In this document: one piece after another, positions 1 to 64,000 of the stretch
Numbering within the stretch: the first letter of the stretch is position 1
Layout of the letters: every line of letters begins with the position of its first letter
Assembly: GCF_022828475.1 (NCBI RefSeq)
Contig: NZ_CP059557.1
Span: forward strand, 3,829,470-3,893,469
Length of the DNA: 64,000 nt
Direction of reading: 5' to 3'
Origin: Saccharopolyspora gloriosae
Lineage (GTDB): Bacteria; Actinomycetota; Actinomycetes; Mycobacteriales; Pseudonocardiaceae
The notes under the pieces: model-generated
What the model was told of the DNA's origin: nothing
Seen by the model: the letters and a program-made list of their open reading frames with translations, nothing else
Database searches by the model: none
Position numbers and translations under genes: made by a program

Positions 1-213
1 CCGCGCCACGTCAGGTCGTTCCACTCCGGGATCAGGTTGCCCAGCGGACAGCCCTGGTGACAGAACGGGATGCCGCAATCCATGCAGCGCCCGGCCTGCT
101 CCTTGATCCGGCCCGGCTCGAAGTCCAGGTAGACCTCGCGCCAGTCCTTGATCCTGATGTCCACGGGGCGGCTCTTGGGCGTTTCACGCGCCGTGGTGAT
201 GAATCCCTTCGGG

Positions 214-221
<8 letters not shown>
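1..221 (-). CDS. gltD: Glutamate synthase small subunit, N-terminal fragment
   Basis: Only the first 73 codons are inside the window; the gene runs off the left edge. The protein starts [19 protein letters not shown] and continues into a cysteine-rich block ([19 protein letters not shown]) typical of the [4Fe-4S]-binding N-terminus of the NADPH-dependent beta subunit of GOGAT. GltD passes electrons from NADPH through its FAD and Fe-S clusters to GltB for glutamate synthesis from glutamine and 2-oxoglutarate. The ATG overlaps the last eight bases of gltB, so the two subunits are probably translationally coupled. Family assignment is secure although the gene is cut. Confidence 0.95.
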
Positions 222-4779
<4,558 letters not shown>

Positions 4780-5564
4780 CGATCCTCCCGTCGCCAGGCC
4801 CGGATCGCGCGAGGGAATTGTGAGCACTCGCCATCGATCCGCGAAAACCTATCGGGCACTGACAAAAGGATGCGCCGTTGCATCGTCGGTCAGTTTGAGG
4901 CACTGTACAGACCGATGCCGCTCAAGGCTACGCCTGAGTAACGCGGGTAAAAATCACATAGCGGCGTCTTGCCAAGCGCGATGTTCCCCTGCAGGCCGTT
5001 CCACCGCAGGTCACGTTCGATCAACCGCCCGTGCCCGGCACCTGCCGCGACCTGCGGCTACGTTCCGGCCGCAATCAGCCGTTCGCCCAGCTCAGCGCGG
5101 CTTTTTCGGTCCAGTCCGATATGCCCGTGACGTAGGACACAGCATAGGAACCCTTGCGTCGAGCGGGTTTTCGCCGCACTGTCCCCTGTGGAATCGACGA
5201 ATCTCCGATGGCCGCGCGAAGTTCATACGAATGACGCAGCCTGCGGAGCCGCCTTTCGCGCTAGGCCCGGAAACGCGGACGCACCGAGCCGCCGTACTGC
5301 GCCGTCCAAGCCGCCTAGCAGGCCGAATCCCCCTCGCTTGCCGTCACCGAGCCGAGAGAACCTCGTCGCGTGCGGGACGCGCCGCACCGCTCGTCGCGGT
5401 GCCGACCCTCGCCGGAAACGACCCCTCCCTGCACTCTCCGCAATTCCGTCGACACACTGAGCGAACTGCGGTCGACGCGCATTCTTGATCGATTATCGCA
5501 TTCCGCGAGGCGGAGCGAAATCGGACGATTCCATACCGTCACGCCCGATTCCCAGATCGATCGA
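4780..5564. other. Gene-free region upstream of gltB
   Basis: About 785 bases between gltB and the 3' end of the GT87 gene, both on the minus strand, so the gltB promoter should lie here. Open frames on either strand (for example 4820-5488 plus, 5315-5542 minus) have no recognisable protein features and look like high-GC noise. A short GATCGATCGATC run sits at about 5557-5568, at the GT87 stop. I could not assign a riboswitch or a clear promoter. Confidence 0.5.
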
Positions 5565-6887
5565 TCAATCCTGCGGGATCCGAGCGGAGAGCGCCCGCGG
5601 CGGTTCGGTCAGTCCGGTCGGTTCCGCCGCATAACGCGACAGCAGCAAAAGCATTGCGATACCGATCAGCAGATAGGAATCACCGACCACGTGCTGTATC
5701 GCATTCCAGTCTCCGCCCGCCGGCAGCATCCGGAATGTGGCGGCGAACGCGGCTACGGTGATGACCGCACCGGTGACCAGCCAGCCGGTGCTGCGCCTGC
5801 GCAGGGCGGTACCGGCCACGAGGAGCAAGCCCGGCGCCACCCACACCCAGTGGTCCGACCAGGACGTCGGCGAGATCAGCAGAGCCAGGATCGCGGTCCC
5901 CAGCAACGCGGGCGCCACCTCCGCCGAACGCAGCACTCGCACCGTCACCAACGTCAACACCAGCGCGAACAGCGCCCACAAGGCGTACTGGGTCAGCGTC
6001 GGCAGATCCAGCCGCGCAAGCCCGCCCATCACCGACTGGTTCGTGTGGAACGCGGAACCGCTCACCCCGGCGGCGGGGCCGCTGCCGAACCAGTAGTCCA
6101 TCGAGGCCGAACGGTTCAGCACGAATCCGAAGCACGTTCCGGCGGCGGCGGTGACCGCGCCGACCGCGGCGGCCCGGTAGTCCTTGCGCACCAAGAAGAA
6201 CAGCAGGAACGCGGCCGGTGTGAGCTTGATCGCGGCGGCGAGCCCGATCAGCAGTCCGCGCGGCCACCGGGGGCGCTCGGTGAGGCAGTCGACGGCCACC
6301 AGGGCCATCAGCAGAATGTTGATCTGCCCCAGTCCGAACGAGGCGTACACCGGTTCCAGCAGCAACGTTCCGGGAAGCGCGATCGCGGCCACCGCGAGGG
6401 CGCTCTCCCGACCGGCCAGCGGCCACATGCGCCGCGCCACCAGGTAGAGCACCAGTCCGATCGCGGCCAGATCGGTCAGGTAGATCAGCCATAACCCGGC
6501 GACGAAGGGCAGCACCGCCGGAACCGACAGCGGGAGCAGCGCGAAAGGCGGATACACCCACGGCAGGATGCGATCCGCACTGGTCATCGGGCCGCCGACC
6601 GTGATGTCGCCGCCGCTGAGCCAGGTGTGCACCGCCCACCGGTAGACCTGGTAGTCGATGCCCGCGCCGTGCCCGAGGCCCGCCCGGCGCATCAGGAACA
6701 TCGCCACCGTCGAGATCACCAGCGCGATCGCGCCGACCGCGATGACCGCACGCGGCCGGTCGAGCACCCGAGCCCGCAGCAGCTCCAGCCACCGCTGCGC
6801 GGTGACGAGGGACGCGGTGAGGGCCGAGCGGAACCCGGTGTCCTCGGGCGGGCCGGATAAATCAGCAGGGCGTAGCGGGGTGACCAA
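5565..6887 (-). CDS. GT87 family polyprenyl-phosphomannose-dependent mannosyltransferase-like membrane protein
   Basis: 440 residues with about ten hydrophobic segments, beginning near residue 48 (AVIAVGAIALVISTVAMFL). The first extracytoplasmic loop carries GIDYQVYRWAVHTW, with the conserved Asp expected of GT-C enzymes, followed by PWVYPPFALLPL, a motif seen in the DUF2029/GT87 family (PimE- and MptC-like alpha-1,2-mannosyltransferases). Such enzymes move mannose from polyprenyl-phosphomannose onto lipoglycans outside the membrane. The start is a TTG at 6887 preceded by GGAAGG at good spacing. It reads toward gltB but the 785-base gap argues against a shared operon. Acceptor substrate cannot be told from sequence. 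Confidence 0.8.
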   Translation of the reverse strand: MVTPLRPADLSGPPEDTGFRSALTASLVTAQRWLELLRARVLDRPRAVIAVGAIALVISTVAMFLMRRAGLGHGAGIDYQVYRWAVHTWLSGGDITVGGPMTSADRILPWVYPPFALLPLSVPAVLPFVAGLWLIYLTDLAAIGLVLYLVARRMWPLAGRESALAVAAIALPGTLLLEPVYASFGLGQINILLMALVAVDCLTERPRWPRGLLIGLAAAIKLTPAAFLLFFLVRKDYRAAAVGAVTAAAGTCFGFVLNRSASMDYWFGSGPAAGVSGSAFHTNQSVMGGLARLDLPTLTQYALWALFALVLTLVTVRVLRSAEVAPALLGTAILALLISPTSWSDHWVWVAPGLLLVAGTALRRRSTGWLVTGAVITVAAFAATFRMLPAGGDWNAIQHVVGDSYLLIGIAMLLLLSRYAAEPTGLTEPPRALSARIPQD

Positions 6888-7082
6888 CGAGATCCTTCCG
6901 TCGCGCGGCCACCAACTCGACTACCCGATCCCCGACGAGGAGCATCCGGCCGCAGGGTGCCCGTGAATGCAGGCACGAAACTTTATCCACCCTGCCACAG
7001 CGATCTTGGGGCGGTCCGCGTTACAGGCCGGGCGGCAGCGCCTCGGGAGCTCACCGCCGGCCCGACGAAGATCACCGGGCGC

Positions 7083-7544
7083 TCAGAGCGCGTAGAGCTC
7101 GGGCAGGTTCACGACGATGGCCTCCTGGGTGCTGCGGGAGATCACCACGACGGCCTTGTTGTCCGGATCCGGGTTCTCCTCGCGGTGCGGGACGTACGGC
7201 GGGACGAAGATGTAGTCGCCCGGCTCCGTCTTGATCCGGACCTCCTCGGTGCCGTCGTGGAAGACGAACTCGGGATTGCCGCCGGCCACGTAGATCGCCG
7301 TCTCGGACTCGCCGTGGTGGTGGTTGTCCGAGGAGGTGGACGGGGCCACGTGCGTCTCACCGGTCCAGATCCGCTCGGAACCGACGGTGTCACCGCTGAT
7401 CGCGGCGAGCCGCTGCATTCCCTCGGTCTGCGCGGTGTTGCGGTCCAGGGAATCACCGCGGATGTGGTGCAGCCGGGACCGCAGCGGGCGGTCGTCCTGC
7501 GGCGTGTCCTGCGAGCTGAAGTCGGGGTGGAAGGCGTCGGGCAT
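7083..7544 (-). CDS. Single-domain cupin protein at end of organosulfur locus
   Basis: 153 residues starting MPDAFHPDFSSQD. The start at 7544 follows GGAG by eight bases; the open frame continues upstream to 7625 without support. The middle holds a cupin barrel: motif 1 is around SSDNHHHGESETAIYV (metal-binding His-x-His and Glu), and motif 2 is around GDYIFVPPYVPHREENP with the third His. It is the last gene of the minus-strand sulfonate/aldolase locus, 100 bases after the hydrolase-Rrf2 gene. Small cupins may be dioxygenases, isomerases or ligand sensors, so the reaction is unknown. A role on a product of C-S bond cleavage is an inference from position. Confidence 0.75.
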   Translation of the reverse strand: MPDAFHPDFSSQDTPQDDRPLRSRLHHIRGDSLDRNTAQTEGMQRLAAISGDTVGSERIWTGETHVAPSTSSDNHHHGESETAIYVAGGNPEFVFHDGTEEVRIKTEPGDYIFVPPYVPHREENPDPDNKAVVVISRSTQEAIVVNLPELYAL

Positions 7545-7644
7545 GTCGGGCTCCGTTCTGCGCGTGGTTCGTGGCGAGGGTCTCCCCATCGCGGGCTGCT
7601 CGCGAGCCTGCCGGGGGCAGGCCACCGGGATCAGGCCATTGAGA

Positions 7645-8718
7645 TCAGGCGACCGGGGTCCGGTCGGCGGCCAGGTCGGCGATGGTGATGTGGTCCAGGA
7701 ACTCGGCCACGGTGCCGCCCAGCCGAGCCCACACGCCGTCCTGCTGCGCGTCGTCGTGCCGGGAGGTCACCGAGCCCTCCACGACGCGGACCACCTCCGC
7801 GAGCGTGATCTCCGCGGCCGCCTTGGCCGGCCAGTAGCCGCCCTCGCAGCCGCGCTGGCTGTTGACCAGGCCGCCACGGCGCAGCTCCACCATCAGGTTC
7901 ACCAGCGAGTTCAGCGGGATGCCCTGAGTGCGCGCCATCGACTCGCAGGTCTGCTGCCTGCCGCTGCGGGCGAGTTCGGTGAGCGCCCGCACCGAGTAGT
8001 CCACCCGCGCCGAGATGTGCACGGGCGCGGCGCGGCGCACCCGGGAACTCTTCGGGGCCGTGATCTCGGGCAGCACCACCGCACCCTTGGCGATCTCCTC
8101 GCAGAACAGCACGATCCGGGCGGCGACGCTGCGGTGCACCTTGTCGTTGAGGATGTCGTGCACGCCGTCCTTGAACACCGCAGAGGTGGCCTGCGGGTGC
8201 GCGGCGCTGAGCCGGGTCACCGGGTCCACCGGCGCGATGGCGTCGCCCTCGCCGTGCAACAGCAGCGTCGGGATCTCCGGGAGACCTTGCGGCGGCGCCG
8301 AGGTGCCCGCGTCGAGCTCGCCCCATCTGAAGTCGGGATCGGTGTCGAGCCGTTCCCGGTGGATCGGGCAGGACGTGCGGGCGGAGATCTCGTCGTCGCG
8401 GTCCGCGGGCGCCTCGGTCGCCGCCGACAGCGGTGTGCCCGCCAGCACCAGGCCGTCGACCGGCGAGTGCAGCGATGTCTCCCATGCGCGCAACGCCCCG
8501 GTATCGGTGCCCACGAGGATGCGGGCCGTGTCGCCCGCGTCGGCGAACCACACCGCGGGCTCACCCGGATCCTCGGTCAGGTCCGGCACGACCACGGTGT
8601 AGCCGTCGACGGCGAGCCTGCGCCCGAACCGTTCGTACACACCGGGGTGTTCGCCCCTGCCGTGCAGCACTACGACGTGGCCCCGCGAAGCGCTGTCGGG
8701 CACCCACGTGCGCGTCAT
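7645..8718 (-). CDS. Alpha/beta-hydrolase domain fused to an Rrf2-type DNA-binding domain
   Basis: 357 residues in one frame; ATG at 8718 preceded by GGAG. Residues about 1-225 look like an alpha/beta-hydrolase: a first strand followed by VVVLHGRGEHPG, the segment VDGLVLAGTPLS, and late PTLLLHGEGDAIAPVDP and VFKDGVHDIL with candidate Asp and His. I do not see an unambiguous GxSxG nucleophile, so activity is uncertain. Residues about 235-335 (HISARVDYSVRALTELARSG, then a winged helix ending in GCEGGY) match the Rrf2 family. Only one cysteine lies in the region where Fe-S Rrf2 proteins carry three, so it resembles the non-cluster CymR type linked to sulfur control. It sits in the same operon as sulfonate transport genes. 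Probably a local regulator that senses a hydrolase ligand; that is inference. Confidence 0.75.
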   Translation of the reverse strand: MTRTWVPDSASRGHVVVLHGRGEHPGVYERFGRRLAVDGYTVVVPDLTEDPGEPAVWFADAGDTARILVGTDTGALRAWETSLHSPVDGLVLAGTPLSAATEAPADRDDEISARTSCPIHRERLDTDPDFRWGELDAGTSAPPQGLPEIPTLLLHGEGDAIAPVDPVTRLSAAHPQATSAVFKDGVHDILNDKVHRSVAARIVLFCEEIAKGAVVLPEITAPKSSRVRRAAPVHISARVDYSVRALTELARSGRQQTCESMARTQGIPLNSLVNLMVELRRGGLVNSQRGCEGGYWPAKAAAEITLAEVVRVVEGSVTSRHDDAQQDGVWARLGGTVAEFLDHITIADLAADRTPVA

Positions 8719-8746
8719 GTCGACTCCATTCGTTCCATCCCCGGCA

Positions 8747-9718
8747 TCATGCCCCGCCGGAGTACAGGTCGGGCACGCTGGATGCCGCGACGTCGATCGG
8801 TTCCCGGATCACCCCGGCGGCGCGGAACCGGTCGGCGGTGCTCTGCAGTTCGGCGAGCACCGCAGGGCTCAGCGGTCGGATCTCCTGCCGGGTCCGGGTG
8901 AGGATGTTGCGAGCCACCTGCGGTTCCAGCGACGTCAGGTCCGAGTAGACCCGCTGGTATTCGGCCTGGTTCTCGTCGCTCCACTGCCAGGCGCGGGCGA
9001 ACCGGCGCATGGCATCGGCCAGCGCCTCCCGCTTCAGCGGGTCCTGCACAGAGGATTCGGCGACGGAGATGAAACCGTTGTGGCCGTTGATGCCGGTGCC
9101 ATCGCGGAGCACCCGGGCGCCCGCGTCCTGGGCGATCGCGAGGTACGGGTCGAACGTCGCCCACGCCTCGATGTGCCCGGCGCGGAAGCCCGCTTGGGCG
9201 TCGGTGGGCAGGCTGAAGGTGATCCGCACGTCCTGCGGTTTCAGGCCCGCCTCTTCCAGCGCTCCGAGCACGGTGAGTTGCGAGATGCTGCCCGCCGCCG
9301 AGGAGATCACGATGTGCTTGCCGCGCAGATCGGCCACGGTCCGGATCGGCGAGTCCGGTGGCACCACGATGGCGGTGGACGACTGCGCGGCGGCGGTGGC
9401 CACGGCCGGGCGGATCGGCACTCCCCCGGCCAGGGCTTGCAAGGTCGGGGTGTCTCCGGCGACGGCGGTGTCCACCTCGCCGGAGCGCACCGCCTCGAAC
9501 AGTGCTGCGGCGCCTTGGAAGTTGGCCCACCGGACCCGGTACGGCGCGTCCTCGAACGCCTTCGCCGCCTCGGCCCGCGCCCGCGTGCCGCCCGCCTGGT
9601 CACCGAGCACCAGGGTCACGTCCGAGAGCCGTTCCGCCGGTCGCCCGCCGCCGCAGCCGGCGGCCACCATGAGCACCGCGAGCACCGCCGCGACCACCGT
9701 CCCGCGATGTCGAGCCAC
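8747..9718 (-). CDS. ssuA: SsuA-like sulfonate ABC transporter substrate-binding lipoprotein
   Basis: 323 residues. A signal peptide ends in a lipobox (LMVAAGC, Cys at about residue 21), so the mature protein should be lipid-anchored outside the membrane. The rest is a periplasmic-binding fold of the SsuA/NMT1 type: GDQAGGTRARAEAAKAF, DTAVAGDTPTLQAL, TVADLRGKHIVISSAAGS, HIEAWATFDPYLA. Of two nearby GTG codons I chose the one at 9718, since AGGAGGA is six bases upstream; the GTG at 9724 abuts the Shine-Dalgarno sequence. Partners are SsuB and SsuC at 12050-13773. The ligand is likely an aliphatic sulfonate or sulfate ester, but taurine-type ligands cannot be excluded. Confidence 0.85.
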   Translation of the reverse strand: MARHRGTVVAAVLAVLMVAAGCGGGRPAERLSDVTLVLGDQAGGTRARAEAAKAFEDAPYRVRWANFQGAAALFEAVRSGEVDTAVAGDTPTLQALAGGVPIRPAVATAAAQSSTAIVVPPDSPIRTVADLRGKHIVISSAAGSISQLTVLGALEEAGLKPQDVRITFSLPTDAQAGFRAGHIEAWATFDPYLAIAQDAGARVLRDGTGINGHNGFISVAESSVQDPLKREALADAMRRFARAWQWSDENQAEYQRVYSDLTSLEPQVARNILTRTRQEIRPLSPAVLAELQSTADRFRAAGVIREPIDVAASSVPDLYSGGA

Positions 9719-9746
9719 GATCACTCCTCCTGTCCAGTGTGGACGA

Positions 9747-10565
9747 TCAGTCCAGCAGGTCGGGCTGTTCGTGCACGATCTCCTCGTACAGCGGCGCGAA
9801 CGTGACCCAGCCCGGGTCCGCGTGCCTGCTGTACTGCTCGTGGGTGTGACGGGCGATGTCTTCGGGGATCAGCTGCGGCTCGCCCGCCGAGGACGCGAGG
9901 ATCTGCGTCTTCGCGTTGCGCTCCGCGGCGACGTAGAGCGACACCGCCTCCTCCACCGACCGCCCGACCGTGAGCAGGCCGTGGTTGGCGAGGATCGCCA
10001 CTCGCCGCTGCCCCAGGGTCTCGGCGATGCGACGGCCTTCTTCCAGGTCCAGCACCACTCCGGAGAAGTCCGGCACGATCACGTTGTCGCCGTAGAACTG
10101 GGCACCGTCCTGCGAGATCGGCAGCAGTTCGGTGTTCAGCGCCGCCAACGCCTTGCCCCAGATCGAGTGGCTGTGCGCGGCGGCGTCCACGTGCGGGTGG
10201 GCGCGGTGGATCTGCGAGTGGATCGCGAACGCGGCCTGGTTGACCGGGTGGTCGCCGTGCACGATCTCGCCGTCGTGGTTGACCAGCAGCAGATCGGAGG
10301 CCTTGATGCGGCTGAATGCGCGGCCCAGCGGGTTGACCCAGAAGTGGTCGGTCAGTTCCGGGTCGCGCACGGTGATGTGCCCGGCGGCGCCCTCGTTGTA
10401 GCCGAGCTTGCCGAAGATCCGGAATCCGGCGGCGAGGCGCTGCTTGCGGAAGCGACGTTCGTCCTCCACGGAGTCGAACTTCGGCCGCGGCGGGAAGGTG
10501 TTGGTGCGGGGCCGCAGGTTCCGGGCGAATTCCGAGAGTTGCGAGGAAGGTGCGGTGGCGGTCAT
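9747..10565 (-). CDS. Class II aldolase/adducin family protein
   Basis: 272 residues, start ATG at 10565 overlapping the stop of the upstream monooxygenase by four bases (ATGA), so translation is coupled. Family marks are GYNEGAAGHITVRDPEL near residue 60, the Zn-ligand pair in DAAAHSHSIWGKALA, and ILANHGLLTVG with the third His. Class II aldolases of the fuculose-phosphate type use Zn to cleave or form C-C bonds; many family members act on small hydroxy-aldehydes or sugar acids. Its place directly after an SsuD-like enzyme suggests it may process the carbonyl compound released on desulfonation. The real substrate is unknown. Confidence 0.85.
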   Translation of the reverse strand: MTATAPSSQLSEFARNLRPRTNTFPPRPKFDSVEDERRFRKQRLAAGFRIFGKLGYNEGAAGHITVRDPELTDHFWVNPLGRAFSRIKASDLLLVNHDGEIVHGDHPVNQAAFAIHSQIHRAHPHVDAAAHSHSIWGKALAALNTELLPISQDGAQFYGDNVIVPDFSGVVLDLEEGRRIAETLGQRRVAILANHGLLTVGRSVEEAVSLYVAAERNAKTQILASSAGEPQLIPEDIARHTHEQYSRHADPGWVTFAPLYEEIVHEQPDLLD

Positions 10566-11704
10566 GCCGGGGTCCTTTCGCTCTGGTCCTGCTCGGTGGA
10601 CACGCCCGCGCGGGCACGGCGGGCGACTTCTTCGCGGACGGCCGGGATGAGTTCGCGGCCGTAGTCGATGGCGTCGTCGAGCGGGTCGTAACCGCGGATG
10701 AGCAGCGTGGTCACGCCGATGTCGACGTAGTCGGCCAGCGCCTTCGCCACGGTCTCGGCGGTGCCGACGAGCGCGGTGGAGTTGCCCGCCGCGTTGGTGG
10801 CCTGCGAGGTCGGGGTCCACAGCGCGCGGTCGTGCAGCTCGCCCTTGGCGGCGGCGGCGAGCAGGCGCTGCGATCCGACGTTGGCGACTTCGGTGCCTTT
10901 GCCGAGCGTCTTCGGCCCGGTGAACGATCCGAACCCGCCGCGCGCGGCGTGGATCCGGTCCAGCACGGAGTGCGCGCGCTCCCAGGCGAGTTCCTCGGTG
11001 GCACCGAGGATCGGCCGGAACGACACGCTGATGCCGGGGTTGTCGGTGCGCCCGGCCGCGCGGGCGGCGGCGCGCACCGAGTCGATCTGCTCGGCCGTCT
11101 CGGCCAGCGGTTCGCCCCACAGCGCGAACACGTCGGCGTGCTTGCCGCCCACCCGGTACGCCGCCTCCGAGGAACCGCCGAAGTACAGCGGAATCCGGGG
11201 CTGCTGCAGGGGTTTCACCGCGGTCTGGAAGTCCTCGAACCGGTAGTTCGGGCCGTCGTGGCTGATCGGGCCGTCCTCGGTCCACGCCCGCTTGAGGACG
11301 TCGAGGTATTCGTCGGTGCGGGCGTAGCGCTGCTCCTTGTTGAGGTAGTCGCCGTCGCGGCGCTGCTCGGAGTCGCTGCCACCGGTGATGATGTGCACCG
11401 CGATCCGGCCGCCCGCGAGGGTGTCCAGCGTTGAGAAGGTGCGCGCCGCCAGCGTCGGGGATGCGAAGCCCGGGCGGTGCGCCACCAGGAATCCGAGCCG
11501 GTCGGTGTGCGCGGCGACGTGCGCGGCGATCTGGGTGCCGTCCGGGGAGCCGGAACCGTGACCGATGAGCACGCGGTCGAAGCCCCCGTCCTCGTGGGCG
11601 CGGGCGAAGCGGCGCAGGAACTGCGGGTCGATCGCGGGTCCCTGCGCCCGGTGGATCTCCGAGACGTGCTGCGGGCCGATCATGCCGACGATTTCCACAC
11701 TCAT
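10562..11704 (-). CDS. SsuD-like LLM-class FMNH2-dependent monooxygenase
   Basis: 380 residues, the size of alkanesulfonate monooxygenase. The start at 11704 (MSVEIVGMIGP) follows AGGAAG; the frame is open to 11788 but unsupported. Luciferase-like barrel motifs are clear: LGFLVAHRPGFASPTLAART, TLDTLAGGRIAVHIITGGSD, PLYFGGSSEAAYRVG, NSTALVGTAETVAKAL. The loop that carries Cys54 in E. coli SsuD (RSC) reads GHGSGSPDGT here, so that cysteine is absent and the substrate may differ from simple alkanesulfonates. No SsuE-type flavin reductase is encoded in the window. It should release sulfite from an organosulfonate or sulfone with O2 and reduced FMN. Confidence 0.85.
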   Translation of the reverse strand: MSVEIVGMIGPQHVSEIHRAQGPAIDPQFLRRFARAHEDGGFDRVLIGHGSGSPDGTQIAAHVAAHTDRLGFLVAHRPGFASPTLAARTFSTLDTLAGGRIAVHIITGGSDSEQRRDGDYLNKEQRYARTDEYLDVLKRAWTEDGPISHDGPNYRFEDFQTAVKPLQQPRIPLYFGGSSEAAYRVGGKHADVFALWGEPLAETAEQIDSVRAAARAAGRTDNPGISVSFRPILGATEELAWERAHSVLDRIHAARGGFGSFTGPKTLGKGTEVANVGSQRLLAAAAKGELHDRALWTPTSQATNAAGNSTALVGTAETVAKALADYVDIGVTTLLIRGYDPLDDAIDYGRELIPAVREEVARRARAGVSTEQDQSERTPA

Positions 11705-11830
11705 GACAACACTTCCTGTTCGGTCTTGATCCGCGAGCGGACGCGACGCCCCGCCCCGGCTCCGGTGGAGCCGCGGTCGCCATCGCACGTCCGAGCGGCG
11801 AATGTCGTTGGGCGCTGAGAGGCCTTGCGG

Positions 11831-12014
11831 CCTGATCTGTGAGCTGTGCCTTGTCAGCGGCTGAGCTTCTGAGCAGTGATGGTCGAGCGGGTCGGCGACC
11901 GGCGGGTTCTCAGCGGCTTCCTCGCGTGGACGCCGATTTCACCGTGCGGGGACATGAACGATCAGTCCCGCAACGAGGAAGCCGATGAGGTTCCGCCGAA
12001 TGACCCGCTGCGCA
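11831..12014 (-). repeat. Family-1 palindromic intergenic repeat, copy A
   Basis: It lies between ssuB and the monooxygenase gene. Blocks shared with four other copies are TTGTCAGCGG, GGCGGGTTCTCAGCGGC, GAGGAAGCC and TGAGGTTCCGC, then ACCCGCT. Arms at 11909-11924 and 11974-11989 pair with one mismatch around a 49-base loop. The strand given is only the direction of the flanking genes. The hairpin could attenuate or process the transcript between transporter and enzyme genes. Confidence 0.85.
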
Positions 12015-12049
12015 CAGCACTGCGCGAAGCCTCCTGAGGAAAGTCGTGC

Positions 12050-12946
12050 TCAGTGCACTCCGAGCCAGGAGAGGAGTTCGGCGCGCTGGGCGACGAACGA
12101 CGGCGCGGACACGTCACGCGGACGGGGGTGTTCGACGAGCTGGTCGTGCACGATGCCGCCGTCGTCCATCACCAGCACCCGGTCGGCCAGCAGCAGCGCC
12201 TCTTCGACGTCGTGGGTGACCAGCAGGATCGCGCAACCGTGGCGTTCCCACAGCTCCCCCACCAGCGCCTGCACCTTCAGGCGGGTGAGCGCGTCCAACG
12301 CGGAGAACGGTTCGTCCAGCAGCAGCAGGTCCGGTTCGCGCACCAGCGCGCGGGCCAGCGACGCGCGCTGCGCCTCACCACCGGAGAGCACCTTCGGCCA
12401 CACGTCCACCCGGTGTCCGAGGCCGACCTCTTCCAAGGCGGCGACGGCTCGGGCACGGCTCGGCTTGCCCCGCAGGCCGAGGATCACGTTGCGCCACACC
12501 CGTTTCCAGGGCAGCAGTCGTGGTGCCTGGAAGGCCACCGCGCGCCGCTGCGCCACCTGGACCTCGCCGGTGATCTCGCGGTCGAGGTCGGCGAGGATGC
12601 GCAGCAGGGTGCTCTTGCCGCAGCCGCTGGGGCCGAGCAGCGCCACGAACTGGCCCGGCTCGAGGTCCAGGTCGAGGCCGTTGATGACGGTGTGGTCGCC
12701 GAAGCTCTTCGTCAGTCCGCGCACCTTCGCGGGCAGCGAGCCCTTCGACGACTCCGCCGCGCCGGAGTCCGGTGCGCCAGTGGTCGTGATCCCCGCGTCG
12801 GCGGTCGCGGATTCGTCGGTTGCCGCGCCGGTGGTCGCTCCGTCGGTGGTCGCCGCGCCGGTGGTCGCCGCGCCGGTGGTCGCTTCGTCGGGGGTCGCGG
12901 TGTCGGGGGCGGAGTCCGTCACGCTCCGCGGAAAGCCGGTCGCCAT
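12050..12946 (-). CDS. ssuB: SsuB-like ABC transporter ATP-binding protein with Thr/Ala-rich N-terminal extension
   Basis: 298 residues. The ATPase core has Walker A GPSGCGKST, Q-loop AVAFQAPRLLPW, signature LSGGEAQRASLARAL, Walker B LLLLDEPFSALDALTR and H-loop LLVTHDVEEAL, typical of the nitrate/sulfonate/taurine importer class. About 55 residues of low-complexity Thr/Ala/Gly/Asp sequence precede the core, encoded by tandem 15-bp repeats; this is not usual in SsuB. The ATG at 12946 overlaps the end of ssuC by 28 bases and has AAGGA upstream. It powers uptake with SsuC and SsuA. Confidence 0.88.
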   Translation of the reverse strand: MATGFPRSVTDSAPDTATPDEATTGAATTGAATTDGATTGAATDESATADAGITTTGAPDSGAAESSKGSLPAKVRGLTKSFGDHTVINGLDLDLEPGQFVALLGPSGCGKSTLLRILADLDREITGEVQVAQRRAVAFQAPRLLPWKRVWRNVILGLRGKPSRARAVAALEEVGLGHRVDVWPKVLSGGEAQRASLARALVREPDLLLLDEPFSALDALTRLKVQALVGELWERHGCAILLVTHDVEEALLLADRVLVMDDGGIVHDQLVEHPRPRDVSAPSFVAQRAELLSWLGVH

Positions 12947-13773
12947 GCCAGCACGGTCCTTTCGAGAAGTCGAACGATGAAGTCGGCCACCAGGCCGAGC
13001 AGGGCGTAGAGCACCAGGCAGACCACGATGACGTCGGTCTGGAAGAACTCGCGGGCCATGTTCATCTCGTAGCCGATGCCCGCGTTCGCGTTGATCGTCT
13101 CGCCGAACACCAGCGCCAGCCACGCCGATCCCAGTGAGAACCGCAGCCCCACCAGCGCATTCGGCATCGCGGCGGGCAGGATCACGTGCCGCACTTGGGC
13201 GAACCAGCCGAGCCCGAGCGTTTTCGCGGCTTCCACCAGGCCCTCGTCCACGTTGCGGATGCCGCCGAAGATGTTCATGTACAGCGGGAACGTCACGGCG
13301 AGCGCGATGAGCACGATCTTCGGCGTCTCCCCGATGCCGAACCAGATGATCAGCAGCGGGATCAGGCCGATCACGGGAACCGTGCGCAGCATCTGCATCG
13401 GCGCGTCGGCGATGTCCTCACCGCGCCGGAACAATCCCGAGAGGGTGGCGAGCACGACCGCCGCGATCAGGCCGAAGACCAGCCCGATCGCCACGCGCTG
13501 CACCGACGCCAGCACCGCGTCCTGCAGCCGGCCTTCCTGCCACATCTCCCAAGCGGTGGCCACGACCGTCGCCGGGGAGGCGAGCGTGTCGTCGTCGAGC
13601 ACGCCGGTCGAGCTGAGCAGCTGCCACAGCGCGATCAACGCGATCGGGCTGAAGGTCTTGACCAGCCAGCGGGGAATCCGCTGTTGTCCTTTGGCTCGGC
13701 TGGTCCGCACCGTGATGACGGGGATTCCGCCGGTGTCGGATCGGGCGCTCTCGGGCGCCGTGGGCACAGTCAT
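12919..13773 (-). CDS. ssuC: SsuC-like sulfonate ABC transporter permease
   Basis: 284 residues with about six membrane segments. The BPD-transport EAA loop is at EAAKTLGLGWFAQVRHVILPAAMP, of which the core is EAAKTLGLG followed by ILPAAMP. Other family marks are PIALIALWQLLSSTGV, TVPVIGLIPLLIIWFGIG and GSAWLALVFGETINA. The ATG at 13773 is preferred to GTG at 13779 because GGAG lies seven bases upstream. It is the first structural gene behind the cysteine leader peptide, so control of sulfur-source uptake probably begins here. It forms the membrane channel with SsuB and receives ligand from SsuA. Confidence 0.9.
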   Translation of the reverse strand: MTVPTAPESARSDTGGIPVITVRTSRAKGQQRIPRWLVKTFSPIALIALWQLLSSTGVLDDDTLASPATVVATAWEMWQEGRLQDAVLASVQRVAIGLVFGLIAAVVLATLSGLFRRGEDIADAPMQMLRTVPVIGLIPLLIIWFGIGETPKIVLIALAVTFPLYMNIFGGIRNVDEGLVEAAKTLGLGWFAQVRHVILPAAMPNALVGLRFSLGSAWLALVFGETINANAGIGYEMNMAREFFQTDVIVVCLVLYALLGLVADFIVRLLERTVLAWRPAFRGA

Positions 13774-13846
13774 CGTCACGCTCCACTGGCGTCATGGATC
13801 TGAGGGCGACGGCACGGGTCGCGACCGGCGGAAGATCGAGCGGGGC

Positions 13847-13874
13847 CACCGCACGTCAGGTCGGACGTGCGGTG
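13847..13874 (-). promoter_or_regulatory. Strong hairpin between leader peptide and ssuC
   Basis: Perfect 11-bp arms (CACCGCACGTC / GACGTGCGGTG) around a six-base loop, about 85 bases after the leader-peptide stop and 73 bases before the ssuC start. No T-run follows, so it is not a standard intrinsic terminator. It could be the attenuating or anti-attenuating stem of the leader system, or a Rho-related element. Confidence 0.5.
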
Positions 13875-13960
13875 TCACCTGGGAAGATCAACGGCGCGGA
13901 ACCGGCGGTGCCGTCTCGGGCGAGCGGGCGGGCTCGGCCGCGGCAGTGCGGAGGCAGGGC

Positions 13961-14038
13961 TCAGGCGCTACAGAGCGCGGAGGACACTCGTGCGTTGTCC
14001 ACGTATTCACGCGTGGTGAGCGTCGCCGTCCGGGCCAT
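13961..14038 (-). CDS. Cysteine-type leader peptide upstream of ssuCB
   Basis: 25 codons, MARTATLTTREYVDNARVSSA followed by LCSA and stop. The pattern VD-x2-RV-S-S-A-L-C near the C-terminus matches short leader peptides found before sulfur-assimilation operons in many actinobacteria, in which ribosome stalling at a Cys codon is thought to report cysteine supply. There is no good Shine-Dalgarno, but a promoter is placed so that transcription would begin at or next to the A of the ATG, so translation may be leaderless. It lies 187 bases before ssuC. The assignment rests on motif and position; expression is not shown. Confidence 0.75.
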   Translation of the reverse strand: MARTATLTTREYVDNARVSSALCSA

Positions 14039-14044
14039 GCGATC

Positions 14045-14073
14045 ACGCTAACGGGACGCCCTCCCGGTGTAAA
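14045..14073 (-). promoter_or_regulatory. Predicted sigma-70 type promoter for leader peptide/ssuCB
   Basis: On the minus strand TTTACA (14068-14073) and TAGCGT (14045-14050) are 17 bases apart. The -10 box ends six bases before the leader-peptide ATG, which puts the likely start site on the ATG itself and fits a leaderless transcript. The -35 matches TTGACA in five of six positions; the -10 is weaker. Confidence 0.55.
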
Positions 14074-14338
14074 CCCAACTCGACAGACCAGGATTGACCT
14101 CCCAAACTGTGGGACTCCTGATTCCGCCGCGCACCGCCCGGACCCGGTGGAGCCGCTCACCGAACGCATCCTGCTGCCTGATCCGGTCACCGACCGGATT
14201 CCGGCACGGCCGAAACCCGCCAGGGCCTGCGCGCAGGCCACCAGTCCGCTGAGTCCGCCTCCGCGCGGCACGTGGAATCCCTAGATCCGGCCGGAAGTCG
14301 CCGAACGGCGTGTGCTGTTCGGATACGATCGCGACATC

Positions 14339-15184
14339 ATGAGCTCCACTTCCGGCGAACTGCTGGCCGTCAGCGACCTGCACGTCGCGATGGCCGAGAA
14401 CAAGGACATCGCGCGGAACCTGCGTCCGCGCACCGACCACGACTGGCTGATCGTCGCCGGTGACGTCGGCGAGCTCTCCGAGGAGATCTCCTGGGCGCTG
14501 GGCATGCTCGCCGAGCGGTTCGCGAAGGTCATCTGGGTGCCCGGCAACCACGAGCTGTGGACGCCGAAGCAGGATCCGCTGCAACTGCGCGGCGAGGCCC
14601 GCTACCTGGAACTGGTGCGCCGCTGCCGCGAACTCGGCGTGGTGACGCCGGAAGACGAGTTCCCGGTGTGGACCGGGCGCGGCGGGCCGGTCACCATCGC
14701 GCCGCTGTTCGTGCTCTACGACTACACGTTCCGCCCGGCCGGTACCTCCACGAAGGAGGAGGCCTTGGCGGTGGCCCACGAGTCGGGCGTGGTGTGCAGC
14801 GACGAGTTCCTGCTGCATCCGGACCCGTACGCCACCCGCGACGACTGGTGCCGGGCGCGGCTCGCCCACAGCCGGCAGCGGCTAGCCGAATGTGATCCCG
14901 AGCTGCCGACGGTGCTGGTCAACCACTACCCGCTGGTGCGCGAACCCACCGACGTGCTCTGGTACCCGCAGTTCGCGCAGTGGTGCGGCACCGTGCACAC
15001 CGCCGACTGGCACCTGCGCCACCGCGCCGCGGCCGTGATCTACGGGCACCTGCACATTCCTCGCACCACCTGGCACGACGGAGTGCGGTTCCAGGAGGTG
15101 TCGGTCGGCTACCCGCGCGAGTGGAAGCGCCACGGCCTGCCCGACGATCCACTGCGCCTGGTGTTCCCCGAGGAGAAGCCGTGA
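14339..15184 (+). CDS. pptH: Metallophosphoesterase, phosphopantetheinyl hydrolase (PptH-like)
   Basis: 281 residues from ATG at 14339. Calcineurin-type metal motifs occur in order: AVSDLHVA (DxH), AGDVGE, GNHE, NHYPLV and GHLHIPR. The gene overlaps the phosphopantetheinyl transferase by four bases (GTGA). The same adjacent pair exists in Mycobacterium tuberculosis as Rv2795c/Rv2794c, where PptH removes the phosphopantetheine arm that PptT adds to carrier proteins. Context therefore supports PptH activity rather than a generic phosphoesterase. A TACGAT box nine bases upstream may be a promoter -10, with little room for a ribosome site. Confidence 0.85.
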   Translation: MSSTSGELLAVSDLHVAMAENKDIARNLRPRTDHDWLIVAGDVGELSEEISWALGMLAERFAKVIWVPGNHELWTPKQDPLQLRGEARYLELVRRCRELGVVTPEDEFPVWTGRGGPVTIAPLFVLYDYTFRPAGTSTKEEALAVAHESGVVCSDEFLLHPDPYATRDDWCRARLAHSRQRLAECDPELPTVLVNHYPLVREPTDVLWYPQFAQWCGTVHTADWHLRHRAAAVIYGHLHIPRTTWHDGVRFQEVSVGYPREWKRHGLPDDPLRLVFPEEKP

Positions 15185-15873
15185 TCGAACGCCTGCTGCC
15201 CGGCGAGCTCGCTTGGGAGGAGACCCGCACCGACCCGCCGGAGGCGTGGCTGTTCGACGAGGAGGCCGTGGTGATCGCGCGCGCGGTGGACAAGCGACGC
15301 CGCGAGTTCACCACGGTCCGGCACTGCGCTCGGGCGGCGCTGGCGAAGATCGGCGTACCCGCCGCCGCGCTGCTGCCCGGCGAGCGGGGCGCACCGGGGT
15401 GGCCCGCCGGGGTCGTGGGAAGCATGACGCACTGCGCCGGTTACCGGGCCGCCGTCGTCGGCCTGGAGAAGTCGGTGATCACCGTGGGCATCGACGCGGA
15501 ACCGCACGACGTGCTGCCGGACGGCGTGCTCAACGCCGTGACGATCCCCGCCGAACGCCCCCGCATCGAGGCACTGTCCACAGCGGACCCTTCAGTGCAC
15601 TGGGACCGGATCCTGTTCAGCGCCAAGGAGTCCGTGTACAAGGCGTGGTTCCCGATCACCGGCGAGTGGCTCGGTTTCGAGGACGCCGACCTCACCATCG
15701 ACCCTGCGGGCACCTTCACGGCCCGGCTGCTCAAAACCGGCCCCGACGTGGAGGGCGAGCCCCTCACCTCCTTCACCGGCCGCTGGCTCGCCGACGACGG
15801 CCTCATCATCACCGCCATCACCCGCCTCCCCGGGCGTGAAAGCGTGCAGGGGCGACCGGCGGCGAGCCCCTAG
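15181..15873 (+). CDS. pptT: 4'-phosphopantetheinyl transferase, Sfp/PptT type
   Basis: 230 residues from GTG at 15181, translationally coupled to pptH. Family motifs are GVVGSMTHCAGYRAA, VGIDAEPHD (Mg-binding Asp and Glu) and FSAKESVYKAWFP with the catalytic Lys/Glu. It moves phosphopantetheine from CoA onto a serine of acyl-, peptidyl- or aryl-carrier proteins, activating polyketide, peptide and mycolate-type synthases. Pairing with a hydrolase that reverses the modification suggests a carrier-protein activation cycle under joint expression. Activity is secure; the carrier range is not visible from sequence. Confidence 0.93.
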   Translation: MIERLLPGELAWEETRTDPPEAWLFDEEAVVIARAVDKRRREFTTVRHCARAALAKIGVPAAALLPGERGAPGWPAGVVGSMTHCAGYRAAVVGLEKSVITVGIDAEPHDVLPDGVLNAVTIPAERPRIEALSTADPSVHWDRILFSAKESVYKAWFPITGEWLGFEDADLTIDPAGTFTARLLKTGPDVEGEPLTSFTGRWLADDGLIITAITRLPGRESVQGRPAASP

Positions 15874-15948
15874 ATCCGCCTTCGCCGACCTGACTCGCAC
15901 AAGGGGAACGTGCAGAAACGGCCTTGCGGGCGCAGGAGGCTCCCATGA

Positions 15949-16059
15949 GCGAGGAGGACGAAGCGCTACAACCCGGAGAACCAGATCGACCTGTACCGCG
16001 TCGCCGAACGATTCCTGGCCCGCCACCTCGGCGGCCGCTCACTCGACAACGCGAGCTAG
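15949..16059 (+). pseudogene. Remnant of an S9 prolyl-oligopeptidase C-terminus
   Basis: The frame 15949-16059 encodes RYNPENQIDLYRVAERFLA followed by RHLGGRS and a stop. This closely resembles the last residues of S9-family peptidases (pattern xxPENxLxFYxxxExFLxxHLGGR). No start or catalytic domain remains, and an in-frame TGA lies directly upstream at 15946-15948. It looks like the decayed tail of a deleted gene between pptT and the igr-type operon. The match is by eye and short, so confidence is moderate. Confidence 0.6.
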
Positions 16060-16071
16060 GCGGCGGCAGGC

Positions 16072-17241
16072 TCACTCCGCCGCCAGGACGAGCCCGCTCG
16101 TCGGTACCCCGGTTCCGGCGGTGACCAGCACGTTGTGCACGTCGTTGAGCTGGTTCACCGCCGTGCCGCGGAGTTGGCGCACGGCTTCGGCGATGCCGTT
16201 CATGCCGTGGATGTAGGCCTCGCCGAGCTGGCCGCCGTGGGTGTTGATCGGCAGCGCGCCGTCCAGGCCGATACCGGCGTCGGTGATGAAGTTCCGCGCC
16301 TGGCCGCGTTCGCAGAAGCCGAGCTCTTCCAACTGCACCAGCACGAACGGCGTGAAGTGGTCGTAGAGCACGGCCATCCGCATGTCCTGCGGCCCGGCGC
16401 CTGCCTGCCGCCAGAGCTGCCGGGCGACCAGTCCCATCTCGGGCAGCGCGCCGAGCTCGTCGCGGTAGTAGCTGGTCATGGTGAACTGGTCCGGTCCGCT
16501 GCCCTGCGCGGCGGCCCGGACCACCGCGGGCGGGTTCGGCAGGTCCTTCGCCCGCTCGGCACTGACGACCACGATGGCCACCGCGCCGTCGCTCTCCTGG
16601 CAGCAGTCCAGCAGGTGCAGCGGCTCGGTGATCCACCGGGAGGACTGGTGATCGTCCAGGGTGATCGGGCGCTGGTAGAACCAGGCATTCGGGTTGGTGG
16701 CGGCGTGCTGCCGGTCCACGACCGCGACTCGGCCGAAATCCTCGCTGGTGGCACCGTATTCGTGCATGTAGCGCCGAGCGAACATGGCCACCTGCGCGCC
16801 GGGAGTGCCCAGCCCCACCGGGTAGCTCCAGCTGTTGTCCACTCCGGACGAGGTCGGCGCGGCGGCCGCGGCGGCCTGCACCTGACCGAACCGGTGCCCG
16901 GAGCGCTCGTTGAACGCCCGGTAGCAGACCACGACGTCCGCGATCCCGGCGGAGACGGCGAGCGCGGCCTGCTGCACCGTCGCGCACGCCGCGCCGCCGC
17001 CGTAGTGCACGCGGCTGAAGAAGCTCAGCTCCGGCACGCCGAGTTCGCGCGCGAGGGCGATCTCGGTGTTCTCGTCCATGGTGAACGTCACCAGACCGTC
17101 CACATCGGACGGTTGCAGTCCGGCGTCGGTGAGCGCGGCACGGGTGGCCTCGGCGGCGAGCTGGAGTTCGCTGCGACCCGAATTCTTGGAGAACTCCGTC
17201 GCCCCGATGCCCGCGATGGCGGTCTTACCGGCGAAGCTCAT
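16072..17241 (-). CDS. ltp2: Ltp2-like steroid side-chain retro-aldolase (thiolase fold)
   Basis: 389 residues from ATG at 17241, preceded by GGAGGTGG and overlapping chsH1 by four bases. It has the non-decarboxylating thiolase/SCP-x fold without the usual condensation motifs: TAIAGIGATEFSKNSG at the start, VHYGGGAACATVQQAALAV near residue 85, and NTHGGQLGEAYIHGMNG late. In the cholesterol pathway Ltp2 pairs with the DUF35 domain of ChsH2 and cleaves the 17-hydroxy-C22-CoA intermediate to androstenedione and propionyl-CoA. Order chsE1-chsE2-chsH2-chsH1-ltp2 is the same as in the M. tuberculosis igr operon, which makes this call strong. Confidence 0.93.
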   Translation of the reverse strand: MSFAGKTAIAGIGATEFSKNSGRSELQLAAEATRAALTDAGLQPSDVDGLVTFTMDENTEIALARELGVPELSFFSRVHYGGGAACATVQQAALAVSAGIADVVVCYRAFNERSGHRFGQVQAAAAAAPTSSGVDNSWSYPVGLGTPGAQVAMFARRYMHEYGATSEDFGRVAVVDRQHAATNPNAWFYQRPITLDDHQSSRWITEPLHLLDCCQESDGAVAIVVVSAERAKDLPNPPAVVRAAAQGSGPDQFTMTSYYRDELGALPEMGLVARQLWRQAGAGPQDMRMAVLYDHFTPFVLVQLEELGFCERGQARNFITDAGIGLDGALPINTHGGQLGEAYIHGMNGIAEAVRQLRGTAVNQLNDVHNVLVTAGTGVPTSGLVLAAE

Positions 17242-17678
17242 GCCACCACCTCCGGTAAAGCAACCGTGACGGTGCCGCGCATGTGCTCGCCGAGTCCGTT
17301 GCGGCCCAGCACCTCCACCTCGAAGCGGGTCTCGCCGTCCACGGTGGAGCTGTCGAGGACCTGCCCGAACAACGTCAGCGTGTCGTAGGCGTAGCACGGC
17401 ACGCCGAGCTTCACCGCCACCGCACGCACCAGCGCTTCGGGTCCCGCCCAGTCCGTGACGTAGCGCTGCGCGATCCCGGTGCTGGTGAGGATGTTGACGA
17501 AGATGTCCTTCGATCCCTTGGCCTGCGCCAGATCGCGGTCGTGGTGCACGTCCTGGAAGTCCCTCGTGGCGAGCGCGGTGCTCACGATGAACGTGGGGGT
17601 CATCTCGACGCGTTCCTCCGGCAGGGACGTGCCGACCCGCACTTCGGCGGCCGTCCTAGTCCGTGGCAGCACGCTCAT
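17238..17678 (-). CDS. chsH1: Enoyl-CoA hydratase subunit ChsH1 (MaoC-like)
   Basis: 146 residues, one hot-dog fold. The hydratase signature is RDFQDVHHDRDLAQAKGSKD, with the catalytic Asp and His pair in DVHHD. The ATG at 17678 overlaps the chsH2 stop and its own stop overlaps the ltp2 start, so all three are translated together. With ChsH2 it forms a heteromeric hydratase that adds water to the double bond of the shortened (three-carbon) steroid side-chain CoA ester. It is slightly longer than mycobacterial ChsH1 at the N-terminus. Confidence 0.92.
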   Translation of the reverse strand: MSVLPRTRTAAEVRVGTSLPEERVEMTPTFIVSTALATRDFQDVHHDRDLAQAKGSKDIFVNILTSTGIAQRYVTDWAGPEALVRAVAVKLGVPCYAYDTLTLFGQVLDSSTVDGETRFEVEVLGRNGLGEHMRGTVTVALPEVVA

Positions 17679-18649
17679 GCCGCGCTCCTTCGCTGTTGTG
17701 GCCGCCAGAACGGCATGGTGACCTGCTCACCGCGGTGGAAGTCCGCCTCCACGCGCATCCCCACCGACACCTCGGCGGGATCGACGTCGTGGAGTTCGCC
17801 CAGCATCCGCACGCCCTCGTCCAGCTCCACCAGGGCGATCACCAGCGGCAGCTGCTTGCCGGGCAGCGGCGGGTGGTGGTGCACGACGTAGCTGTAGACC
17901 TCGCCGTGCCCGGCCGCGACCAGGTACGTCGGCGAGGTGGCGCCGCACTCCGGGCACATCGGCCCCGGCGGGTGCCGCAGCAGCCCGCACCGCCCGCAAC
18001 GCTGGATGCGGAGCTCACCGGCGGCGGTGCCCTCCCAGAAGTACGCGGTGTCCCGGTTGATCGCGGGCAGGATCGCCGCGCCCGCCGCCGGTTCCGGCTC
18101 GGGCTTCGGGGCCTCCTGCTCCGGCGGGCGGAACTTGAGCACCCGGAACATCATTTCGGCGACCGGCTCCGAGCCGACGTACCAGGTGTTGCGGGTGGTC
18201 ACGAACCAGCCTTCGCCCAGGCCCGTGCGCTTCGGGCCGACCACGGATTCGAGCCTGGTGGTCACCGCGACCCGTTCACCGTGCCGCAGGTACCGGTGGT
18301 ACTTCTGCTCGCAGTTGGTCGCCACCACGGAGATGAAGCCGAACTCGTCGAGCGCGGACATCATCGAGTAGAGCGGATCGTCGGTCTCGAAATCGGGGTG
18401 CAGGCCGGGCATCGTCCACACCTGGGCCATCGCAGGTGGCGCGACGAGCCCCCCGTGCACGGATTCGGCGGCCGCCTCCGGCGAGGTGTAGACGGGGTTT
18501 CCGTCGCGCATCGCCTCGACCCAGTTGTTGATCAGCGGCTGGTTCACCGGGTCCCGCGCGAGGCGCGGACTCGACTCCCCCGCCGCACTGATCCGCTCCG
18601 CGATCGCCGGGATCGCCTGCTCGGTGTCCTGGTCGGTCTCAACGGTCAT
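17675..18649 (-). CDS. chsH2: ChsH2: MaoC-like domain fused to DUF35 Zn-ribbon/OB-fold
   Basis: 324 residues. Residues about 25-170 form a MaoC-type hot-dog domain (VHGGLVAPPAMAQVWTMPG, CEQKYHRYLRHGERV). A Pro/Glu/Ala-rich linker near 175-190 leads to a DUF35 domain with zinc-ribbon cysteines RCGRCGLLRHPPGPMCPECG and an OB-fold (GEVYSYVVHHHPPLP). The MaoC part joins ChsH1 in hydration; the DUF35 part is required by Ltp2 for side-chain cleavage. This two-domain layout is specific to the cholesterol side-chain system. ATG at 18649. Confidence 0.93.
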   Translation of the reverse strand: MTVETDQDTEQAIPAIAERISAAGESSPRLARDPVNQPLINNWVEAMRDGNPVYTSPEAAAESVHGGLVAPPAMAQVWTMPGLHPDFETDDPLYSMMSALDEFGFISVVATNCEQKYHRYLRHGERVAVTTRLESVVGPKRTGLGEGWFVTTRNTWYVGSEPVAEMMFRVLKFRPPEQEAPKPEPEPAAGAAILPAINRDTAYFWEGTAAGELRIQRCGRCGLLRHPPGPMCPECGATSPTYLVAAGHGEVYSYVVHHHPPLPGKQLPLVIALVELDEGVRMLGELHDVDPAEVSVGMRVEADFHRGEQVTMPFWRPQQRRSAA

Positions 18650-18671
18650 GGCTCGTGGTGCTCCCCTCCGG

Positions 18672-19841
18672 TCAACGGGGCACTCGGGGCAGCCCGAGCC
18701 CGGCCGTGGCGATCAGTTCTCGCTGGATTTCGTTGACACCGCCGCCGAAAGTGAGCACCAGGTTGCGCTTGGCCAGCACGTCCAGCCAGCGCAGCAGCTC
18801 GGCGGTCGCGGCCTCGGCGGGGTCGCCGTGGCGGGCCACGACCTCTTCGAGCAGGCGGCCCAGCGACTGGGTGCGCTCGGAGGTGAACACCTTCGTCGCC
18901 GAGGCGTCGGCGACTTCCACCGGGCCGTCCGCCGCCGCGGCGACCTGCCAGTTCAACAGCTCGTTCACCCGCGTGCACGCGTGCACGCGCGCCAGCGCTC
19001 GCCGGACGTCGGGCAGGTCGAGCAACGGCGTCCCGTCCGGGTCGGTGCGCCGCGCCGCCCACTCGCGGACGCGCGCGAGCATCCCGTCGATCCGCCCGGA
19101 CGGGCCGAGCATGACCCGCTCGTGGTTGAGCTGCGTGGTGATCAGTTTCCAGCCCCGGTCCTGCTCTCCGACCCGCAGCCACTCCGGCACCCGGACGTCG
19201 CTGAAGTACGTGGCGTTCACGTGGTGCGCGCCGTCGCAGGTGATGATCGGCGTCCAGGAGAAGCCGGGATCCGAGGTGTCCACGATGAGGATGGAGATCC
19301 CCTTGTGCCTGGGCGCGTCCGGGTTCGTGCGGCAGGCCAGCCAGATGTAGTCGGCGTCGTGCGCTCCGGTGGTGAACACCTTCTGCCCGTTCACGACGTA
19401 CGTGTCGCCGTCGCGCACGGCGGAGGTGCGCAGCGACGCCAGGTCGGTGCCCGCTTCCGGCTCGGTGTAGCCGATCGCGAAGTGCACCTCACCGGCGAGG
19501 ATCTTGGGCAGGAAGAAGTCCCGCTGCTCCGGCGTGCCGTAGGCCAGCAGCGTCGGGCCGACCGTTTGCAAAGTGACCGACGGCAGCTGGACGTCGGCTC
19601 GCGCCGCCTCACTGGCGAAGATGTGCTGCTCCAGCGGCCCGAACCCGCGGCCGCCGTATTCGACGGGCCAGCCCACGCCGAGCCACCCGTCGCGGCCCAT
19701 CCGGCGCACGACCTCGCGGAACGCGGCGTTGTGCCGGTCGGTGGCCATCGCCGCTCGCTCCGCCGGGGAGATCAAGCCGCTGAAGTACTCGCGGAGCTCG
19801 GCCCGCAGCGCCCGCTGTTGTTCGGTGCAGTCGATGAACAT
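18672..19841 (-). CDS. chsE2: Acyl-CoA dehydrogenase subunit ChsE2 (FadE29-like)
   Basis: 389 residues with the full acyl-CoA dehydrogenase layout: N-terminal helical part, mid beta-domain (IGYTEPEAGTDLASLRT, VNGQKVFTTGAHDADYIWLA) and C-terminal helices ending NLVLTFGGGVNEIQRELIA. In mycobacteria ChsE2 forms an alpha2beta2 complex with ChsE1 that dehydrogenates 3-oxo-4-pregnene-20-carboxyl-CoA. GGAGCG lies before the ATG at 19841. It is nine bases from chsE1 and lies in the same operon. Confidence 0.92.
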   Translation of the reverse strand: MFIDCTEQQRALRAELREYFSGLISPAERAAMATDRHNAAFREVVRRMGRDGWLGVGWPVEYGGRGFGPLEQHIFASEAARADVQLPSVTLQTVGPTLLAYGTPEQRDFFLPKILAGEVHFAIGYTEPEAGTDLASLRTSAVRDGDTYVVNGQKVFTTGAHDADYIWLACRTNPDAPRHKGISILIVDTSDPGFSWTPIITCDGAHHVNATYFSDVRVPEWLRVGEQDRGWKLITTQLNHERVMLGPSGRIDGMLARVREWAARRTDPDGTPLLDLPDVRRALARVHACTRVNELLNWQVAAAADGPVEVADASATKVFTSERTQSLGRLLEEVVARHGDPAEAATAELLRWLDVLAKRNLVLTFGGGVNEIQRELIATAGLGLPRVPR

Positions 19842-19850
19842 CCGCGCTCC

Positions 19851-20963
19851 TCACCGGTCCGCGAGCCGGTCGGCGAGCGCGTCCAGCACGTGCCCGGAAC
19901 CGCCCAGCGCCCGCGCCAGGTCTTTGACCAGCGAATAGTGCCGGTGCATCGGGTAGGTCACGTCCAGGCCGACGCCGCCGTGCAGGTGCTGGCACACGTG
20001 CATCGCCGCCGGCGCCTCCTCGGCCAGCCACAGCGCCGCGACCGCCAGGTCGTCGTCCGGATCGCGGTCTTCGGCGAGTCGCCAGCACGCCGACAACGCC
20101 GCCAGGTGCAGGGTGCGGGAGGTGATGTAGACGTCGGCGATCTGGCCCGCGACGGATTGGAACGCCGCCAGCGGCCGGCCGAACTGGGTGCGGGTTCCCA
20201 CGTGCTCGGTGGTGAGCGCGAGCGCGCCCGCCACCGCACCGTCGCCGAGCGCGCACAGTCCCGCTTTCGCGCAGCGCAGCAGGTCGGGCAGCGCGTCGGC
20301 GCCCCCGAGCCGTTCCCCTCGCACCTGGTCGAAGCGCAGCGTCCACGCCGGGCCACCGGACAGCGGCGCGGCCTCCGCCACGAGCCCCGCCGCGTCAGGT
20401 CGCACGAGGGCGATCGCGGTAGTGCCGTCGTCCAGCGCGACCGGGACGAGGATCTCCCGCGCCGCATCGGCGTTGAGCACGTCGGTCTTCGTCCCGGACA
20501 CCACGAGCTCGTCGCCGTCCCGCCGCGCCGACGTTCGCGGCGCCTCGGTCAGGGGCGAAGACGGCTCGTTGAGCGCCGCGGTGAGCACTTGCCCGGAGTC
20601 CACTTCGCGCAGCAGCCGTTCCTGCTGCGCGGCCGTGCCGTGGCGCACCACCGGCAGCACGCCGAACGCCAAGGTCGCCAGCGCGGGCACGGCCGCGGCG
20701 TGCCGACCGACCTCGGTCAGCACGACGGCTGTCTCCAGCGGGCCGAGACCGGCGCCGCCGAGCCGTTCCGGGACGGCGATCGACAGCAGTCCCGCCGCCG
20801 CCAGCGCCTTCCACGACGACTCCTGCGAACCGGTTTCACCTGCTGACTCGACACCGGGACTCCGTGCGCGCCCGCGTTCCCGGGTCAGCACCTCCGATGC
20901 CAGTTCCCGCAAGGGTTGCTGCGTGTCATCGAGCGCGAACTCCACACCGGCTCCCCACGTCAT
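19851..20963 (-). CDS. chsE1: Acyl-CoA dehydrogenase subunit ChsE1 (FadE28-like)
   Basis: 370 residues, the more divergent partner of ChsE2. Acyl-CoA dehydrogenase marks include LAAAGLLSIAVPERLGGAGL, TRTQFGRPLAAFQSVAGQIAD and QHLHGGVGLDVTYPMHRHY. It is the first gene of the operon, and a perfect KstR-type site lies 17 bases before the ATG. The ATG at 20963 has a poor ribosome site; GTG at 20945 (MEFALDD) aligns better with family N-termini but its GGGGAG is only three bases away, so the start is unsettled. In M. tuberculosis cyp125 precedes this gene; here it is absent. Confidence 0.9.
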   Translation of the reverse strand: MTWGAGVEFALDDTQQPLRELASEVLTRERGRARSPGVESAGETGSQESSWKALAAAGLLSIAVPERLGGAGLGPLETAVVLTEVGRHAAAVPALATLAFGVLPVVRHGTAAQQERLLREVDSGQVLTAALNEPSSPLTEAPRTSARRDGDELVVSGTKTDVLNADAAREILVPVALDDGTTAIALVRPDAAGLVAEAAPLSGGPAWTLRFDQVRGERLGGADALPDLLRCAKAGLCALGDGAVAGALALTTEHVGTRTQFGRPLAAFQSVAGQIADVYITSRTLHLAALSACWRLAEDRDPDDDLAVAALWLAEEAPAAMHVCQHLHGGVGLDVTYPMHRHYSLVKDLARALGGSGHVLDALADRLADR

Positions 20964-20979
20964 CCCGACACGAACGCAA

Positions 20980-20993
20980 TGAAACTTGTTCTA
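20980..20993. promoter_or_regulatory. KstR operator, chsE1 promoter
   Basis: TGAAACTTGTTCTA matches the KstR consensus TnnAACnnGTTnnA at every fixed position. It is 17 bases from the chsE1 ATG, so bound KstR would block transcription of the whole side-chain operon. Confidence 0.88.
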
Positions 20994-21060
20994 GTTTTAG
21001 CCGCGATCGCCATCATCCGCAAGACCACCCGCCGAGCAGGCCCACGCGCCCGCCTCACCA

Positions 21061-21172
21061 GGTGAACGGCCCCTTCGCCCAATCCCCTTGGTCAAAGGAG
21101 ACGTTCACTCGACACCACCAGTGAGGTGAACGCCTCCTTTGACCAGCAGGACCGGTCAAAGGAGGCGTTCAC
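21061..21172. terminator. Family-2 GTGAACG hairpin repeat, copy 1
   Basis: Two hairpins lie between the start of chsE1 and the end of chsE3. The second has perfect 19-bp arms (GTGAACGCCTCCTTTGACC, 21126-21144, and its complement 21154-21172) with a nine-base loop. The first (21061-21110) is imperfect. It is about 45 bases beyond the chsE3 stop, which fits a terminator, although no T-run is present. Confidence 0.75.
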
Positions 21173-21216
21173 TCGGGGACATCCACCGGACAACCGCGCG
21201 CGTCGTCCGGGAGGCC

Positions 21217-24199
<2,983 letters not shown>

Positions 24200-24222
24200 C
24201 CACACCACCCGCGCACGACCAG

Positions 24223-24331
24223 GGGTGAATGCCTCCTTCGACCGATCCGACCGGTCAAAGGAGGCGGACACCGCACCGCGCCCATCAGGTGAACGGCCCC
24301 TTCGACCGACCCGCCGACGGGGCCGTTCACC
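24223..24331. terminator. Family-2 hairpin repeat, copy 2, between convergent genes
   Basis: It contains an imperfect hairpin at about 24225-24276 (GCCTCCTTCGACC paired with GGTCAAAGGAGGC) and a second with 12-bp arms GTGAACGGCCCC (24289-24300) and GGGGCCGTTCAC (24319-24330). Convergent genes end on both sides, which fits a bidirectional terminator. Confidence 0.75.
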
Positions 24332-24403
24332 TCGCCCCGTACACCGGGTGAGCGGCTCCTCGCGCGGACTTCCCGGACGAAGGCGTTCGGTCGGGGCGGG
24401 TGG

Positions 24404-25486
24404 TCACTCGTGGACGAGTTCGGGGAGTGGGGAGCGGCAGCCGCAGGCGCCGTCGGCCGGGAGCGCGACTCGCGGGCCTGCGACGCGGAAGATGCCGCTT
24501 CCCGGCGTGGCTCCGGACAAGGCGTCCGCGGCGAGGATCACCGCCGCGCCGGTCCACGTGGTGTGCTCCACCGGCCAGTGCTTGCCGTCGGTGTACACCA
24601 GCCCTGTCCAGTACGAACCGTCCTGCTCCCGCAAGTGCTGCATCGAGGCGAACACCTCCAGGGCACGGGTGCGCCACCCCAGCAGATCCAAGCTCAGCAC
24701 CAGTTCGCAGGTCTCGGCGCCGGTGACCCACGGGTTGTCGTCCACGCAGCGCACCCCGAGCCCGTCCACGAAGAAGTCCCGCCAGCGCCGCATGATCCGG
24801 TCCCGGCCGGTGTCATCGCGCAGCGGACCGCCCAGGATCGGGTAGTACCAGTCCATCGCGTACCGGTCCTTCTCGGCGAAGGCCTCCGGGTGGTGGCGCA
24901 AAGCGTGCCCGAGCCCGCCCAGCGACACCTCCCAGTCCGGCTGCGGGCATCCGAGGTGATCGGCCAGCGCCAGCGCGCACACGAGGCTGTGATGAATGCT
25001 CGAGCTGCCCGCCAGCAGCGCCTCACCGCCCACTTCACCACCGGTGCCCAGCGCCCAGTCGATCTCGCCCCGATCCCGCTGCAGGCCCAGCACGAAGTCG
25101 ATCGCCCGGCGCACCACCGGCCACATCCGCTCGGCGAAACCCGCATCGCCGGTGACCATCACGTGGTGCCAGACGCCGACCGCCGGGTACGCGCAGAAGT
25201 TCGTGTCCGCCGCGGCGTCCTCCACCACTCCGGCCCGCACCTGCAGCGGCCAGGATCCGTCCGCGCGCTGGGTTTCGCGCAGCCAGTCGTAGGCGCGTTC
25301 CGCCTCGACCAGCAGACCGGCCGCCGACAGGGCCATCGCCGACTCCACGTGGTCCCACGGATCGACGTGACCGCCGGGGAACCACGGGATCGCGCCGGAG
25401 CGTTCCTGCACCCCGGCGATCGACCTGGCGGTTTCCAGCACATCGGCCGACGAGAGCACCCCGTCGACGGCCGGCAGTTCAGGCAC
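24404..25486 (-). CDS. Prenyltransferase/terpene-cyclase alpha-barrel-fold protein
   Basis: 360 residues from GTG at 25486 (GGAGG six bases upstream); it overlaps the methyltransferase by eight bases. Repeated helical hairpins with aromatic- and Gly-rich turns (DGSWPLQVR, DGSYWTGLVYTDGKHWPVE, FPGGHVDPWDHVESAMAL) fit the alpha/alpha-barrel of squalene-cyclase and protein-prenyltransferase families, but also unsaturated glycosyl-hydrolase barrels. No DxDD or QW set is evident, so cyclisation is doubtful. It is the last gene of a three-gene operon with a methyltransferase and a glycosyltransferase, which suggests work on a glycolipid or polysaccharide. Confidence 0.7.
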   Translation of the reverse strand: MPELPAVDGVLSSADVLETARSIAGVQERSGAIPWFPGGHVDPWDHVESAMALSAAGLLVEAERAYDWLRETQRADGSWPLQVRAGVVEDAAADTNFCAYPAVGVWHHVMVTGDAGFAERMWPVVRRAIDFVLGLQRDRGEIDWALGTGGEVGGEALLAGSSSIHHSLVCALALADHLGCPQPDWEVSLGGLGHALRHHPEAFAEKDRYAMDWYYPILGGPLRDDTGRDRIMRRWRDFFVDGLGVRCVDDNPWVTGAETCELVLSLDLLGWRTRALEVFASMQHLREQDGSYWTGLVYTDGKHWPVEHTTWTGAAVILAADALSGATPGSGIFRVAGPRVALPADGACGCRSPLPELVHE

Positions 25487-26204
25487 CAACGACCTCCGGC
25501 TTGTACAGGTACACCGCCAGGCTCTTGCCCAGCACCGGGTTGAGCGCGGCCTCCGCCGTGCGGGTCAGCCACGGCTTGCTCATCAAGTCCCACACCAGCA
25601 GCTTGTGGTACAGCTTCGGCAGCGGATGCTCGCTGTTGTCCACGCCGACGGCGCACTTGAGCCACCAGTACGGCGCGTGCAGCGCATGCGCGTGATGGTG
25701 GTGCACTTCGCGCAGACCCGCCTCCCGCAGTCGGCCGATCAGCTGCTCACGGCGGTAGATGCGCACGTGGCCGCCCTCGACCTGGTGGTACTCGTCCGAC
25801 AGCGCCCAGCAGATCCGCTCCGGCCACTGCCTCGGCACGGTCACCACGACCCGGCCGCCCGGCTTGACCACGCGCACCAGCTCGCGCATGGCCTTCTCGT
25901 CCTCCGGGATGTGCTCCATGATCTCGGAGGCGATCACTTGGTCGAAGTGGTCGTCCGGGAACGGCAGGCCGAGCGCGTCACCGCTGACCGTCGTCGCCGA
26001 TGCGCCTTCGGGGACCTCCCCGGCGGCGGCCATCGCCCCGAACATCGTCTCGACCTCGGCCAGCGCCTCGGTGTCCTGGTCGAAGGCGATCACGTTCGCA
26101 CCGCGCCGGAGGTACTCGAAGGAGTGCCGCCCGGCACCGGCTCCGAGGTCCAGAACCCGCTGTCCCGCTCGCACCCCGAGCAGGTCGAAATCAACTGTCA
26201 GCAC
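25479..26204 (-). CDS. Class I SAM-dependent methyltransferase (Methyltransf_11/25)
   Basis: 241 residues from GTG at 26204, overlapping the glycosyltransferase stop by seven bases. SAM motif I is VLDLGAGAGRHSFEYLRRG, followed by VIAFDQD (acidic loop) and FDQVIASEIMEHIPEDEKAM, then RVVKPGGRVVVTVPRQWPE. The C-terminal half has a histidine-rich stretch (HHHHAHALHAPYWWLKC) and is less typical; it may form the acceptor site. Translational coupling on both sides ties it to the glycosyltransferase and the barrel protein. Acceptor unknown. Confidence 0.82.
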   Translation of the reverse strand: MLTVDFDLLGVRAGQRVLDLGAGAGRHSFEYLRRGANVIAFDQDTEALAEVETMFGAMAAAGEVPEGASATTVSGDALGLPFPDDHFDQVIASEIMEHIPEDEKAMRELVRVVKPGGRVVVTVPRQWPERICWALSDEYHQVEGGHVRIYRREQLIGRLREAGLREVHHHHAHALHAPYWWLKCAVGVDNSEHPLPKLYHKLLVWDLMSKPWLTRTAEAALNPVLGKSLAVYLYKPEVVGA

Positions 26205-27439
26205 TTCTTGCCCGCCATTTCCGCCTCCGCTTCGGCATAACACTCGGCGGTGGCCGCGGCCACCGACGCCCAGCTGTACTTCGTCAACACTCGTTGCCGT
26301 CCGTTGTCGCCCATCCGCCGCCTGCGTTCCGGGTCGTCGAACAGCGCACCCAGCGCGCCGGCCAGCGCTTCAGCGTCGCCCGGCGGGACCAGGTCGGCGC
26401 ACTGGCCGTCCGGCCCGGCGACCTCCGGGATCGCGCCCGCCCGGCTGGCGACCAGCGGTGTCGCGCAGGACATCGCTTCGACCGTGGGCAGCGAGAAACC
26501 CTCGTAGAGCGACGGCACGCAGGCGATCTCCGCGGACCCCACCAGCGCCGCCAGCTCCTCATCGCTGATCCCGCTGACGGTGCGCACCGCGCCGGAGATG
26601 CCCAGCTCGTCGATGAGCCGATCGGTCGGCCCGCCCGGCGTCGGCGAGGCGACGAGCACGAGCTCGACCTCCCGTTCGGTGCGCAGCTTCGCCACCGCCT
26701 CCAGCAGCGTGCCGACCCCCTTCAGCGGGGTGTCCGCGCTGGCCATGGCCACGATCCGACCCGGGACCCGGGGCTGCTCCGGCGGGCGGAACACCTCGTG
26801 ATCCACGCCGAGCGGCACCACCCGGAGCCGTTCGGAAGCGACGTCGAAGTCGTCGACGATGTCGCGGGCCGAGGACTCCGAGACCGTCAACAGTTCCGGG
26901 ATCCGCCGCGCGACCCGCCCCTGCATCCGCAAGAACCCGTACCAGCGGCGGACGCCGAGCTTGCGCCAGCCCTGCACCGCGGCCAGCTCCAGCCGCCGGT
27001 CGTGGGTGATCGGGTGGTGCACGGTCGCCACCAGCGGCAGTCCCGCGCGGCGCAGGCCGAGCAGCCCGTAGCCGAGGCACTGGTTGTCGTGCACCACGTC
27101 GAACTCCGCGGCCCGCGCGCGCAGCAGCTTGGCCGCGCGGAGGCTGAAGGTCAGCGGCTCGGGGAAGCCCGCCGACCACATGGTCGCGACTTCCAGCACA
27201 TCGGTGAGGTCCCGGATTTCCCGCCAGTGCGGCGTTCGGAACGGGTCCTCGTCCCGGTACAGGTCCAGGCTGGGCACCTCGGTCAGCTCGACGCCCGGAT
27301 CAAGATCCGGGTACGGCGGCCCGGAGAAGACCTCGACGCGGTGGCCGAGTTCGACCAGCTCGCGGCTCAGGTTCCGGACGTAGACACCTTGCCCGCCGCA
27401 GTGCGGCTTGCTCCGGTACGACAGCAGCGCTATTCGCAC
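26198..27439 (-). CDS. GT4-family glycosyltransferase (GT-B fold)
   Basis: 413 residues from GTG at 27439 (GAGGTG upstream). N-terminal domain: RIALLSYRSKPHCGGQGVYV with the Gly-rich loop, and FDVVHDNQCLGYG. C-terminal domain: RVPGRIVAMASADTPLKGVG and VPSLYEGFSLPTVEAMSCATP, the EGFSLPxxEAM nucleotide-sugar motif of GT4. It is the lead gene of the operon with the methyltransferase and barrel protein and is divergent from kstR, with a near-consensus KstR site 43 bases upstream. Similarity to PimB/PimC-like mannosyltransferases is general only. Confidence 0.85.
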   Translation of the reverse strand: MRIALLSYRSKPHCGGQGVYVRNLSRELVELGHRVEVFSGPPYPDLDPGVELTEVPSLDLYRDEDPFRTPHWREIRDLTDVLEVATMWSAGFPEPLTFSLRAAKLLRARAAEFDVVHDNQCLGYGLLGLRRAGLPLVATVHHPITHDRRLELAAVQGWRKLGVRRWYGFLRMQGRVARRIPELLTVSESSARDIVDDFDVASERLRVVPLGVDHEVFRPPEQPRVPGRIVAMASADTPLKGVGTLLEAVAKLRTEREVELVLVASPTPGGPTDRLIDELGISGAVRTVSGISDEELAALVGSAEIACVPSLYEGFSLPTVEAMSCATPLVASRAGAIPEVAGPDGQCADLVPPGDAEALAGALGALFDDPERRRRMGDNGRQRVLTKYSWASVAAATAECYAEAEAEMAGKKC

Positions 27440-27481
27440 GTATTCACCTCGCGGGGCCGCCGCGGCTCGCAACGGGTAGAC

Positions 27482-27495
27482 TGGAACATGTTCTC
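27482..27495. promoter_or_regulatory. KstR-like operator between the glycosyltransferase operon and kstR
   Basis: TGGAACATGTTCTC matches TnnAACnnGTTnnA except for the last base. It lies 43 bases from the glycosyltransferase start and 319 bases before kstR, with a family-1 repeat between, so its main target may be the glycosyltransferase operon. Confidence 0.65.
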
Positions 27496-27522
27496 ATTAA
27501 GGAGCCCGTGGGGAATGATCTT

Positions 27523-27703
27523 GGATCTGTTTCTTGTCAGCGGCGGAGCCGCTGAGCGGCGACCACCCCGGCGAAACGACCACCGGCGGGTTCTCTGCGA
27601 CTTCCTCGCGCGGACAGCGATCTCGTGCCGCAGGGGCATGCAGGAGAAATCGATCCCGCGGCGAGGAAGCCGCTGAGGTTCCGCTGAGGGACCCGCTACG
27701 CAC
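27523..27703 (+). repeat. Family-1 palindromic repeat, copy B
   Basis: It carries the shared blocks TTCTTGTCAGCGGCGGAGCC, CGGCGGGTTCTC, CTTCCTCGCG, GCGAGGAAGCCGCTGAGG (27661-27678) and ACCCGCTACGCAC. The left arm has two changes relative to the right arm, so the stem is less regular than in copies C and D. It sits 110 bases before kstR. Confidence 0.85.
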
Positions 27704-27813
27704 ATCACCTTGCAAGGACTCACAAGGCATGAGGTCAACGCAGACCTGCCGGAAGAGGCCGTGCCCGGACGGGCACCGCCGCACCATCGACGCACGTTGA
27801 GAGGACCGACCTC

Positions 27814-28437
27814 ATGAACGCCATGCCTCGACGCGGATCCGCCGCGTCCGGCCTGCTGGCCGAGGACCAGGGTGGCTCGGCGGCGCAGAACGCGCGCCGC
27901 AAGCGCATCATCGACGCCACCATCGCGCTCGCCGGCAAGGGCGGTTACGAAGCCGTCCAGATGCGCGCGGTCGCCGAAAAGGCCGATGTGGCCCTGGGAA
28001 CGCTGTACCGCTACTTCCCGTCCAAGATCCACCTGCTGGTGACCGGCCTGGCTCGCGAGTTCGAACGCTCCCTGGACCGGCTGGACCGGACCAAGATCCC
28101 CGGCGACACCCCGTACGACCGGGTGCTGTTCGTGCTGTCCCGCACGACCCGCACGATGCAGCGCAATCCGCAGCTGACCGAGGCGATGACTCGCGCGTTC
28201 ATGTTCGCCGACACGTCGGCGGCCAATGAGGTGGACGCGGTCGGGGCGCTGACCGAGACGCTGTTCAGCGGGGCGATGACGACCGGCGACGACGAGCCCA
28301 CCGACGAGCAGCGCGCGATCGCCCGCGTCATCGCGGACGTGTGGCTGTCGAACCTGGTCGCCTGGGTCACCCGGCGCGCGTCCGCGACCGATGTGGCCAA
28401 CCGGCTGGAGCTCACGGTTCGCCTGCTGCTGCGCTGA
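27814..28437 (+). CDS. kstR: TetR-family repressor of steroid catabolism KstR
   Basis: 207 residues. The HTH region is very close to mycobacterial KstR: RRKRIIDATIALAGKGGYEA then VQMRAVAEKADVALGTLYRY with FPSKIHLL. The ligand domain keeps TMQRNPQLTEAMTRAFMFAD and VIADVWLSNLVAWVTRRASA. KstR represses side-chain, ring A/B and mce4 genes until a CoA thioester of a steroid acid binds. The N-terminus is extended by about 20 residues relative to mycobacteria (MNAMPRRGSAASGLLAEDQ). GAGAGG precedes the ATG. The operators found in this window fit its known consensus. Confidence 0.95.
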   Translation: MNAMPRRGSAASGLLAEDQGGSAAQNARRKRIIDATIALAGKGGYEAVQMRAVAEKADVALGTLYRYFPSKIHLLVTGLAREFERSLDRLDRTKIPGDTPYDRVLFVLSRTTRTMQRNPQLTEAMTRAFMFADTSAANEVDAVGALTETLFSGAMTTGDDEPTDEQRAIARVIADVWLSNLVAWVTRRASATDVANRLELTVRLLLR

Positions 28438-28472
28438 TCCCGGCCGCGACCGGACTGTGCACGGCAGGCCCA

Positions 28473-29504
28473 TCAGATCGACCGGAATTCGTCGACACCG
28501 TCCACAGTGGTGCGGTCGGCCTGGCCACGGGCGACCAGCACGTCCAAGTGCGCCAGCGTCTCGCCCACCGCCAGGATCTGGTTGAACATGTCCAGTTCCG
28601 CGAAGGACCGTTCGCGGCGGGTCCACCCGAGCACACCGGCGACCTCGTGCGCCGTGGCCGCACCGCCGCGCACGGCCGCCGCGGTCTGGGCGAGCCGTTG
28701 CTCGTGGTGCTCCAGCAGTTCGTCCACGCGCGCGTGCGCGCTGTCGGTGACCGGCCCGTGCGCGGGCAGCAGCCGCAGGTCGGGCAGTTCGCGGACCAGC
28801 CGCAGCGAGTTCAGGTAGTCACCGAGCGGGAGCGGGGTGCGCGCCGCCTCCAGCCCGATCGACGGCGTGATGTGCGGCAGCACGTGATCGCCGGCCAACA
28901 GCAACGAGTTCCGCTCGTCGACGAACACGACGTGCCCACGGGTGTGGCCCGGCGTCTCGACGACGCGCAACGTGCGGGTGGCGAGCTCCACTTCGGCGCC
29001 GTCCTTGAGCCATTCGTCGGGCGGCTCGTAGCCCTCCTCCGGCTTCCCCTGGTCGCCTGCCACGGCGTCCCGGACCACCTCGGCGAGTTCGGTCGCCCCG
29101 CCCCGCTCCAGCTTGGACAGCTGCCGGTCGTGCGTGCCCGCCAGCAGCGCGTCCAGCGACGGCCGCTCTCCCGCGCCCAGCGCGATGCCCGCGCCGAACT
29201 CGGCGCGCAACCGCACGGCGAGCGTGTAGTGGTCCTGGTGCAGGTGGGTCACCAGGAATCGGCGCACGTCGCCGAGGCCGTGCCCCAGCTCGCCGAGGGC
29301 GGCTTCCAGCGCGTCCCGCGCTTCCTCCCTGGCCCACCCGGCGTCCACCAGCACCAGGCCGTCGCCGTCCTCGATGGCGTACACGTTGACCGCGCGCAGA
29401 CCGTCGCCCGGCATCGGTAGCGGGATCCGATGCACCCCCGGCGCGACCTCGAACGCGCCAGGACGGATCCACTCGTGCCGCCCTCGCGCCACGTCCACAT
29501 CCAC
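28473..29504 (-). CDS. Metallo-beta-lactamase fold hydrolase
   Basis: About 343 residues. The MBL metal motif is THLHQDH (HxHxDH), with GHTRGHVVF, LLAGDHVLPHI and LLPAHGPV supplying the later His and Asp ligands: a glyoxalase-II-like or lactonase-like two-metal site. A C-terminal winged-helix-like stretch (VLGWTRRERSFAELD, TLAHLDVLVARG) resembles the LACTB2 class. GTG at 29504 has GGGAGG eight bases upstream; GTG at 29525 is also open. It converges with kstR, leaving only 35 bases. A thioesterase-like role in CoA-ester turnover is conceivable but is inference. Confidence 0.8.
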   Translation of the reverse strand: MDVDVARGRHEWIRPGAFEVAPGVHRIPLPMPGDGLRAVNVYAIEDGDGLVLVDAGWAREEARDALEAALGELGHGLGDVRRFLVTHLHQDHYTLAVRLRAEFGAGIALGAGERPSLDALLAGTHDRQLSKLERGGATELAEVVRDAVAGDQGKPEEGYEPPDEWLKDGAEVELATRTLRVVETPGHTRGHVVFVDERNSLLLAGDHVLPHITPSIGLEAARTPLPLGDYLNSLRLVRELPDLRLLPAHGPVTDSAHARVDELLEHHEQRLAQTAAAVRGGAATAHEVAGVLGWTRRERSFAELDMFNQILAVGETLAHLDVLVARGQADRTTVDGVDEFRSI

Positions 29505-29525
29505 CAACCGAACCTCCCGGATCAC

Positions 29526-29837
29526 AACCTCGCCCCTGGCAAGGTAAACGTGAAATGTCCTCAGAAGGTCACGTGCGGTCTAGAACACACTCCGCTCGCC
29601 TACCGACGACCGCCGAACCTCGGGCTCCGCACACCCGCCACCGGCACGCGAGGACACCTGAACCCGATCTCCCGACGACCCGCTGACCAGGCAGGATTCC
29701 TGATACCAAGCGGGCAGTCCACCTCACTCCTCCACCGCACCCGAGTGCATCCCGGCACGGAGAGAGATGTACCTCCCGCCAACCACGGCGTGGCGAGTTG
29801 TCGCCGCGCGAGAGAGCCGACGGCCCGGGTGATCGTT
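29526..29837. other. Gene-free interval upstream of the MBL hydrolase
   Basis: About 310 bases with no convincing coding frame. It includes a half-site TAGAACACA near 29580 that lacks the GTT half of a KstR operator. Promoter elements for the MBL gene must lie here but none stands out. Confidence 0.5.
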
Positions 29838-30005
29838 TGGTCTGCTTCTTGTCAGCGGCGGAGCCGATGAGCAGCGACCAGCTGGAGCAACCGGCACCGC
29901 GGCGGGTTCTCAGCGGCTTCCTCGCGAGGACGGCCTTTCCCTCGTGGCGAAGGAGCCCGCAGCGAGGAAGCCGCTGAGGTTCCGCTACCCGACCAACCAC
30001 GCAGG
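29838..30005 (-). repeat. Family-1 palindromic repeat, copy C (best-preserved stem)
   Basis: Arms CTCAGCGGCTTCCTCGC (29909-29925) and GCGAGGAAGCCGCTGAG (29962-29978) pair over 17 bases without mismatch around a 36-base loop. The flanking blocks CTTGTCAGCGGCGGAGCCG and TGAGCAGCGACCA recur in copies B and D. It ends 13 bases before the 3' end of fadA6, so it may act as its terminator. Confidence 0.9.
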
Positions 30006-30018
30006 CCGTCCCACCAAC

Positions 30019-31179
30019 TCACAAACGTTCCAAGATCGTCACGTTGGCGGTGCCTCCTCCTTCGCACATGGTCTGCAACCCGTAGCGTCCACCGGTGCGC
30101 TCCAGTTCGCCGAGCAAGGTGGCCATCAGCTTCGTCCCCGTCGCGCCCAGCGGGTGGCCCAGTGCGATCGCGCCGCCGTTGGGGTTCACCTTGGCCGGGT
30201 CCACATCGATCTCCCGCTGCCACGCCAGCACCACGCTGGCGAACGCCTCGTTGATCTCGACCACGTCGATGTCCGCCGGGGACAGTCCGGTCCGGTCCAG
30301 GGCGTGCCGGGTGGCCGCGATCGGCGCCGAGAGCATGAACACCGGGTCGTCGCCGCGGACGCTGAGGTGGTGCACGCGAGCGCGCGGCGTCCACCCGTGT
30401 TCGGCCACCGCGCGCTCCGAGGCCACGAGCAGCGCCGAGGCCCCGTCGGAGATCTGACTGGACACTCCCGCGGTCAGCAGCCCGTCCGGCCGCAGGGTCT
30501 TGAGCCCGGCGAGCTTGTCCAGGCTGGTGTTTCGGCGCGGCCCCTCGTCCCGCTGGATCCCGGCGATCGGCTCCACCTCGTCGTCGAACCGGCCCGCGTC
30601 CATCGCCGCGATCGCCCGGTGATGGCTCGACAGCGCGAACTCCTCCATGTCCGCGCGGGAGATTCCCCATTTGCGGGCGATGAGCTCCGCGCCGTTGAAC
30701 TGGGTGACTTCGGCGTCGCCGTACCGCTCCTGCCAGCCCCGCGAACCGGAACCGGGACCGTAGGCGGTGGGGAACTCCAGGCCTTCGGCCGCTCGCAGCG
30801 CGCTGCCGATCGGGATGCCGCTCATGTTCGCGACGCCGCCCGCGATCACCACGTCCGCCGTGCCGCTGAGCACGGCCTGCGCAGCGAAGTGCACCGCCTG
30901 CTGCGACGACCCGCATTGGCGGTCGATGGTGACGCCCGGAACGTGCTCCGGGAAACCGGCCGCCAGCCAACCGGTCCGGCCGATGTTGCCCGCCTGCGCG
31001 CCGACCGCGTCCACGCAGCCCCACAGCACGTCGTCCACCCGGCCCGGGTCCAGTTCGGTCCGCTCGACGAGGGCTCGGTGCACGTGCGCGGACAGATCCG
31101 CCGGATGCACCCCGCTGAGCCCGCCGCCGCGCTTGCCCACCGGGGTTCGCACGGCATCAACTATGTACGCCTCGCTCAT
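30019..31179 (-). CDS. fadA6: Thiolase FadA6 of HIP catabolism
   Basis: 386 residues from ATG at 31179 (AGGAGG five bases upstream). Thiolase active-site residues are all present: Cys in VTIDRQCGSSQQAVH (about residue 91), His in NPNGGAIALGHPLGATG, and the second Cys in LQTMCEGGGTANVT. It is close to Rv3556c FadA6, which thiolytically cleaves beta-keto CoA intermediates from steroid rings C and D. It stands downstream of two SDR genes on the same strand, the order expected for a KstR2-controlled operon that starts at 32980. Confidence 0.92.
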   Translation of the reverse strand: MSEAYIVDAVRTPVGKRGGGLSGVHPADLSAHVHRALVERTELDPGRVDDVLWGCVDAVGAQAGNIGRTGWLAAGFPEHVPGVTIDRQCGSSQQAVHFAAQAVLSGTADVVIAGGVANMSGIPIGSALRAAEGLEFPTAYGPGSGSRGWQERYGDAEVTQFNGAELIARKWGISRADMEEFALSSHHRAIAAMDAGRFDDEVEPIAGIQRDEGPRRNTSLDKLAGLKTLRPDGLLTAGVSSQISDGASALLVASERAVAEHGWTPRARVHHLSVRGDDPVFMLSAPIAATRHALDRTGLSPADIDVVEINEAFASVVLAWQREIDVDPAKVNPNGGAIALGHPLGATGTKLMATLLGELERTGGRYGLQTMCEGGGTANVTILERL

Positions 31180-31249
31180 CTTTTCCTCCTTGAGCGCCCT
31201 GCGGAACGATGTTCGGCCGCTCCGCTGCCCGGGCACCTGCGCAGATCGG

Positions 31250-32182
31250 TCAGCGGAACTCCTGATGCTTCGGTTTCGCGCCGTAGACCGGTTCCGGCTC
31301 GGGATCACGGCGGAGCAGGTCGTGCACGACGGGGCCGAGTTCGGATGCGGACCAGCGACGGCCGGCGTCCTGATCGGCGCCGTGGCGCCAGCTCGTCATG
31401 ACGCGGATCGCGCCGCCCTCCACTTCGAAGACCCGCCCGGTGACCTCGGCGGCTTCCGCACTGCCCAGCCACACCACGAGCGGGGAGACGTTCTCCGGTG
31501 CCATCGCGTCGAAGGCGTCGTCGTCGGGGCGGGCCATGTCCGAGGCGAAGACCTGCTCGGTCATCCGGGTGCGCGCGGCCGGAGCGATCGCGTTGGCGGT
31601 GATGCCGTAGCGACCGAGTTCGGCGGCCGCGTTCACGGTGAGCGCGGCGATTCCCGCCTTCGCCGCCGCGTAGTTGCTCTGCCCGACGCTGCCGAGCAGG
31701 CCCGCGCCGGAGCAGGTGTTGATGATGCGGGCGGCGACGGGTTCGCCGGACTTCGCCCGGTCCCGCCAATGCTCTGCGGCGTGGCGCATCGTCGCCGCGT
31801 GGCCTTTGAGGTGCACCCGCAGCACGTCGTCCCACTCCTGCTCGGAGATGTTCACGAACATCCGATCTCGCACGAAACCGGCGTTGTTCACCAGCACGTC
31901 CAGCCGGCCGAAGGTGTCGACGGCCCGCGCCACGAGTTCCGCGGCCTGCCGCCAGTCGGCGACGTCGGATCCGTCGGCGACCGCGTTGCCGCCCAGCGCG
32001 CGGATCTCCTCGACCACCGCCTCCGCGGCACCGTCGTCTCCCCCGCCGCCGTCGAGGGCGACGCCGAGGTCGTTGACCACGACGGACGCTCCCTGCCCGG
32101 CGAACTCCAGCGCGTGCGCGCGACCCAGGCCGCGGGCCGCGCCGGTCACGACGACCACGCTGCCCTCGCAGATTCCGGCCAC
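31250..32182 (-). CDS. SDR-family 3-hydroxyacyl-CoA dehydrogenase (Rv3548c-like)
   Basis: 310 residues, classical SDR with TGAARGLGRAHALEFA (cofactor loop), NNAGFVRDRMFVNISEQEWD, Ser in INTCSGAGLLGSVGQS, and YAAAKAG. The long C-terminus (RRDPEPEPVYGAKPKHQEFR) is typical of the Rv3548c group rather than FabG. In the HIP pathway this position encodes the dehydrogenase that makes the beta-keto thioester cleaved by FadA6. GTG at 32182 has CAGGAGG upstream. The enzyme role is inferred from synteny. Confidence 0.85.
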   Translation of the reverse strand: MAGICEGSVVVVTGAARGLGRAHALEFAGQGASVVVNDLGVALDGGGGDDGAAEAVVEEIRALGGNAVADGSDVADWRQAAELVARAVDTFGRLDVLVNNAGFVRDRMFVNISEQEWDDVLRVHLKGHAATMRHAAEHWRDRAKSGEPVAARIINTCSGAGLLGSVGQSNYAAAKAGIAALTVNAAAELGRYGITANAIAPAARTRMTEQVFASDMARPDDDAFDAMAPENVSPLVVWLGSAEAAEVTGRVFEVEGGAIRVMTSWRHGADQDAGRRWSASELGPVVHDLLRRDPEPEPVYGAKPKHQEFR

Positions 32183-32203
32183 GATGCCTCCTGCGTTGTC
32201 GGT

Positions 32204-32980
32204 TCAGTCCCCCGGTGGGGATTTCCCTGCCAGCCGGGCCAAGTTCGGGTGCGGCTCGCCACCGCCGTGCACGGACACGACGTCGCCGGTCAGGTAGTTC
32301 GCGAGCGGGGAGGCCAGGAAGGCGCACATGGTGCCGACCTCGTCGGGCTCCGCGGGCCGCCCCATCGGAACGCCCTCGGCGAACCCGGAATCCTGTGCCG
32401 ATGCGCCGAATTGCTCCGCGAAGTTGTCGGTGCGCGCCACGCCGACGGACACGGCGTTGACCCGGACGCTCGGCGCGAACTCCAGCGCGAGGGTGCGGGT
32501 GAGGCTTTCCAACCCCGCCTTCGCCGCGGCGTAAGCGGCGATGGTGGGCGCGGCGCGACCGGCGGCGATGCTACTGATCATGATCATGGAGCCGCCGTGC
32601 TCGCGCATCACCGGCCACGCCCGCTGGCAGACCAGCAGCGGTGCCAGCAGGTTCAGCTCGACGATCTTCGCGTGGAACCGCGGCGAGGCCGTGGCGGTGT
32701 CGGCGGGCGGTGCGCCACCGGCGTTGTTCACCAGCACGTCTAGCTTCCCGGACCGGCGCACGATCTCGCTGATCAGCTCGTCGACCTGGGCCGGGTCCCG
32801 CACGTCGGCCGGGATGAACTCGGCGCTCGCGGCCTCCGGAAGTCGTTCGGGCGGGTTCCGCGAGCACACGTACACCTGAGCGCCCGCCCGCAGCAGCACC
32901 GCGGCGATCCCGGCTCCGATCCCCCGCGTCCCTCCGGTCACCAGTGCCACCCGGCCGGACAGGTCGATCTCGACGCCCAC
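32204..32980 (-). CDS. SDR-family oxidoreductase (Rv3549c-like)
   Basis: 258 residues, first gene of the minus-strand operon facing echA20. TGGTRGIGAGIAAVLL, CSRNPPERLPE, NNAGGAPPADTATAS, Ser pair in MIMISSIAAGRAAP and YAAAKAG are the SDR landmarks. Synteny with Rv3548c-Rv3549c beside echA20 is exact. GTG at 32980 has GGAGG. A KstR2-like site lies 93 bases upstream. The precise substrate among HIP intermediates is not settled by sequence. Confidence 0.85.
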   Translation of the reverse strand: MGVEIDLSGRVALVTGGTRGIGAGIAAVLLRAGAQVYVCSRNPPERLPEAASAEFIPADVRDPAQVDELISEIVRRSGKLDVLVNNAGGAPPADTATASPRFHAKIVELNLLAPLLVCQRAWPVMREHGGSMIMISSIAAGRAAPTIAAYAAAKAGLESLTRTLALEFAPSVRVNAVSVGVARTDNFAEQFGASAQDSGFAEGVPMGRPAEPDEVGTMCAFLASPLANYLTGDVVSVHGGGEPHPNLARLAGKSPPGD

Positions 32981-33072
32981 CGCAACCTCCGGGACTCGGG
33001 ATTTCAGCCTCTGGGGGATTTTCCGCCTCTGGCGGGAGCTTCACCGCGATTGCTACCGTACCAACTCAACCT

Positions 33073-33086
33073 AACAAGTGCTAGGT
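33073..33086. promoter_or_regulatory. KstR2-like operator between echA20 and the SDR/fadA6 operon
   Basis: AACAAGTGCTAGGT matches AnCAAGnnCTTGnT except for one base (CTAG for CTTG). Flanking AACCTA and TAGGTT extend the dyad. It ends 12 bases before the echA20 ATG. Confidence 0.7.
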
Positions 33087-33097
33087 TTGGTGATGCC

Positions 33098-33859
33098 ATG
33101 ACGATCCGGATTCGGCGCCACGACAACGGAATCGTGGTCCTGACCATGGACCATCCACCGGTGAACGCGCTGCCCGCGCAGGGCTGGCACGACCTCGCCG
33201 ACGCCGTCCGAACGGCCGGTGCGGACGAGCGGACCCGCAGCGTGGTCCTGCAAGCGGAAGGACGCGGGTTCAACGCGGGTGTGGACATCAAGGAGCTCAC
33301 GGCCGATCCCGGCCACGACAAGCTCATCGCCGTCAACCACGGGTGCTACGAGGCGTTCAAGAGCGTCTACGAGTGCCCGGTGCCGGTGATCAGCGCGGTG
33401 CACGGCTTCTGCCTCGGCGGCGGCATCGGCCTGGTCGGCAACTCCGACATCATCATCGCCGCCGAGGACGCCTATTTCGGCCTGCCCGAGGTGGATCGGG
33501 GCGCGCTCGGCGCGGCCACGCACCTGTCCCGGCTGGTGCCGCAGCACTACGCGCGAGCGATGTTCTACACCGGTCGCAACGCCACCGCGCGGGAACTGGC
33601 GCACTTCGGGTCGGTCTGGGAAGTCGTGGAACCGGCGCGGCTGCACCAGGCCGCCTTCGACCTCGCCGAGTCGATCGCGCGCAAGGACCCGCTCGTGATC
33701 CGCAAGGCCAAGGAATCCCTCAACGGCATCGACCCGGTGGACGTCAACCGCAGCTACCGCTTCGAGCAGGGATTCACCTTCGAACTCAACCTCAGCGGAG
33801 TGTCCGACCGGGCACGGGAAGCGTTCGTGCAGCCGGACGGCTCCGGGCGCAACAGGTGA
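33098..33859 (+). CDS. echA20: EchA20, steroid ring-opening CoA hydrolase
   Basis: 253 residues of crotonase fold: MDHPPVNALPAQGW, oxyanion loop EGRGFNAGVDIKEL, and HGFCLGGGIGLVGNSDII. It is similar in size and position to Rv3550 (EchA20), which hydrolyses the last intact steroid ring of the HIEC-CoA intermediate. The ATG at 33098 has no clear Shine-Dalgarno and follows the KstR2 site by 12 bases, so the mRNA leader must be very short. It leads the operon echA20-ipdA-ipdB-ipdC. Confidence 0.92.
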   Translation: MTIRIRRHDNGIVVLTMDHPPVNALPAQGWHDLADAVRTAGADERTRSVVLQAEGRGFNAGVDIKELTADPGHDKLIAVNHGCYEAFKSVYECPVPVISAVHGFCLGGGIGLVGNSDIIIAAEDAYFGLPEVDRGALGAATHLSRLVPQHYARAMFYTGRNATARELAHFGSVWEVVEPARLHQAAFDLAESIARKDPLVIRKAKESLNGIDPVDVNRSYRFEQGFTFELNLSGVSDRAREAFVQPDGSGRNR

Positions 33860-33870
33860 AAGGGCGGGCG

Positions 33871-34734
33871 ATGCGGGACAAACTCACCACTCCCGACGAG
33901 ATCGCGGGACGGCTGCGCAGCGGTATGACGATCGGGATCGGCGGCTGGGGGTCCAGGCGCAAACCGATGGCGCTGGTGCGCGCGATCCTGCGCTCCGACC
34001 TGCGGGATTTGACGCTGGTCTCCTACGGCGGTCCCGACGTCGGGTTGCTTGCCGCGGCGGGGAAGCTGCGCAAGGTCGTGTTCGGGTTCGTCTCGCTGGA
34101 TTCGATTCCGCTGGACCCGCACTTCCGCGCGGCCCGGCAGCGCGGCGAGCTCGAAGTCGCCGAGTACGACGAGGGAATGGTGCTCGCCGGGTTGCGCGCG
34201 GCGGCCGCTCGGCTGCCGTTCCTGCCGACCAGGGCCGGAGTCGGCTCCGACGTTCCCGCGCTCAACCCGGAACTGCGCACCGTGCGGTCCCCGTACGACG
34301 ACCACGAGGAACTGCTGGCGATGCCCGCGCTGCGGCTGGACGCGGCGCTGGTGCACCTCAACCGCGCGGACCGGCACGGCAACGCCCAGTACCTCGGCCC
34401 CGATCCCTACTTCGACGATCTGATGTGCGCGGCGGCCGAACGCGGCTACGTCAGCTGCGAACGAGTGGTGCCCACCGCCGAGCTGCTGCGGGCGGGGCCG
34501 GTGCAGTCGGTGCTGCTGAACCGGACGCACACCGACGCGGTGGCCGAGACGCCGCGCGGCGCGCACTTCACCGGCTGCGCACCGGATTACGACCGCGACG
34601 AAGCGTTCCAGCGGCGCTACGCGGCCAGTGCCGCCGACGCGGCGAGCTGGGAGGCGTTTCGCGCGGAGTTCCTCAGCGGCGACGAACAGGCGTATCAAGC
34701 CGCGGTCGATGCGGCACGGGAGGTGGCCGAATGA
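33871..34734 (+). CDS. ipdA: IpdA, alpha subunit of COCHEA-CoA hydrolase (CoA-transferase fold)
   Basis: 287 residues. Class I CoA-transferase alpha fold: GMTIGIGGWGSRRKPMALVR, VSYGGPDVGLLAAAGKLRK, and ALVHLNRADRHGNAQYLGPD. IpdA and IpdB form a ring hydrolase that opens the last carbocycle of the steroid nucleus without the usual transferase Glu. ATG at 33871 has AAAGGG upstream; a GTG at 33856 that overlaps the echA20 stop is an alternative start. Its end overlaps ipdB by four bases. Confidence 0.93.
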   Translation: MRDKLTTPDEIAGRLRSGMTIGIGGWGSRRKPMALVRAILRSDLRDLTLVSYGGPDVGLLAAAGKLRKVVFGFVSLDSIPLDPHFRAARQRGELEVAEYDEGMVLAGLRAAAARLPFLPTRAGVGSDVPALNPELRTVRSPYDDHEELLAMPALRLDAALVHLNRADRHGNAQYLGPDPYFDDLMCAAAERGYVSCERVVPTAELLRAGPVQSVLLNRTHTDAVAETPRGAHFTGCAPDYDRDEAFQRRYAASAADAASWEAFRAEFLSGDEQAYQAAVDAAREVAE

Positions 34735-35483
34735 GCAGCGAAGTGAGCCGCGCGGAGATCTGCGCCGTCGCCTGCGCCGACACCTGGCGCGACGCCGGCG
34801 AGGCGCTGGCCTCCCCGTTCGGGGCGATTCCCGCGCTCGGCGCCCGGCTGGCTCGGCTGACCACGGCCCCGGATCTGCTGTTGACCGACGGCGAAGCGGT
34901 GCTGCTGGCCGACACTCCGGCGCTCGGGCAGGAGACGCGGGACGTGACCGCCGAAGGCTGGATGCCGTACCGGCAGGTGCTCGACCTGCTCGCCGGGGGG
35001 CGCCGCCAGGTGATGATGGGGGCGACCCAGATCGACCGGTACGGCAACCAGAACATCTCCCGGATCGGACCGTGGGACCGGCCGAAGGTGCAGCTGATCG
35101 GGGCGCGCGGGGCTCCGGGGAACTCCGTCAACCACGTGACGAACTACTGGGTTCCCGGACACGGCAAGCGGATCTTCGTCGAGTCGGTCGATCTGGTCTG
35201 CGGGGTGGGGCACGATCGGGCCGTGGGGTCCGCCGGGCGGTTCCACGACGTGCAGGTGGTGGTCACGAACTTGGGCGTGCTCGATTTCGCCGGTCCGGGC
35301 GCCACGATGCGGCTGCGGTCGGTGCATCCCGGGGTGACGGTCGAGCAGGTTCAGGACAGCACCGGTTTCGAGCTCGACACCGGCTCGGTGGACGAGACGC
35401 GGCTGCCCTCCGCCGCGGAACTCGAACTCATCCGCACCGTGCTCGACCCCGATGGGCTGCGCTACCAGGAGATCCCCGCATGA
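34731..35483 (+). CDS. ipdB: IpdB, beta subunit of COCHEA-CoA hydrolase
   Basis: 250 residues. CoA-transferase beta fold with LLLTDGEAVLLADTP, MMGATQIDRYGNQNISRIG, GARGAPGNSVNHVTNYWVP and GPGATMRLRSVHPGVT. The family-typical GNxN-type loop is present. It is coupled to ipdA and ipdC by ATGA overlaps on both sides. In R. jostii and M. tuberculosis loss of IpdAB blocks growth on cholesterol through CoA sequestration in a dead-end thioester. Confidence 0.93.
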   Translation: MSSEVSRAEICAVACADTWRDAGEALASPFGAIPALGARLARLTTAPDLLLTDGEAVLLADTPALGQETRDVTAEGWMPYRQVLDLLAGGRRQVMMGATQIDRYGNQNISRIGPWDRPKVQLIGARGAPGNSVNHVTNYWVPGHGKRIFVESVDLVCGVGHDRAVGSAGRFHDVQVVVTNLGVLDFAGPGATMRLRSVHPGVTVEQVQDSTGFELDTGSVDETRLPSAAELELIRTVLDPDGLRYQEIPA

Positions 35484-36559
35484 CCGCGCCCGTGCTCGAC
35501 ACCGCGCTGTGCCGGTTGGCCGGGGTGCGGCATCCGGTGGTGCAGACCGGGATGGGCTGGGTCGCCGGGCCTCGGCTGGTCTCGGCGACCGCCGAAGCCG
35601 GTGCGCTCGGTGTGCTCGCCTCCGCGACGATGAGCTTGGAACAGCTCGGCTCGGCGATCCGGGAAGTGCGCGAGCGCACCGCGAACCCGTTCGGCGTGAA
35701 CCTGCGGGCCGACGCAGGCGACGCCGAACAGCGGGTCGACCTGCTCATCCGTGAAGGGGTCCGGGTGGCCTCGTTCGCGTTGCTGCCGGATCAGCGCCTG
35801 ATCGGCAAGCTCAAGGACGCGGGCGTGCTCGTGATCCCGTCCGTGGGAGCGCGGCGGCACGCCGAGAAGGTGCAGGCCTGGGGCGCCGACGCGGTGCTCG
35901 TGCAGGGCGGCGAAGGCGGCGGGCACACCGGCCCGGTCGCCACCACCGTGCTGCTTCCGCAGGTCGTGGACGCCGTGGACATTCCGGTGATCGCGGCGGG
36001 CGGGTTCTTCGACGGCCGCGGGCTGGCCGCCGCGCTCTGCTACGGCGCGGCCGGGATCGGGATGGGCACCCGGTTCCTGCTCACCTCCGACAGCGCCGTG
36101 CCCGAGGAGGTCAAGCGGCGCTACCTGGCGGCGGCCGCGGGCGACACCCTCGTCACATCACGAGTGGACGGGATGCCGCACCGGATGCTGCGCAGCGCCC
36201 TGACCGACGGCGCCGAATCCGGCGGCACGCTGCGGCGGCTGCCGGGTGCGCTGCGGCAGGCGGTCGCGTTCAAGGCGATGACCGGGATGTCCTGGCGGCA
36301 CCTGATCTCCGACGGGCTCGCGATGCGGCGGGCGAAGCAGCTGCCGTGGAGCGCGGTGCTGCTGGCCGCGAACACGCCGATGCTGATCAGGCAGGCACTG
36401 GTGCGCGGCGACGCCGACGCGGGCGTGCTGCCCGCCGGGCAGGTCGTGGGGATGCTCGACGAACTGCCCGGCTGCGCGGAACTGGTGACCCGGATCGTCG
36501 GCGACGCCGCCCGCGTCCTCGGCGAGTCCGCCGGCCGGATCACCGCCGCGGAGCCATGA
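35480..36559 (+). CDS. ipdC: IpdC, flavin-dependent oxidoreductase (NMO-like TIM barrel)
   Basis: 359 residues. Nitronate-monooxygenase-type barrel: HPVVQTGMGWVAGPRLVSAT at the N-terminus, NLRADAGD, GADAVLVQGGEGGGHTGPV with the FMN-site His, and IAAGGFFDGRGLAAAL. Homologue of Rv3553 IpdC, thought to introduce the double bond that precedes ring D opening by EchA20. It overlaps ipdB by four bases, and its last 20 bases overlap the convergent kstR2. Confidence 0.9.
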   Translation: MTAPVLDTALCRLAGVRHPVVQTGMGWVAGPRLVSATAEAGALGVLASATMSLEQLGSAIREVRERTANPFGVNLRADAGDAEQRVDLLIREGVRVASFALLPDQRLIGKLKDAGVLVIPSVGARRHAEKVQAWGADAVLVQGGEGGGHTGPVATTVLLPQVVDAVDIPVIAAGGFFDGRGLAAALCYGAAGIGMGTRFLLTSDSAVPEEVKRRYLAAAAGDTLVTSRVDGMPHRMLRSALTDGAESGGTLRRLPGALRQAVAFKAMTGMSWRHLISDGLAMRRAKQLPWSAVLLAANTPMLIRQALVRGDADAGVLPAGQVVGMLDELPGCAELVTRIVGDAARVLGESAGRITAAEP

Positions 36560-37187
36560 TCCCCTCGCAGAGGATCGTCACGTGCTGCTCGGCGATGACA
36601 TCGGCGTTCAACCGGCCGCGCGGGTTGTACCAGTGCACCGTGGTCCACACGGTGTCCCGGATGAACCGGTAGGCGATCTTCACGTTGAGGTCCTCGCGGA
36701 ACACGCCCGCCTGCTGCCCCTGCTGGAGCACCTTGATCCAGGTGCGCTCGAACTCGTTGCCCGCTCGCCGCAGGTAGCCGAAGCGCTCGAACTGGGCGAG
36801 GTACTTCGCCTCGTTCTGGTAGATCGTGACCGCCGAGCGGTATTGGTTCATGGCGCGGAACGACTGCCGGATCAGGTCGGTGACGGTGCTGCGCGGATCG
36901 GTCGCGTCCCGCACCACGTCCGCGTAGAGCCGCTGCTGGAACTCCAGGAACTCGCGGAGGATCTCGTCGACCATCGATTCCTTCGAATCGAAGTGGTGGT
37001 AGAGGCTGCCGGAGAGGATTCCCGCGGCGTCGGCGATGTCCCGGACCGTCGTGACCACGAATCCCCGTTCGGCGAACAGATCCGCCGCGATCGCCAGCAG
37101 TTCCGCGCGGCGCCGCGACCCGCCGCTCGCCGCGTCGGCGCCCGCCGTCCGCTGTCCACGCCCGGTCGAGCGCTTGGTTTCCGCCAT
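36540..37187 (-). CDS. kstR2: TetR-family repressor of HIP catabolism KstR2
   Basis: 215 residues. HTH: RRAELLAIAADLFAERGF, then VRDIADAAGILSGSLYHHF with DSKESMVDEI, the distinctive KstR2 recognition helix. Ligand-binding part: AMNQYRSAVTIYQNEAKYL and DTVWTTVHWYNPRGR. KstR2 releases DNA on binding HIP-CoA. Two operators of its class lie at divergent promoters within 5 kb. The N-terminus is longer by about 15-25 residues of Ser/Gly/Arg-rich sequence than in mycobacteria. No operator is visible directly upstream of the gene itself. Confidence 0.93.
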   Translation of the reverse strand: MAETKRSTGRGQRTAGADAASGGSRRRAELLAIAADLFAERGFVVTTVRDIADAAGILSGSLYHHFDSKESMVDEILREFLEFQQRLYADVVRDATDPRSTVTDLIRQSFRAMNQYRSAVTIYQNEAKYLAQFERFGYLRRAGNEFERTWIKVLQQGQQAGVFREDLNVKIAYRFIRDTVWTTVHWYNPRGRLNADVIAEQHVTILCEGIMAPRR

Positions 37188-37281
37188 CTCCCCATCCTCT
37201 CATCAGGAGTTGTTTCCGGATCACCTGCGTAGCGGGGCTGGTGGCGACAGCTCGGCGACTCGTGAGGAGTCCGGCTCGCCG

Positions 37282-38061
37282 TCACGGGTGTTGGCTGCTG
37301 ACCGAGACGATTTCACCGGTGAGGTAGGTGGAGTAGTCGGAGGCGAGGAAGACGATCACGTTCGCCACCTCCCACGGTTCGGCGGAGCGGCCGAAGGCCT
37401 CGCGGGACTCCAGCTCGGCCAGCAGCTCGTCCGAGGTCACCTTCGCCAGGTTCGGGTGCATCACCAGGCTGGGTGCGACCGCGTTCACCCGCACTCCGAG
37501 TTCGGCCGCGTCGATCGCCGAACACCGGGTCAGCGCCATCACCCCCGCCTTCGCCGCCGCGTAGTGCGCCTGGCCGGCCTGCGCTCGCCAGCCCACCACC
37601 GAGGAGTTGTTCACCACCACGCCCCCACCGCCCTGCTCCCGGAAACACCGGATCGCGGCCCGGGTGCAGCGGAACGTGCCGTTGAGCGTGACGTCCAGGA
37701 CGCGGTCCCACTGCTGGTCGGTCATGTCCTGGATCGGGGCGGTACCGCCCAATCCGGCGTTGTTGACCACAACGTCGAGCCGCCCGAACTCGTCCGCGGC
37801 GGTGCCGATGAGGTGCTGCACCTGCTGTTCGTCGGTGACGTCGCAGGGCACCGCGAGCACCTGCGCGCCGGGCAGCTCGGCCAGCTCGGCGCGGGTGGCC
37901 TCCAGCCGCCGCTCGTGGGCGTCGCTGATCACCACGCGGGCGCCTTCCCGGATCATCCGGCGAGCAGTCGCCGAACCGATCCCGGAACCGGCGGCCGCGG
38001 TCACCAGTGCGGTCTTGCCCGCCAGCAGCGCGTGCGGCTCGGGTTCGACGGGAACGGTCAC
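37282..38061 (-). CDS. ipdF: IpdF-like SDR (Rv3559c-like)
   Basis: 259 residues from GTG at 38061, overlapping the fadE30 stop (GTGA). SDR landmarks: TAAAGSGIGSATARRMI, NNAGLGGTAPIQDMTDQQWD, NNSSVVGWRAQAGQAHYAAA and KAGVMALTR. Rv3559c/IpdF is the dehydrogenase for the C5-hydroxyl of the ring C/D intermediate. Placement next to fadE30 and kstR2 is as in other steroid-degrading actinobacteria. A long open frame that joins it to fadE30 (to 39093) is only a shadow. Confidence 0.85.
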   Translation of the reverse strand: MTVPVEPEPHALLAGKTALVTAAAGSGIGSATARRMIREGARVVISDAHERRLEATRAELAELPGAQVLAVPCDVTDEQQVQHLIGTAADEFGRLDVVVNNAGLGGTAPIQDMTDQQWDRVLDVTLNGTFRCTRAAIRCFREQGGGGVVVNNSSVVGWRAQAGQAHYAAAKAGVMALTRCSAIDAAELGVRVNAVAPSLVMHPNLAKVTSDELLAELESREAFGRSAEPWEVANVIVFLASDYSTYLTGEIVSVSSQHP

Positions 38062-39239
38062 GGCCGGGCCTCCTTCGGTAGGCCGAGCACCCGCTCGGCG
38101 ATGATGTTGCGCTGGATCTCGTTGGAACCGCCATAAATGGTGTCGGCGCGGGTGAACAGGAACAGCCGCTGCCGCTCGTCGAGCCGGTAGGGCGCGTCCT
38201 CGGCGACGAGCCCGCAGGCCCCGGCGACCTCCATCGCCAGCTCGCCGAGCCCGCGGTGGAAGGTGGCCCAGTACAGCTTCGCGATGGACGCCTCCGGCCC
38301 GGCCGTCCCGTTGGCCACCCCGGTGAGCGTGCGCAGCGCGTTGAACCGCATCACCTCCAGCCCGATCCACGCCCGGCTGATCTTGTCCCGCAGCACCGGG
38401 TCGTCGAGCGCGCCGCCGCCGCGAGCCAGCTCCGTGATCCGCTCCAGTTCGCGGCGGAACACCACCTGCTGATCGATGGTGCCCACACCCCGTTCGAATC
38501 CGAGCGTGCCCATCGCGACCCGCCAGCCACCGCCGACCTCGCCCACGACGTTGTCGGCATCGGTGCGGGCACCGTCGAAGAACACCTCGTTGAACTCGGA
38601 GGTCCCGGTGAGCTGGACGATCGGCCGGACCTCGATCTCGGGCTGATCCATCGGCACCAGCAGGTAGGACAGCCCGTGGTGCCTGCCGCCCTCGGGGTCG
38701 GTGCGGGCGAGCAGGAAGCACCAGTCCGCGACGTGCGCCAGCGAGGTCCACGTCTTCTGCCCGTGCACCACCCAGTCCGGGCCGTCGCGCCGCGCTTTGG
38801 TGGACAGGTTCGCGAGATCCGATCCGGCGGAGGGTTCCGAATAGCCCTGGCACCACAGTTCGCGCACCTCGACGATCGCGGGCAGGAACCGCTGCCGCTG
38901 GCGCTCGGTGCCGAAAGCGATGATCGTCGGCCCGAGCAGCTCCTCCCCGACGTGCCCGACGCGCACCGGAGCTCCGATGCCGGCGTACTCCTCGTGGAAG
39001 ATCACCTGCTGCGCGATCGAGGCGCCGCGCCCGCCGAACTCCTCGGGCCAGCCCAGGCAGGTCCAGCCGCCTTCGGCGAGACGCCGGTCCCACGCGAGCC
39101 GCAGTGCGAACTCCTCGTGCTCCCGTCCCGGGCCGCCCAGCCCCCGCGCCGCCGCGAAATCACCGGTGAGGTGATCGCCGAGCCACTCCCGGACCTCCCG
39201 GCGGAACGCCGCCTCCTGAGCACTGTCGGCCAGCTCCAT
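38058..39239 (-). CDS. fadE30: Acyl-CoA dehydrogenase FadE30
   Basis: 393 residues from ATG at 39239. Landmarks: CLGWPEEFGGRGASIAQQV, CQGYSEPSAGSDLANLSTKA, VVHGQKTWTSLAHVADWCFL and DTIYGGSNEIQRNIIAERVL. FadE30 acts on the propionyl-CoA side chain of HIP-CoA derivatives. First gene of the operon that includes ipdF; a perfect KstR2 site is 74 bases upstream in the divergent promoter region shared with the enoyl-CoA hydratase. Confidence 0.9.
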   Translation of the reverse strand: MELADSAQEAAFRREVREWLGDHLTGDFAAARGLGGPGREHEEFALRLAWDRRLAEGGWTCLGWPEEFGGRGASIAQQVIFHEEYAGIGAPVRVGHVGEELLGPTIIAFGTERQRQRFLPAIVEVRELWCQGYSEPSAGSDLANLSTKARRDGPDWVVHGQKTWTSLAHVADWCFLLARTDPEGGRHHGLSYLLVPMDQPEIEVRPIVQLTGTSEFNEVFFDGARTDADNVVGEVGGGWRVAMGTLGFERGVGTIDQQVVFRRELERITELARGGGALDDPVLRDKISRAWIGLEVMRFNALRTLTGVANGTAGPEASIAKLYWATFHRGLGELAMEVAGACGLVAEDAPYRLDERQRLFLFTRADTIYGGSNEIQRNIIAERVLGLPKEARP

Positions 39240-39312
39240 CCGACCACCCCCGATCCGCCCGAACGCGGCCGGACGATCGTGTTTCCCAGTCATCGCAGGA
39301 AAATGCAAGCCT

Positions 39313-39326
39313 ACCAAGCACTTGCT
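39313..39326. promoter_or_regulatory. KstR2 operator between fadE30 and the enoyl-CoA hydratase
   Basis: ACCAAGCACTTGCT matches AnCAAGnnCTTGnT in full, and flanking CTA/TAG extend the dyad (39311-39328). It is placed between two divergent starts at 39239 and 39376. Confidence 0.88.
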
Positions 39327-39375
39327 AGTTTCGCTAACCTCGGAGGGCGCCGAACACCTCGACGAGGAGGCACCG

Positions 39376-40227
39376 ATGGCCGACCAAGAACCGGTCGTCA
39401 CCTACGAGCGGATCGAGCGGACCGCCGTCGTGACGATGAACCGGCCCCGATACCGCAACGCGCAGAACTCGGCGATGACCTACGCGCTCGACGACGCCTT
39501 CTACCGGGCGTGCGCCGATGACGAGGTGTCAGTGATCGTGCTCGGCGGGGCGGGTGAGCACTTCTCGGCCGGGCACGACATCGGGTCGCCGGGACGGGAC
39601 GCCGACGTGGACTTCGAGCGCCGCGCCGGACTGTGGTGGGGGCACACCGACAAGGCGGGCGGCGAATCCCGGTTCGCCCGCGAGCAAGAGGTGTACCTGG
39701 GGATGTGCCGTCGCTGGCGGGAGATGCCGAAGCCCGTCGTCGCGAGCGTGCAGGGCGCCTGCGTGGCGGGCGGGCTGATGCTGGCGTGGGTGTGCGACCT
39801 GATCGTGGCCGCCGAGGACGCGTTCTTCGCCGATCCGGTGGTGCGGATGGGAATTCCCGGAGTCGAGTACTTCGTGCACCCGTGGGTGCTCGGGCCGCGG
39901 GTGGCGAAGGAGTTCCTGTTCACCGGCAGGCGGATGAGCGCGCAGCGGGCCTACGAGATCGGCATGGTCAACCAGGTCGTCCCGGGTGAGCGCCTCGGCG
40001 ATGCGTCGATGGAGCTGGCCGGGGAGATCGCGGCGATGCCCCGCTTCGGTTTGGCCCTGACGAAGAAGGCCGTCAACCAGGCCGAGGACCTCATGGGCAG
40101 GCACAGCGGGCTCGACTCGGCGTTCGGCCTGCACCACTTGGCCCATGCGCACAACGCCGAGGTCGGCAAGGACTCGCTCAGCGGTATGGACGCCAAGAGC
40201 ATGAAGCGCGCCGCCGACGACTCTTAG
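39376..40227 (+). CDS. Enoyl-CoA hydratase, EchA13-like
   Basis: 283 residues from ATG at 39376 (GAGGAGG six bases upstream). Crotonase marks: VTMNRPRYRNAQNSAMTYAL, oxyanion loop GAGEHFSAGHDIGSPGRDAD, and VQGACVAGGLMLAWVCDLIV. The long insert after the oxyanion loop resembles EchA13 rather than EchA19. With FadE30 across the shared KstR2 promoter, it is the likely hydratase for the HIP propionyl side chain. In M. tuberculosis fadD3 lies between fadE30 and fadE31; here this gene takes the slot. Confidence 0.82.
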   Translation: MADQEPVVTYERIERTAVVTMNRPRYRNAQNSAMTYALDDAFYRACADDEVSVIVLGGAGEHFSAGHDIGSPGRDADVDFERRAGLWWGHTDKAGGESRFAREQEVYLGMCRRWREMPKPVVASVQGACVAGGLMLAWVCDLIVAAEDAFFADPVVRMGIPGVEYFVHPWVLGPRVAKEFLFTGRRMSAQRAYEIGMVNQVVPGERLGDASMELAGEIAAMPRFGLALTKKAVNQAEDLMGRHSGLDSAFGLHHLAHAHNAEVGKDSLSGMDAKSMKRAADDS

Positions 40228-40249
40228 GAGTGCCTTCGAATGACCTGGA

Positions 40250-40430
40250 CAGGGGGCGGGGTGGCGGAACCTCAGCTGCTTCCTCGCTGCGGGGTCGATG
40301 TCGCAAGTGGCTCCGCCACGAGCGAAATCGCTGTCCTCGCGAGGAAACAGCTGAGAACCCGCCGATGGTCCGGTTGCTCAAGCTGGTCGCTGCTCATCGG
40401 CTTCGCCGCTGACACGACACGGATCAAAAG
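40250..40430 (-). repeat. Family-1 palindromic repeat, copy D (inverted orientation)
   Basis: Same blocks as copy C but in reverse. Arms 40271-40287 and 40339-40355 pair. One pair is changed on both sides (G-C to T-A) and another becomes a G-U wobble when read as RNA on the minus strand. It fills the gap between the hydratase and fadE31. Confidence 0.88.
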
Positions 40431-40472
40431 ATCTTTCCGCAGGGGTTTCCCCGCCATGTTCGGGAGGGCGTC

Positions 40473-41633
40473 GTGGATTTGAGCTTCACCGCCGACGACA
40501 TCGCGTTTCGCGACGAGGTTCGGACCTGGCTGCGGGAGAACGTTCCCGCCGAGCCGCTGCCGTCGCTGGAGACCGAGCGCGGCTTCGCGGCGCACCGGGA
40601 GTGGGAGCGGACCCTGCACGCCGCCGGGCTGTCGGTGGTGTCCTGGCCGGTCGAGTTCGGCGGACGCAACGCCTCACTGGTGCGGTGGCTGCTGTTCGAG
40701 GAGGAGTACTACGCCGCCGGGGCACCCGGCCGGGTCGGGCAGAACGGCATCTTCCTGCTGGCACCGACGATGTTCGAGCACGGCACGCCCGAACAGCAGC
40801 GGCGGCTGCTGCCACGGATGGCCTCCGGCGAGGACGTCTGGGCGCAGGCGTGGTCCGAGCCGGAGGCGGGCAGCGACCTCGCCGGGATCCGCAGCCGGGC
40901 GCGGCGGGTGCCGGGGGGCTGGCGGCTCTCCGGGCAGAAGACCTGGAGTTCGCGGGCCGCGTTCGCGGACCGGGCGTTCGGGCTGTTCCGCAGCGATCCC
41001 GACGCGCAGCGGCATCGCGGGTTGACGTACTACCTGTTCCCGCTGGACGCGGAAGGGGTCACGGTGCGGCCCATCGGTCGGCTCGACGGCAAGCCCGCGT
41101 TCGCCGAGATCTTCCTCGACGAGGTGTTCGTGCCCGATGCGGACGTGCTCGGCGAGGTGGGCGCGGGCTGGCGGGTCGCGATGAGCACGGCGGGCAGCGA
41201 ACGCGGGCTGTCGCTGCGCAGTCCCGGCCGGTTCCTCGCGGCGGCGCGGCGGCTCGTCGAGTCGTGGAACGCGCGCGGCGGTGATCCGGCGGTGCGGGAT
41301 CGCGTGGTCGACGCGTGGATCGGGGCGCAGGCGTACCGGCTGGCGACCTTCGAAACGGTCACGAAGGTGCTCGACGGAGCTTCGATCGGGCCGGAGGCGA
41401 GCCTGAACAAGGTGTTCTGGTCCGAACTGGACATCAACCTGCACGAGACCGCGCTGGAGCTGCTCGGCCCGGAGGCCGAACTGGCCGCGGACTCCCCCGC
41501 CGCGCCCGACGGCGGAATCTGGGCGGACGGCTACCTGTTCTCCCTGGCCGGGCCGATTTACGCGGGAACCAACGAGATCCAGCGCAACGTCATCGCCGAG
41601 CGCGTGCTCGGCCTGCCGAGGGAGCCCCGATGA
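40473..41633 (+). CDS. fadE31: Acyl-CoA dehydrogenase FadE31
   Basis: 386 residues from GTG at 40473 (GGGAGGG upstream). Landmarks: SWPVEFGGRNASLVRWLLFE, AQAWSEPEAGSDLAGIRSRA, SGQKTWSSRAAFADRAFG and GPIYAGTNEIQRNVIAERVL. Synteny fadE31-fadE32-fadE33 matches Rv3562-Rv3564, genes of the KstR2 regulon used late in ring C/D degradation. It overlaps fadE32 by four bases. Confidence 0.9.
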   Translation: MDLSFTADDIAFRDEVRTWLRENVPAEPLPSLETERGFAAHREWERTLHAAGLSVVSWPVEFGGRNASLVRWLLFEEEYYAAGAPGRVGQNGIFLLAPTMFEHGTPEQQRRLLPRMASGEDVWAQAWSEPEAGSDLAGIRSRARRVPGGWRLSGQKTWSSRAAFADRAFGLFRSDPDAQRHRGLTYYLFPLDAEGVTVRPIGRLDGKPAFAEIFLDEVFVPDADVLGEVGAGWRVAMSTAGSERGLSLRSPGRFLAAARRLVESWNARGGDPAVRDRVVDAWIGAQAYRLATFETVTKVLDGASIGPEASLNKVFWSELDINLHETALELLGPEAELAADSPAAPDGGIWADGYLFSLAGPIYAGTNEIQRNVIAERVLGLPREPR

Positions 41634-42634
41634 AGTTCGCGCGCACCACCGGACAGCTGGACATGGCCGAGGCGCTGCGGGCGCTGCTGGATTCCAGCGG
41701 CGGCGCTGCGGTCGCGCGCAGCTGGGCGGACGGTGATCAGGAACCGTGGCGACGGGTGTGGGACAGGCTCGGCGAGATGGGACTGTGCGGGGTCGCGGTC
41801 CCGCACCGGCACGGCGGGCTGGAGCTGGATTCGGTGGAACTGGCGCTGTGCTTGGAAGAACTCGGCTACGCCGGGTTGCCCGGGCCGTGCCTGGAGTCGA
41901 TCGCGGTCGTTCCCGCGCTGCTGGCGGACACCGACGCCGAGCAGGACTGGCTGCCCGCGCTGGCCGCGGGGCGGGCGGTGGCCACCGCCGCGTTCACCGA
42001 GCACGTTCCGCGCGCCCTGGACGCCGATGCGGCCGCCGTGCTCTTCCGGTGCGACGGCGACTCCGCGGCGGTGGCGCGGAGACCCGATGGGGCGCCGGAA
42101 CGGTCCATCGATCCGACCCGCCGCTTGTGGAAGCTCGACTCCGGCGGAACGACGATCGCCGGTGCGCGGGTGGCAGCGGCGTTCGACGTGGGAGTGCTCG
42201 GGTGTGCGGCCCAGTCGCTCGGGGTCGCGCGGCGGCTGCTGGACACCTCGGTCCGGTACGTCGGCGAGCGGCACCAGTTCGGCAGGCCCGTCGGGGGCTT
42301 CCAGGCGGTCAAGCACCATGTGGCGAACGTGGCGTTGAAGATCGAGTTCGCGCGCCCGCTGCTGTACGGGGCCTGTCTGTCGCTGGATTCCGGCGCCGAG
42401 CACGCTCCGCGCGACGTGTCGGCGGCGAAGCTCGCGGCGGCGGAGGCGGCGCACTTCGCTTCCCGCACCGCACTCCAGGTGCACGGCGCCATCGGCTACA
42501 CCGCCGAGAACGACTTGCAGCTGTGGCTGACGAAGGCGACCGCCTTGCGCTCGGCGTGGGGCACCGCCGCCTGGCACCGGCGGCGAGTCGCCGACGCCCT
42601 CGCCGACGGGTGCACCGCCCCGATCGGCTCGTGA
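41630..42634 (+). CDS. fadE32: Acyl-CoA dehydrogenase subunit FadE32
   Basis: 334 residues, one of two shorter and divergent partners in this trio. MGLCGVAVPHRHGGLELDSV, GERHQFGRPVGGFQAVKHHV and ALQVHGAIGYTAENDLQLWL are recognisable. Such shortened chains usually form heteromers with a full-length FadE; the neighbour FadE31 or FadE33 is the expected partner. ATG overlaps the fadE31 stop. Substrate is probably a ring-opened methyl-oxo-octanedioyl-CoA type ester, by analogy. Confidence 0.88.
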   Translation: MKFARTTGQLDMAEALRALLDSSGGAAVARSWADGDQEPWRRVWDRLGEMGLCGVAVPHRHGGLELDSVELALCLEELGYAGLPGPCLESIAVVPALLADTDAEQDWLPALAAGRAVATAAFTEHVPRALDADAAAVLFRCDGDSAAVARRPDGAPERSIDPTRRLWKLDSGGTTIAGARVAAAFDVGVLGCAAQSLGVARRLLDTSVRYVGERHQFGRPVGGFQAVKHHVANVALKIEFARPLLYGACLSLDSGAEHAPRDVSAAKLAAAEAAHFASRTALQVHGAIGYTAENDLQLWLTKATALRSAWGTAAWHRRRVADALADGCTAPIGS

Positions 42635-42656
42635 AGCGGGATTTCCGGGAGGCATC

Positions 42657-43760
42657 GTGCATTTCGCGTTCACCGAGGAGCAGGAAGATCTGCGGAAGGC
42701 GGTGCGCGCGCTGGTGGACCGCGACGGCGGTCCGCACGTTCCGCCACCGGAGGCACCGGACACCGGGCACAACACCGCGCTGTGGCGGCGGTTGTCCGCG
42801 GAGATCGGTGCCGCCGGGCTGGCCGTTCCTGAGGAGCACGGCGGCAGCGGGGCGAGCCTGGTGGAGAGCTGCCTCGTCGCGGAGGAACTGGGGCGCAGGC
42901 TGGTGGCCGGGCCGTTCCTCGGCAGCGCGGTGGTGAGCGCCGAGGCGGTGCTGGCTTCGGGCGATCCGTTCGCGTGCGCCCGCTTGCTGCCCGGCATCGC
43001 GTCCGGTGAGCGGGTGGTCTCCTTGGCGTGGGCCGAACAGCGAAACTGGTGGAGCACCTCGGACTGCGCGACCGGCGCGGTGCGCGACGGCGAGATCTGG
43101 CTCCTGACCGGGGAGAAGAGCTTCGTGCTGGACGGCGCGCAGGCCGACGCGGTGCTCGTCGTCGCCACCACCGGCAACGGCTTGTCCTTGTTCGAGGCGG
43201 AGGTCCCGGCACCGATCCCCGCCACTGCGCTGGATCCGACGCGCCCGATGGCGCGCTTCGAGTTCTCGGACTCACCTGCCCGGCTGATGGGAGACGAGGG
43301 GTCGGCCGGGCAGGTGCTCGACCGCTGCCTGCGAGCGGCCGCCGTCGCGCTCGCGGCGGAGTGCGTGGGCGCCGCCGACCGGTGGCTCGGCGAGATCGTC
43401 GACTACGTCCAGGTCCGCGAACAGTTCGGCCGCCCGATCGGCTCCTTCCAGGCCGTGAAGCATCGGCTGGCGGACCTGTACGTGGCCGTGGAGTCCGCCC
43501 GCTCGCTGTCGCGGGCGGCGAGCTGGGCGGTCGCCACCCGCGATGAACGGGGCGCGGAGTGGGCGGCGATGGCGAAGTCGTTCTGCTGCGAGACCTACCA
43601 GGACGTCGCCGCCGAAGGCATCCAACTCCACGGCGGAATCGGCATCACCTGGGAGCACGAGGCCCACCTCCACCTCAAACGAGCCCACGGCGCCGCCCAC
43701 CTCTTCGGCACCCCGAGGCGCCACCGCGAGCTGCTGGAATCCCTGCTGTCCCTGCGCTGA
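42657..43760 (+). CDS. fadE33: Acyl-CoA dehydrogenase subunit FadE33
   Basis: 367 residues from GTG at 42657 (GGGAGG upstream), 22 bases after fadE32. [40 protein letters not shown] and IQLHGGIGITWEHEAHLHLK are the family landmarks. It ends the plus-strand HIP cluster and is followed by a family-2 hairpin region that separates it from the convergent mce4 operon. Confidence 0.9.
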   Translation: MHFAFTEEQEDLRKAVRALVDRDGGPHVPPPEAPDTGHNTALWRRLSAEIGAAGLAVPEEHGGSGASLVESCLVAEELGRRLVAGPFLGSAVVSAEAVLASGDPFACARLLPGIASGERVVSLAWAEQRNWWSTSDCATGAVRDGEIWLLTGEKSFVLDGAQADAVLVVATTGNGLSLFEAEVPAPIPATALDPTRPMARFEFSDSPARLMGDEGSAGQVLDRCLRAAAVALAAECVGAADRWLGEIVDYVQVREQFGRPIGSFQAVKHRLADLYVAVESARSLSRAASWAVATRDERGAEWAAMAKSFCCETYQDVAAEGIQLHGGIGITWEHEAHLHLKRAHGAAHLFGTPRRHRELLESLLSLR

Positions 43761-43793
43761 CACCGCCCCCGTTCCCCGGCTCCCGCCGAACCA

Positions 43794-43905
43794 GGTGAAC
43801 GTCCCCTTCGCCCATTCCTGCCGACCGAAGGCGACATTCAGCTCGACGAGCTACTGGACGGCCCGTTCGACCGGTGCGTATCGGTGAAGGAAGCATTCGC
43901 CCAGG
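43794..43905. terminator. Family-2 repeat, copy 3 (degenerate), between fadE33 and mce4F
   Basis: It begins AGGTGAACGTCCCCTTCGCC and ends with a loose inverted match GGTGAAGGAAGCATTCGCC; inside is a small AGCTCGACGAGCT hairpin. The position between two convergent gene ends matches copies 2 and 4. Confidence 0.6.
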
Positions 43906-43935
43906 TGGCTTGCCGCGTACGCGATCCGGGTGCGG

Positions 43936-45111
43936 TCAGCCGCTCGGGGCCAGCGGGAACGGGATCAGTTGCTGCTCCGGGGGGATCGCCGCCGCGTCGG
44001 GGATGGGAGCGCGGGGAACGTTGGCGGAGCCTCGGACGTTCGTCGGACTGCCGGGGGGTTCCTCGCAGCTGATGTCGCGGTTCGCCGGGGCCGGTGTGGT
44101 GTCGCTGCCGGGGCGGCGTTCGGTTCCCTCGTAGCCCTTGTCGCAGGCGAGCGGGTTGAAGAAGTTCAGCACCACGCCCAGATGGCCGCGCCCGTCGCCG
44201 TCTTGAGCGCTGTGACTGGTCGCCGACATCATCGGCATCGCCACCAGCATGTTCTCCAGCGCCGGTCCGCGAACGTCGAGCAGTTGCATGGTGGTCAGCA
44301 GGTTCGCCGTGGTCTTCTCCAGCCCGGTGCGGCTGGTGCGCAGCAGCTCGTCGATCTGCCCGGCCGCCGGTGGGGCCGCGTCGATCAACCGCCGCAGGTC
44401 CGGATCGGAGGTCTTGAACTGGTCGGCGACATCGCGCAATCCCTGGCTGAACGTGGTGATCTGCTCGGCCTGCTGCTGTTGGGTCCGCAGCACCGCGTCG
44501 GAGTTGTCCAGCAGCGCGGTGGTCTGCGGCAGGTTCCGGTCGGCCGCCGCGATCAACGAGCCGGTGGTGTCCAGCATCCGTTGCAGGTGCGGGCCGGTGC
44601 CCTGGAACGCGGTTCCGGACTCGTCGACGACGGTGCGCAACGAATCGAGCGGTACGCTGGAGACGAGCTGGTCGAGGTTGAGCAGCACCGACTCCGGCGA
44701 GGGCGGAATCTCGGTGTGCGCCGCCGGAATCACCGAACCCTCGGCCAGCATCGGCCCGTGATCGTTCGCCGGGCGCAGGTCGATGTACTGCTCCCCGACC
44801 GCCGAACGGTTCGCCACCGCGGCTCGCGCGTCGGCGGGAATGGGCGGGGCGGCCGCGTCGATGTGCAGATCCACCGCCGCACCCTGGTCGGTGAGCCGCA
44901 TGTCGGTGACCCGGCCGACCGCCACGCCCCGATACGTCACCTCGGAGTTGACGAAGACGCCGCCGGAGTCCGGCATCTCCACGGCCACGGAGTACCCGCC
45001 GCCGCCGAACAACCGGTCCAGCCCCGCATAGCGCGCACCGGTGAACCCGATGCCGACGACCGCGATGAGCAGGAACAACCCCAGCCGGATCTTGGTCGGT
45101 CTGCTGAACAT
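43936..45111 (-). CDS. mce4F: Mce4F, MCE-family transporter subunit
   Basis: About 391 residues. One N-terminal membrane anchor (IRLGLFLLIAVVGIGFTGA), then the MlaD/MCE beta domain (YSVAVEMPDSGGVFVNSEVT, YRGVAVGRVTDMRL) and a long helical region with Asn/Gln-rich heptads, ending in a Pro-rich tail. Six such subunits form the envelope-spanning tunnel of the sterol importer. ATG at 45111 shares one base with the expected stop of mce4E (TGATG); GTG at 45114 is also possible. Last gene of the operon. Confidence 0.9.
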   Translation of the reverse strand: MFSRPTKIRLGLFLLIAVVGIGFTGARYAGLDRLFGGGGYSVAVEMPDSGGVFVNSEVTYRGVAVGRVTDMRLTDQGAAVDLHIDAAAPPIPADARAAVANRSAVGEQYIDLRPANDHGPMLAEGSVIPAAHTEIPPSPESVLLNLDQLVSSVPLDSLRTVVDESGTAFQGTGPHLQRMLDTTGSLIAAADRNLPQTTALLDNSDAVLRTQQQQAEQITTFSQGLRDVADQFKTSDPDLRRLIDAAPPAAGQIDELLRTSRTGLEKTTANLLTTMQLLDVRGPALENMLVAMPMMSATSHSAQDGDGRGHLGVVLNFFNPLACDKGYEGTERRPGSDTTPAPANRDISCEEPPGSPTNVRGSANVPRAPIPDAAAIPPEQQLIPFPLAPSG

Positions 45112-46291
45112 CACTGCCCCCGAGAAGGTCGTCGAGCAGTCCGCCGGGCTGATCCCGCGGCGGTGTGGACGGCGTCGGCTCCTGGCCCGGGTCGGGAAGC
45201 CGCGGCGCCCCGGGAAGCTGGGGCGCAGCGGGCGACTCCGGCGCAGCCGCCGGCGGACCGTCCGAGATCAACGGCAGCGGCAGCAGCGGTCCCGAACTGT
45301 TGGCGAGGTTGCCGAGCACGCTGGTCAAGTCCAGGTCCAGATCCACGTCCACGTTCACGAAGTCGCCCTTGAGCGGGACCATCGCGTCCTCCGGGAACGG
45401 ATAGCTGGCCAGGTAACCGATGGACTTCGGCAGGTCCGTGCCCGCCTTGGCCAGCTCGCGCAGCGTCGGTTCCAATTCCCGCAGATCGGCGACCAGATCC
45501 TGACCCGCCGCATCCACGGTGGACACCGCGACTCCGGAGAACCGGTCCAGCGACTGCAACATCCCGACCAGCTGCGTCCGCTGCTGCTCGATCACCCGCA
45601 GCCCCGGGGCGAGCCCGTCGAGCCCGGCGTTGATGTCGTCGGTCTGCGCGCGCAGGTCGGCCGAGAGCCGGTTGAGCCCGTCGAGCGCGCGGGTTATGTC
45701 GTGCTTCTGCGCGTCCAGCCGGGTCACCGCTTCATCCACTCTGGACAGCAGTGAGCGGATTCTGGGCTCGTTGCCGGACAACGCGCGGTCGAGCTCCTCG
45801 ACGATGCCGTTGAGCTGCGCCACCCCACCGCCGTTGAGCAGCAGGGACAGCGCGCCGAGCACCTCCTCGACCTGCGGGTTCCGGTTGGTGCGTTCCAGCG
45901 GGATCACATCGCCGTCGCGCAACCGGCCACGCGCAGCTCCGGCGGCGGGCGGCGCGAGCTCGACGAACTTCTCCCCCAGCAGGCTCGACTGGCGCAGCCG
46001 GGCGTCGGCGTTGCCGGGCAGTTCCACGTCGCCGTTGACCACGAGCGTGACCACGGCGGTCGCGTTGTCCGGGGCGAGCCCGATCCGCCGCACCTTGCCG
46101 ACGGGCACATCGTTGACCTTCACCCCGGCCTGCGGGACCAGGTCCAGCACGTCGGCGAACCGCACGCTCACCTCGTACGGCCGCTCGCCCAGGTCGGCGC
46201 CGCCGGGCAGCGGCGCGTCGTAGAGCGACGAGCCGCACCCGGTGAGCAGCACGGACACCAGCGCGCACGAGGTCACCCGGCTCGGCTTCAT
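45111..46291 (-). CDS. mce4E: Mce4E lipoprotein, apparent frameshift at the 3' end
   Basis: About 393 residues. A lipobox VLLTGC (Cys at about residue 18) marks a lipoprotein like LprN, followed by the MCE domain (YEVSVRFADVLDLVPQAGVK, VNDVPVGKVRRIGL) and helical repeats. The Pro-rich tail reaches DDLLGG and then, as the sequence stands, the frame runs on through mce4F to 43838. At the junction CTCGGGGGCAGTGATG, one more G would give LLGGQ and a TGA overlapping the mce4F ATG, the same TGATG arrangement as mce4D/mce4E. The end given assumes that stop. A one-base indel in the G-run, real or a sequencing error, is the best reading. Confidence 0.85.
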
Positions 46292-47478
46292 CACGGCCCC
46301 CCGGTTCCCGGCATCGTGCCGGTCAGCGGCAACGGCAGCGGCGGCAGCTCGCCGTGGCTCAGGTGGTGCACCGCCTCGCCCGCCGAGGGCAGCGGCAGCG
46401 AACCGTCGAGGACGCCCGCCAGGTCGCCGCACGCCTTCCACAGATCCGGCGGGATCTGCGCGGGCGTGGAGTGCTCCAGCAGCTTGCACACCATCAGCAC
46501 CGGCGGATTCGTCAGCTCGTTGATGTTGGCGCGCACCGCCACCGAACCGGAGGCGGAGTCGTAGGCGTTGACGAAGTTGCTCATCCCCGTCGGCGCGATG
46601 TCGAGCACTTCGCCCAGCGCCTCGCGCTGATCCACCAGCGCCTGGGTGATGCCCGCCAGGTTGTCCACGTTCCCCGCGACCTGCTCCCGGTTGTCCCCGA
46701 TGAAGGTCTCCAGCTCGCCGAGCGCGGTCGCCAGCGAGCTCAGCGACGCGGCGGTCTGCCTGCGTTCGTCGGCCAGGAACCCGGACACGTCGGCGATCCG
46801 GCCGTAGAAGTCCTGCACCTGCGCGTCGTTGGCGGCCAGCGTCGCGGTGAACTCGTTGAGGTTGTCGACCGTGGCGAACAGGTCGCCCTGCGAGTCCGAC
46901 AGCGTCCCGGAGAGCTCGCCGAGCCGCCGGATCGTCTCGTTCAGCTTCGCCCCGTTGCCGTCGAGGTTCGCCGCCGTCGTGTCGAGCAGGCCCGACAGCG
47001 CGCCGTCCTCGTTCGCCCCCTGCGGTCCCAACGCCTGCGAGAGCGCGTTCGCGCTGCGGTAGAGGTCGTCGAGGTCGGCCGGGGTCATCGTGCGGTCCTT
47101 GCCGAGCACCGCACCGGAAGCCAGCTGCGGCCCGGCGGAATACGCGGGCGTGAGCTGCACGTACCGGTCGCTGACCAGGCTCGGCGCGACCATCACCGCC
47201 TTCGCCTGCGCCGGTATCCGCACTCCCCGGTCCACGCTCATCTCGACGCGGACCTGACCGCCCTGTGGCCGCACCGATTCGACGGAGCCGACGTCCACGC
47301 CGAGCACTCGCACCGACGAGTCCGCGTAGAGCCCGACGGCCCGGTCGAAGTAGGCGGTGATGCGGGTGCCGGGATCGCGCAGCACCCACCACAGGCACGC
47401 GCTGAACAGCAGCACCAGCACGCAGCCGAAGGCGAGAAGCGCTGTCGTCGCGGGATGTTTCGCGGTCTGCGTGCTCAT
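46291..47478 (-). CDS. mce4D: Mce4D, MCE-family transporter subunit
   Basis: 395 residues from ATG at 47478. Membrane anchor ALLAFGCVLVLLFSACLWWV, then MCE domain (RITAYFDRAVGLYADSSVRV, LGVDVGSVESVRPQGGQV) and a long coiled region (LNETIRRLGELSGTLSDSQG). The tail has LPPLPLPLTG. It overlaps mce4C by four bases and mce4E by one base (TGATG). Its partners are the other Mce4 chains and YrbE4AB. Confidence 0.92.
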   Translation of the reverse strand: MSTQTAKHPATTALLAFGCVLVLLFSACLWWVLRDPGTRITAYFDRAVGLYADSSVRVLGVDVGSVESVRPQGGQVRVEMSVDRGVRIPAQAKAVMVAPSLVSDRYVQLTPAYSAGPQLASGAVLGKDRTMTPADLDDLYRSANALSQALGPQGANEDGALSGLLDTTAANLDGNGAKLNETIRRLGELSGTLSDSQGDLFATVDNLNEFTATLAANDAQVQDFYGRIADVSGFLADERRQTAASLSSLATALGELETFIGDNREQVAGNVDNLAGITQALVDQREALGEVLDIAPTGMSNFVNAYDSASGSVAVRANINELTNPPVLMVCKLLEHSTPAQIPPDLWKACGDLAGVLDGSLPLPSAGEAVHHLSHGELPPLPLPLTGTMPGTGGP

Positions 47479-48497
47479 GGCCCACCTCGTTGCGGTCTGC
47501 TCAGGTCGCAGCCGTCCGGGTTGATCTGCAGCGGCCCGGCGGAGACGGTCGGCGGCAGCAGCCCGCACAGGTATCCGTCGAACCAGCGCCCGTTGCCGAC
47601 GGTGTTGTTGAAGCCGGTCACGTAGGGCTCCAGCGCCGCGATGGTGGCGGCGATGTTGTCCTGGTTGTGCTGCAACATCGCGGTGACCTGTTCCAGTTCG
47701 CGCAGCGCCGGGTTCAGCCGTGCCTGGTTGTCGGCGATCAGGCCGCGCAACTGACCGGACACCGCTTGGGTTCCGCGCAGCAGCGAGCTGATCGATTCCC
47801 GCCGCTTCTGCAGTTCGGCCAGCAGCAGGTTGCCGTCGCCGATCAGCCGGGCCACCTGCTCGTCGCGGTCGGCGGCGACTTTGCTGACGTCGGCGGCGTT
47901 GTGCAGCAGTTCGGCGAGTTCCTGATCGCGGGAGGCGATGGTGCGCGACAGCGCCGAAAGCCCGTCGACCGCCCCGCCGAGATGTTCCGGACCGCCGCGC
48001 AGGCTTTCCGCGAGCACCTCGAAGCTGCGGCCAAGCTGATCGCTGTCGACCTGTTCGGTCGTGCGGGTGAGCTGGTCCAGGGCGTCGGGGATGTCGAACG
48101 GGACCTCGGTGCGCGACGCCGGAATGGTCTCGTCCGGGTCCTGCTCACCGCGTCCGTCCGGCCGCAGCGCGAGGTTCTTCGCCCCGAGCAGTGTCTTGAT
48201 CTGGATCGACACCCGGCTGCGGTCGCCCACTCGCGCGTCCTCGACCCGGAAGTGCACGAGCACCCGATCGCCGTCGAGGCGCACGTCGGTGACCTCGCCG
48301 ACCCGCACCCCGGCGACCTCCACGTCGTCGCCCGCGGCGAGACCGGCGGACTCGGTGAACCGCGCCGAATAGGTCGTTCCGCCGCTGATCAGCGGCAGGT
48401 CGTTGGCGAAGAACGCCAGCAGCGTCACGGCGGTCAGCAACCCGAGGGCGACCATCCCCACGGTCGCCTGGTCCCGGTCGCGCAGTGCGGTGGTCAT
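47475..48497 (-). CDS. mce4C: Mce4C, MCE-family transporter subunit
   Basis: 340 residues. ATG at 48497 overlaps the mce4B stop; a GTG at 48506 is also in frame. Anchor GMVALGLLTAVTLLAFFAND, MCE domain YSARFTESAGLAAGDDVEVA and GVRVGEVTDVRLDGDRVLV. The C-terminal segment FDGYLCGLLPPTV carries the conserved Cys found near the end of MceB/C proteins. Secreted-side location expected. Confidence 0.92.
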   Translation of the reverse strand: MTTALRDRDQATVGMVALGLLTAVTLLAFFANDLPLISGGTTYSARFTESAGLAAGDDVEVAGVRVGEVTDVRLDGDRVLVHFRVEDARVGDRSRVSIQIKTLLGAKNLALRPDGRGEQDPDETIPASRTEVPFDIPDALDQLTRTTEQVDSDQLGRSFEVLAESLRGGPEHLGGAVDGLSALSRTIASRDQELAELLHNAADVSKVAADRDEQVARLIGDGNLLLAELQKRRESISSLLRGTQAVSGQLRGLIADNQARLNPALRELEQVTAMLQHNQDNIAATIAALEPYVTGFNNTVGNGRWFDGYLCGLLPPTVSAGPLQINPDGCDLSRPQRGGP

Positions 48498-49531
48498 GGC
48501 TGACACCTCGCGGGCATCTCGGTCGGCGGCAGCGGCAGCACCTGGGCTTGGACGTCAAGACCCGAGATGCCCACCCGCCCGGTCAGGCGGCAGAGGTAGA
48601 AGTTGAACCAGCTCCCGTAGCTCACCGTCCGGGTCAGCGAATCGAGCCGTCCCGGGAGGGTCTGCAGGTCGTGCTCCAGTTGCGGCAGCCCGGCGTTGAG
48701 GTTCGCCGACAGGTCGCCCAGCGCCGCCACGTCCTCCCGCAGCGGCGGCCGCGCCTCCTGCAACAGCCCGGAGGTGGTGTGGGTGAGGTCGTCGAGGGCC
48801 GTGACCGCGTCACCGATCGGTTCGCGCTGCTCGGCGAATCCGCTGACCAGGCGCTGCAACGCGTCGATGAGCTCGGCCAGTTGCGGGCCGCGGGCGCCGA
48901 CCTGGCCGAGCACCGCGTTGAGGTTGCTGATGACCTGCCCGATCACCTGGTCCTTCTCGGCGAGCGTGGAGGTCAGCGACGCGGTGTGCGCCAAGATGCT
49001 CTCGACGGTGCCGCCTTCACCTTGCAGCACTTGGATCAGCTGGCCGGACAGCTTGTTCACGTCGCCCGGTTCGAGTGCGCGCAGCAGCGGCTGGAAGCCG
49101 TTGAACAGCGCGGTCAGGTTCAGCGCGGGCCGGGTCTGCTCCACCGGCAACGTGGCCCCGTCGGCCAATTCCGGTTCGCCCGGCGACATCGCTGCGTCCA
49201 GGGCGAGGTAGCGCTGCCCGGCGAGGTTGCGGTACTTGACGGTGGCGATCGTGTCGGCGGGCAGCGTGCGCCCGGAGTCGATCTTGAAGTGCGCCAGCGC
49301 CCTGGAGCCGTCGACGACCTCCAGCGAGCTCACCTCGCCGACGCGCACCCCCGCGATGCGGACCTCGTCGCCCTCCCCGAGGCCCGAGGCGTCGTCGAAC
49401 TTCGCGGAGTACCCGGCGGTCGAGCCGACCTCGGAGGCCGCGATGGTCATCGCCAGCAACGCCGTGAGCAGCACCGTGACGAGGGTGAACAACGACAGCT
49501 TGGTCAGTGGCGCGGCGAGTCCCCTTCTCAT
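48494..49531 (-). CDS. mce4B: Mce4B, MCE-family transporter subunit
   Basis: 345 residues. Anchor LTKLSLFTLVTVLLTALLAM, MCE domain YSAKFDDASGLGEGDEVRIA and GVRVGEVSSLEVVDG, then YRNLAGQRYLALD, the pattern expected of MceB. The helical part includes TRTVSYGSWFNFYLCRLTG with the conserved Cys. ATGA overlap with mce4A. Confidence 0.92.
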   Translation of the reverse strand: MRRGLAAPLTKLSLFTLVTVLLTALLAMTIAASEVGSTAGYSAKFDDASGLGEGDEVRIAGVRVGEVSSLEVVDGSRALAHFKIDSGRTLPADTIATVKYRNLAGQRYLALDAAMSPGEPELADGATLPVEQTRPALNLTALFNGFQPLLRALEPGDVNKLSGQLIQVLQGEGGTVESILAHTASLTSTLAEKDQVIGQVISNLNAVLGQVGARGPQLAELIDALQRLVSGFAEQREPIGDAVTALDDLTHTTSGLLQEARPPLREDVAALGDLSANLNAGLPQLEHDLQTLPGRLDSLTRTVSYGSWFNFYLCRLTGRVGISGLDVQAQVLPLPPTEMPARCQP

Positions 49532-50880
49532 CGCACGCTCACCTCCGTTCCGCGGTACACGGGGCCGACCAGCACGCTGCTCCAGTCCGGCACCCGGCTC
49601 GGCGCCCGGTGCATCGACGGCGCCAGCAGGGCGGCGACGAGGTCCTGCTCGGCCGGAGAATTCGGTGCCAGCGGGCCGCCTCCGGACCCGCTCGCGGACT
49701 GCGGGCCGGTCGCGGCCGGCGAGTCCGCCGGGGTTTGCTCACCGGGACCGTGCGGCGGTGGCGGGTGCGTGGAGCCGTCCTGCAGCGGACCGCCGGGCGG
49801 GTATTGCGGGAACCGGTCCGGCGGCTCGACCCACGGATAGCAGCGGGGTCCTCGGGTGTCGTCGTAGCGGGGGGCGTCGGTGCCCGGGAGGTATTTGCCG
49901 CGGCTGCCGGTGATCTCGATGGTGACCTTCTGCATCGGGTTCGGATCGCCTTTGCCGAACGCGCGCTCGGCGATCGGGATGCTGGTGGCGATCTGGTCGA
50001 GCACGCAGCTGTACTGCGGCGCGTACTTCGCGAACAGTTCCAATGTGGACCGCGAGTCGGAGCTCAACCGGATCAGGTTGTCCTGGTTGGCTTCCAGGAA
50101 CCCGCTCGCGTTCACGGCGGTGACGTTGGTGGCGTTCCAGAGGTGCTGGAGCTGGTCGCCGCGCTGCGCGATGGTGGTGCTGGTCGTGGTGAAGTCGCGC
50201 AGCGCGCTCAGCAGGTCCGGGGCCGCCTCGTGGTAGGTGTTCGCCACGTCGTCGATGCGGCCGATGACCGATTCCAGCCGTGGCAGCGCGGGGTTGAACT
50301 TCGCCAGGTAGCCGTCCAGGTCGCGGATCGTCGCGCCCAGCTGCTCACCGCGCCCGTCGAGGGCCTGCGAGACCGCGTTGAGCGTCGCCGACAACTGCTG
50401 GGGCTGCACCGCTTGCAGCAGCGGAAGCAGGTCGTCGAGCACCCGCTCGATCTCGATCGCGGCCGCGCTGCGGTCCTGCCCGATCACGTCCCCGCCCGCG
50501 AGCCGCGCACCGTCCCCGCCGCCGGCGGGGAAACCGAGCGACACATAGCGCTCGCCGAACAGCGTCTTCGGCAGCAGCCGAGCCGTGACGTCGGCCGGGA
50601 TCTTCGCGGCCATTTCGGGCCACAGCGCCAATTCCACGGTGGCGCGTCCGTCGCCGGGGTTCACCGCGCGCACCTCGCCGACCGCCACGCCGCGCACCTT
50701 CACGTCCGCGCCGGCGCGCATCTCGTTGCCCGCCCGGTCGGTGTGCAAGGTGACGGGCACCGTCGGAGTGAACGCCTTCTGGTAGAAGCCGATCATCGAG
50801 GCGAAGAACAGCGCCGAGACGAGCAGGAAGACCAATCCCAGCAGCTGGTGGCGGCGCCGGTCGCGCAGCGGGTTCTTCAT
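49528..50880 (-). CDS. mce4A: Mce4A, MCE-family transporter subunit
   Basis: 450 residues from ATG at 50880 (GAGGAGCG upstream). Anchor LLGLVFLLVSALFFASMIGF, MCE domain with VTLHTDRAGNEMRAGADVKV and RGVAVGEVRAVNPGDG, then LLPKTLFGERYVSLG. The cholesterol-uptake-porter helical region follows, and the last 110 residues are Pro/Gly/Ser-rich and probably disordered. In M. tuberculosis Mce4A is needed for cholesterol import. Strength of the sterol call comes from surrounding steroid genes. Confidence 0.93.
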   Translation of the reverse strand: MKNPLRDRRRHQLLGLVFLLVSALFFASMIGFYQKAFTPTVPVTLHTDRAGNEMRAGADVKVRGVAVGEVRAVNPGDGRATVELALWPEMAAKIPADVTARLLPKTLFGERYVSLGFPAGGGDGARLAGGDVIGQDRSAAAIEIERVLDDLLPLLQAVQPQQLSATLNAVSQALDGRGEQLGATIRDLDGYLAKFNPALPRLESVIGRIDDVANTYHEAAPDLLSALRDFTTTSTTIAQRGDQLQHLWNATNVTAVNASGFLEANQDNLIRLSSDSRSTLELFAKYAPQYSCVLDQIATSIPIAERAFGKGDPNPMQKVTIEITGSRGKYLPGTDAPRYDDTRGPRCYPWVEPPDRFPQYPPGGPLQDGSTHPPPPHGPGEQTPADSPAATGPQSASGSGGGPLAPNSPAEQDLVAALLAPSMHRAPSRVPDWSSVLVGPVYRGTEVSVR

Positions 50881-50920
50881 CGGCGCGCTCCTCGCCGTCG
50901 GAGGGCCGCCCGCCGCGCGC

Positions 50921-51790
50921 TCATCCCGCGATCCGCACGGTCGTCGTCGAGCCCCAGATCGCCAGGCTCAGGAAGAAATCCAGCACGGCGACCAGCACGA
51001 TCGAGGTTCGCACGGCCCGCCCGACCGCGATCCCGACGCCCGCAGGCCCGCCGCGCGCGGTGTAGCCGTAATAGCAGTGCGTCAAGATCACCACGAGGCT
51101 GAACACCAGCACCTTGCCGAACGACCACAGCACGTCCTGCGGCGGCAGGAACAGGTGGAAGTAGTGGTCGTAGGTGCCCGCGGACTGGCCGTAGAACCAC
51201 ACGGTGATCTGCCGGGACGCGAAGTACGAACCCAGCAGCCCCACCACGTACAGCGGGATCACCGCCGCGAGCCCCGCCAGCACCCGGCTGGTCACCAGGT
51301 ACGGCACCGTCCGCACCCCCATCACTTCGAGCGCGTCGATCTCGTCGGAGATCCGCATCGCCCCGAGCTGCGCGGTGAATCCGCAGCCGACCGTCGCCGA
51401 CAGGGCCAGACCCGCCGACAGCGGCGCGACCTCCCTGGTGTCGAAGTAGGCGGCGATGAACCCGGTGAGCGCGGAAGTGCCGAGCTGGTCCAGCGAGGAG
51501 TAGCCCTGCAGCCCGACGATCGCGCCGGTGCACACGGTCATGCCGATCATCACGCCGAGCGTGCCGCCGATGACGGCGAGCGCGCCGCTGCCGAACATCA
51601 CCTCGGTCAGCAGCCGCCCGGTCTCCCGGCCGTACTTGCGCAGCGTCAGCGGGGCCAGCGCCACCGCCCGCAGGTAGAACGACAGCTGCCAGCCCAGCCC
51701 GGCCAGCGCGTCACCCGGCCGGGAGAACAGCAGCGACAGCCTGCGGCGCCACGCCGTGGGCGGCGGCAGGTACTGCTCGGTGACGGCCAT
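50921..51790 (-). CDS. yrbE4B: YrbE4B, MlaE-type permease of the Mce4 importer
   Basis: 289 residues with about five to six membrane segments. MlaE/YrbE landmarks: GLQGYSSLDQLGTSALTGF, GLALSATVGCGFTAQLGAM and RISDEIDALEVMGVRTVPYL, the short EExDAL-type coupling helix that contacts the ATPase. AAGGAG is upstream of the ATG at 51790, three bases after yrbE4A. It pairs with YrbE4A in the inner membrane. Confidence 0.93.
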   Translation of the reverse strand: MAVTEQYLPPPTAWRRRLSLLFSRPGDALAGLGWQLSFYLRAVALAPLTLRKYGRETGRLLTEVMFGSGALAVIGGTLGVMIGMTVCTGAIVGLQGYSSLDQLGTSALTGFIAAYFDTREVAPLSAGLALSATVGCGFTAQLGAMRISDEIDALEVMGVRTVPYLVTSRVLAGLAAVIPLYVVGLLGSYFASRQITVWFYGQSAGTYDHYFHLFLPPQDVLWSFGKVLVFSLVVILTHCYYGYTARGGPAGVGIAVGRAVRTSIVLVAVLDFFLSLAIWGSTTTVRIAG

Positions 51791-51793
51791 CGC

Positions 51794-52588
51794 TCACAAC
51801 TCCTTCGGCGGGATGACCTGCAAGTAGATGCCGGTGATCACCAGGTTGATCGCGAACAGCAGCAGGAAGGTGATCACGACGGCCTGGTTGACCGCGTCGC
51901 CCACGCCTTTCGGGCCACCGGCCGGGTTCAGCCCGCGGTAGGCCGCGACCACACCGGCCACGAACCCGTAGATCAGCGCTTTGAGCTCGCTGACGTAGAG
52001 GTCCGGCAACTGGGCGAGCGCGTTGAAGCTCGCCAGGTACGCGCCGGGCGTCCCGCCCTGCAGCACCACGTTGAAGAAGTAGCCCCCCGCCACGCCGACG
52101 ACGCTGACCAATCCGTTGAGCAGCAACGAAACGAACACCGCACCCAGCACGCGGGGCACGATCAGGCGGTGGACGACGGAGACGCCCAGCACCTCCATCG
52201 CGTCGATCTCCTCGCGGATCTTGCGCGCCCCGATGTCCGCGCACACCGCCGAACCACCCGCGCCCGCCACCAGCAGCGCCGTGATCAGCGGGCTGGCCTG
52301 TTGCAGGATGGACAGGGCGCTGGCGGCACCGGTGAACGACTGGGCGCCGATCTGCTGGGTGAGCGAACCGAGCTGCATGGCGATCACCGCGCCGAACGGG
52401 ATCGCCACCAGCGCGGTCGGCAGGATGGTGACGCTGGCGAACAACCACGCCTGCTCCACGCATTCCCGCACCTGGAACGGACGGCGCGGAATGGCCCGCA
52501 GGACCTCCCACGACAGCGTCGCCAACCGCCCGACCTGGGCGAACGCGGCCCCCGCCGGAACGCGATGGCTCGCTCCCGGCGAACTCAT
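51794..52588 (-). CDS. yrbE4A: YrbE4A, MlaE-type permease of the Mce4 importer
   Basis: 264 residues from ATG at 52588, which overlaps the ATPase stop by four bases. AIPFGAVIAMQLGSLTQQIG, LVAGAGGSAVCADIGARKIR and EEIDAMEVLGVSVVHRLIVP show the MlaE fold and coupling helix. Translational coupling to the ATPase in this genome suggests a dedicated complex. Confidence 0.93.
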   Translation of the reverse strand: MSSPGASHRVPAGAAFAQVGRLATLSWEVLRAIPRRPFQVRECVEQAWLFASVTILPTALVAIPFGAVIAMQLGSLTQQIGAQSFTGAASALSILQQASPLITALLVAGAGGSAVCADIGARKIREEIDAMEVLGVSVVHRLIVPRVLGAVFVSLLLNGLVSVVGVAGGYFFNVVLQGGTPGAYLASFNALAQLPDLYVSELKALIYGFVAGVVAAYRGLNPAGGPKGVGDAVNQAVVITFLLLFAINLVITGIYLQVIPPKEL

Positions 52589-53574
52589 CCGCGCTCCCCC
52601 GGTTGCGCGCCGCGGCGCTCCGCCTGCAGGCCGGCCAGCACCCGCTCCCGCACCGGGGCGGGCCAGGTGTCCATGGAGCGGCGCACCCGCTCGGTGCGGC
52701 GGCCCACCGCGGACCGCTCCGGGACTCCGGGGCTGGGAGCCAGTTGCGGAGTGATCTCGCGCGGAGCCGCCGCCGGTAACCCGGCCAGTTCGGCGGCGAC
52801 GGTTCCGGCGTCCTTCTCCTCGCTCATCCCGATCGGCCCGGCACGGCGGCCGTTGACGAACTGGTCGATGACCGGTTCGTCGCTGGTGAGCAGCACCTCC
52901 CGGGGGCCGAACAGCACCAGCCGCCCGCGGAAGAACAGGCCCAGGTTGTCCGGGACCGTGCGGGCGACCTCGATGTTGTGCGTGACCAGCAGGATCGTGG
53001 TGTCCAGATGTGCGTTGAGGTCGATCAGCAGCTGCGACAGGTACGCGGTGCGCACCGGATCGAGCCCGGAATCCGGCTCGTCGCAGAGGATCACCTCGGG
53101 GTCGAGCACCAGCGCCCTGGCCAGGCCCGCGCGCTTGCGCATGCCGCCGGACAGTTCGCCCGGCAGCTTGTGCTCGGCGCCGGAGAGGCCGACCAGTTCC
53201 ATCTTCTCCAGCACGATCCGGCGGATCTCCGACTCCGGCTTCCGGGTGTGTTCGCGCAGCGGGAACGCCACGTTGTCGAACAGGTTCATCGATCCGAACA
53301 GCGCGCCGTCCTGGAACAGCACCCCGAACCGCCTGCGGATCGCGTAGAGCTCCCGCTCCGAGCAGGAGCACACGTCGGTGCCTTCGACGACGACGCTGCC
53401 GCGATCCGGTTCCAGCAGGCCGATCAGCAACTTCAGGAACACCGACTTCCCGGTCCCGGACGGCCCGAGGATGGCGCTGACCTCACCGGGCGGGAGCGTC
53501 AACGACACGTCCGACCACACCGTGCGCTCCCCGAAGGACTTGGTCAGCCCTCGCACACCCACTTCAACACCCAT
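52585..53574 (-). CDS. mceG: MceG/Mkl-type ATPase of the Mce4 importer
   Basis: 329 residues. Walker A GPSGTGKSV, Q-loop VLFQDGALFGSMNLFDNVAF, signature LSGGMRKRAGLARAL, Walker B VILCDEPDSGLDP, H-loop LLVTHNIEVA: the MlaF/Mkl group. A C-terminal extension of about 80 residues follows the ATPase core (REVLLTSDEPVIDQFVNG onward), as in MceG, where it helps assembly. In M. tuberculosis mceG is unlinked and serves several Mce systems; here it is the first gene of the mce4 set. Confidence 0.9.
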   Translation of the reverse strand: MGVEVGVRGLTKSFGERTVWSDVSLTLPPGEVSAILGPSGTGKSVFLKLLIGLLEPDRGSVVVEGTDVCSCSERELYAIRRRFGVLFQDGALFGSMNLFDNVAFPLREHTRKPESEIRRIVLEKMELVGLSGAEHKLPGELSGGMRKRAGLARALVLDPEVILCDEPDSGLDPVRTAYLSQLLIDLNAHLDTTILLVTHNIEVARTVPDNLGLFFRGRLVLFGPREVLLTSDEPVIDQFVNGRRAGPIGMSEEKDAGTVAAELAGLPAAAPREITPQLAPSPGVPERSAVGRRTERVRRSMDTWPAPVRERVLAGLQAERRGAQPGERG

Positions 53575-53616
53575 CGGAACACCACCTAGGAAGAAGACGT
53601 CCCAGCGCCGGTTCGG

Positions 53617-54387
53617 CTACCGGGACAAGGCATAAGCCGCCGTCGCGCCTCCGTCGGCCACGAATTCGGCGCCGGTGCAGTAGGAGCTCTCGTCACTGGC
53701 CAGGAACAGCACCAAGTTGGCGATGTCCGCCGACTCCCCGAGCCGCCCGAGGGCGAGCCGGGACTTGGCGAAGCCGTCCACGGCGCCGCCCGCGGCGCCG
53801 CCGGTGGCGTCGCGCAGCATCCCGGTGTCGATCATGCCCGGGTGCACCGAGTTCACCCGGATTCCGCGCTCGCCCAGCTCCAGCGCGGCGACCTTCGTCA
53901 TCCCGCGGATGGCGAACTTGCTCGCCGCGTAGGCCACCGTTCCCGGCATCCCGGCCAGACCCTCCACAGAGGACACGTTGACGATGGACCCACCGTTGCG
54001 CATCGAACTCAGCACCGCGCGCATGCCCAGGAAGGAACCGATCTGGTTGACCCGCACGACCCGCTCGTAGTCCGCGAGCGCCGTATCGGCCAGCGCCGCC
54101 AGGTGCAGCACTCCGGCGTTGTTGACCAGCACGTCGACCGGGCCGAACGCGGACTCCGCGGCCCGGATCGCCGCGGCCCACTCCTGTTCGGAAGAGACGT
54201 CGAGGTGCCGGTAGAGCGCGGACTCGCCGAGCTCACCGGCCAGCGCCGCACCCGCCTCGTCGGCCACATCGGCGAGCAGGACGCGGGCTCCTTCGGCGAC
54301 GAACCGGCGCGCGGCGGCCGCGCCCTGGCCACCGGCCGCGCCCGTGATGATCGCGACCTTGTCCCGCAGTCGTGCCACAGCCGTCAC
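53617..54387 (-). CDS. SDR, FabG3-like 20-beta-hydroxysteroid dehydrogenase
   Basis: 256 residues from GTG at 54387, overlapping the aldehyde dehydrogenase stop (GTGA). TGAAGGQGAAAARRFVAEG, LYRHLDVSSEQEWAAAI, NNAGVLHLAALAD, VNVSSVEGLAGMPGTVAYAA and SKFAIRGMTK strongly resemble Rv2002 FabG3, a 3-alpha/20-beta-hydroxysteroid dehydrogenase. It lies 42 bases before mceG with no promoter in sight, so it is probably co-transcribed with the importer. Steroid substrate is inferred from similarity and place. Confidence 0.83.
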   Translation of the reverse strand: MTAVARLRDKVAIITGAAGGQGAAAARRFVAEGARVLLADVADEAGAALAGELGESALYRHLDVSSEQEWAAAIRAAESAFGPVDVLVNNAGVLHLAALADTALADYERVVRVNQIGSFLGMRAVLSSMRNGGSIVNVSSVEGLAGMPGTVAYAASKFAIRGMTKVAALELGERGIRVNSVHPGMIDTGMLRDATGGAAGGAVDGFAKSRLALGRLGESADIANLVLFLASDESSYCTGAEFVADGGATAAYALSR

Positions 54388-55892
54388 ATCATTTCCGCGG
54401 TCAACGGCATGAGCACCGTCTTGAGCTCGGTGTAGGCCTCGTAGGCGCTGCGCCCGCCCTCCCGGCCCAGCCCGGACTGCTTGTACCCGCCGAAGGGCAG
54501 GTGCGGCTCGACCTGGAAACCGTTGATGCCGACCGTTCCGGCGCGCAGCTTGCGCGACACCCGGAAGGCGCGCTGCGCGTCGGCGGTGAACACGCCCGCC
54601 CCCAACCCGTACTCGGTGTCGTTGGCGAGCCGGATCGCCTCGTCCTCCTCGGTGAACGGCACCACCGACAGCACCGGCCCGAAGACCTCCTGCTGGGCGA
54701 TGTTCATCGAGTTGTCCACGTCCGCGAAGATCGCCGGGGTCACGAAGTTCCCGGCGCTGAGGTCGCCGTCCGCGCGTTCGCCGCCGGTGACGAGCCGAGC
54801 GCCCTCCTGCTTGCCACGCTCGACCAGGTCCAGCACCCGCCGCAGCTGCTTGTCGTTGATCAGCGGGCTGGCCAGCACTCCCGGATCGAACGGATCGCCG
54901 TAGGTGACCGACCCGGCGATCATCTCCGCCGCGCCGATGAACTCGTCGTAGACATCGCGATGCACCAGCGCCCTGGTGTGCGCGACGCACGCCTGCCCGG
55001 ACAGGCCGAGCGTGACCATGCCCATCGCCGTCATCCCGGCCATTCCGGCGTCCGCGTCGGGGAACACCAAGGCGGGGCTCTTGCCGCCGAGCTCCAGCGA
55101 CACCCGCTTCATCGTCGACGCCGAGGCCTCCACGATGCGCCGTCCGACCTCGCGGCTGCCGGTGAAGCTGACCTTGTCGACCATCCGGTGCGTGATCAGC
55201 GCTTCACCGGTCGGATTCCCGGTGCCGGTGACGACGTTGACGACGCCGCCCGGAAGTCCCGCCTCCGTCAGGAGTTCCACCATCCGCAGCACGGCGAACG
55301 ACGCGTACTCGGACGGTTTCAGCACCACGGTGCACCCCGCGGCCAACGCGGGAGCGACTTTCTGGGCGAACAGCAGGAACGGTGCGTTCCACGGCAGGAT
55401 CGCCGCGACCACGCCGATCGGTTCCCGCAACGTCATCGCCAGGTGATCGCCGCCCTGGTACGGCGGCAAGGTCTCGCCACCGGCCTTGTCGATCCACCCG
55501 GCGTGGTGGTCGAAGGCGTCGGCGGCGATGTCGACGGAACCCGCGTAGACCGTGCCGAACGACAGCGGCACCCCGTTGTCCAGCGCCTGCAGCCCGCGCA
55601 GCTCTTCGGCGTGCTCGCGCAGGGATTCCGCGTAGCGGTGCAGGATTTTCACCCGCCGCCCGGCGGGCAACGCCGGCCACTCGCCCTCGTCGAACGCGCG
55701 TCGCGCCGCGCGGACCGCCTCGTCGACGTCCTCGGCGCCGGCGACGGGGAACTCGCCGACCTCTTCCTGAGTGGCCGGGTGCAGGTGGGTCCAGGTCTGG
55801 CCGGAGCGGGCCTGCCGCCACTCGCCGTCGATCAACAACGAGCCGTTGCGCAGCCCGACCTTCTCGCGATGCTCTTGCACGGTCAGCGACAT
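54384..55892 (-). CDS. NAD-dependent aldehyde dehydrogenase
   Basis: 502 residues from ATG at 55892 (AGGAGG ten bases upstream; a GTG nine bases earlier abuts it). Landmarks: PWNAPFLLFAQKVAPALAAG, FTGSREVGRRI, catalytic Glu in SLELGGKSPALVF, catalytic Cys in SGQACVAHTRALVH, and QQEVFGPVLSVVPF. Together with the alcohol dehydrogenase upstream it could oxidise the C26 alcohol or aldehyde of the sterol tail to the acid, which would matter because cyp125 is not nearby. That role is inference. Confidence 0.85.
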   Translation of the reverse strand: MSLTVQEHREKVGLRNGSLLIDGEWRQARSGQTWTHLHPATQEEVGEFPVAGAEDVDEAVRAARRAFDEGEWPALPAGRRVKILHRYAESLREHAEELRGLQALDNGVPLSFGTVYAGSVDIAADAFDHHAGWIDKAGGETLPPYQGGDHLAMTLREPIGVVAAILPWNAPFLLFAQKVAPALAAGCTVVLKPSEYASFAVLRMVELLTEAGLPGGVVNVVTGTGNPTGEALITHRMVDKVSFTGSREVGRRIVEASASTMKRVSLELGGKSPALVFPDADAGMAGMTAMGMVTLGLSGQACVAHTRALVHRDVYDEFIGAAEMIAGSVTYGDPFDPGVLASPLINDKQLRRVLDLVERGKQEGARLVTGGERADGDLSAGNFVTPAIFADVDNSMNIAQQEVFGPVLSVVPFTEEDEAIRLANDTEYGLGAGVFTADAQRAFRVSRKLRAGTVGINGFQVEPHLPFGGYKQSGLGREGGRSAYEAYTELKTVLMPLTAEMM

Positions 55893-55973
55893 CGTCGTCA
55901 CTCCTCCTGATCGTCCGGTGCGTGTGGTCCGGAGCGGCGGAGCCGATCGCGGACTCCGTCGGGTCGTGCTCGC

Positions 55974-56873
55974 TCAGCCCAGCGCGAGCAGGTCGTCGCT
56001 GGTGAACATGCCGTCCCCACGTGATGCGAAGTAGTCGCCGACGGATTCGTGGAGTTCGGCGGTGGTCCAGGTCGGCCCGGCGGTGTCGAACCGGCGCTCG
56101 ATGGCCGGTGGTGACATCAGCACGACCTTGCCGCCGTGCACGACGAACACCTGCCCGTTGATCCCCGCTGCGGCAGGCGCCGCCAGGTAGGTGACGAACG
56201 GCGCGACGTGCTCGGTGGACAGCGGGTCGACGCCGTCCTCCGGCACCGGACCGAAAGTGTCCGCGGTCATCCCGGTCCTGGCTCGCGGGCAGATCACGTT
56301 CGCCCGCACGCCGTAGCGGGCCGTCGCGCGAGCCGTCGATACGGTCAGCATGGCGATCCCGGCTTTGGCCGCCGTGTAGTTCGGCTGTCCCCCGGATCCG
56401 AACAGGAACGCCTCCGACGCGGTGTTCACGATCCGCCCGTACACCTCGCCACCGGAGTCCTTCGCCTGCCGCCGCCAGTGCGCGGTGGCCGCCCGCGAGA
56501 GCAGGAAGTGCCCGCGCAAGTGGACTCGGATGACGTCGTCCCATTCTTGGTCGGTCATGTTGAAGATCGTGCGGTCGCGCAGCACGCCCGCGTTGTTCAC
56601 CACCACGTGCAAGCCGCCGAAGCGGTCCAGCGCGGTCGACAGCAGCCCGTCGGCGACCTCGTCGGCGCTGATGTCCCCGCGCACGGCGACCGCTTTCCCA
56701 CCGGCGGCCTCGATCTCGCCCACCACCGCGTCCGCGGCTTCGGAGACATCGTTGACCACCACCTCCGCACCGGCCGCGGCCAGCGCGAGCGCCTCGGCCC
56801 TGCCGAGACCTCCGCCCGCACCGGTCACCACGGCCACCTTCCCGGCCAGGCTCAGCTCCGCCCGATCATCCAC
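55974..56873 (-). CDS. hsd4A: Hsd4A-like SDR, beta-hydroxyacyl-CoA/17-beta-hydroxysteroid dehydrogenase
   Basis: 299 residues. TGAGGGLGRAEALALAAAGA, NNAGVLRDRTIFNMTDQEWD, TASEAFLFGSGGQPNYTAAK and ANVICPRARTGMTA match the N-terminal unit of the type 4 17-beta-HSD and Rv3502c. It should oxidise beta-hydroxyacyl-CoA esters of the steroid side chain. GTG at 56873 has TGAGGAG six bases upstream and is preferred; GTG at 56891 is also open. Co-directional with the alcohol dehydrogenase 25 bases away. With fdxD, fadE26, fadE27 and fadD17 it recreates the Rv3502c-Rv3506 neighbourhood. Confidence 0.87.
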   Translation of the reverse strand: MDDRAELSLAGKVAVVTGAGGGLGRAEALALAAAGAEVVVNDVSEAADAVVGEIEAAGGKAVAVRGDISADEVADGLLSTALDRFGGLHVVVNNAGVLRDRTIFNMTDQEWDDVIRVHLRGHFLLSRAATAHWRRQAKDSGGEVYGRIVNTASEAFLFGSGGQPNYTAAKAGIAMLTVSTARATARYGVRANVICPRARTGMTADTFGPVPEDGVDPLSTEHVAPFVTYLAAPAAAGINGQVFVVHGGKVVLMSPPAIERRFDTAGPTWTTAELHESVGDYFASRGDGMFTSDDLLALG

Positions 56874-56898
56874 AACAGACTCCTCAGTCACCGGGGCG

Positions 56899-57987
56899 CT
56901 AGTCGAAAGTGACGATCTGGCGGACCAGCGCGGCGTCGCCGCCCTTCAACGCCGCCAACCCGTCGTTGATGTCGGACAGTGCGATGCGCCTGCTGATCAT
57001 GCCTTCGAGGTCGAGGCGCCCGGCACGCCAGAACCGCAGCATCCGGTCGATGTCCCGGCGCGGATCGGCCGAGCCGTAGAACGACGGAAGGATCTTGCGC
57101 TCGTTGATGAACAGCTCCTGCGCCGTGAACTCGACCTTCTGATCGTCACCGCCCGCGCCGACGATCACGACGGTGCCGCCGCGTCGGGCGGCGTCGTAGG
57201 CGGCGCGGATGGTGCCGGACGACCCGACGACCTCGATGGCGTAGTCGAACCCGGCGCCGCCGGTGAGTTCCTGCTTGAGTTCTTCGAATCCGTCGGGAGT
57301 GGTGGCGTGGGTCGCGCCGAAGCGCTTCGCCGCGTCGTGCTTCGCGGTCACCGGGTCGACCGCCACGATCTCGGTCGCACCCGCCAGCCGAGCGCCCTGG
57401 ATCACCGAGATCCCCACCCCGCCGCAGCCGATCACGACCACTGTGGACCCCGGCTCGACCTGCGCCGTGTTGAGCACCGCGCCGACGCCGGTGAGCACTC
57501 CGCAGCCCAGCAGTGCCGCCACCTCGAACGGCACGTCCGGATCGACCTTGATCGCCCCGTCGCGCGGCAGCACGAGTTCCTCCGCGAACGTGCCGCACCC
57601 GGCGAAACCGAACGTGGGTTCCGCCCCCACTTCGAACCGGGGTGAGGTGAACGCGGCGATGGTGTGCACCGCGCACAGATGAGCCTGCCCGTGCAGGCAT
57701 TCCCGGCAATCGCCGCACGGGGGTACGAAGGTGATGGTGACGTGATCACCGGGGGCGAGGTCGGTGACCTGCTCACCCACCGCCAGCACCTCACCGGCGC
57801 CCTCGTGGCCCATCACTCCGGGGGCCAGCGCGGGCAAGGTTCCGTTCATGGCGGACACATCGCTGTGGCAGATTCCCGCCGCGCGAATCCGGACGTGCAC
57901 TTCGGCGGGTCCTGGCGCCACCACCGCGGCATCCGTCCGGACGTCGAGCTCGTCATCGCCGATCTGCTTGAGCACCGCTGCCTTCAC
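56899..57987 (-). CDS. Zinc-dependent alcohol dehydrogenase (MDR family, AdhD-like)
   Basis: 362 residues. Catalytic zinc: GICHSDVSAMNG and GHEGAGEVLAVG. Structural zinc: four Cys in CGDCRECLHGQAHLC. Rossmann loop VVVIGCGGVGISVIQGARLA. The class is that of AdhD/NDMA-type mycobacterial alcohol dehydrogenases. It heads the long minus-strand operon that runs into hsd4A, the aldehyde dehydrogenase and mce4, with a near-consensus KstR site 63 bases upstream. A sterol C26 alcohol is a plausible substrate but unproven. Confidence 0.86.
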   Translation of the reverse strand: MKAAVLKQIGDDELDVRTDAAVVAPGPAEVHVRIRAAGICHSDVSAMNGTLPALAPGVMGHEGAGEVLAVGEQVTDLAPGDHVTITFVPPCGDCRECLHGQAHLCAVHTIAAFTSPRFEVGAEPTFGFAGCGTFAEELVLPRDGAIKVDPDVPFEVAALLGCGVLTGVGAVLNTAQVEPGSTVVVIGCGGVGISVIQGARLAGATEIVAVDPVTAKHDAAKRFGATHATTPDGFEELKQELTGGAGFDYAIEVVGSSGTIRAAYDAARRGGTVVIVGAGGDDQKVEFTAQELFINERKILPSFYGSADPRRDIDRMLRFWRAGRLDLEGMISRRIALSDINDGLAALKGGDAALVRQIVTFD

Positions 57988-58049
57988 CGGCCTGTCTCCT
58001 CACCGAGTCCGAGGCCGCCGCACAGGCGACTGTTACGTGCGACACACAG

Positions 58050-58063
58050 TAGAACTCGTTCCC
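58050..58063. promoter_or_regulatory. KstR-like operator at the head of the adh-hsd4A-mce4 operon
   Basis: TAGAACTCGTTCCC matches TnnAACnnGTTnnA except the last base. No other operator-like site was seen between here and mce4F. Confidence 0.7.
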
Positions 58064-58077
58064 GTTATCTTCAAGGC

Positions 58078-58281
58078 TCAGATTTCCGGCTCGTTTCCAG
58101 CGATAAAGAGCGCGCCCTTGGGGCACAGCTGCACCGCTTTGGTAACACGTTCTACCGATTCGTCCGGGATCGGACGGTGGATGTGCAGCTGTTCGTCCTC
58201 GTCCAGTTCGAAGACCGCGGGAGCCAAGCCGGCGCACACGCCGTTGGCCTCGCACAGTTCAGGTCGCACGCCGATCTCCAT
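58078..58281 (-). CDS. fdxD: Small ferredoxin FdxD-like
   Basis: 67 residues. The cluster ligands are Cys in PELCEANGVCAG (CxxNxxC) and the Cys of QLCPKGAL. The central position that in 4Fe-4S ferredoxins is Cys is Asn, so a 3Fe-4S or atypical 4Fe-4S cluster is expected; mycobacterial ferredoxins vary at exactly this place. The next genes (hsd4A on one side, fadE26-fadE27-fadD17 on the other) match the Rv3503c neighbourhood. Likely redox partner of a P450 or of an acyl-CoA dehydrogenase. GGAAGCG precedes the ATG. Confidence 0.88.
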   Translation of the reverse strand: MEIGVRPELCEANGVCAGLAPAVFELDEDEQLHIHRPIPDESVERVTKAVQLCPKGALFIAGNEPEI

Positions 58282-58459
58282 CGCTTCCTCCGCACTCGTG
58301 GGACTCGGGCCATCGGACGCTCGGCGCGGCGATCCTCACCAGAGCAACGAGCCGGCCGTGGCCGATGCACTGCTCCATCCGGGCGTTCACCCGGCTGAAC
58401 CGCTTCCGCGACAGGGCCGCGCTCTTCGCCGAACCCGTGGCAACCAGCGAAATCTGATG

Positions 58460-58473
58460 TAGAACACGTTGCA
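58460..58473. promoter_or_regulatory. KstR operator on the fdxD side of the divergent promoter
   Basis: TAGAACACGTTGCA matches TnnAACnnGTTnnA in full. It is 179 bases from the fdxD start and 137 bases from fadE26. Confidence 0.85.
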
Positions 58474-58558
58474 CATTAGCTCACCTCGGCAACTCCTTGG
58501 CGAAAAAGACGACCCCGAGCAGAGGTCGACTAGCCGATGCGCCCCGGTCTATGGTCAG

Positions 58559-58572
58559 TGGAACTTGTTCCA
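58559..58572. promoter_or_regulatory. KstR operator on the fadE26 side
   Basis: TGGAACTTGTTCCA matches the consensus in full with near-perfect dyad symmetry (TGGAAC/GTTCCA). It ends 37 bases before the fadE26 ATG. Confidence 0.9.
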
Positions 58573-58609
58573 CCGGTCCGGACAGGACAACACCCGCCAG
58601 GGGGGCCAC

Positions 58610-59788
58610 ATGCACATCGGCTTCACGTCCGGTCAGCAACGGCTGCGGGAGCGGCTGCGCGACTACTTCGCGGCACTGATGACCGACGAGCTCCGCGCGG
58701 AGCTGACCACCGGCGGCGACTACGGCGACGGCGACGCGTACAAGCGGATCGTGCGGCAACTGGGCACCGACGGGTGGCTCACCCTCGGCTGGCCCCGGGA
58801 GCACGGCGGGGACGGCCGCACGATGCTGGAACAGCTCATCTTCACCGATGAGGCCGCCATCGCGGGAGTTCCGGTGCCGTTCCTGACGCTCAACAGCATC
58901 GCACCCACCATCATGCGCTACGGCACTGCCGAGCAGCAGGCGCACTACCTGCCCGGCATCGCCGCCGGAGAGCTCCACTTCGCCATCGGCTACTCCGAAC
59001 CGGAGGCGGGCACCGACCTCGCCTCGCTGCGCACCACGGCGGTCCGCGACGGCGACGAGTACGTGATCAACGGCCAGAAGATGTGGACCAGCCTGGTGCA
59101 GTACGCCGACTACATCTGGCTGGCCTGCCGCACCGATCCGGCGGCGCGCAAGCACAAGGGGCTCAGCATCCTGGTCGTGCCGACCGACGCGCCGGGCTTC
59201 TCCTGGACCCCGGTGCGCACCGTCGCCGGGCCGACCACCAGCGCCACCTACTACGAGGACGTGCGGGTGCCCGCGACGGCACTGGTCGGCGAGGAGAACG
59301 CGGGCTGGCCGCTGATCACCAACCAGCTCAACCACGAGCGGGTAGCGCTGACCTCGGCCGCACCGATCACCTCGGCGTTGGCGGGCGTGCGGGAATGGGC
59401 GCGGGACACGGCGCTTCCCGACGGGCGCCGCGTGCTCGACCAGGAGTGGGTGCGCAACCACCTCGCGCGGGTGCACGCGGGCGCGGAAGTCCTCAAGCTG
59501 ATGAACTGGAAGATCGCCTGGACGGCGGAGCGGGAACCCGCGCCCGCCGCTGCCTCGGCGACCAAGGTCTACGGCACCGAGCTGGCCACCGAGGCGTACC
59601 GGCTGCTGATGGAGGTGCTGGGGCCTGCCGGACACGTCCGCGCCGGTTCACCCGGTGCCGCGCTGCGCGGCCGGATCGAGCGGATGCACCGCTCGGCACT
59701 GATCCTCACTTTCGGCGGCGGCACCAACGAGGTGCAGCGCGACATCGTCTCCACCGTCGGCCTCGGACTTCCCCAGTCCCGGCGTTGA
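58610..59788 (+). CDS. fadE26: Acyl-CoA dehydrogenase subunit ChsE4 (FadE26-like)
   Basis: 392 residues from ATG at 58610 (AGGGGGG upstream). LTLGWPREHGGDGRTMLEQL, IGYSEPEAGTDLASLRTTAV, VINGQKMWTSLVQYADYIWL and ILTFGGGTNEVQRDIVSTVG are the landmarks; it is paralogous to ChsE2 in this window. In mycobacteria FadE26-FadE27 (ChsE4-ChsE5) is the heterotetramer for the first beta-oxidation step on the eight-carbon cholesterol side chain. First gene of a KstR-type operon. Confidence 0.92.
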   Translation: MHIGFTSGQQRLRERLRDYFAALMTDELRAELTTGGDYGDGDAYKRIVRQLGTDGWLTLGWPREHGGDGRTMLEQLIFTDEAAIAGVPVPFLTLNSIAPTIMRYGTAEQQAHYLPGIAAGELHFAIGYSEPEAGTDLASLRTTAVRDGDEYVINGQKMWTSLVQYADYIWLACRTDPAARKHKGLSILVVPTDAPGFSWTPVRTVAGPTTSATYYEDVRVPATALVGEENAGWPLITNQLNHERVALTSAAPITSALAGVREWARDTALPDGRRVLDQEWVRNHLARVHAGAEVLKLMNWKIAWTAEREPAPAAASATKVYGTELATEAYRLLMEVLGPAGHVRAGSPGAALRGRIERMHRSALILTFGGGTNEVQRDIVSTVGLGLPQSRR

Positions 59789-59825
59789 TCCGGTTCCCGC
59801 CGCCGTCTCCACGAGGAGTTCCACG

Positions 59826-60953
59826 ATGGATTTCGCACCGACCGAGGCACAGCACGACCTGGCCGAGCTGGCTCGCGACATCTTGACCGACCGGGTGACC
59901 GCCGAGCGGCTGCGCGAAGTGGAGTCCGGACCGGACCGATTCGACCGTGCGCTGTGGACTGAGCTCGGCAAGGCAGGAGTGCTCGACGCCGCGTTGCCGG
60001 AGGCGCTCGGCGGCGGTGGCTGCGGGTTGCTGGAGCAGTGCGGCGTGCTGATCGAACTCGGCAGGGCGGTCGCACCGGTGCCCTACCTGGCGTCGCTGGT
60101 ATCGGGCGCAGCGGCGGTGGTGCGCTTCGGCGATTCGCGCCAGCAGGAGCGGTGGGCACGTCCCGCCGGTGACGGTGAGGTCGTGCTGACGACGGCGTTC
60201 GCCGAGGGAGCCGACCCCGCTCCGGCCGTTCCTGCGACGACCGCCGAGCGGGCCGGCGGGAAGTGGGTGCTCAACGGGGTGAAGGTGGCGGTGCCCGCCG
60301 GTTCGATCGCGGACTTCTTCCTGGTCCCGGCCTCGACCTCGGACGCGACGCTGGTGTTCGTGGTGGCCGCCGCCGACGAGGGCGTGTCGGTGCGGCGTCA
60401 GGAGGTCGTCGATGGCGACAGCGAAGCGTGGCTGGAACTCGCCGGGGTCGCGCTGGACTCCGATCGGCTGCTCGGCGAGGACGAGGCCGCCGACGTCGCG
60501 GCCTGGCTCGAGGTTCGCGCCACGCTGGGTGTGTGCGCGGAACAGCTCGGCGTGCTGGAGCGGGCGTTGGAGCTGACCGCCGAGTACGCCGGTGAACGCA
60601 CCCAGTTCGACCGGCCGATCGGGACGTTCCAAGCCGTGTCCCAACGGCTCGCGGACGCCTACATCGACGTCGAGGCGGTTCGGTTGACGATGTGGCAGGC
60701 CGCGTGGCGCGCGGCGGAAGGGCTGCGCTGCGACACCGAAGTGGCGACCGCGAAGTTCTGGGCCGCCGAAGCCGGGCATCGCGTCGCCCACACCGCGGTC
60801 CACGTCCACGGCGGGGTCGGCATCGACCTCGAACACCACCTGCACCGGTACTTCGTCGCGGCCAAGCGCCGCGAGTTCGTCCTCGGCGGCGCCACCGCGC
60901 AACTGCGCAGGATCGGCACGGCACTCGCCGAGGACGAACCGGAGCAGGACTGA
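59826..60953 (+). CDS. fadE27: Acyl-CoA dehydrogenase subunit ChsE5 (FadE27-like)
   Basis: 375 residues. GVLDAALPEALGGGGCGLLE, ERTQFDRPIGTFQAVSQRLA and AVHVHGGVGIDLEHHLHRYF are the landmarks; overall similar to ChsE1. It is 37 bases behind fadE26 and forms the second chain of the heteromeric dehydrogenase. Start ATG at 59826 has GAGGAG upstream. Confidence 0.92.
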   Translation: MDFAPTEAQHDLAELARDILTDRVTAERLREVESGPDRFDRALWTELGKAGVLDAALPEALGGGGCGLLEQCGVLIELGRAVAPVPYLASLVSGAAAVVRFGDSRQQERWARPAGDGEVVLTTAFAEGADPAPAVPATTAERAGGKWVLNGVKVAVPAGSIADFFLVPASTSDATLVFVVAAADEGVSVRRQEVVDGDSEAWLELAGVALDSDRLLGEDEAADVAAWLEVRATLGVCAEQLGVLERALELTAEYAGERTQFDRPIGTFQAVSQRLADAYIDVEAVRLTMWQAAWRAAEGLRCDTEVATAKFWAAEAGHRVAHTAVHVHGGVGIDLEHHLHRYFVAAKRREFVLGGATAQLRRIGTALAEDEPEQD

Positions 60954-60991
60954 TCCCGCCTGGAGTCGAACGCACCGCGGCGTTGGCTCTC

Positions 60992-61133
60992 GCCGGCGCC
61001 GAATCCGATGAACACCGACCACCGCCGGGTCCTCGGACGCCTCCGCGCAAAGGCGACGATGTCCGCTTTGGCGGGGCCGCCGCGGAACGCCGGTGGGACG
61101 GCTGAGGTTCCACCGCCCGACTCACCACGCAGA
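60992..61133 (+). repeat. Family-1 repeat, copy E (degenerate)
   Basis: It retains CCACCGCCGGGTCCTC, CGCCTCCGCG, GGCTGAGGTTCCACC and ACTCACCACGCAG in the family order, but the stem is broken. It sits between fadE27 and fadD17. Confidence 0.6.
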
Positions 61134-61157
61134 TCCCCCGGACTCCCGAGGAGACTC

Positions 61158-62795
61158 ATGCCCGAGCCGACTCCGACGGTTACCGATTTCCTGCTCGCCC
61201 GTACCCACGACGAGACTCCCGGCCTGCGCTTCGAACAGCGCGAGTGGAGCTGGTCGCAGCACGTCCGCCAGTGCGCCGAGCACGCCTCGGTGCTGCGTTC
61301 GCTGCGCCGCGAAGGCCCGTGGCACGTCGGAGTGCTGCTGGACAACGTGCCGGAGTTCTCGTTCCTGCTGGGCGCGGCGGCGCTGTCCGGCGCCGTGCTG
61401 GTCGGGCTCAACACCGGGCGTCGCGGGGAGGCGCTGGCTCGCGACGTCCGGCTCGCCGATTGCCGCTGGGTGATCACCGAGCGCAAGTACGCGGACCTGC
61501 TCTCCGGCGCCGACCTCGGAGCGGCGAACGGGAACGTGCTGCTGATCGACTCGCCGGAGTGGTCACGGTTGCTGTCCGCGCATCGGGACGCGCCGCTCGC
61601 GCCGGTGGCGGCCGTTCCCGACGACCTGCTCGCGCTGCTGTTCACCTCCGGCACCGGTGGCGAGCCGAAAGCGGTGCGCTGCACGCACGGCAAGGTCGCG
61701 TTCCCCGGCCGGATGCTGGCCGACCGGTTCGAACTGGACGGGCGGGACGGCGTGTACGTGTCGATGCCGCTGTTCCATTCGAACGCGCTGTTCGCGGGCT
61801 GGGCGGTGGGCCTGGCGGCCGGTGCGGCGGTGGCGTTGCGGAGGCGCTTCTCCGCCTCCGGGTTCCTCGACGACGCCCGTCGTTTCGGCGCGACGTATGC
61901 GAATTACGTCGGCAAACCGCTCTCGTTCATCCTCGCCACTGCGGCCCGCCCGGACGACGCGGACAATCCGCTGAAGATCGTGTACGGCAACGAGGGTGCC
62001 GAGCGGGATCTCGCGCGGTTCGCGGAGCGGTTCGGCTGCCGGGTGGTGGACGGGTTCGGTTCCACCGAGGGCGGTGTGGTCGTCGCGCGCACCCCGGACG
62101 CGCCGCCGGGCTCGCTGGGCACGCCCGGTCCTGGCGTGCAGGTGCTGCATCCCGTGACGGGCCGCCGCTGCCCGGCCGCGTCCTTCGACCGGGGCGGGCG
62201 GGTCACGAATCCGGAGGAGGCGATCGGCGAGCTGGTCAACACCGCCGGCGCGGGCGCGTTCGCCGGGTACTACAAGGCACCGGACGCCGACCGGTGGCGG
62301 ATGCGCGGCGGGATGTACTGGAGCGGCGACCTCGCCTATCTGGACGGCGACGGGTTCTGCTACTTCGTCGGCCGTTCCGACGATTGGCTGCGGGTCGACG
62401 GGGAGAACCTGGGAACCGCGCCGATCGAGCGAATCCTGTTGCGCCACCCCGGAATCGCCCAAGCCGCCGTGTACGCCGTGCCGGACGGCGGAGTCGGCGA
62501 TCAGGTGATGGCCGCGATCGTCCCGACCGGCGACGTCCCGGTCGACCTCGCCGATTTCCTCGCCGCCCAACCGGACCTCGGCCCCAAGCAGCTCCCGCGC
62601 TACATCCGGATCGCGACCGAACTCCCCCGCACCGAGACCCACAAGGTCCTCAAACGCGAACTCGCCGCACAGCGCTGCGACGGCCCGGACCCCATCTGGT
62701 GGCGCCCCGGCCCAGGCCCGGCCTACGAAGTCCTCACCCCGGACCGAGCCGCCGCCCTCGCCCACCCCGATCCCCCGGCGAACCGTTCGAGGTGA
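61158..62795 (+). CDS. fadD17: Acyl-CoA synthetase FadD17-like
   Basis: 545 residues from ATG at 61158 (GAGGAG upstream). ANL-superfamily landmarks: P-loop LLFTSGTGGEPKAVRCTHG, A5 GFGSTEGGVVVA, A7/A8 YWSGDLAYLDGDGFCYFVGR and SDDWLRVDGENLGTAPIE, and A10 ETHKVLKREL with the catalytic Lys. FadD17 activates steroid-tail carboxylates as CoA esters; reports differ on chain-length preference between C8 and C5 tails. Synteny fadE26-fadE27-fadD17 is as in Rv3504-Rv3506. It is the only acyl-CoA ligase in this window. Confidence 0.9.
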   Translation: MPEPTPTVTDFLLARTHDETPGLRFEQREWSWSQHVRQCAEHASVLRSLRREGPWHVGVLLDNVPEFSFLLGAAALSGAVLVGLNTGRRGEALARDVRLADCRWVITERKYADLLSGADLGAANGNVLLIDSPEWSRLLSAHRDAPLAPVAAVPDDLLALLFTSGTGGEPKAVRCTHGKVAFPGRMLADRFELDGRDGVYVSMPLFHSNALFAGWAVGLAAGAAVALRRRFSASGFLDDARRFGATYANYVGKPLSFILATAARPDDADNPLKIVYGNEGAERDLARFAERFGCRVVDGFGSTEGGVVVARTPDAPPGSLGTPGPGVQVLHPVTGRRCPAASFDRGGRVTNPEEAIGELVNTAGAGAFAGYYKAPDADRWRMRGGMYWSGDLAYLDGDGFCYFVGRSDDWLRVDGENLGTAPIERILLRHPGIAQAAVYAVPDGGVGDQVMAAIVPTGDVPVDLADFLAAQPDLGPKQLPRYIRIATELPRTETHKVLKRELAAQRCDGPDPIWWRPGPGPAYEVLTPDRAAALAHPDPPANRSR

Positions 62796-62901
62796 ATGCC
62801 TCCTCCGTCCGATCCCACTGGTCGAACGGGCCGTTCACTCCACCGCCCTGGAGTGAACGGCCCGTTCGACCAGCCATACCGGGCGAAGGAGGCGTTCACC
62901 T
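62790..62901. terminator. Family-2 hairpin repeat, copy 4 (nested palindrome)
   Basis: Inner hairpin: 24-bp perfect arms 62819-62842 and 62849-62872 (TGGTCGAACGGGCCGTTCAC plus TCCA, and its complement) with a six-base loop. Outer arms 62790-62804 and 62887-62901 (AGGTGAATGCCTCCT / AGGAGGCGTTCACCT) pair with one mismatch. It lies between the convergent fadD17 and the nitronate monooxygenase-like gene and overlaps the fadD17 stop. Confidence 0.85.
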
Positions 62902-62932
62902 CAGGAGGCCGGGCGTGCGAGATCAGGCGTGA

Positions 62933-64000
62933 TCAGCGGAGGTCGTTGAGGCGGGTGAAGGTGTCGTCGGCCTCTCGCAGGAGGGTGGCCATCACCTCTT
63001 CGACGTCGCGGACGGCGTTCATGCGCCCGACGATCTGGCCGACCGGCATGGACACCACGTCGGGGTCGTTGGACCGCGTGATCCGCTGGTGCGCCTCGCT
63101 GACCAGGATGTTCTGCAGCGGCATCGGCAGTGGCGACGGCGCGTCCCGCTCGCTCCACGCCTCGGTCCAGCGGGTTTTGAGCAACCGTGCCGGTTTCCCC
63201 GTGTAGATGCGGGTGCGCACGGTGTCGCTGGAATCGGCGGCCAGCAGCGCCCGCTGCATCGCCGACTCCCCCACCGTCTGCGTGTACTCCTCGGTCGCCA
63301 GCCAGTACGACCCCATCCACGCCCCGCTCGCCCCGAGCGCCAGCGCGGCCGCGACCTGACGTCCGGAGCCGATGCCGCCCGCGGCCAGCACCGGAACCTC
63401 CGCGCCCACGGCGTCCACGATCTCCGGCACGAGCACCATCGTGGCGATCTCCCCGGTGTGCCCGCCCGCCTCGTGCCCTTGGGCCACCACGATGTCCACG
63501 CCCTTGTCGACGTGCCTGCGGGCGTGCTCGGCCTTGCCCGCCAGCGCCGCGACGAGGATGTCGTGCTCGTGAGCGCGTCCGATCACGTCCGGCGGCGGCG
63601 AGCCGAGCGCGTTCGCGATCAGCTTCACCGGGTGCTTGAGCGCCACGTCCACGTGCGAGCGGGCGACCGAGTGCAGCCAGCCGAGCACCGCATCACCCTG
63701 GCGCTCGTCGTCGGGAAGCTCCGGAACCCCGAGCTCGCTCAGCGTCCGGCGCACGAATTCCCGGTGCTCGTCCGGAATCATCGCGTTCAGGTCCACATCG
63801 GACCCTTCGGTGGGCACCGTGGACGGCATCACCACGTCCACGCCGTAAGGCCGCCCGCCGGTGTTCTCGTCCATCCAGTCCAGCACCGAGTCCAGTTCCT
63901 CGGCGTCGTTGAACCGCACGCAGCCGAGCACGCCCAGGCCGCCCGCACGGCTGATGGCGGCCGCGACGTGCTCGGACGGGGTGAATCCGACGATCGGGTG
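62933..64000 (-). CDS. Nitronate monooxygenase-like FMN oxidoreductase, 5' end cut by window
   Basis: 356 codons visible; the N-terminus lies beyond base 64000. The frame reads HPIVGFTPSEHVAAAISRAG at the edge, then GLGVLGCVRFNDAEELDSV, KGVDIVVAQGHEAGGHTGEI, PVLAAGGIGSGRQVAAALAL and GASGAWMGSYWLATEEYTQ, the NMO/2-nitropropane-dioxygenase barrel with the active-site His in GGHTG. Distinct from IpdC in this window. Flavoproteins of this type recur in steroid clusters, but the substrate is unknown. Confidence 0.88.
   Translation of the reverse strand, partial: HPIVGFTPSEHVAAAISRAGGLGVLGCVRFNDAEELDSVLDWMDENTGGRPYGVDVVMPSTVPTEGSDVDLNAMIPDEHREFVRRTLSELGVPELPDDERQGDAVLGWLHSVARSHVDVALKHPVKLIANALGSPPPDVIGRAHEHDILVAALAGKAEHARRHVDKGVDIVVAQGHEAGGHTGEIATMVLVPEIVDAVGAEVPVLAAGGIGSGRQVAAALALGASGAWMGSYWLATEEYTQTVGESAMQRALLAADSSDTVRTRIYTGKPARLLKTRWTEAWSERDAPSPLPMPLQNILVSEAHQRITRSNDPDVVSMPVGQIVGRMNAVRDVEEVMATLLREADDTFTRLNDLR

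Follow-up and report, generated by a model that had tools for sequence, protein, structure and literature searches.

A high-copy modular MITE family of Saccharopolyspora and its likely mobilisation by a resident IS5-family transposase

MITEs linked to the IS5 family are short elements without a transposase that carry the ends and the target duplication of a resident IS and occur as many dispersed intergenic copies, and duplication of a TNA target is a trait of the IS1031 subgroup of that family. The repeat family analyzed here, first noticed in a 64-kb window of a Saccharopolyspora chromosome, resembles such MITEs in lacking a transposase, in its IS-type ends and duplication and in its dispersal between genes, but it differs from other IS5-linked MITEs in its copy number (at least 310), its 70% GC actinomycete host, its long internal hairpin with a hypervariable paired stretch and its mini-hairpin arrays. 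Our conclusion, held with a probability of roughly 0.88, is that these repeats form a modular MITE family of high copy number and that the transposase of a resident IS5-family element mobilises them in trans; we regard the MITE reading as close to proven. MITEs as such are a known kind of element; what makes this family an unusual variant is its paired hypervariable segment together with its hairpin arrays.

Several other described systems invite comparison. Judging from the accessible part of PMC3049150, the pneumococcal BOX repeats share a modular build with a variable number of internal units, although their modules are other ones, and for the Saccharopolyspora family both the ends and a likely transposase have been identified. 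The BrickBuilt element of Porphyromonas gingivalis is likewise a MITE with an internal tandem array, for which the abstract of PMC4596501 gives 19 copies and 23-nt units and mentions no variable hairpin of this kind. REP sequences and GTAG- and CGTC-tagged palindromes are also intergenic and lie in some cases near stop codons, but in the accessible parts of PMC3733652 and PMC12306157, neither of which contains the genus name Saccharopolyspora, REP-type palindromes measure 20-40 bp, as against 208-239 bp with IS5-type ends for the present family. A literature search, covering few subscription journals, showed no such family for Saccharopolyspora among the papers listed, and the accessible part of an RNA-seq account of S. 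erythraea (PMC3610266) reports 190 putative intergenic ncRNAs and does not describe the repeat family.

Copies in the window and across genomes

The window, meaning the whole 64-kb stretch analyzed, spans positions 3,829,470-3,893,469 of the host chromosome (genome G000; a single contig of 6,878,695 bp, dnaA at 895). An earlier note had described five copies of a palindromic repeat in it; four of them (c1-c4) are certain, and the fifth (c5) is probably a degenerate remnant of the family:

c1, 11819..12034, plus strand (model orientation): copy with degenerate ends, read by eye
c2, 27501..27722, plus strand: 222-bp copy, a terminal inverted repeat present at either end, each with 4 mismatches
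c3, 29820..30015, plus strand: copy with eroded ends and a short inner hairpin, approximate outer limits
c4, 40240..40450, minus strand: copy with eroded ends, approximate outer limits
c5, 60984..61119, plus strand: weak, probable degenerate remnant, 20 bits

The similarity noted by eye holds under alignment statistics, c1-c4 being linked pairwise by blastn of the copies against the window with E-values of 1e-16 to 4e-41. A covariance model (R1) trained on 21 genome copies places c4 at 40258-40421 on the minus strand (E 3e-43), c2 at 27528-27690 (E 5e-38), c3 at 29843-29991 (E 1e-37) and c1 at 11845-12002 (E 2e-33), scores obtained partly by construction because c1-c4 belong to the training set. 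The remnant c5, absent from that set, is found by R1 with an E-value of 0.0008, and the best match elsewhere in the window reaches 13.5 bits. The stem arm attributed to all copies, GCGAGGAAGCCGCTGAG, is exact in c2 and c3 only; c1 ends in GATGAG and c4 has CAGCTGAG. As had been claimed, no copy overlaps a gene predicted by a codon-usage gene caller. The ends of c1 and c2 can be placed and lie, as listed, slightly outside the limits first given. Read by eye, c1 is flanked by TGA at 11816-11818 and again at 12035-12037, and an automatic end search shifts its ends by at least one base and yields the flanks TCA and CAG; the flanks of c2, TAA and CAA, are not identical. No Rfam family reached its gathering score in the window. 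The window also holds a second dispersed palindromic family, REP-like and arranged around GTGAATGCCTCCTTTGACC...GGTCAAAGGAGGCGTTCAC, at no fewer than four places (21042-21189, 24205-24307, 43767-43901 and 62772-62907).

Beyond the window, independent support comes from the two halves of the long hairpin. Allowing at most two mismatches, the host chromosome contains 317 matches to the left half and 318 to the right, against 4 and 2 for reversed-pattern controls, and the family therefore numbers at least about 310 copies there. The whole-genome covariance-model search recovered many further copies, and the best 150 matches, which were those scored in G000, all have E-values of 2.9e-20 or lower. 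With at most 70 matches scored in each other genome, the family is present in all five other genomes of the genus searched (49 to at least 70 scored copies each). Under strict filters that lose weak matches, R1 also finds it in 4 of the 19 genomes searched from other genera within the same taxonomic family and in none of the 16 that belong to the same order but to another family. An exact pattern is present in 99 stretches of named genomes, and the 80 that are listed come from Saccharopolyspora species and Halopolyspora algeriensis.

Ends, insertion sites and the resident IS5-family element

Complete copies, at 208-239 bp, are too short for a transposase gene and are bounded by terminal inverted repeats of about 17 bp, GGRGTCCTTNCAGAATG. 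Most copies lack recognisable IS-type ends, which remain in about 10% at the 5′ side and 17% at the 3′ side: a score of at least 13/20 is reached by the 5′ end repeat in 27 of 280 (0.7% at random positions) and by the 3′ end repeat in 47 of 280 (4.7% at random positions). Among ends scoring at least 14, TNA lies directly outside 12 of 27 at the 5′ side and 14 of 30 at the 3′ side, where an estimate from base composition predicts about 2%. Twelve pairs of end repeats stand 208-239 bp apart; in five of them the same TNA triplet flanks both ends (TTA in three, TGA in two), and the other seven lack identical TNA flanks. Pairing between the two ends is only weakly better within than between copies (mean 7.6 vs 7.0 in 86 copies of the B1 type; scores of at least 10 in 13/86 vs 7%), implying that most copies no longer have matching ends.

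The same scan for end repeats also picked out four places in G000 where the two repeats of a pair stand exactly 908 bp from each other, and these are copies of an IS:

IS copies, G000:C1:1232120-1233027, 1737645-1738552, 2615125-2616032 and 4833600-4834507: four copies identical over 908 bases

These copies are apparently recent, and all four are flanked on both sides by TTA, a TNA triplet; the accessible part of PMC3281130, on IS5 groups, has no information on TNA. An uninterrupted 282-codon frame (274 aa from the first ATG) encodes an IS5-type DDE transposase (NF033580 IS5, E 1.5e-68; PF13340; PF01609). The ends of the IS begin GGGGTCCTTGCAGAATGATCTTGT and GGGGTCCTTTCAGAATGCTG, those of complete MITE copies approximately GGRGTCCTTNCAGAATGATCTT and GGAGTCCTTTCAGAATGGCC. 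In one case an IS copy and a MITE copy are immediate neighbours, separated by TTA, and another IS copy lies beside or within a MITE copy.

Comparison with relatives provides an exact empty site. At 5,668,882 the host reads CTTA, 216 bp of element and TTACG, and the corresponding sequence is CTTACG in G001 and TTTACA in G003, TTA being single at the empty site and doubled around the insertion. G002 has a copy at the same place from which the long hairpin is deleted, and G004 and G005 match across the joint. At 2,166,412, G003-G005 match across the joint, and the gap in G001 and G002 contains family members with other ends. More generally, the presence and absence of copies often differ between species in 400-kb stretches around the origin at 86-90% identity; bases 1-400,000 of G001, whose dnaA lies at 6.47 Mb, served as an additional sample. 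The earlier note's suggestion of a genome-wide, non-autonomous MITE-like element is thus corroborated by ends and TNA flanks common to a resident IS5-family element and by an exact empty site. These include the target-site duplication and matching transposase that it had proposed looking for.

The REP-like alternative raised alongside it fares differently. A Y1 (RAYT/IS200) transposase acting on hairpins of single-stranded DNA, as in the movement of REP/BIME-type repeats, would suit a hairpin-rich element of which 106 of the 150 best scored copies oppose replication (model orientation), and G004, G005, G010 and G017 do carry both the repeat and a Y1 gene. The PF01797 profile, however, has no match in G000-G003, the end repeats and doubled TTA of complete copies resemble a DDE element, and these complete copies are 208-239 bp long. 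Part of the strand bias, moreover, is gene orientation, because most called genes are also on the leading strand (588/1016, 58%, vs 67/97 elements taken in gene orientation, 69%, in the G000 stretches read). We consider this route highly improbable; the single-strand transposition that the strand bias had suggested is left unsupported, there being no Y1 match in G000.

For the MITE reading, the shared ends make the 908-bp IS the likely mobiliser. In G017 the transposase has nine full-length matches, 84-85% identical, and the seven loci read there have ends of the same kind, with identical TNA flanks in six. At a threshold of E 1e-40, 7 of 41 genomes have matches to the transposase; G002-G005 are not among them and yet contain 49 to at least 70 scored repeat copies each, and G006 and G022 have transposase matches but no R1 match under the strict filters. 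Because the two distributions disagree, the IS may be only the latest helper. Many G001 copies carry other ends, such as TGTCTTTGATCTTG...CAAGATCAAAG, several of that genome (L086, L106 and others) ending in TGTCTTTGATCTTGG...CAAGATCAAAG, and a search of 3.2 Mb gave no convincing IS with ends of the G001 type or of the array copies. These G001 copies have the same core as those of G000 with different ends.

Internal anatomy and the hypervariable paired seven

Read in the orientation GCGGAACCTCAG...CTGAGAACCCGC, the element opens with one end repeat, from which a spacer of about 22 nt leads to a long hairpin; a short hairpin centred on CAGCGGCTTCGCCGCTGACA follows, and the second end repeat closes the element. 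The long hairpin is built from GCGGAACCTCAG, seven variable bases and CTCGCTGCGGGATC, an inner hairpin of which there is more than one type, and then GCTGTCCTCGCGAG, the seven bases of the opposite arm and CTGAGAACCCGC; some copies lack it altogether. In many copies the long hairpin is followed by an extra hairpin, CTATGTGCTTCGCACATA, and by mini-hairpins in an array, CACGGCTTCGCCGCAAGG being an example. By eye, array units look regular near the long hairpin and degenerate farther off (L252:12274, L287:761 and others), a pattern suggestive of addition or renewal of units at a single end. A hairpin resembling an intrinsic terminator lies directly ahead of some array copies (L069:11290, L108:10445, L071:19002). 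A small conserved open reading frame across the left half was considered and rejected, since indels between copies would shift its frame.

The seven bases vary, and their pairing is kept. Of 172 hairpins from several genomes, 168 carry a stretch of exactly seven bases in each arm, and these include 47 different sevens. The two sides are perfectly complementary in 119 of the 168, compared with 10% when arms are swapped between copies, and 1126 of 1176 seven positions are paired, compared with 69.5% after swapping. Covariation was assessed on 62 of 64 cores; the two left out were one whose inner type is inverted and one that contains an indel. Each of the seven pairs has changed on both sides in 12-29 sequences, and the ten flanking pairs are almost invariant, a conservation due in part to how the cores were chosen, since they were picked for different sevens and a length of 99 and located through those flanks. 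Over the whole structure, cells with changes on both sides number 220, compared with 67 after shuffling, and the share of paired cells is 94.8%, as against 84.0% when shuffled and 41-51% when slid. Two hairpins (L083:19470 and L084:7755) are identical except at five of the seven pairs. G000 and G001 have two sites in common at which the element lies in the same orientation; there the sevens of the two genomes disagree at seven positions in one case and six in the other, yet each genome keeps its own seven complementary. Such divergence could have arisen through gene conversion, through repeated insertion or through the rewriting of both arms together.

That the paired seven is a diversified stem barcode, as opposed to the product of passive drift, seems to us unlikely. 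If it were one, it might be an identity tag that limits recombination between copies or is recognised by a protein or RNA partner; alternatively, it might record a mechanism that alters both arms in concert.

Placement at genes and meaning of the family

Gene positions were taken from a purpose-made codon-usage caller; one tally took 82 of 83 copies, leaving out a single copy at an edge. The 97 copies examined in G000 fall into 54 in co-directional gaps, 33 in convergent gaps and 10 in gaps between divergent genes. Where the 5′ side of the element faces a stop codon in a co-directional gap, the hairpin starts within 57 nt of it in 28 of 31 cases (6.0 expected under uniform placement), and in convergent gaps it does so in 25 of 29 (11.5 expected). 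The same distance is kept in 5 of 22 gaps in which the element faces a gene start (6.5 expected) and in 1 of 10 divergent gaps (1.3 expected). These counts used 31/32, 29/33, 22/22 and 10/10 gaps, respectively, gaps that were too short being dropped.

One way to account for this proximity is insertion targeted to stop codons, TGA and TAA being themselves TNA sites. TGA makes up 1823 of 2035 called stops and some copies abut stops, but among 17 TNA-flanked end repeats only two lie at a called stop, compared with 14% of background TNA sites. We therefore hold such targeting to be quite improbable, and for copies with recognisable ends the stop codon is unsupported as the TNA target.

A reading compatible with the MITE origin is that the repeat has been domesticated as a 3′-end RNA module, a putative terminator or mRNA stability signal selected after its spread by transposition. 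The closeness of the hairpin to stops and not to gene starts or divergent gaps, the scarcity of copies between divergent genes and the strong compensatory change in the stem speak for it, but sites vary between species, many being empty in relatives, and in 5 of the 11 gaps that have an R1 match in both G000 and G001 the orientation, by reading, is opposite. Parasitic repeats, too, survive at gene 3′ ends, as the accessible part of PMC3049150 argues for pneumococcal repeats, which are over-represented between convergent genes. Domestication is a possibility that we entertain tentatively. Our best guess is that the tight placement near stops reflects survival or function at transcript 3′ ends.

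Under the MITE reading, the transposase would bind the shared ends and move the element, and the copies that survive would be intergenic ones, for the most part located at the 3′ ends of genes. With age, copies may shed their ends or the long hairpin, and slippage may lengthen or shorten the mini-hairpin arrays. Once transcribed, a hairpin just past a stop codon could, at a guess, act as a 3′-end structure in termination or the control of decay.

By our estimate (about 315 copies of 200-350 bp), the family makes up some 1% or more of a chromosome in the Saccharopolyspora group, mostly at the 3′ ends of genes. Its paired seven is a natural experiment in palindrome evolution in which sequence is free, pairing is kept and flanks are conserved. 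With ends, an insertion rule and a likely mobiliser now assigned to the family, its effect on transcripts becomes testable by comparing filled with empty sites across species.
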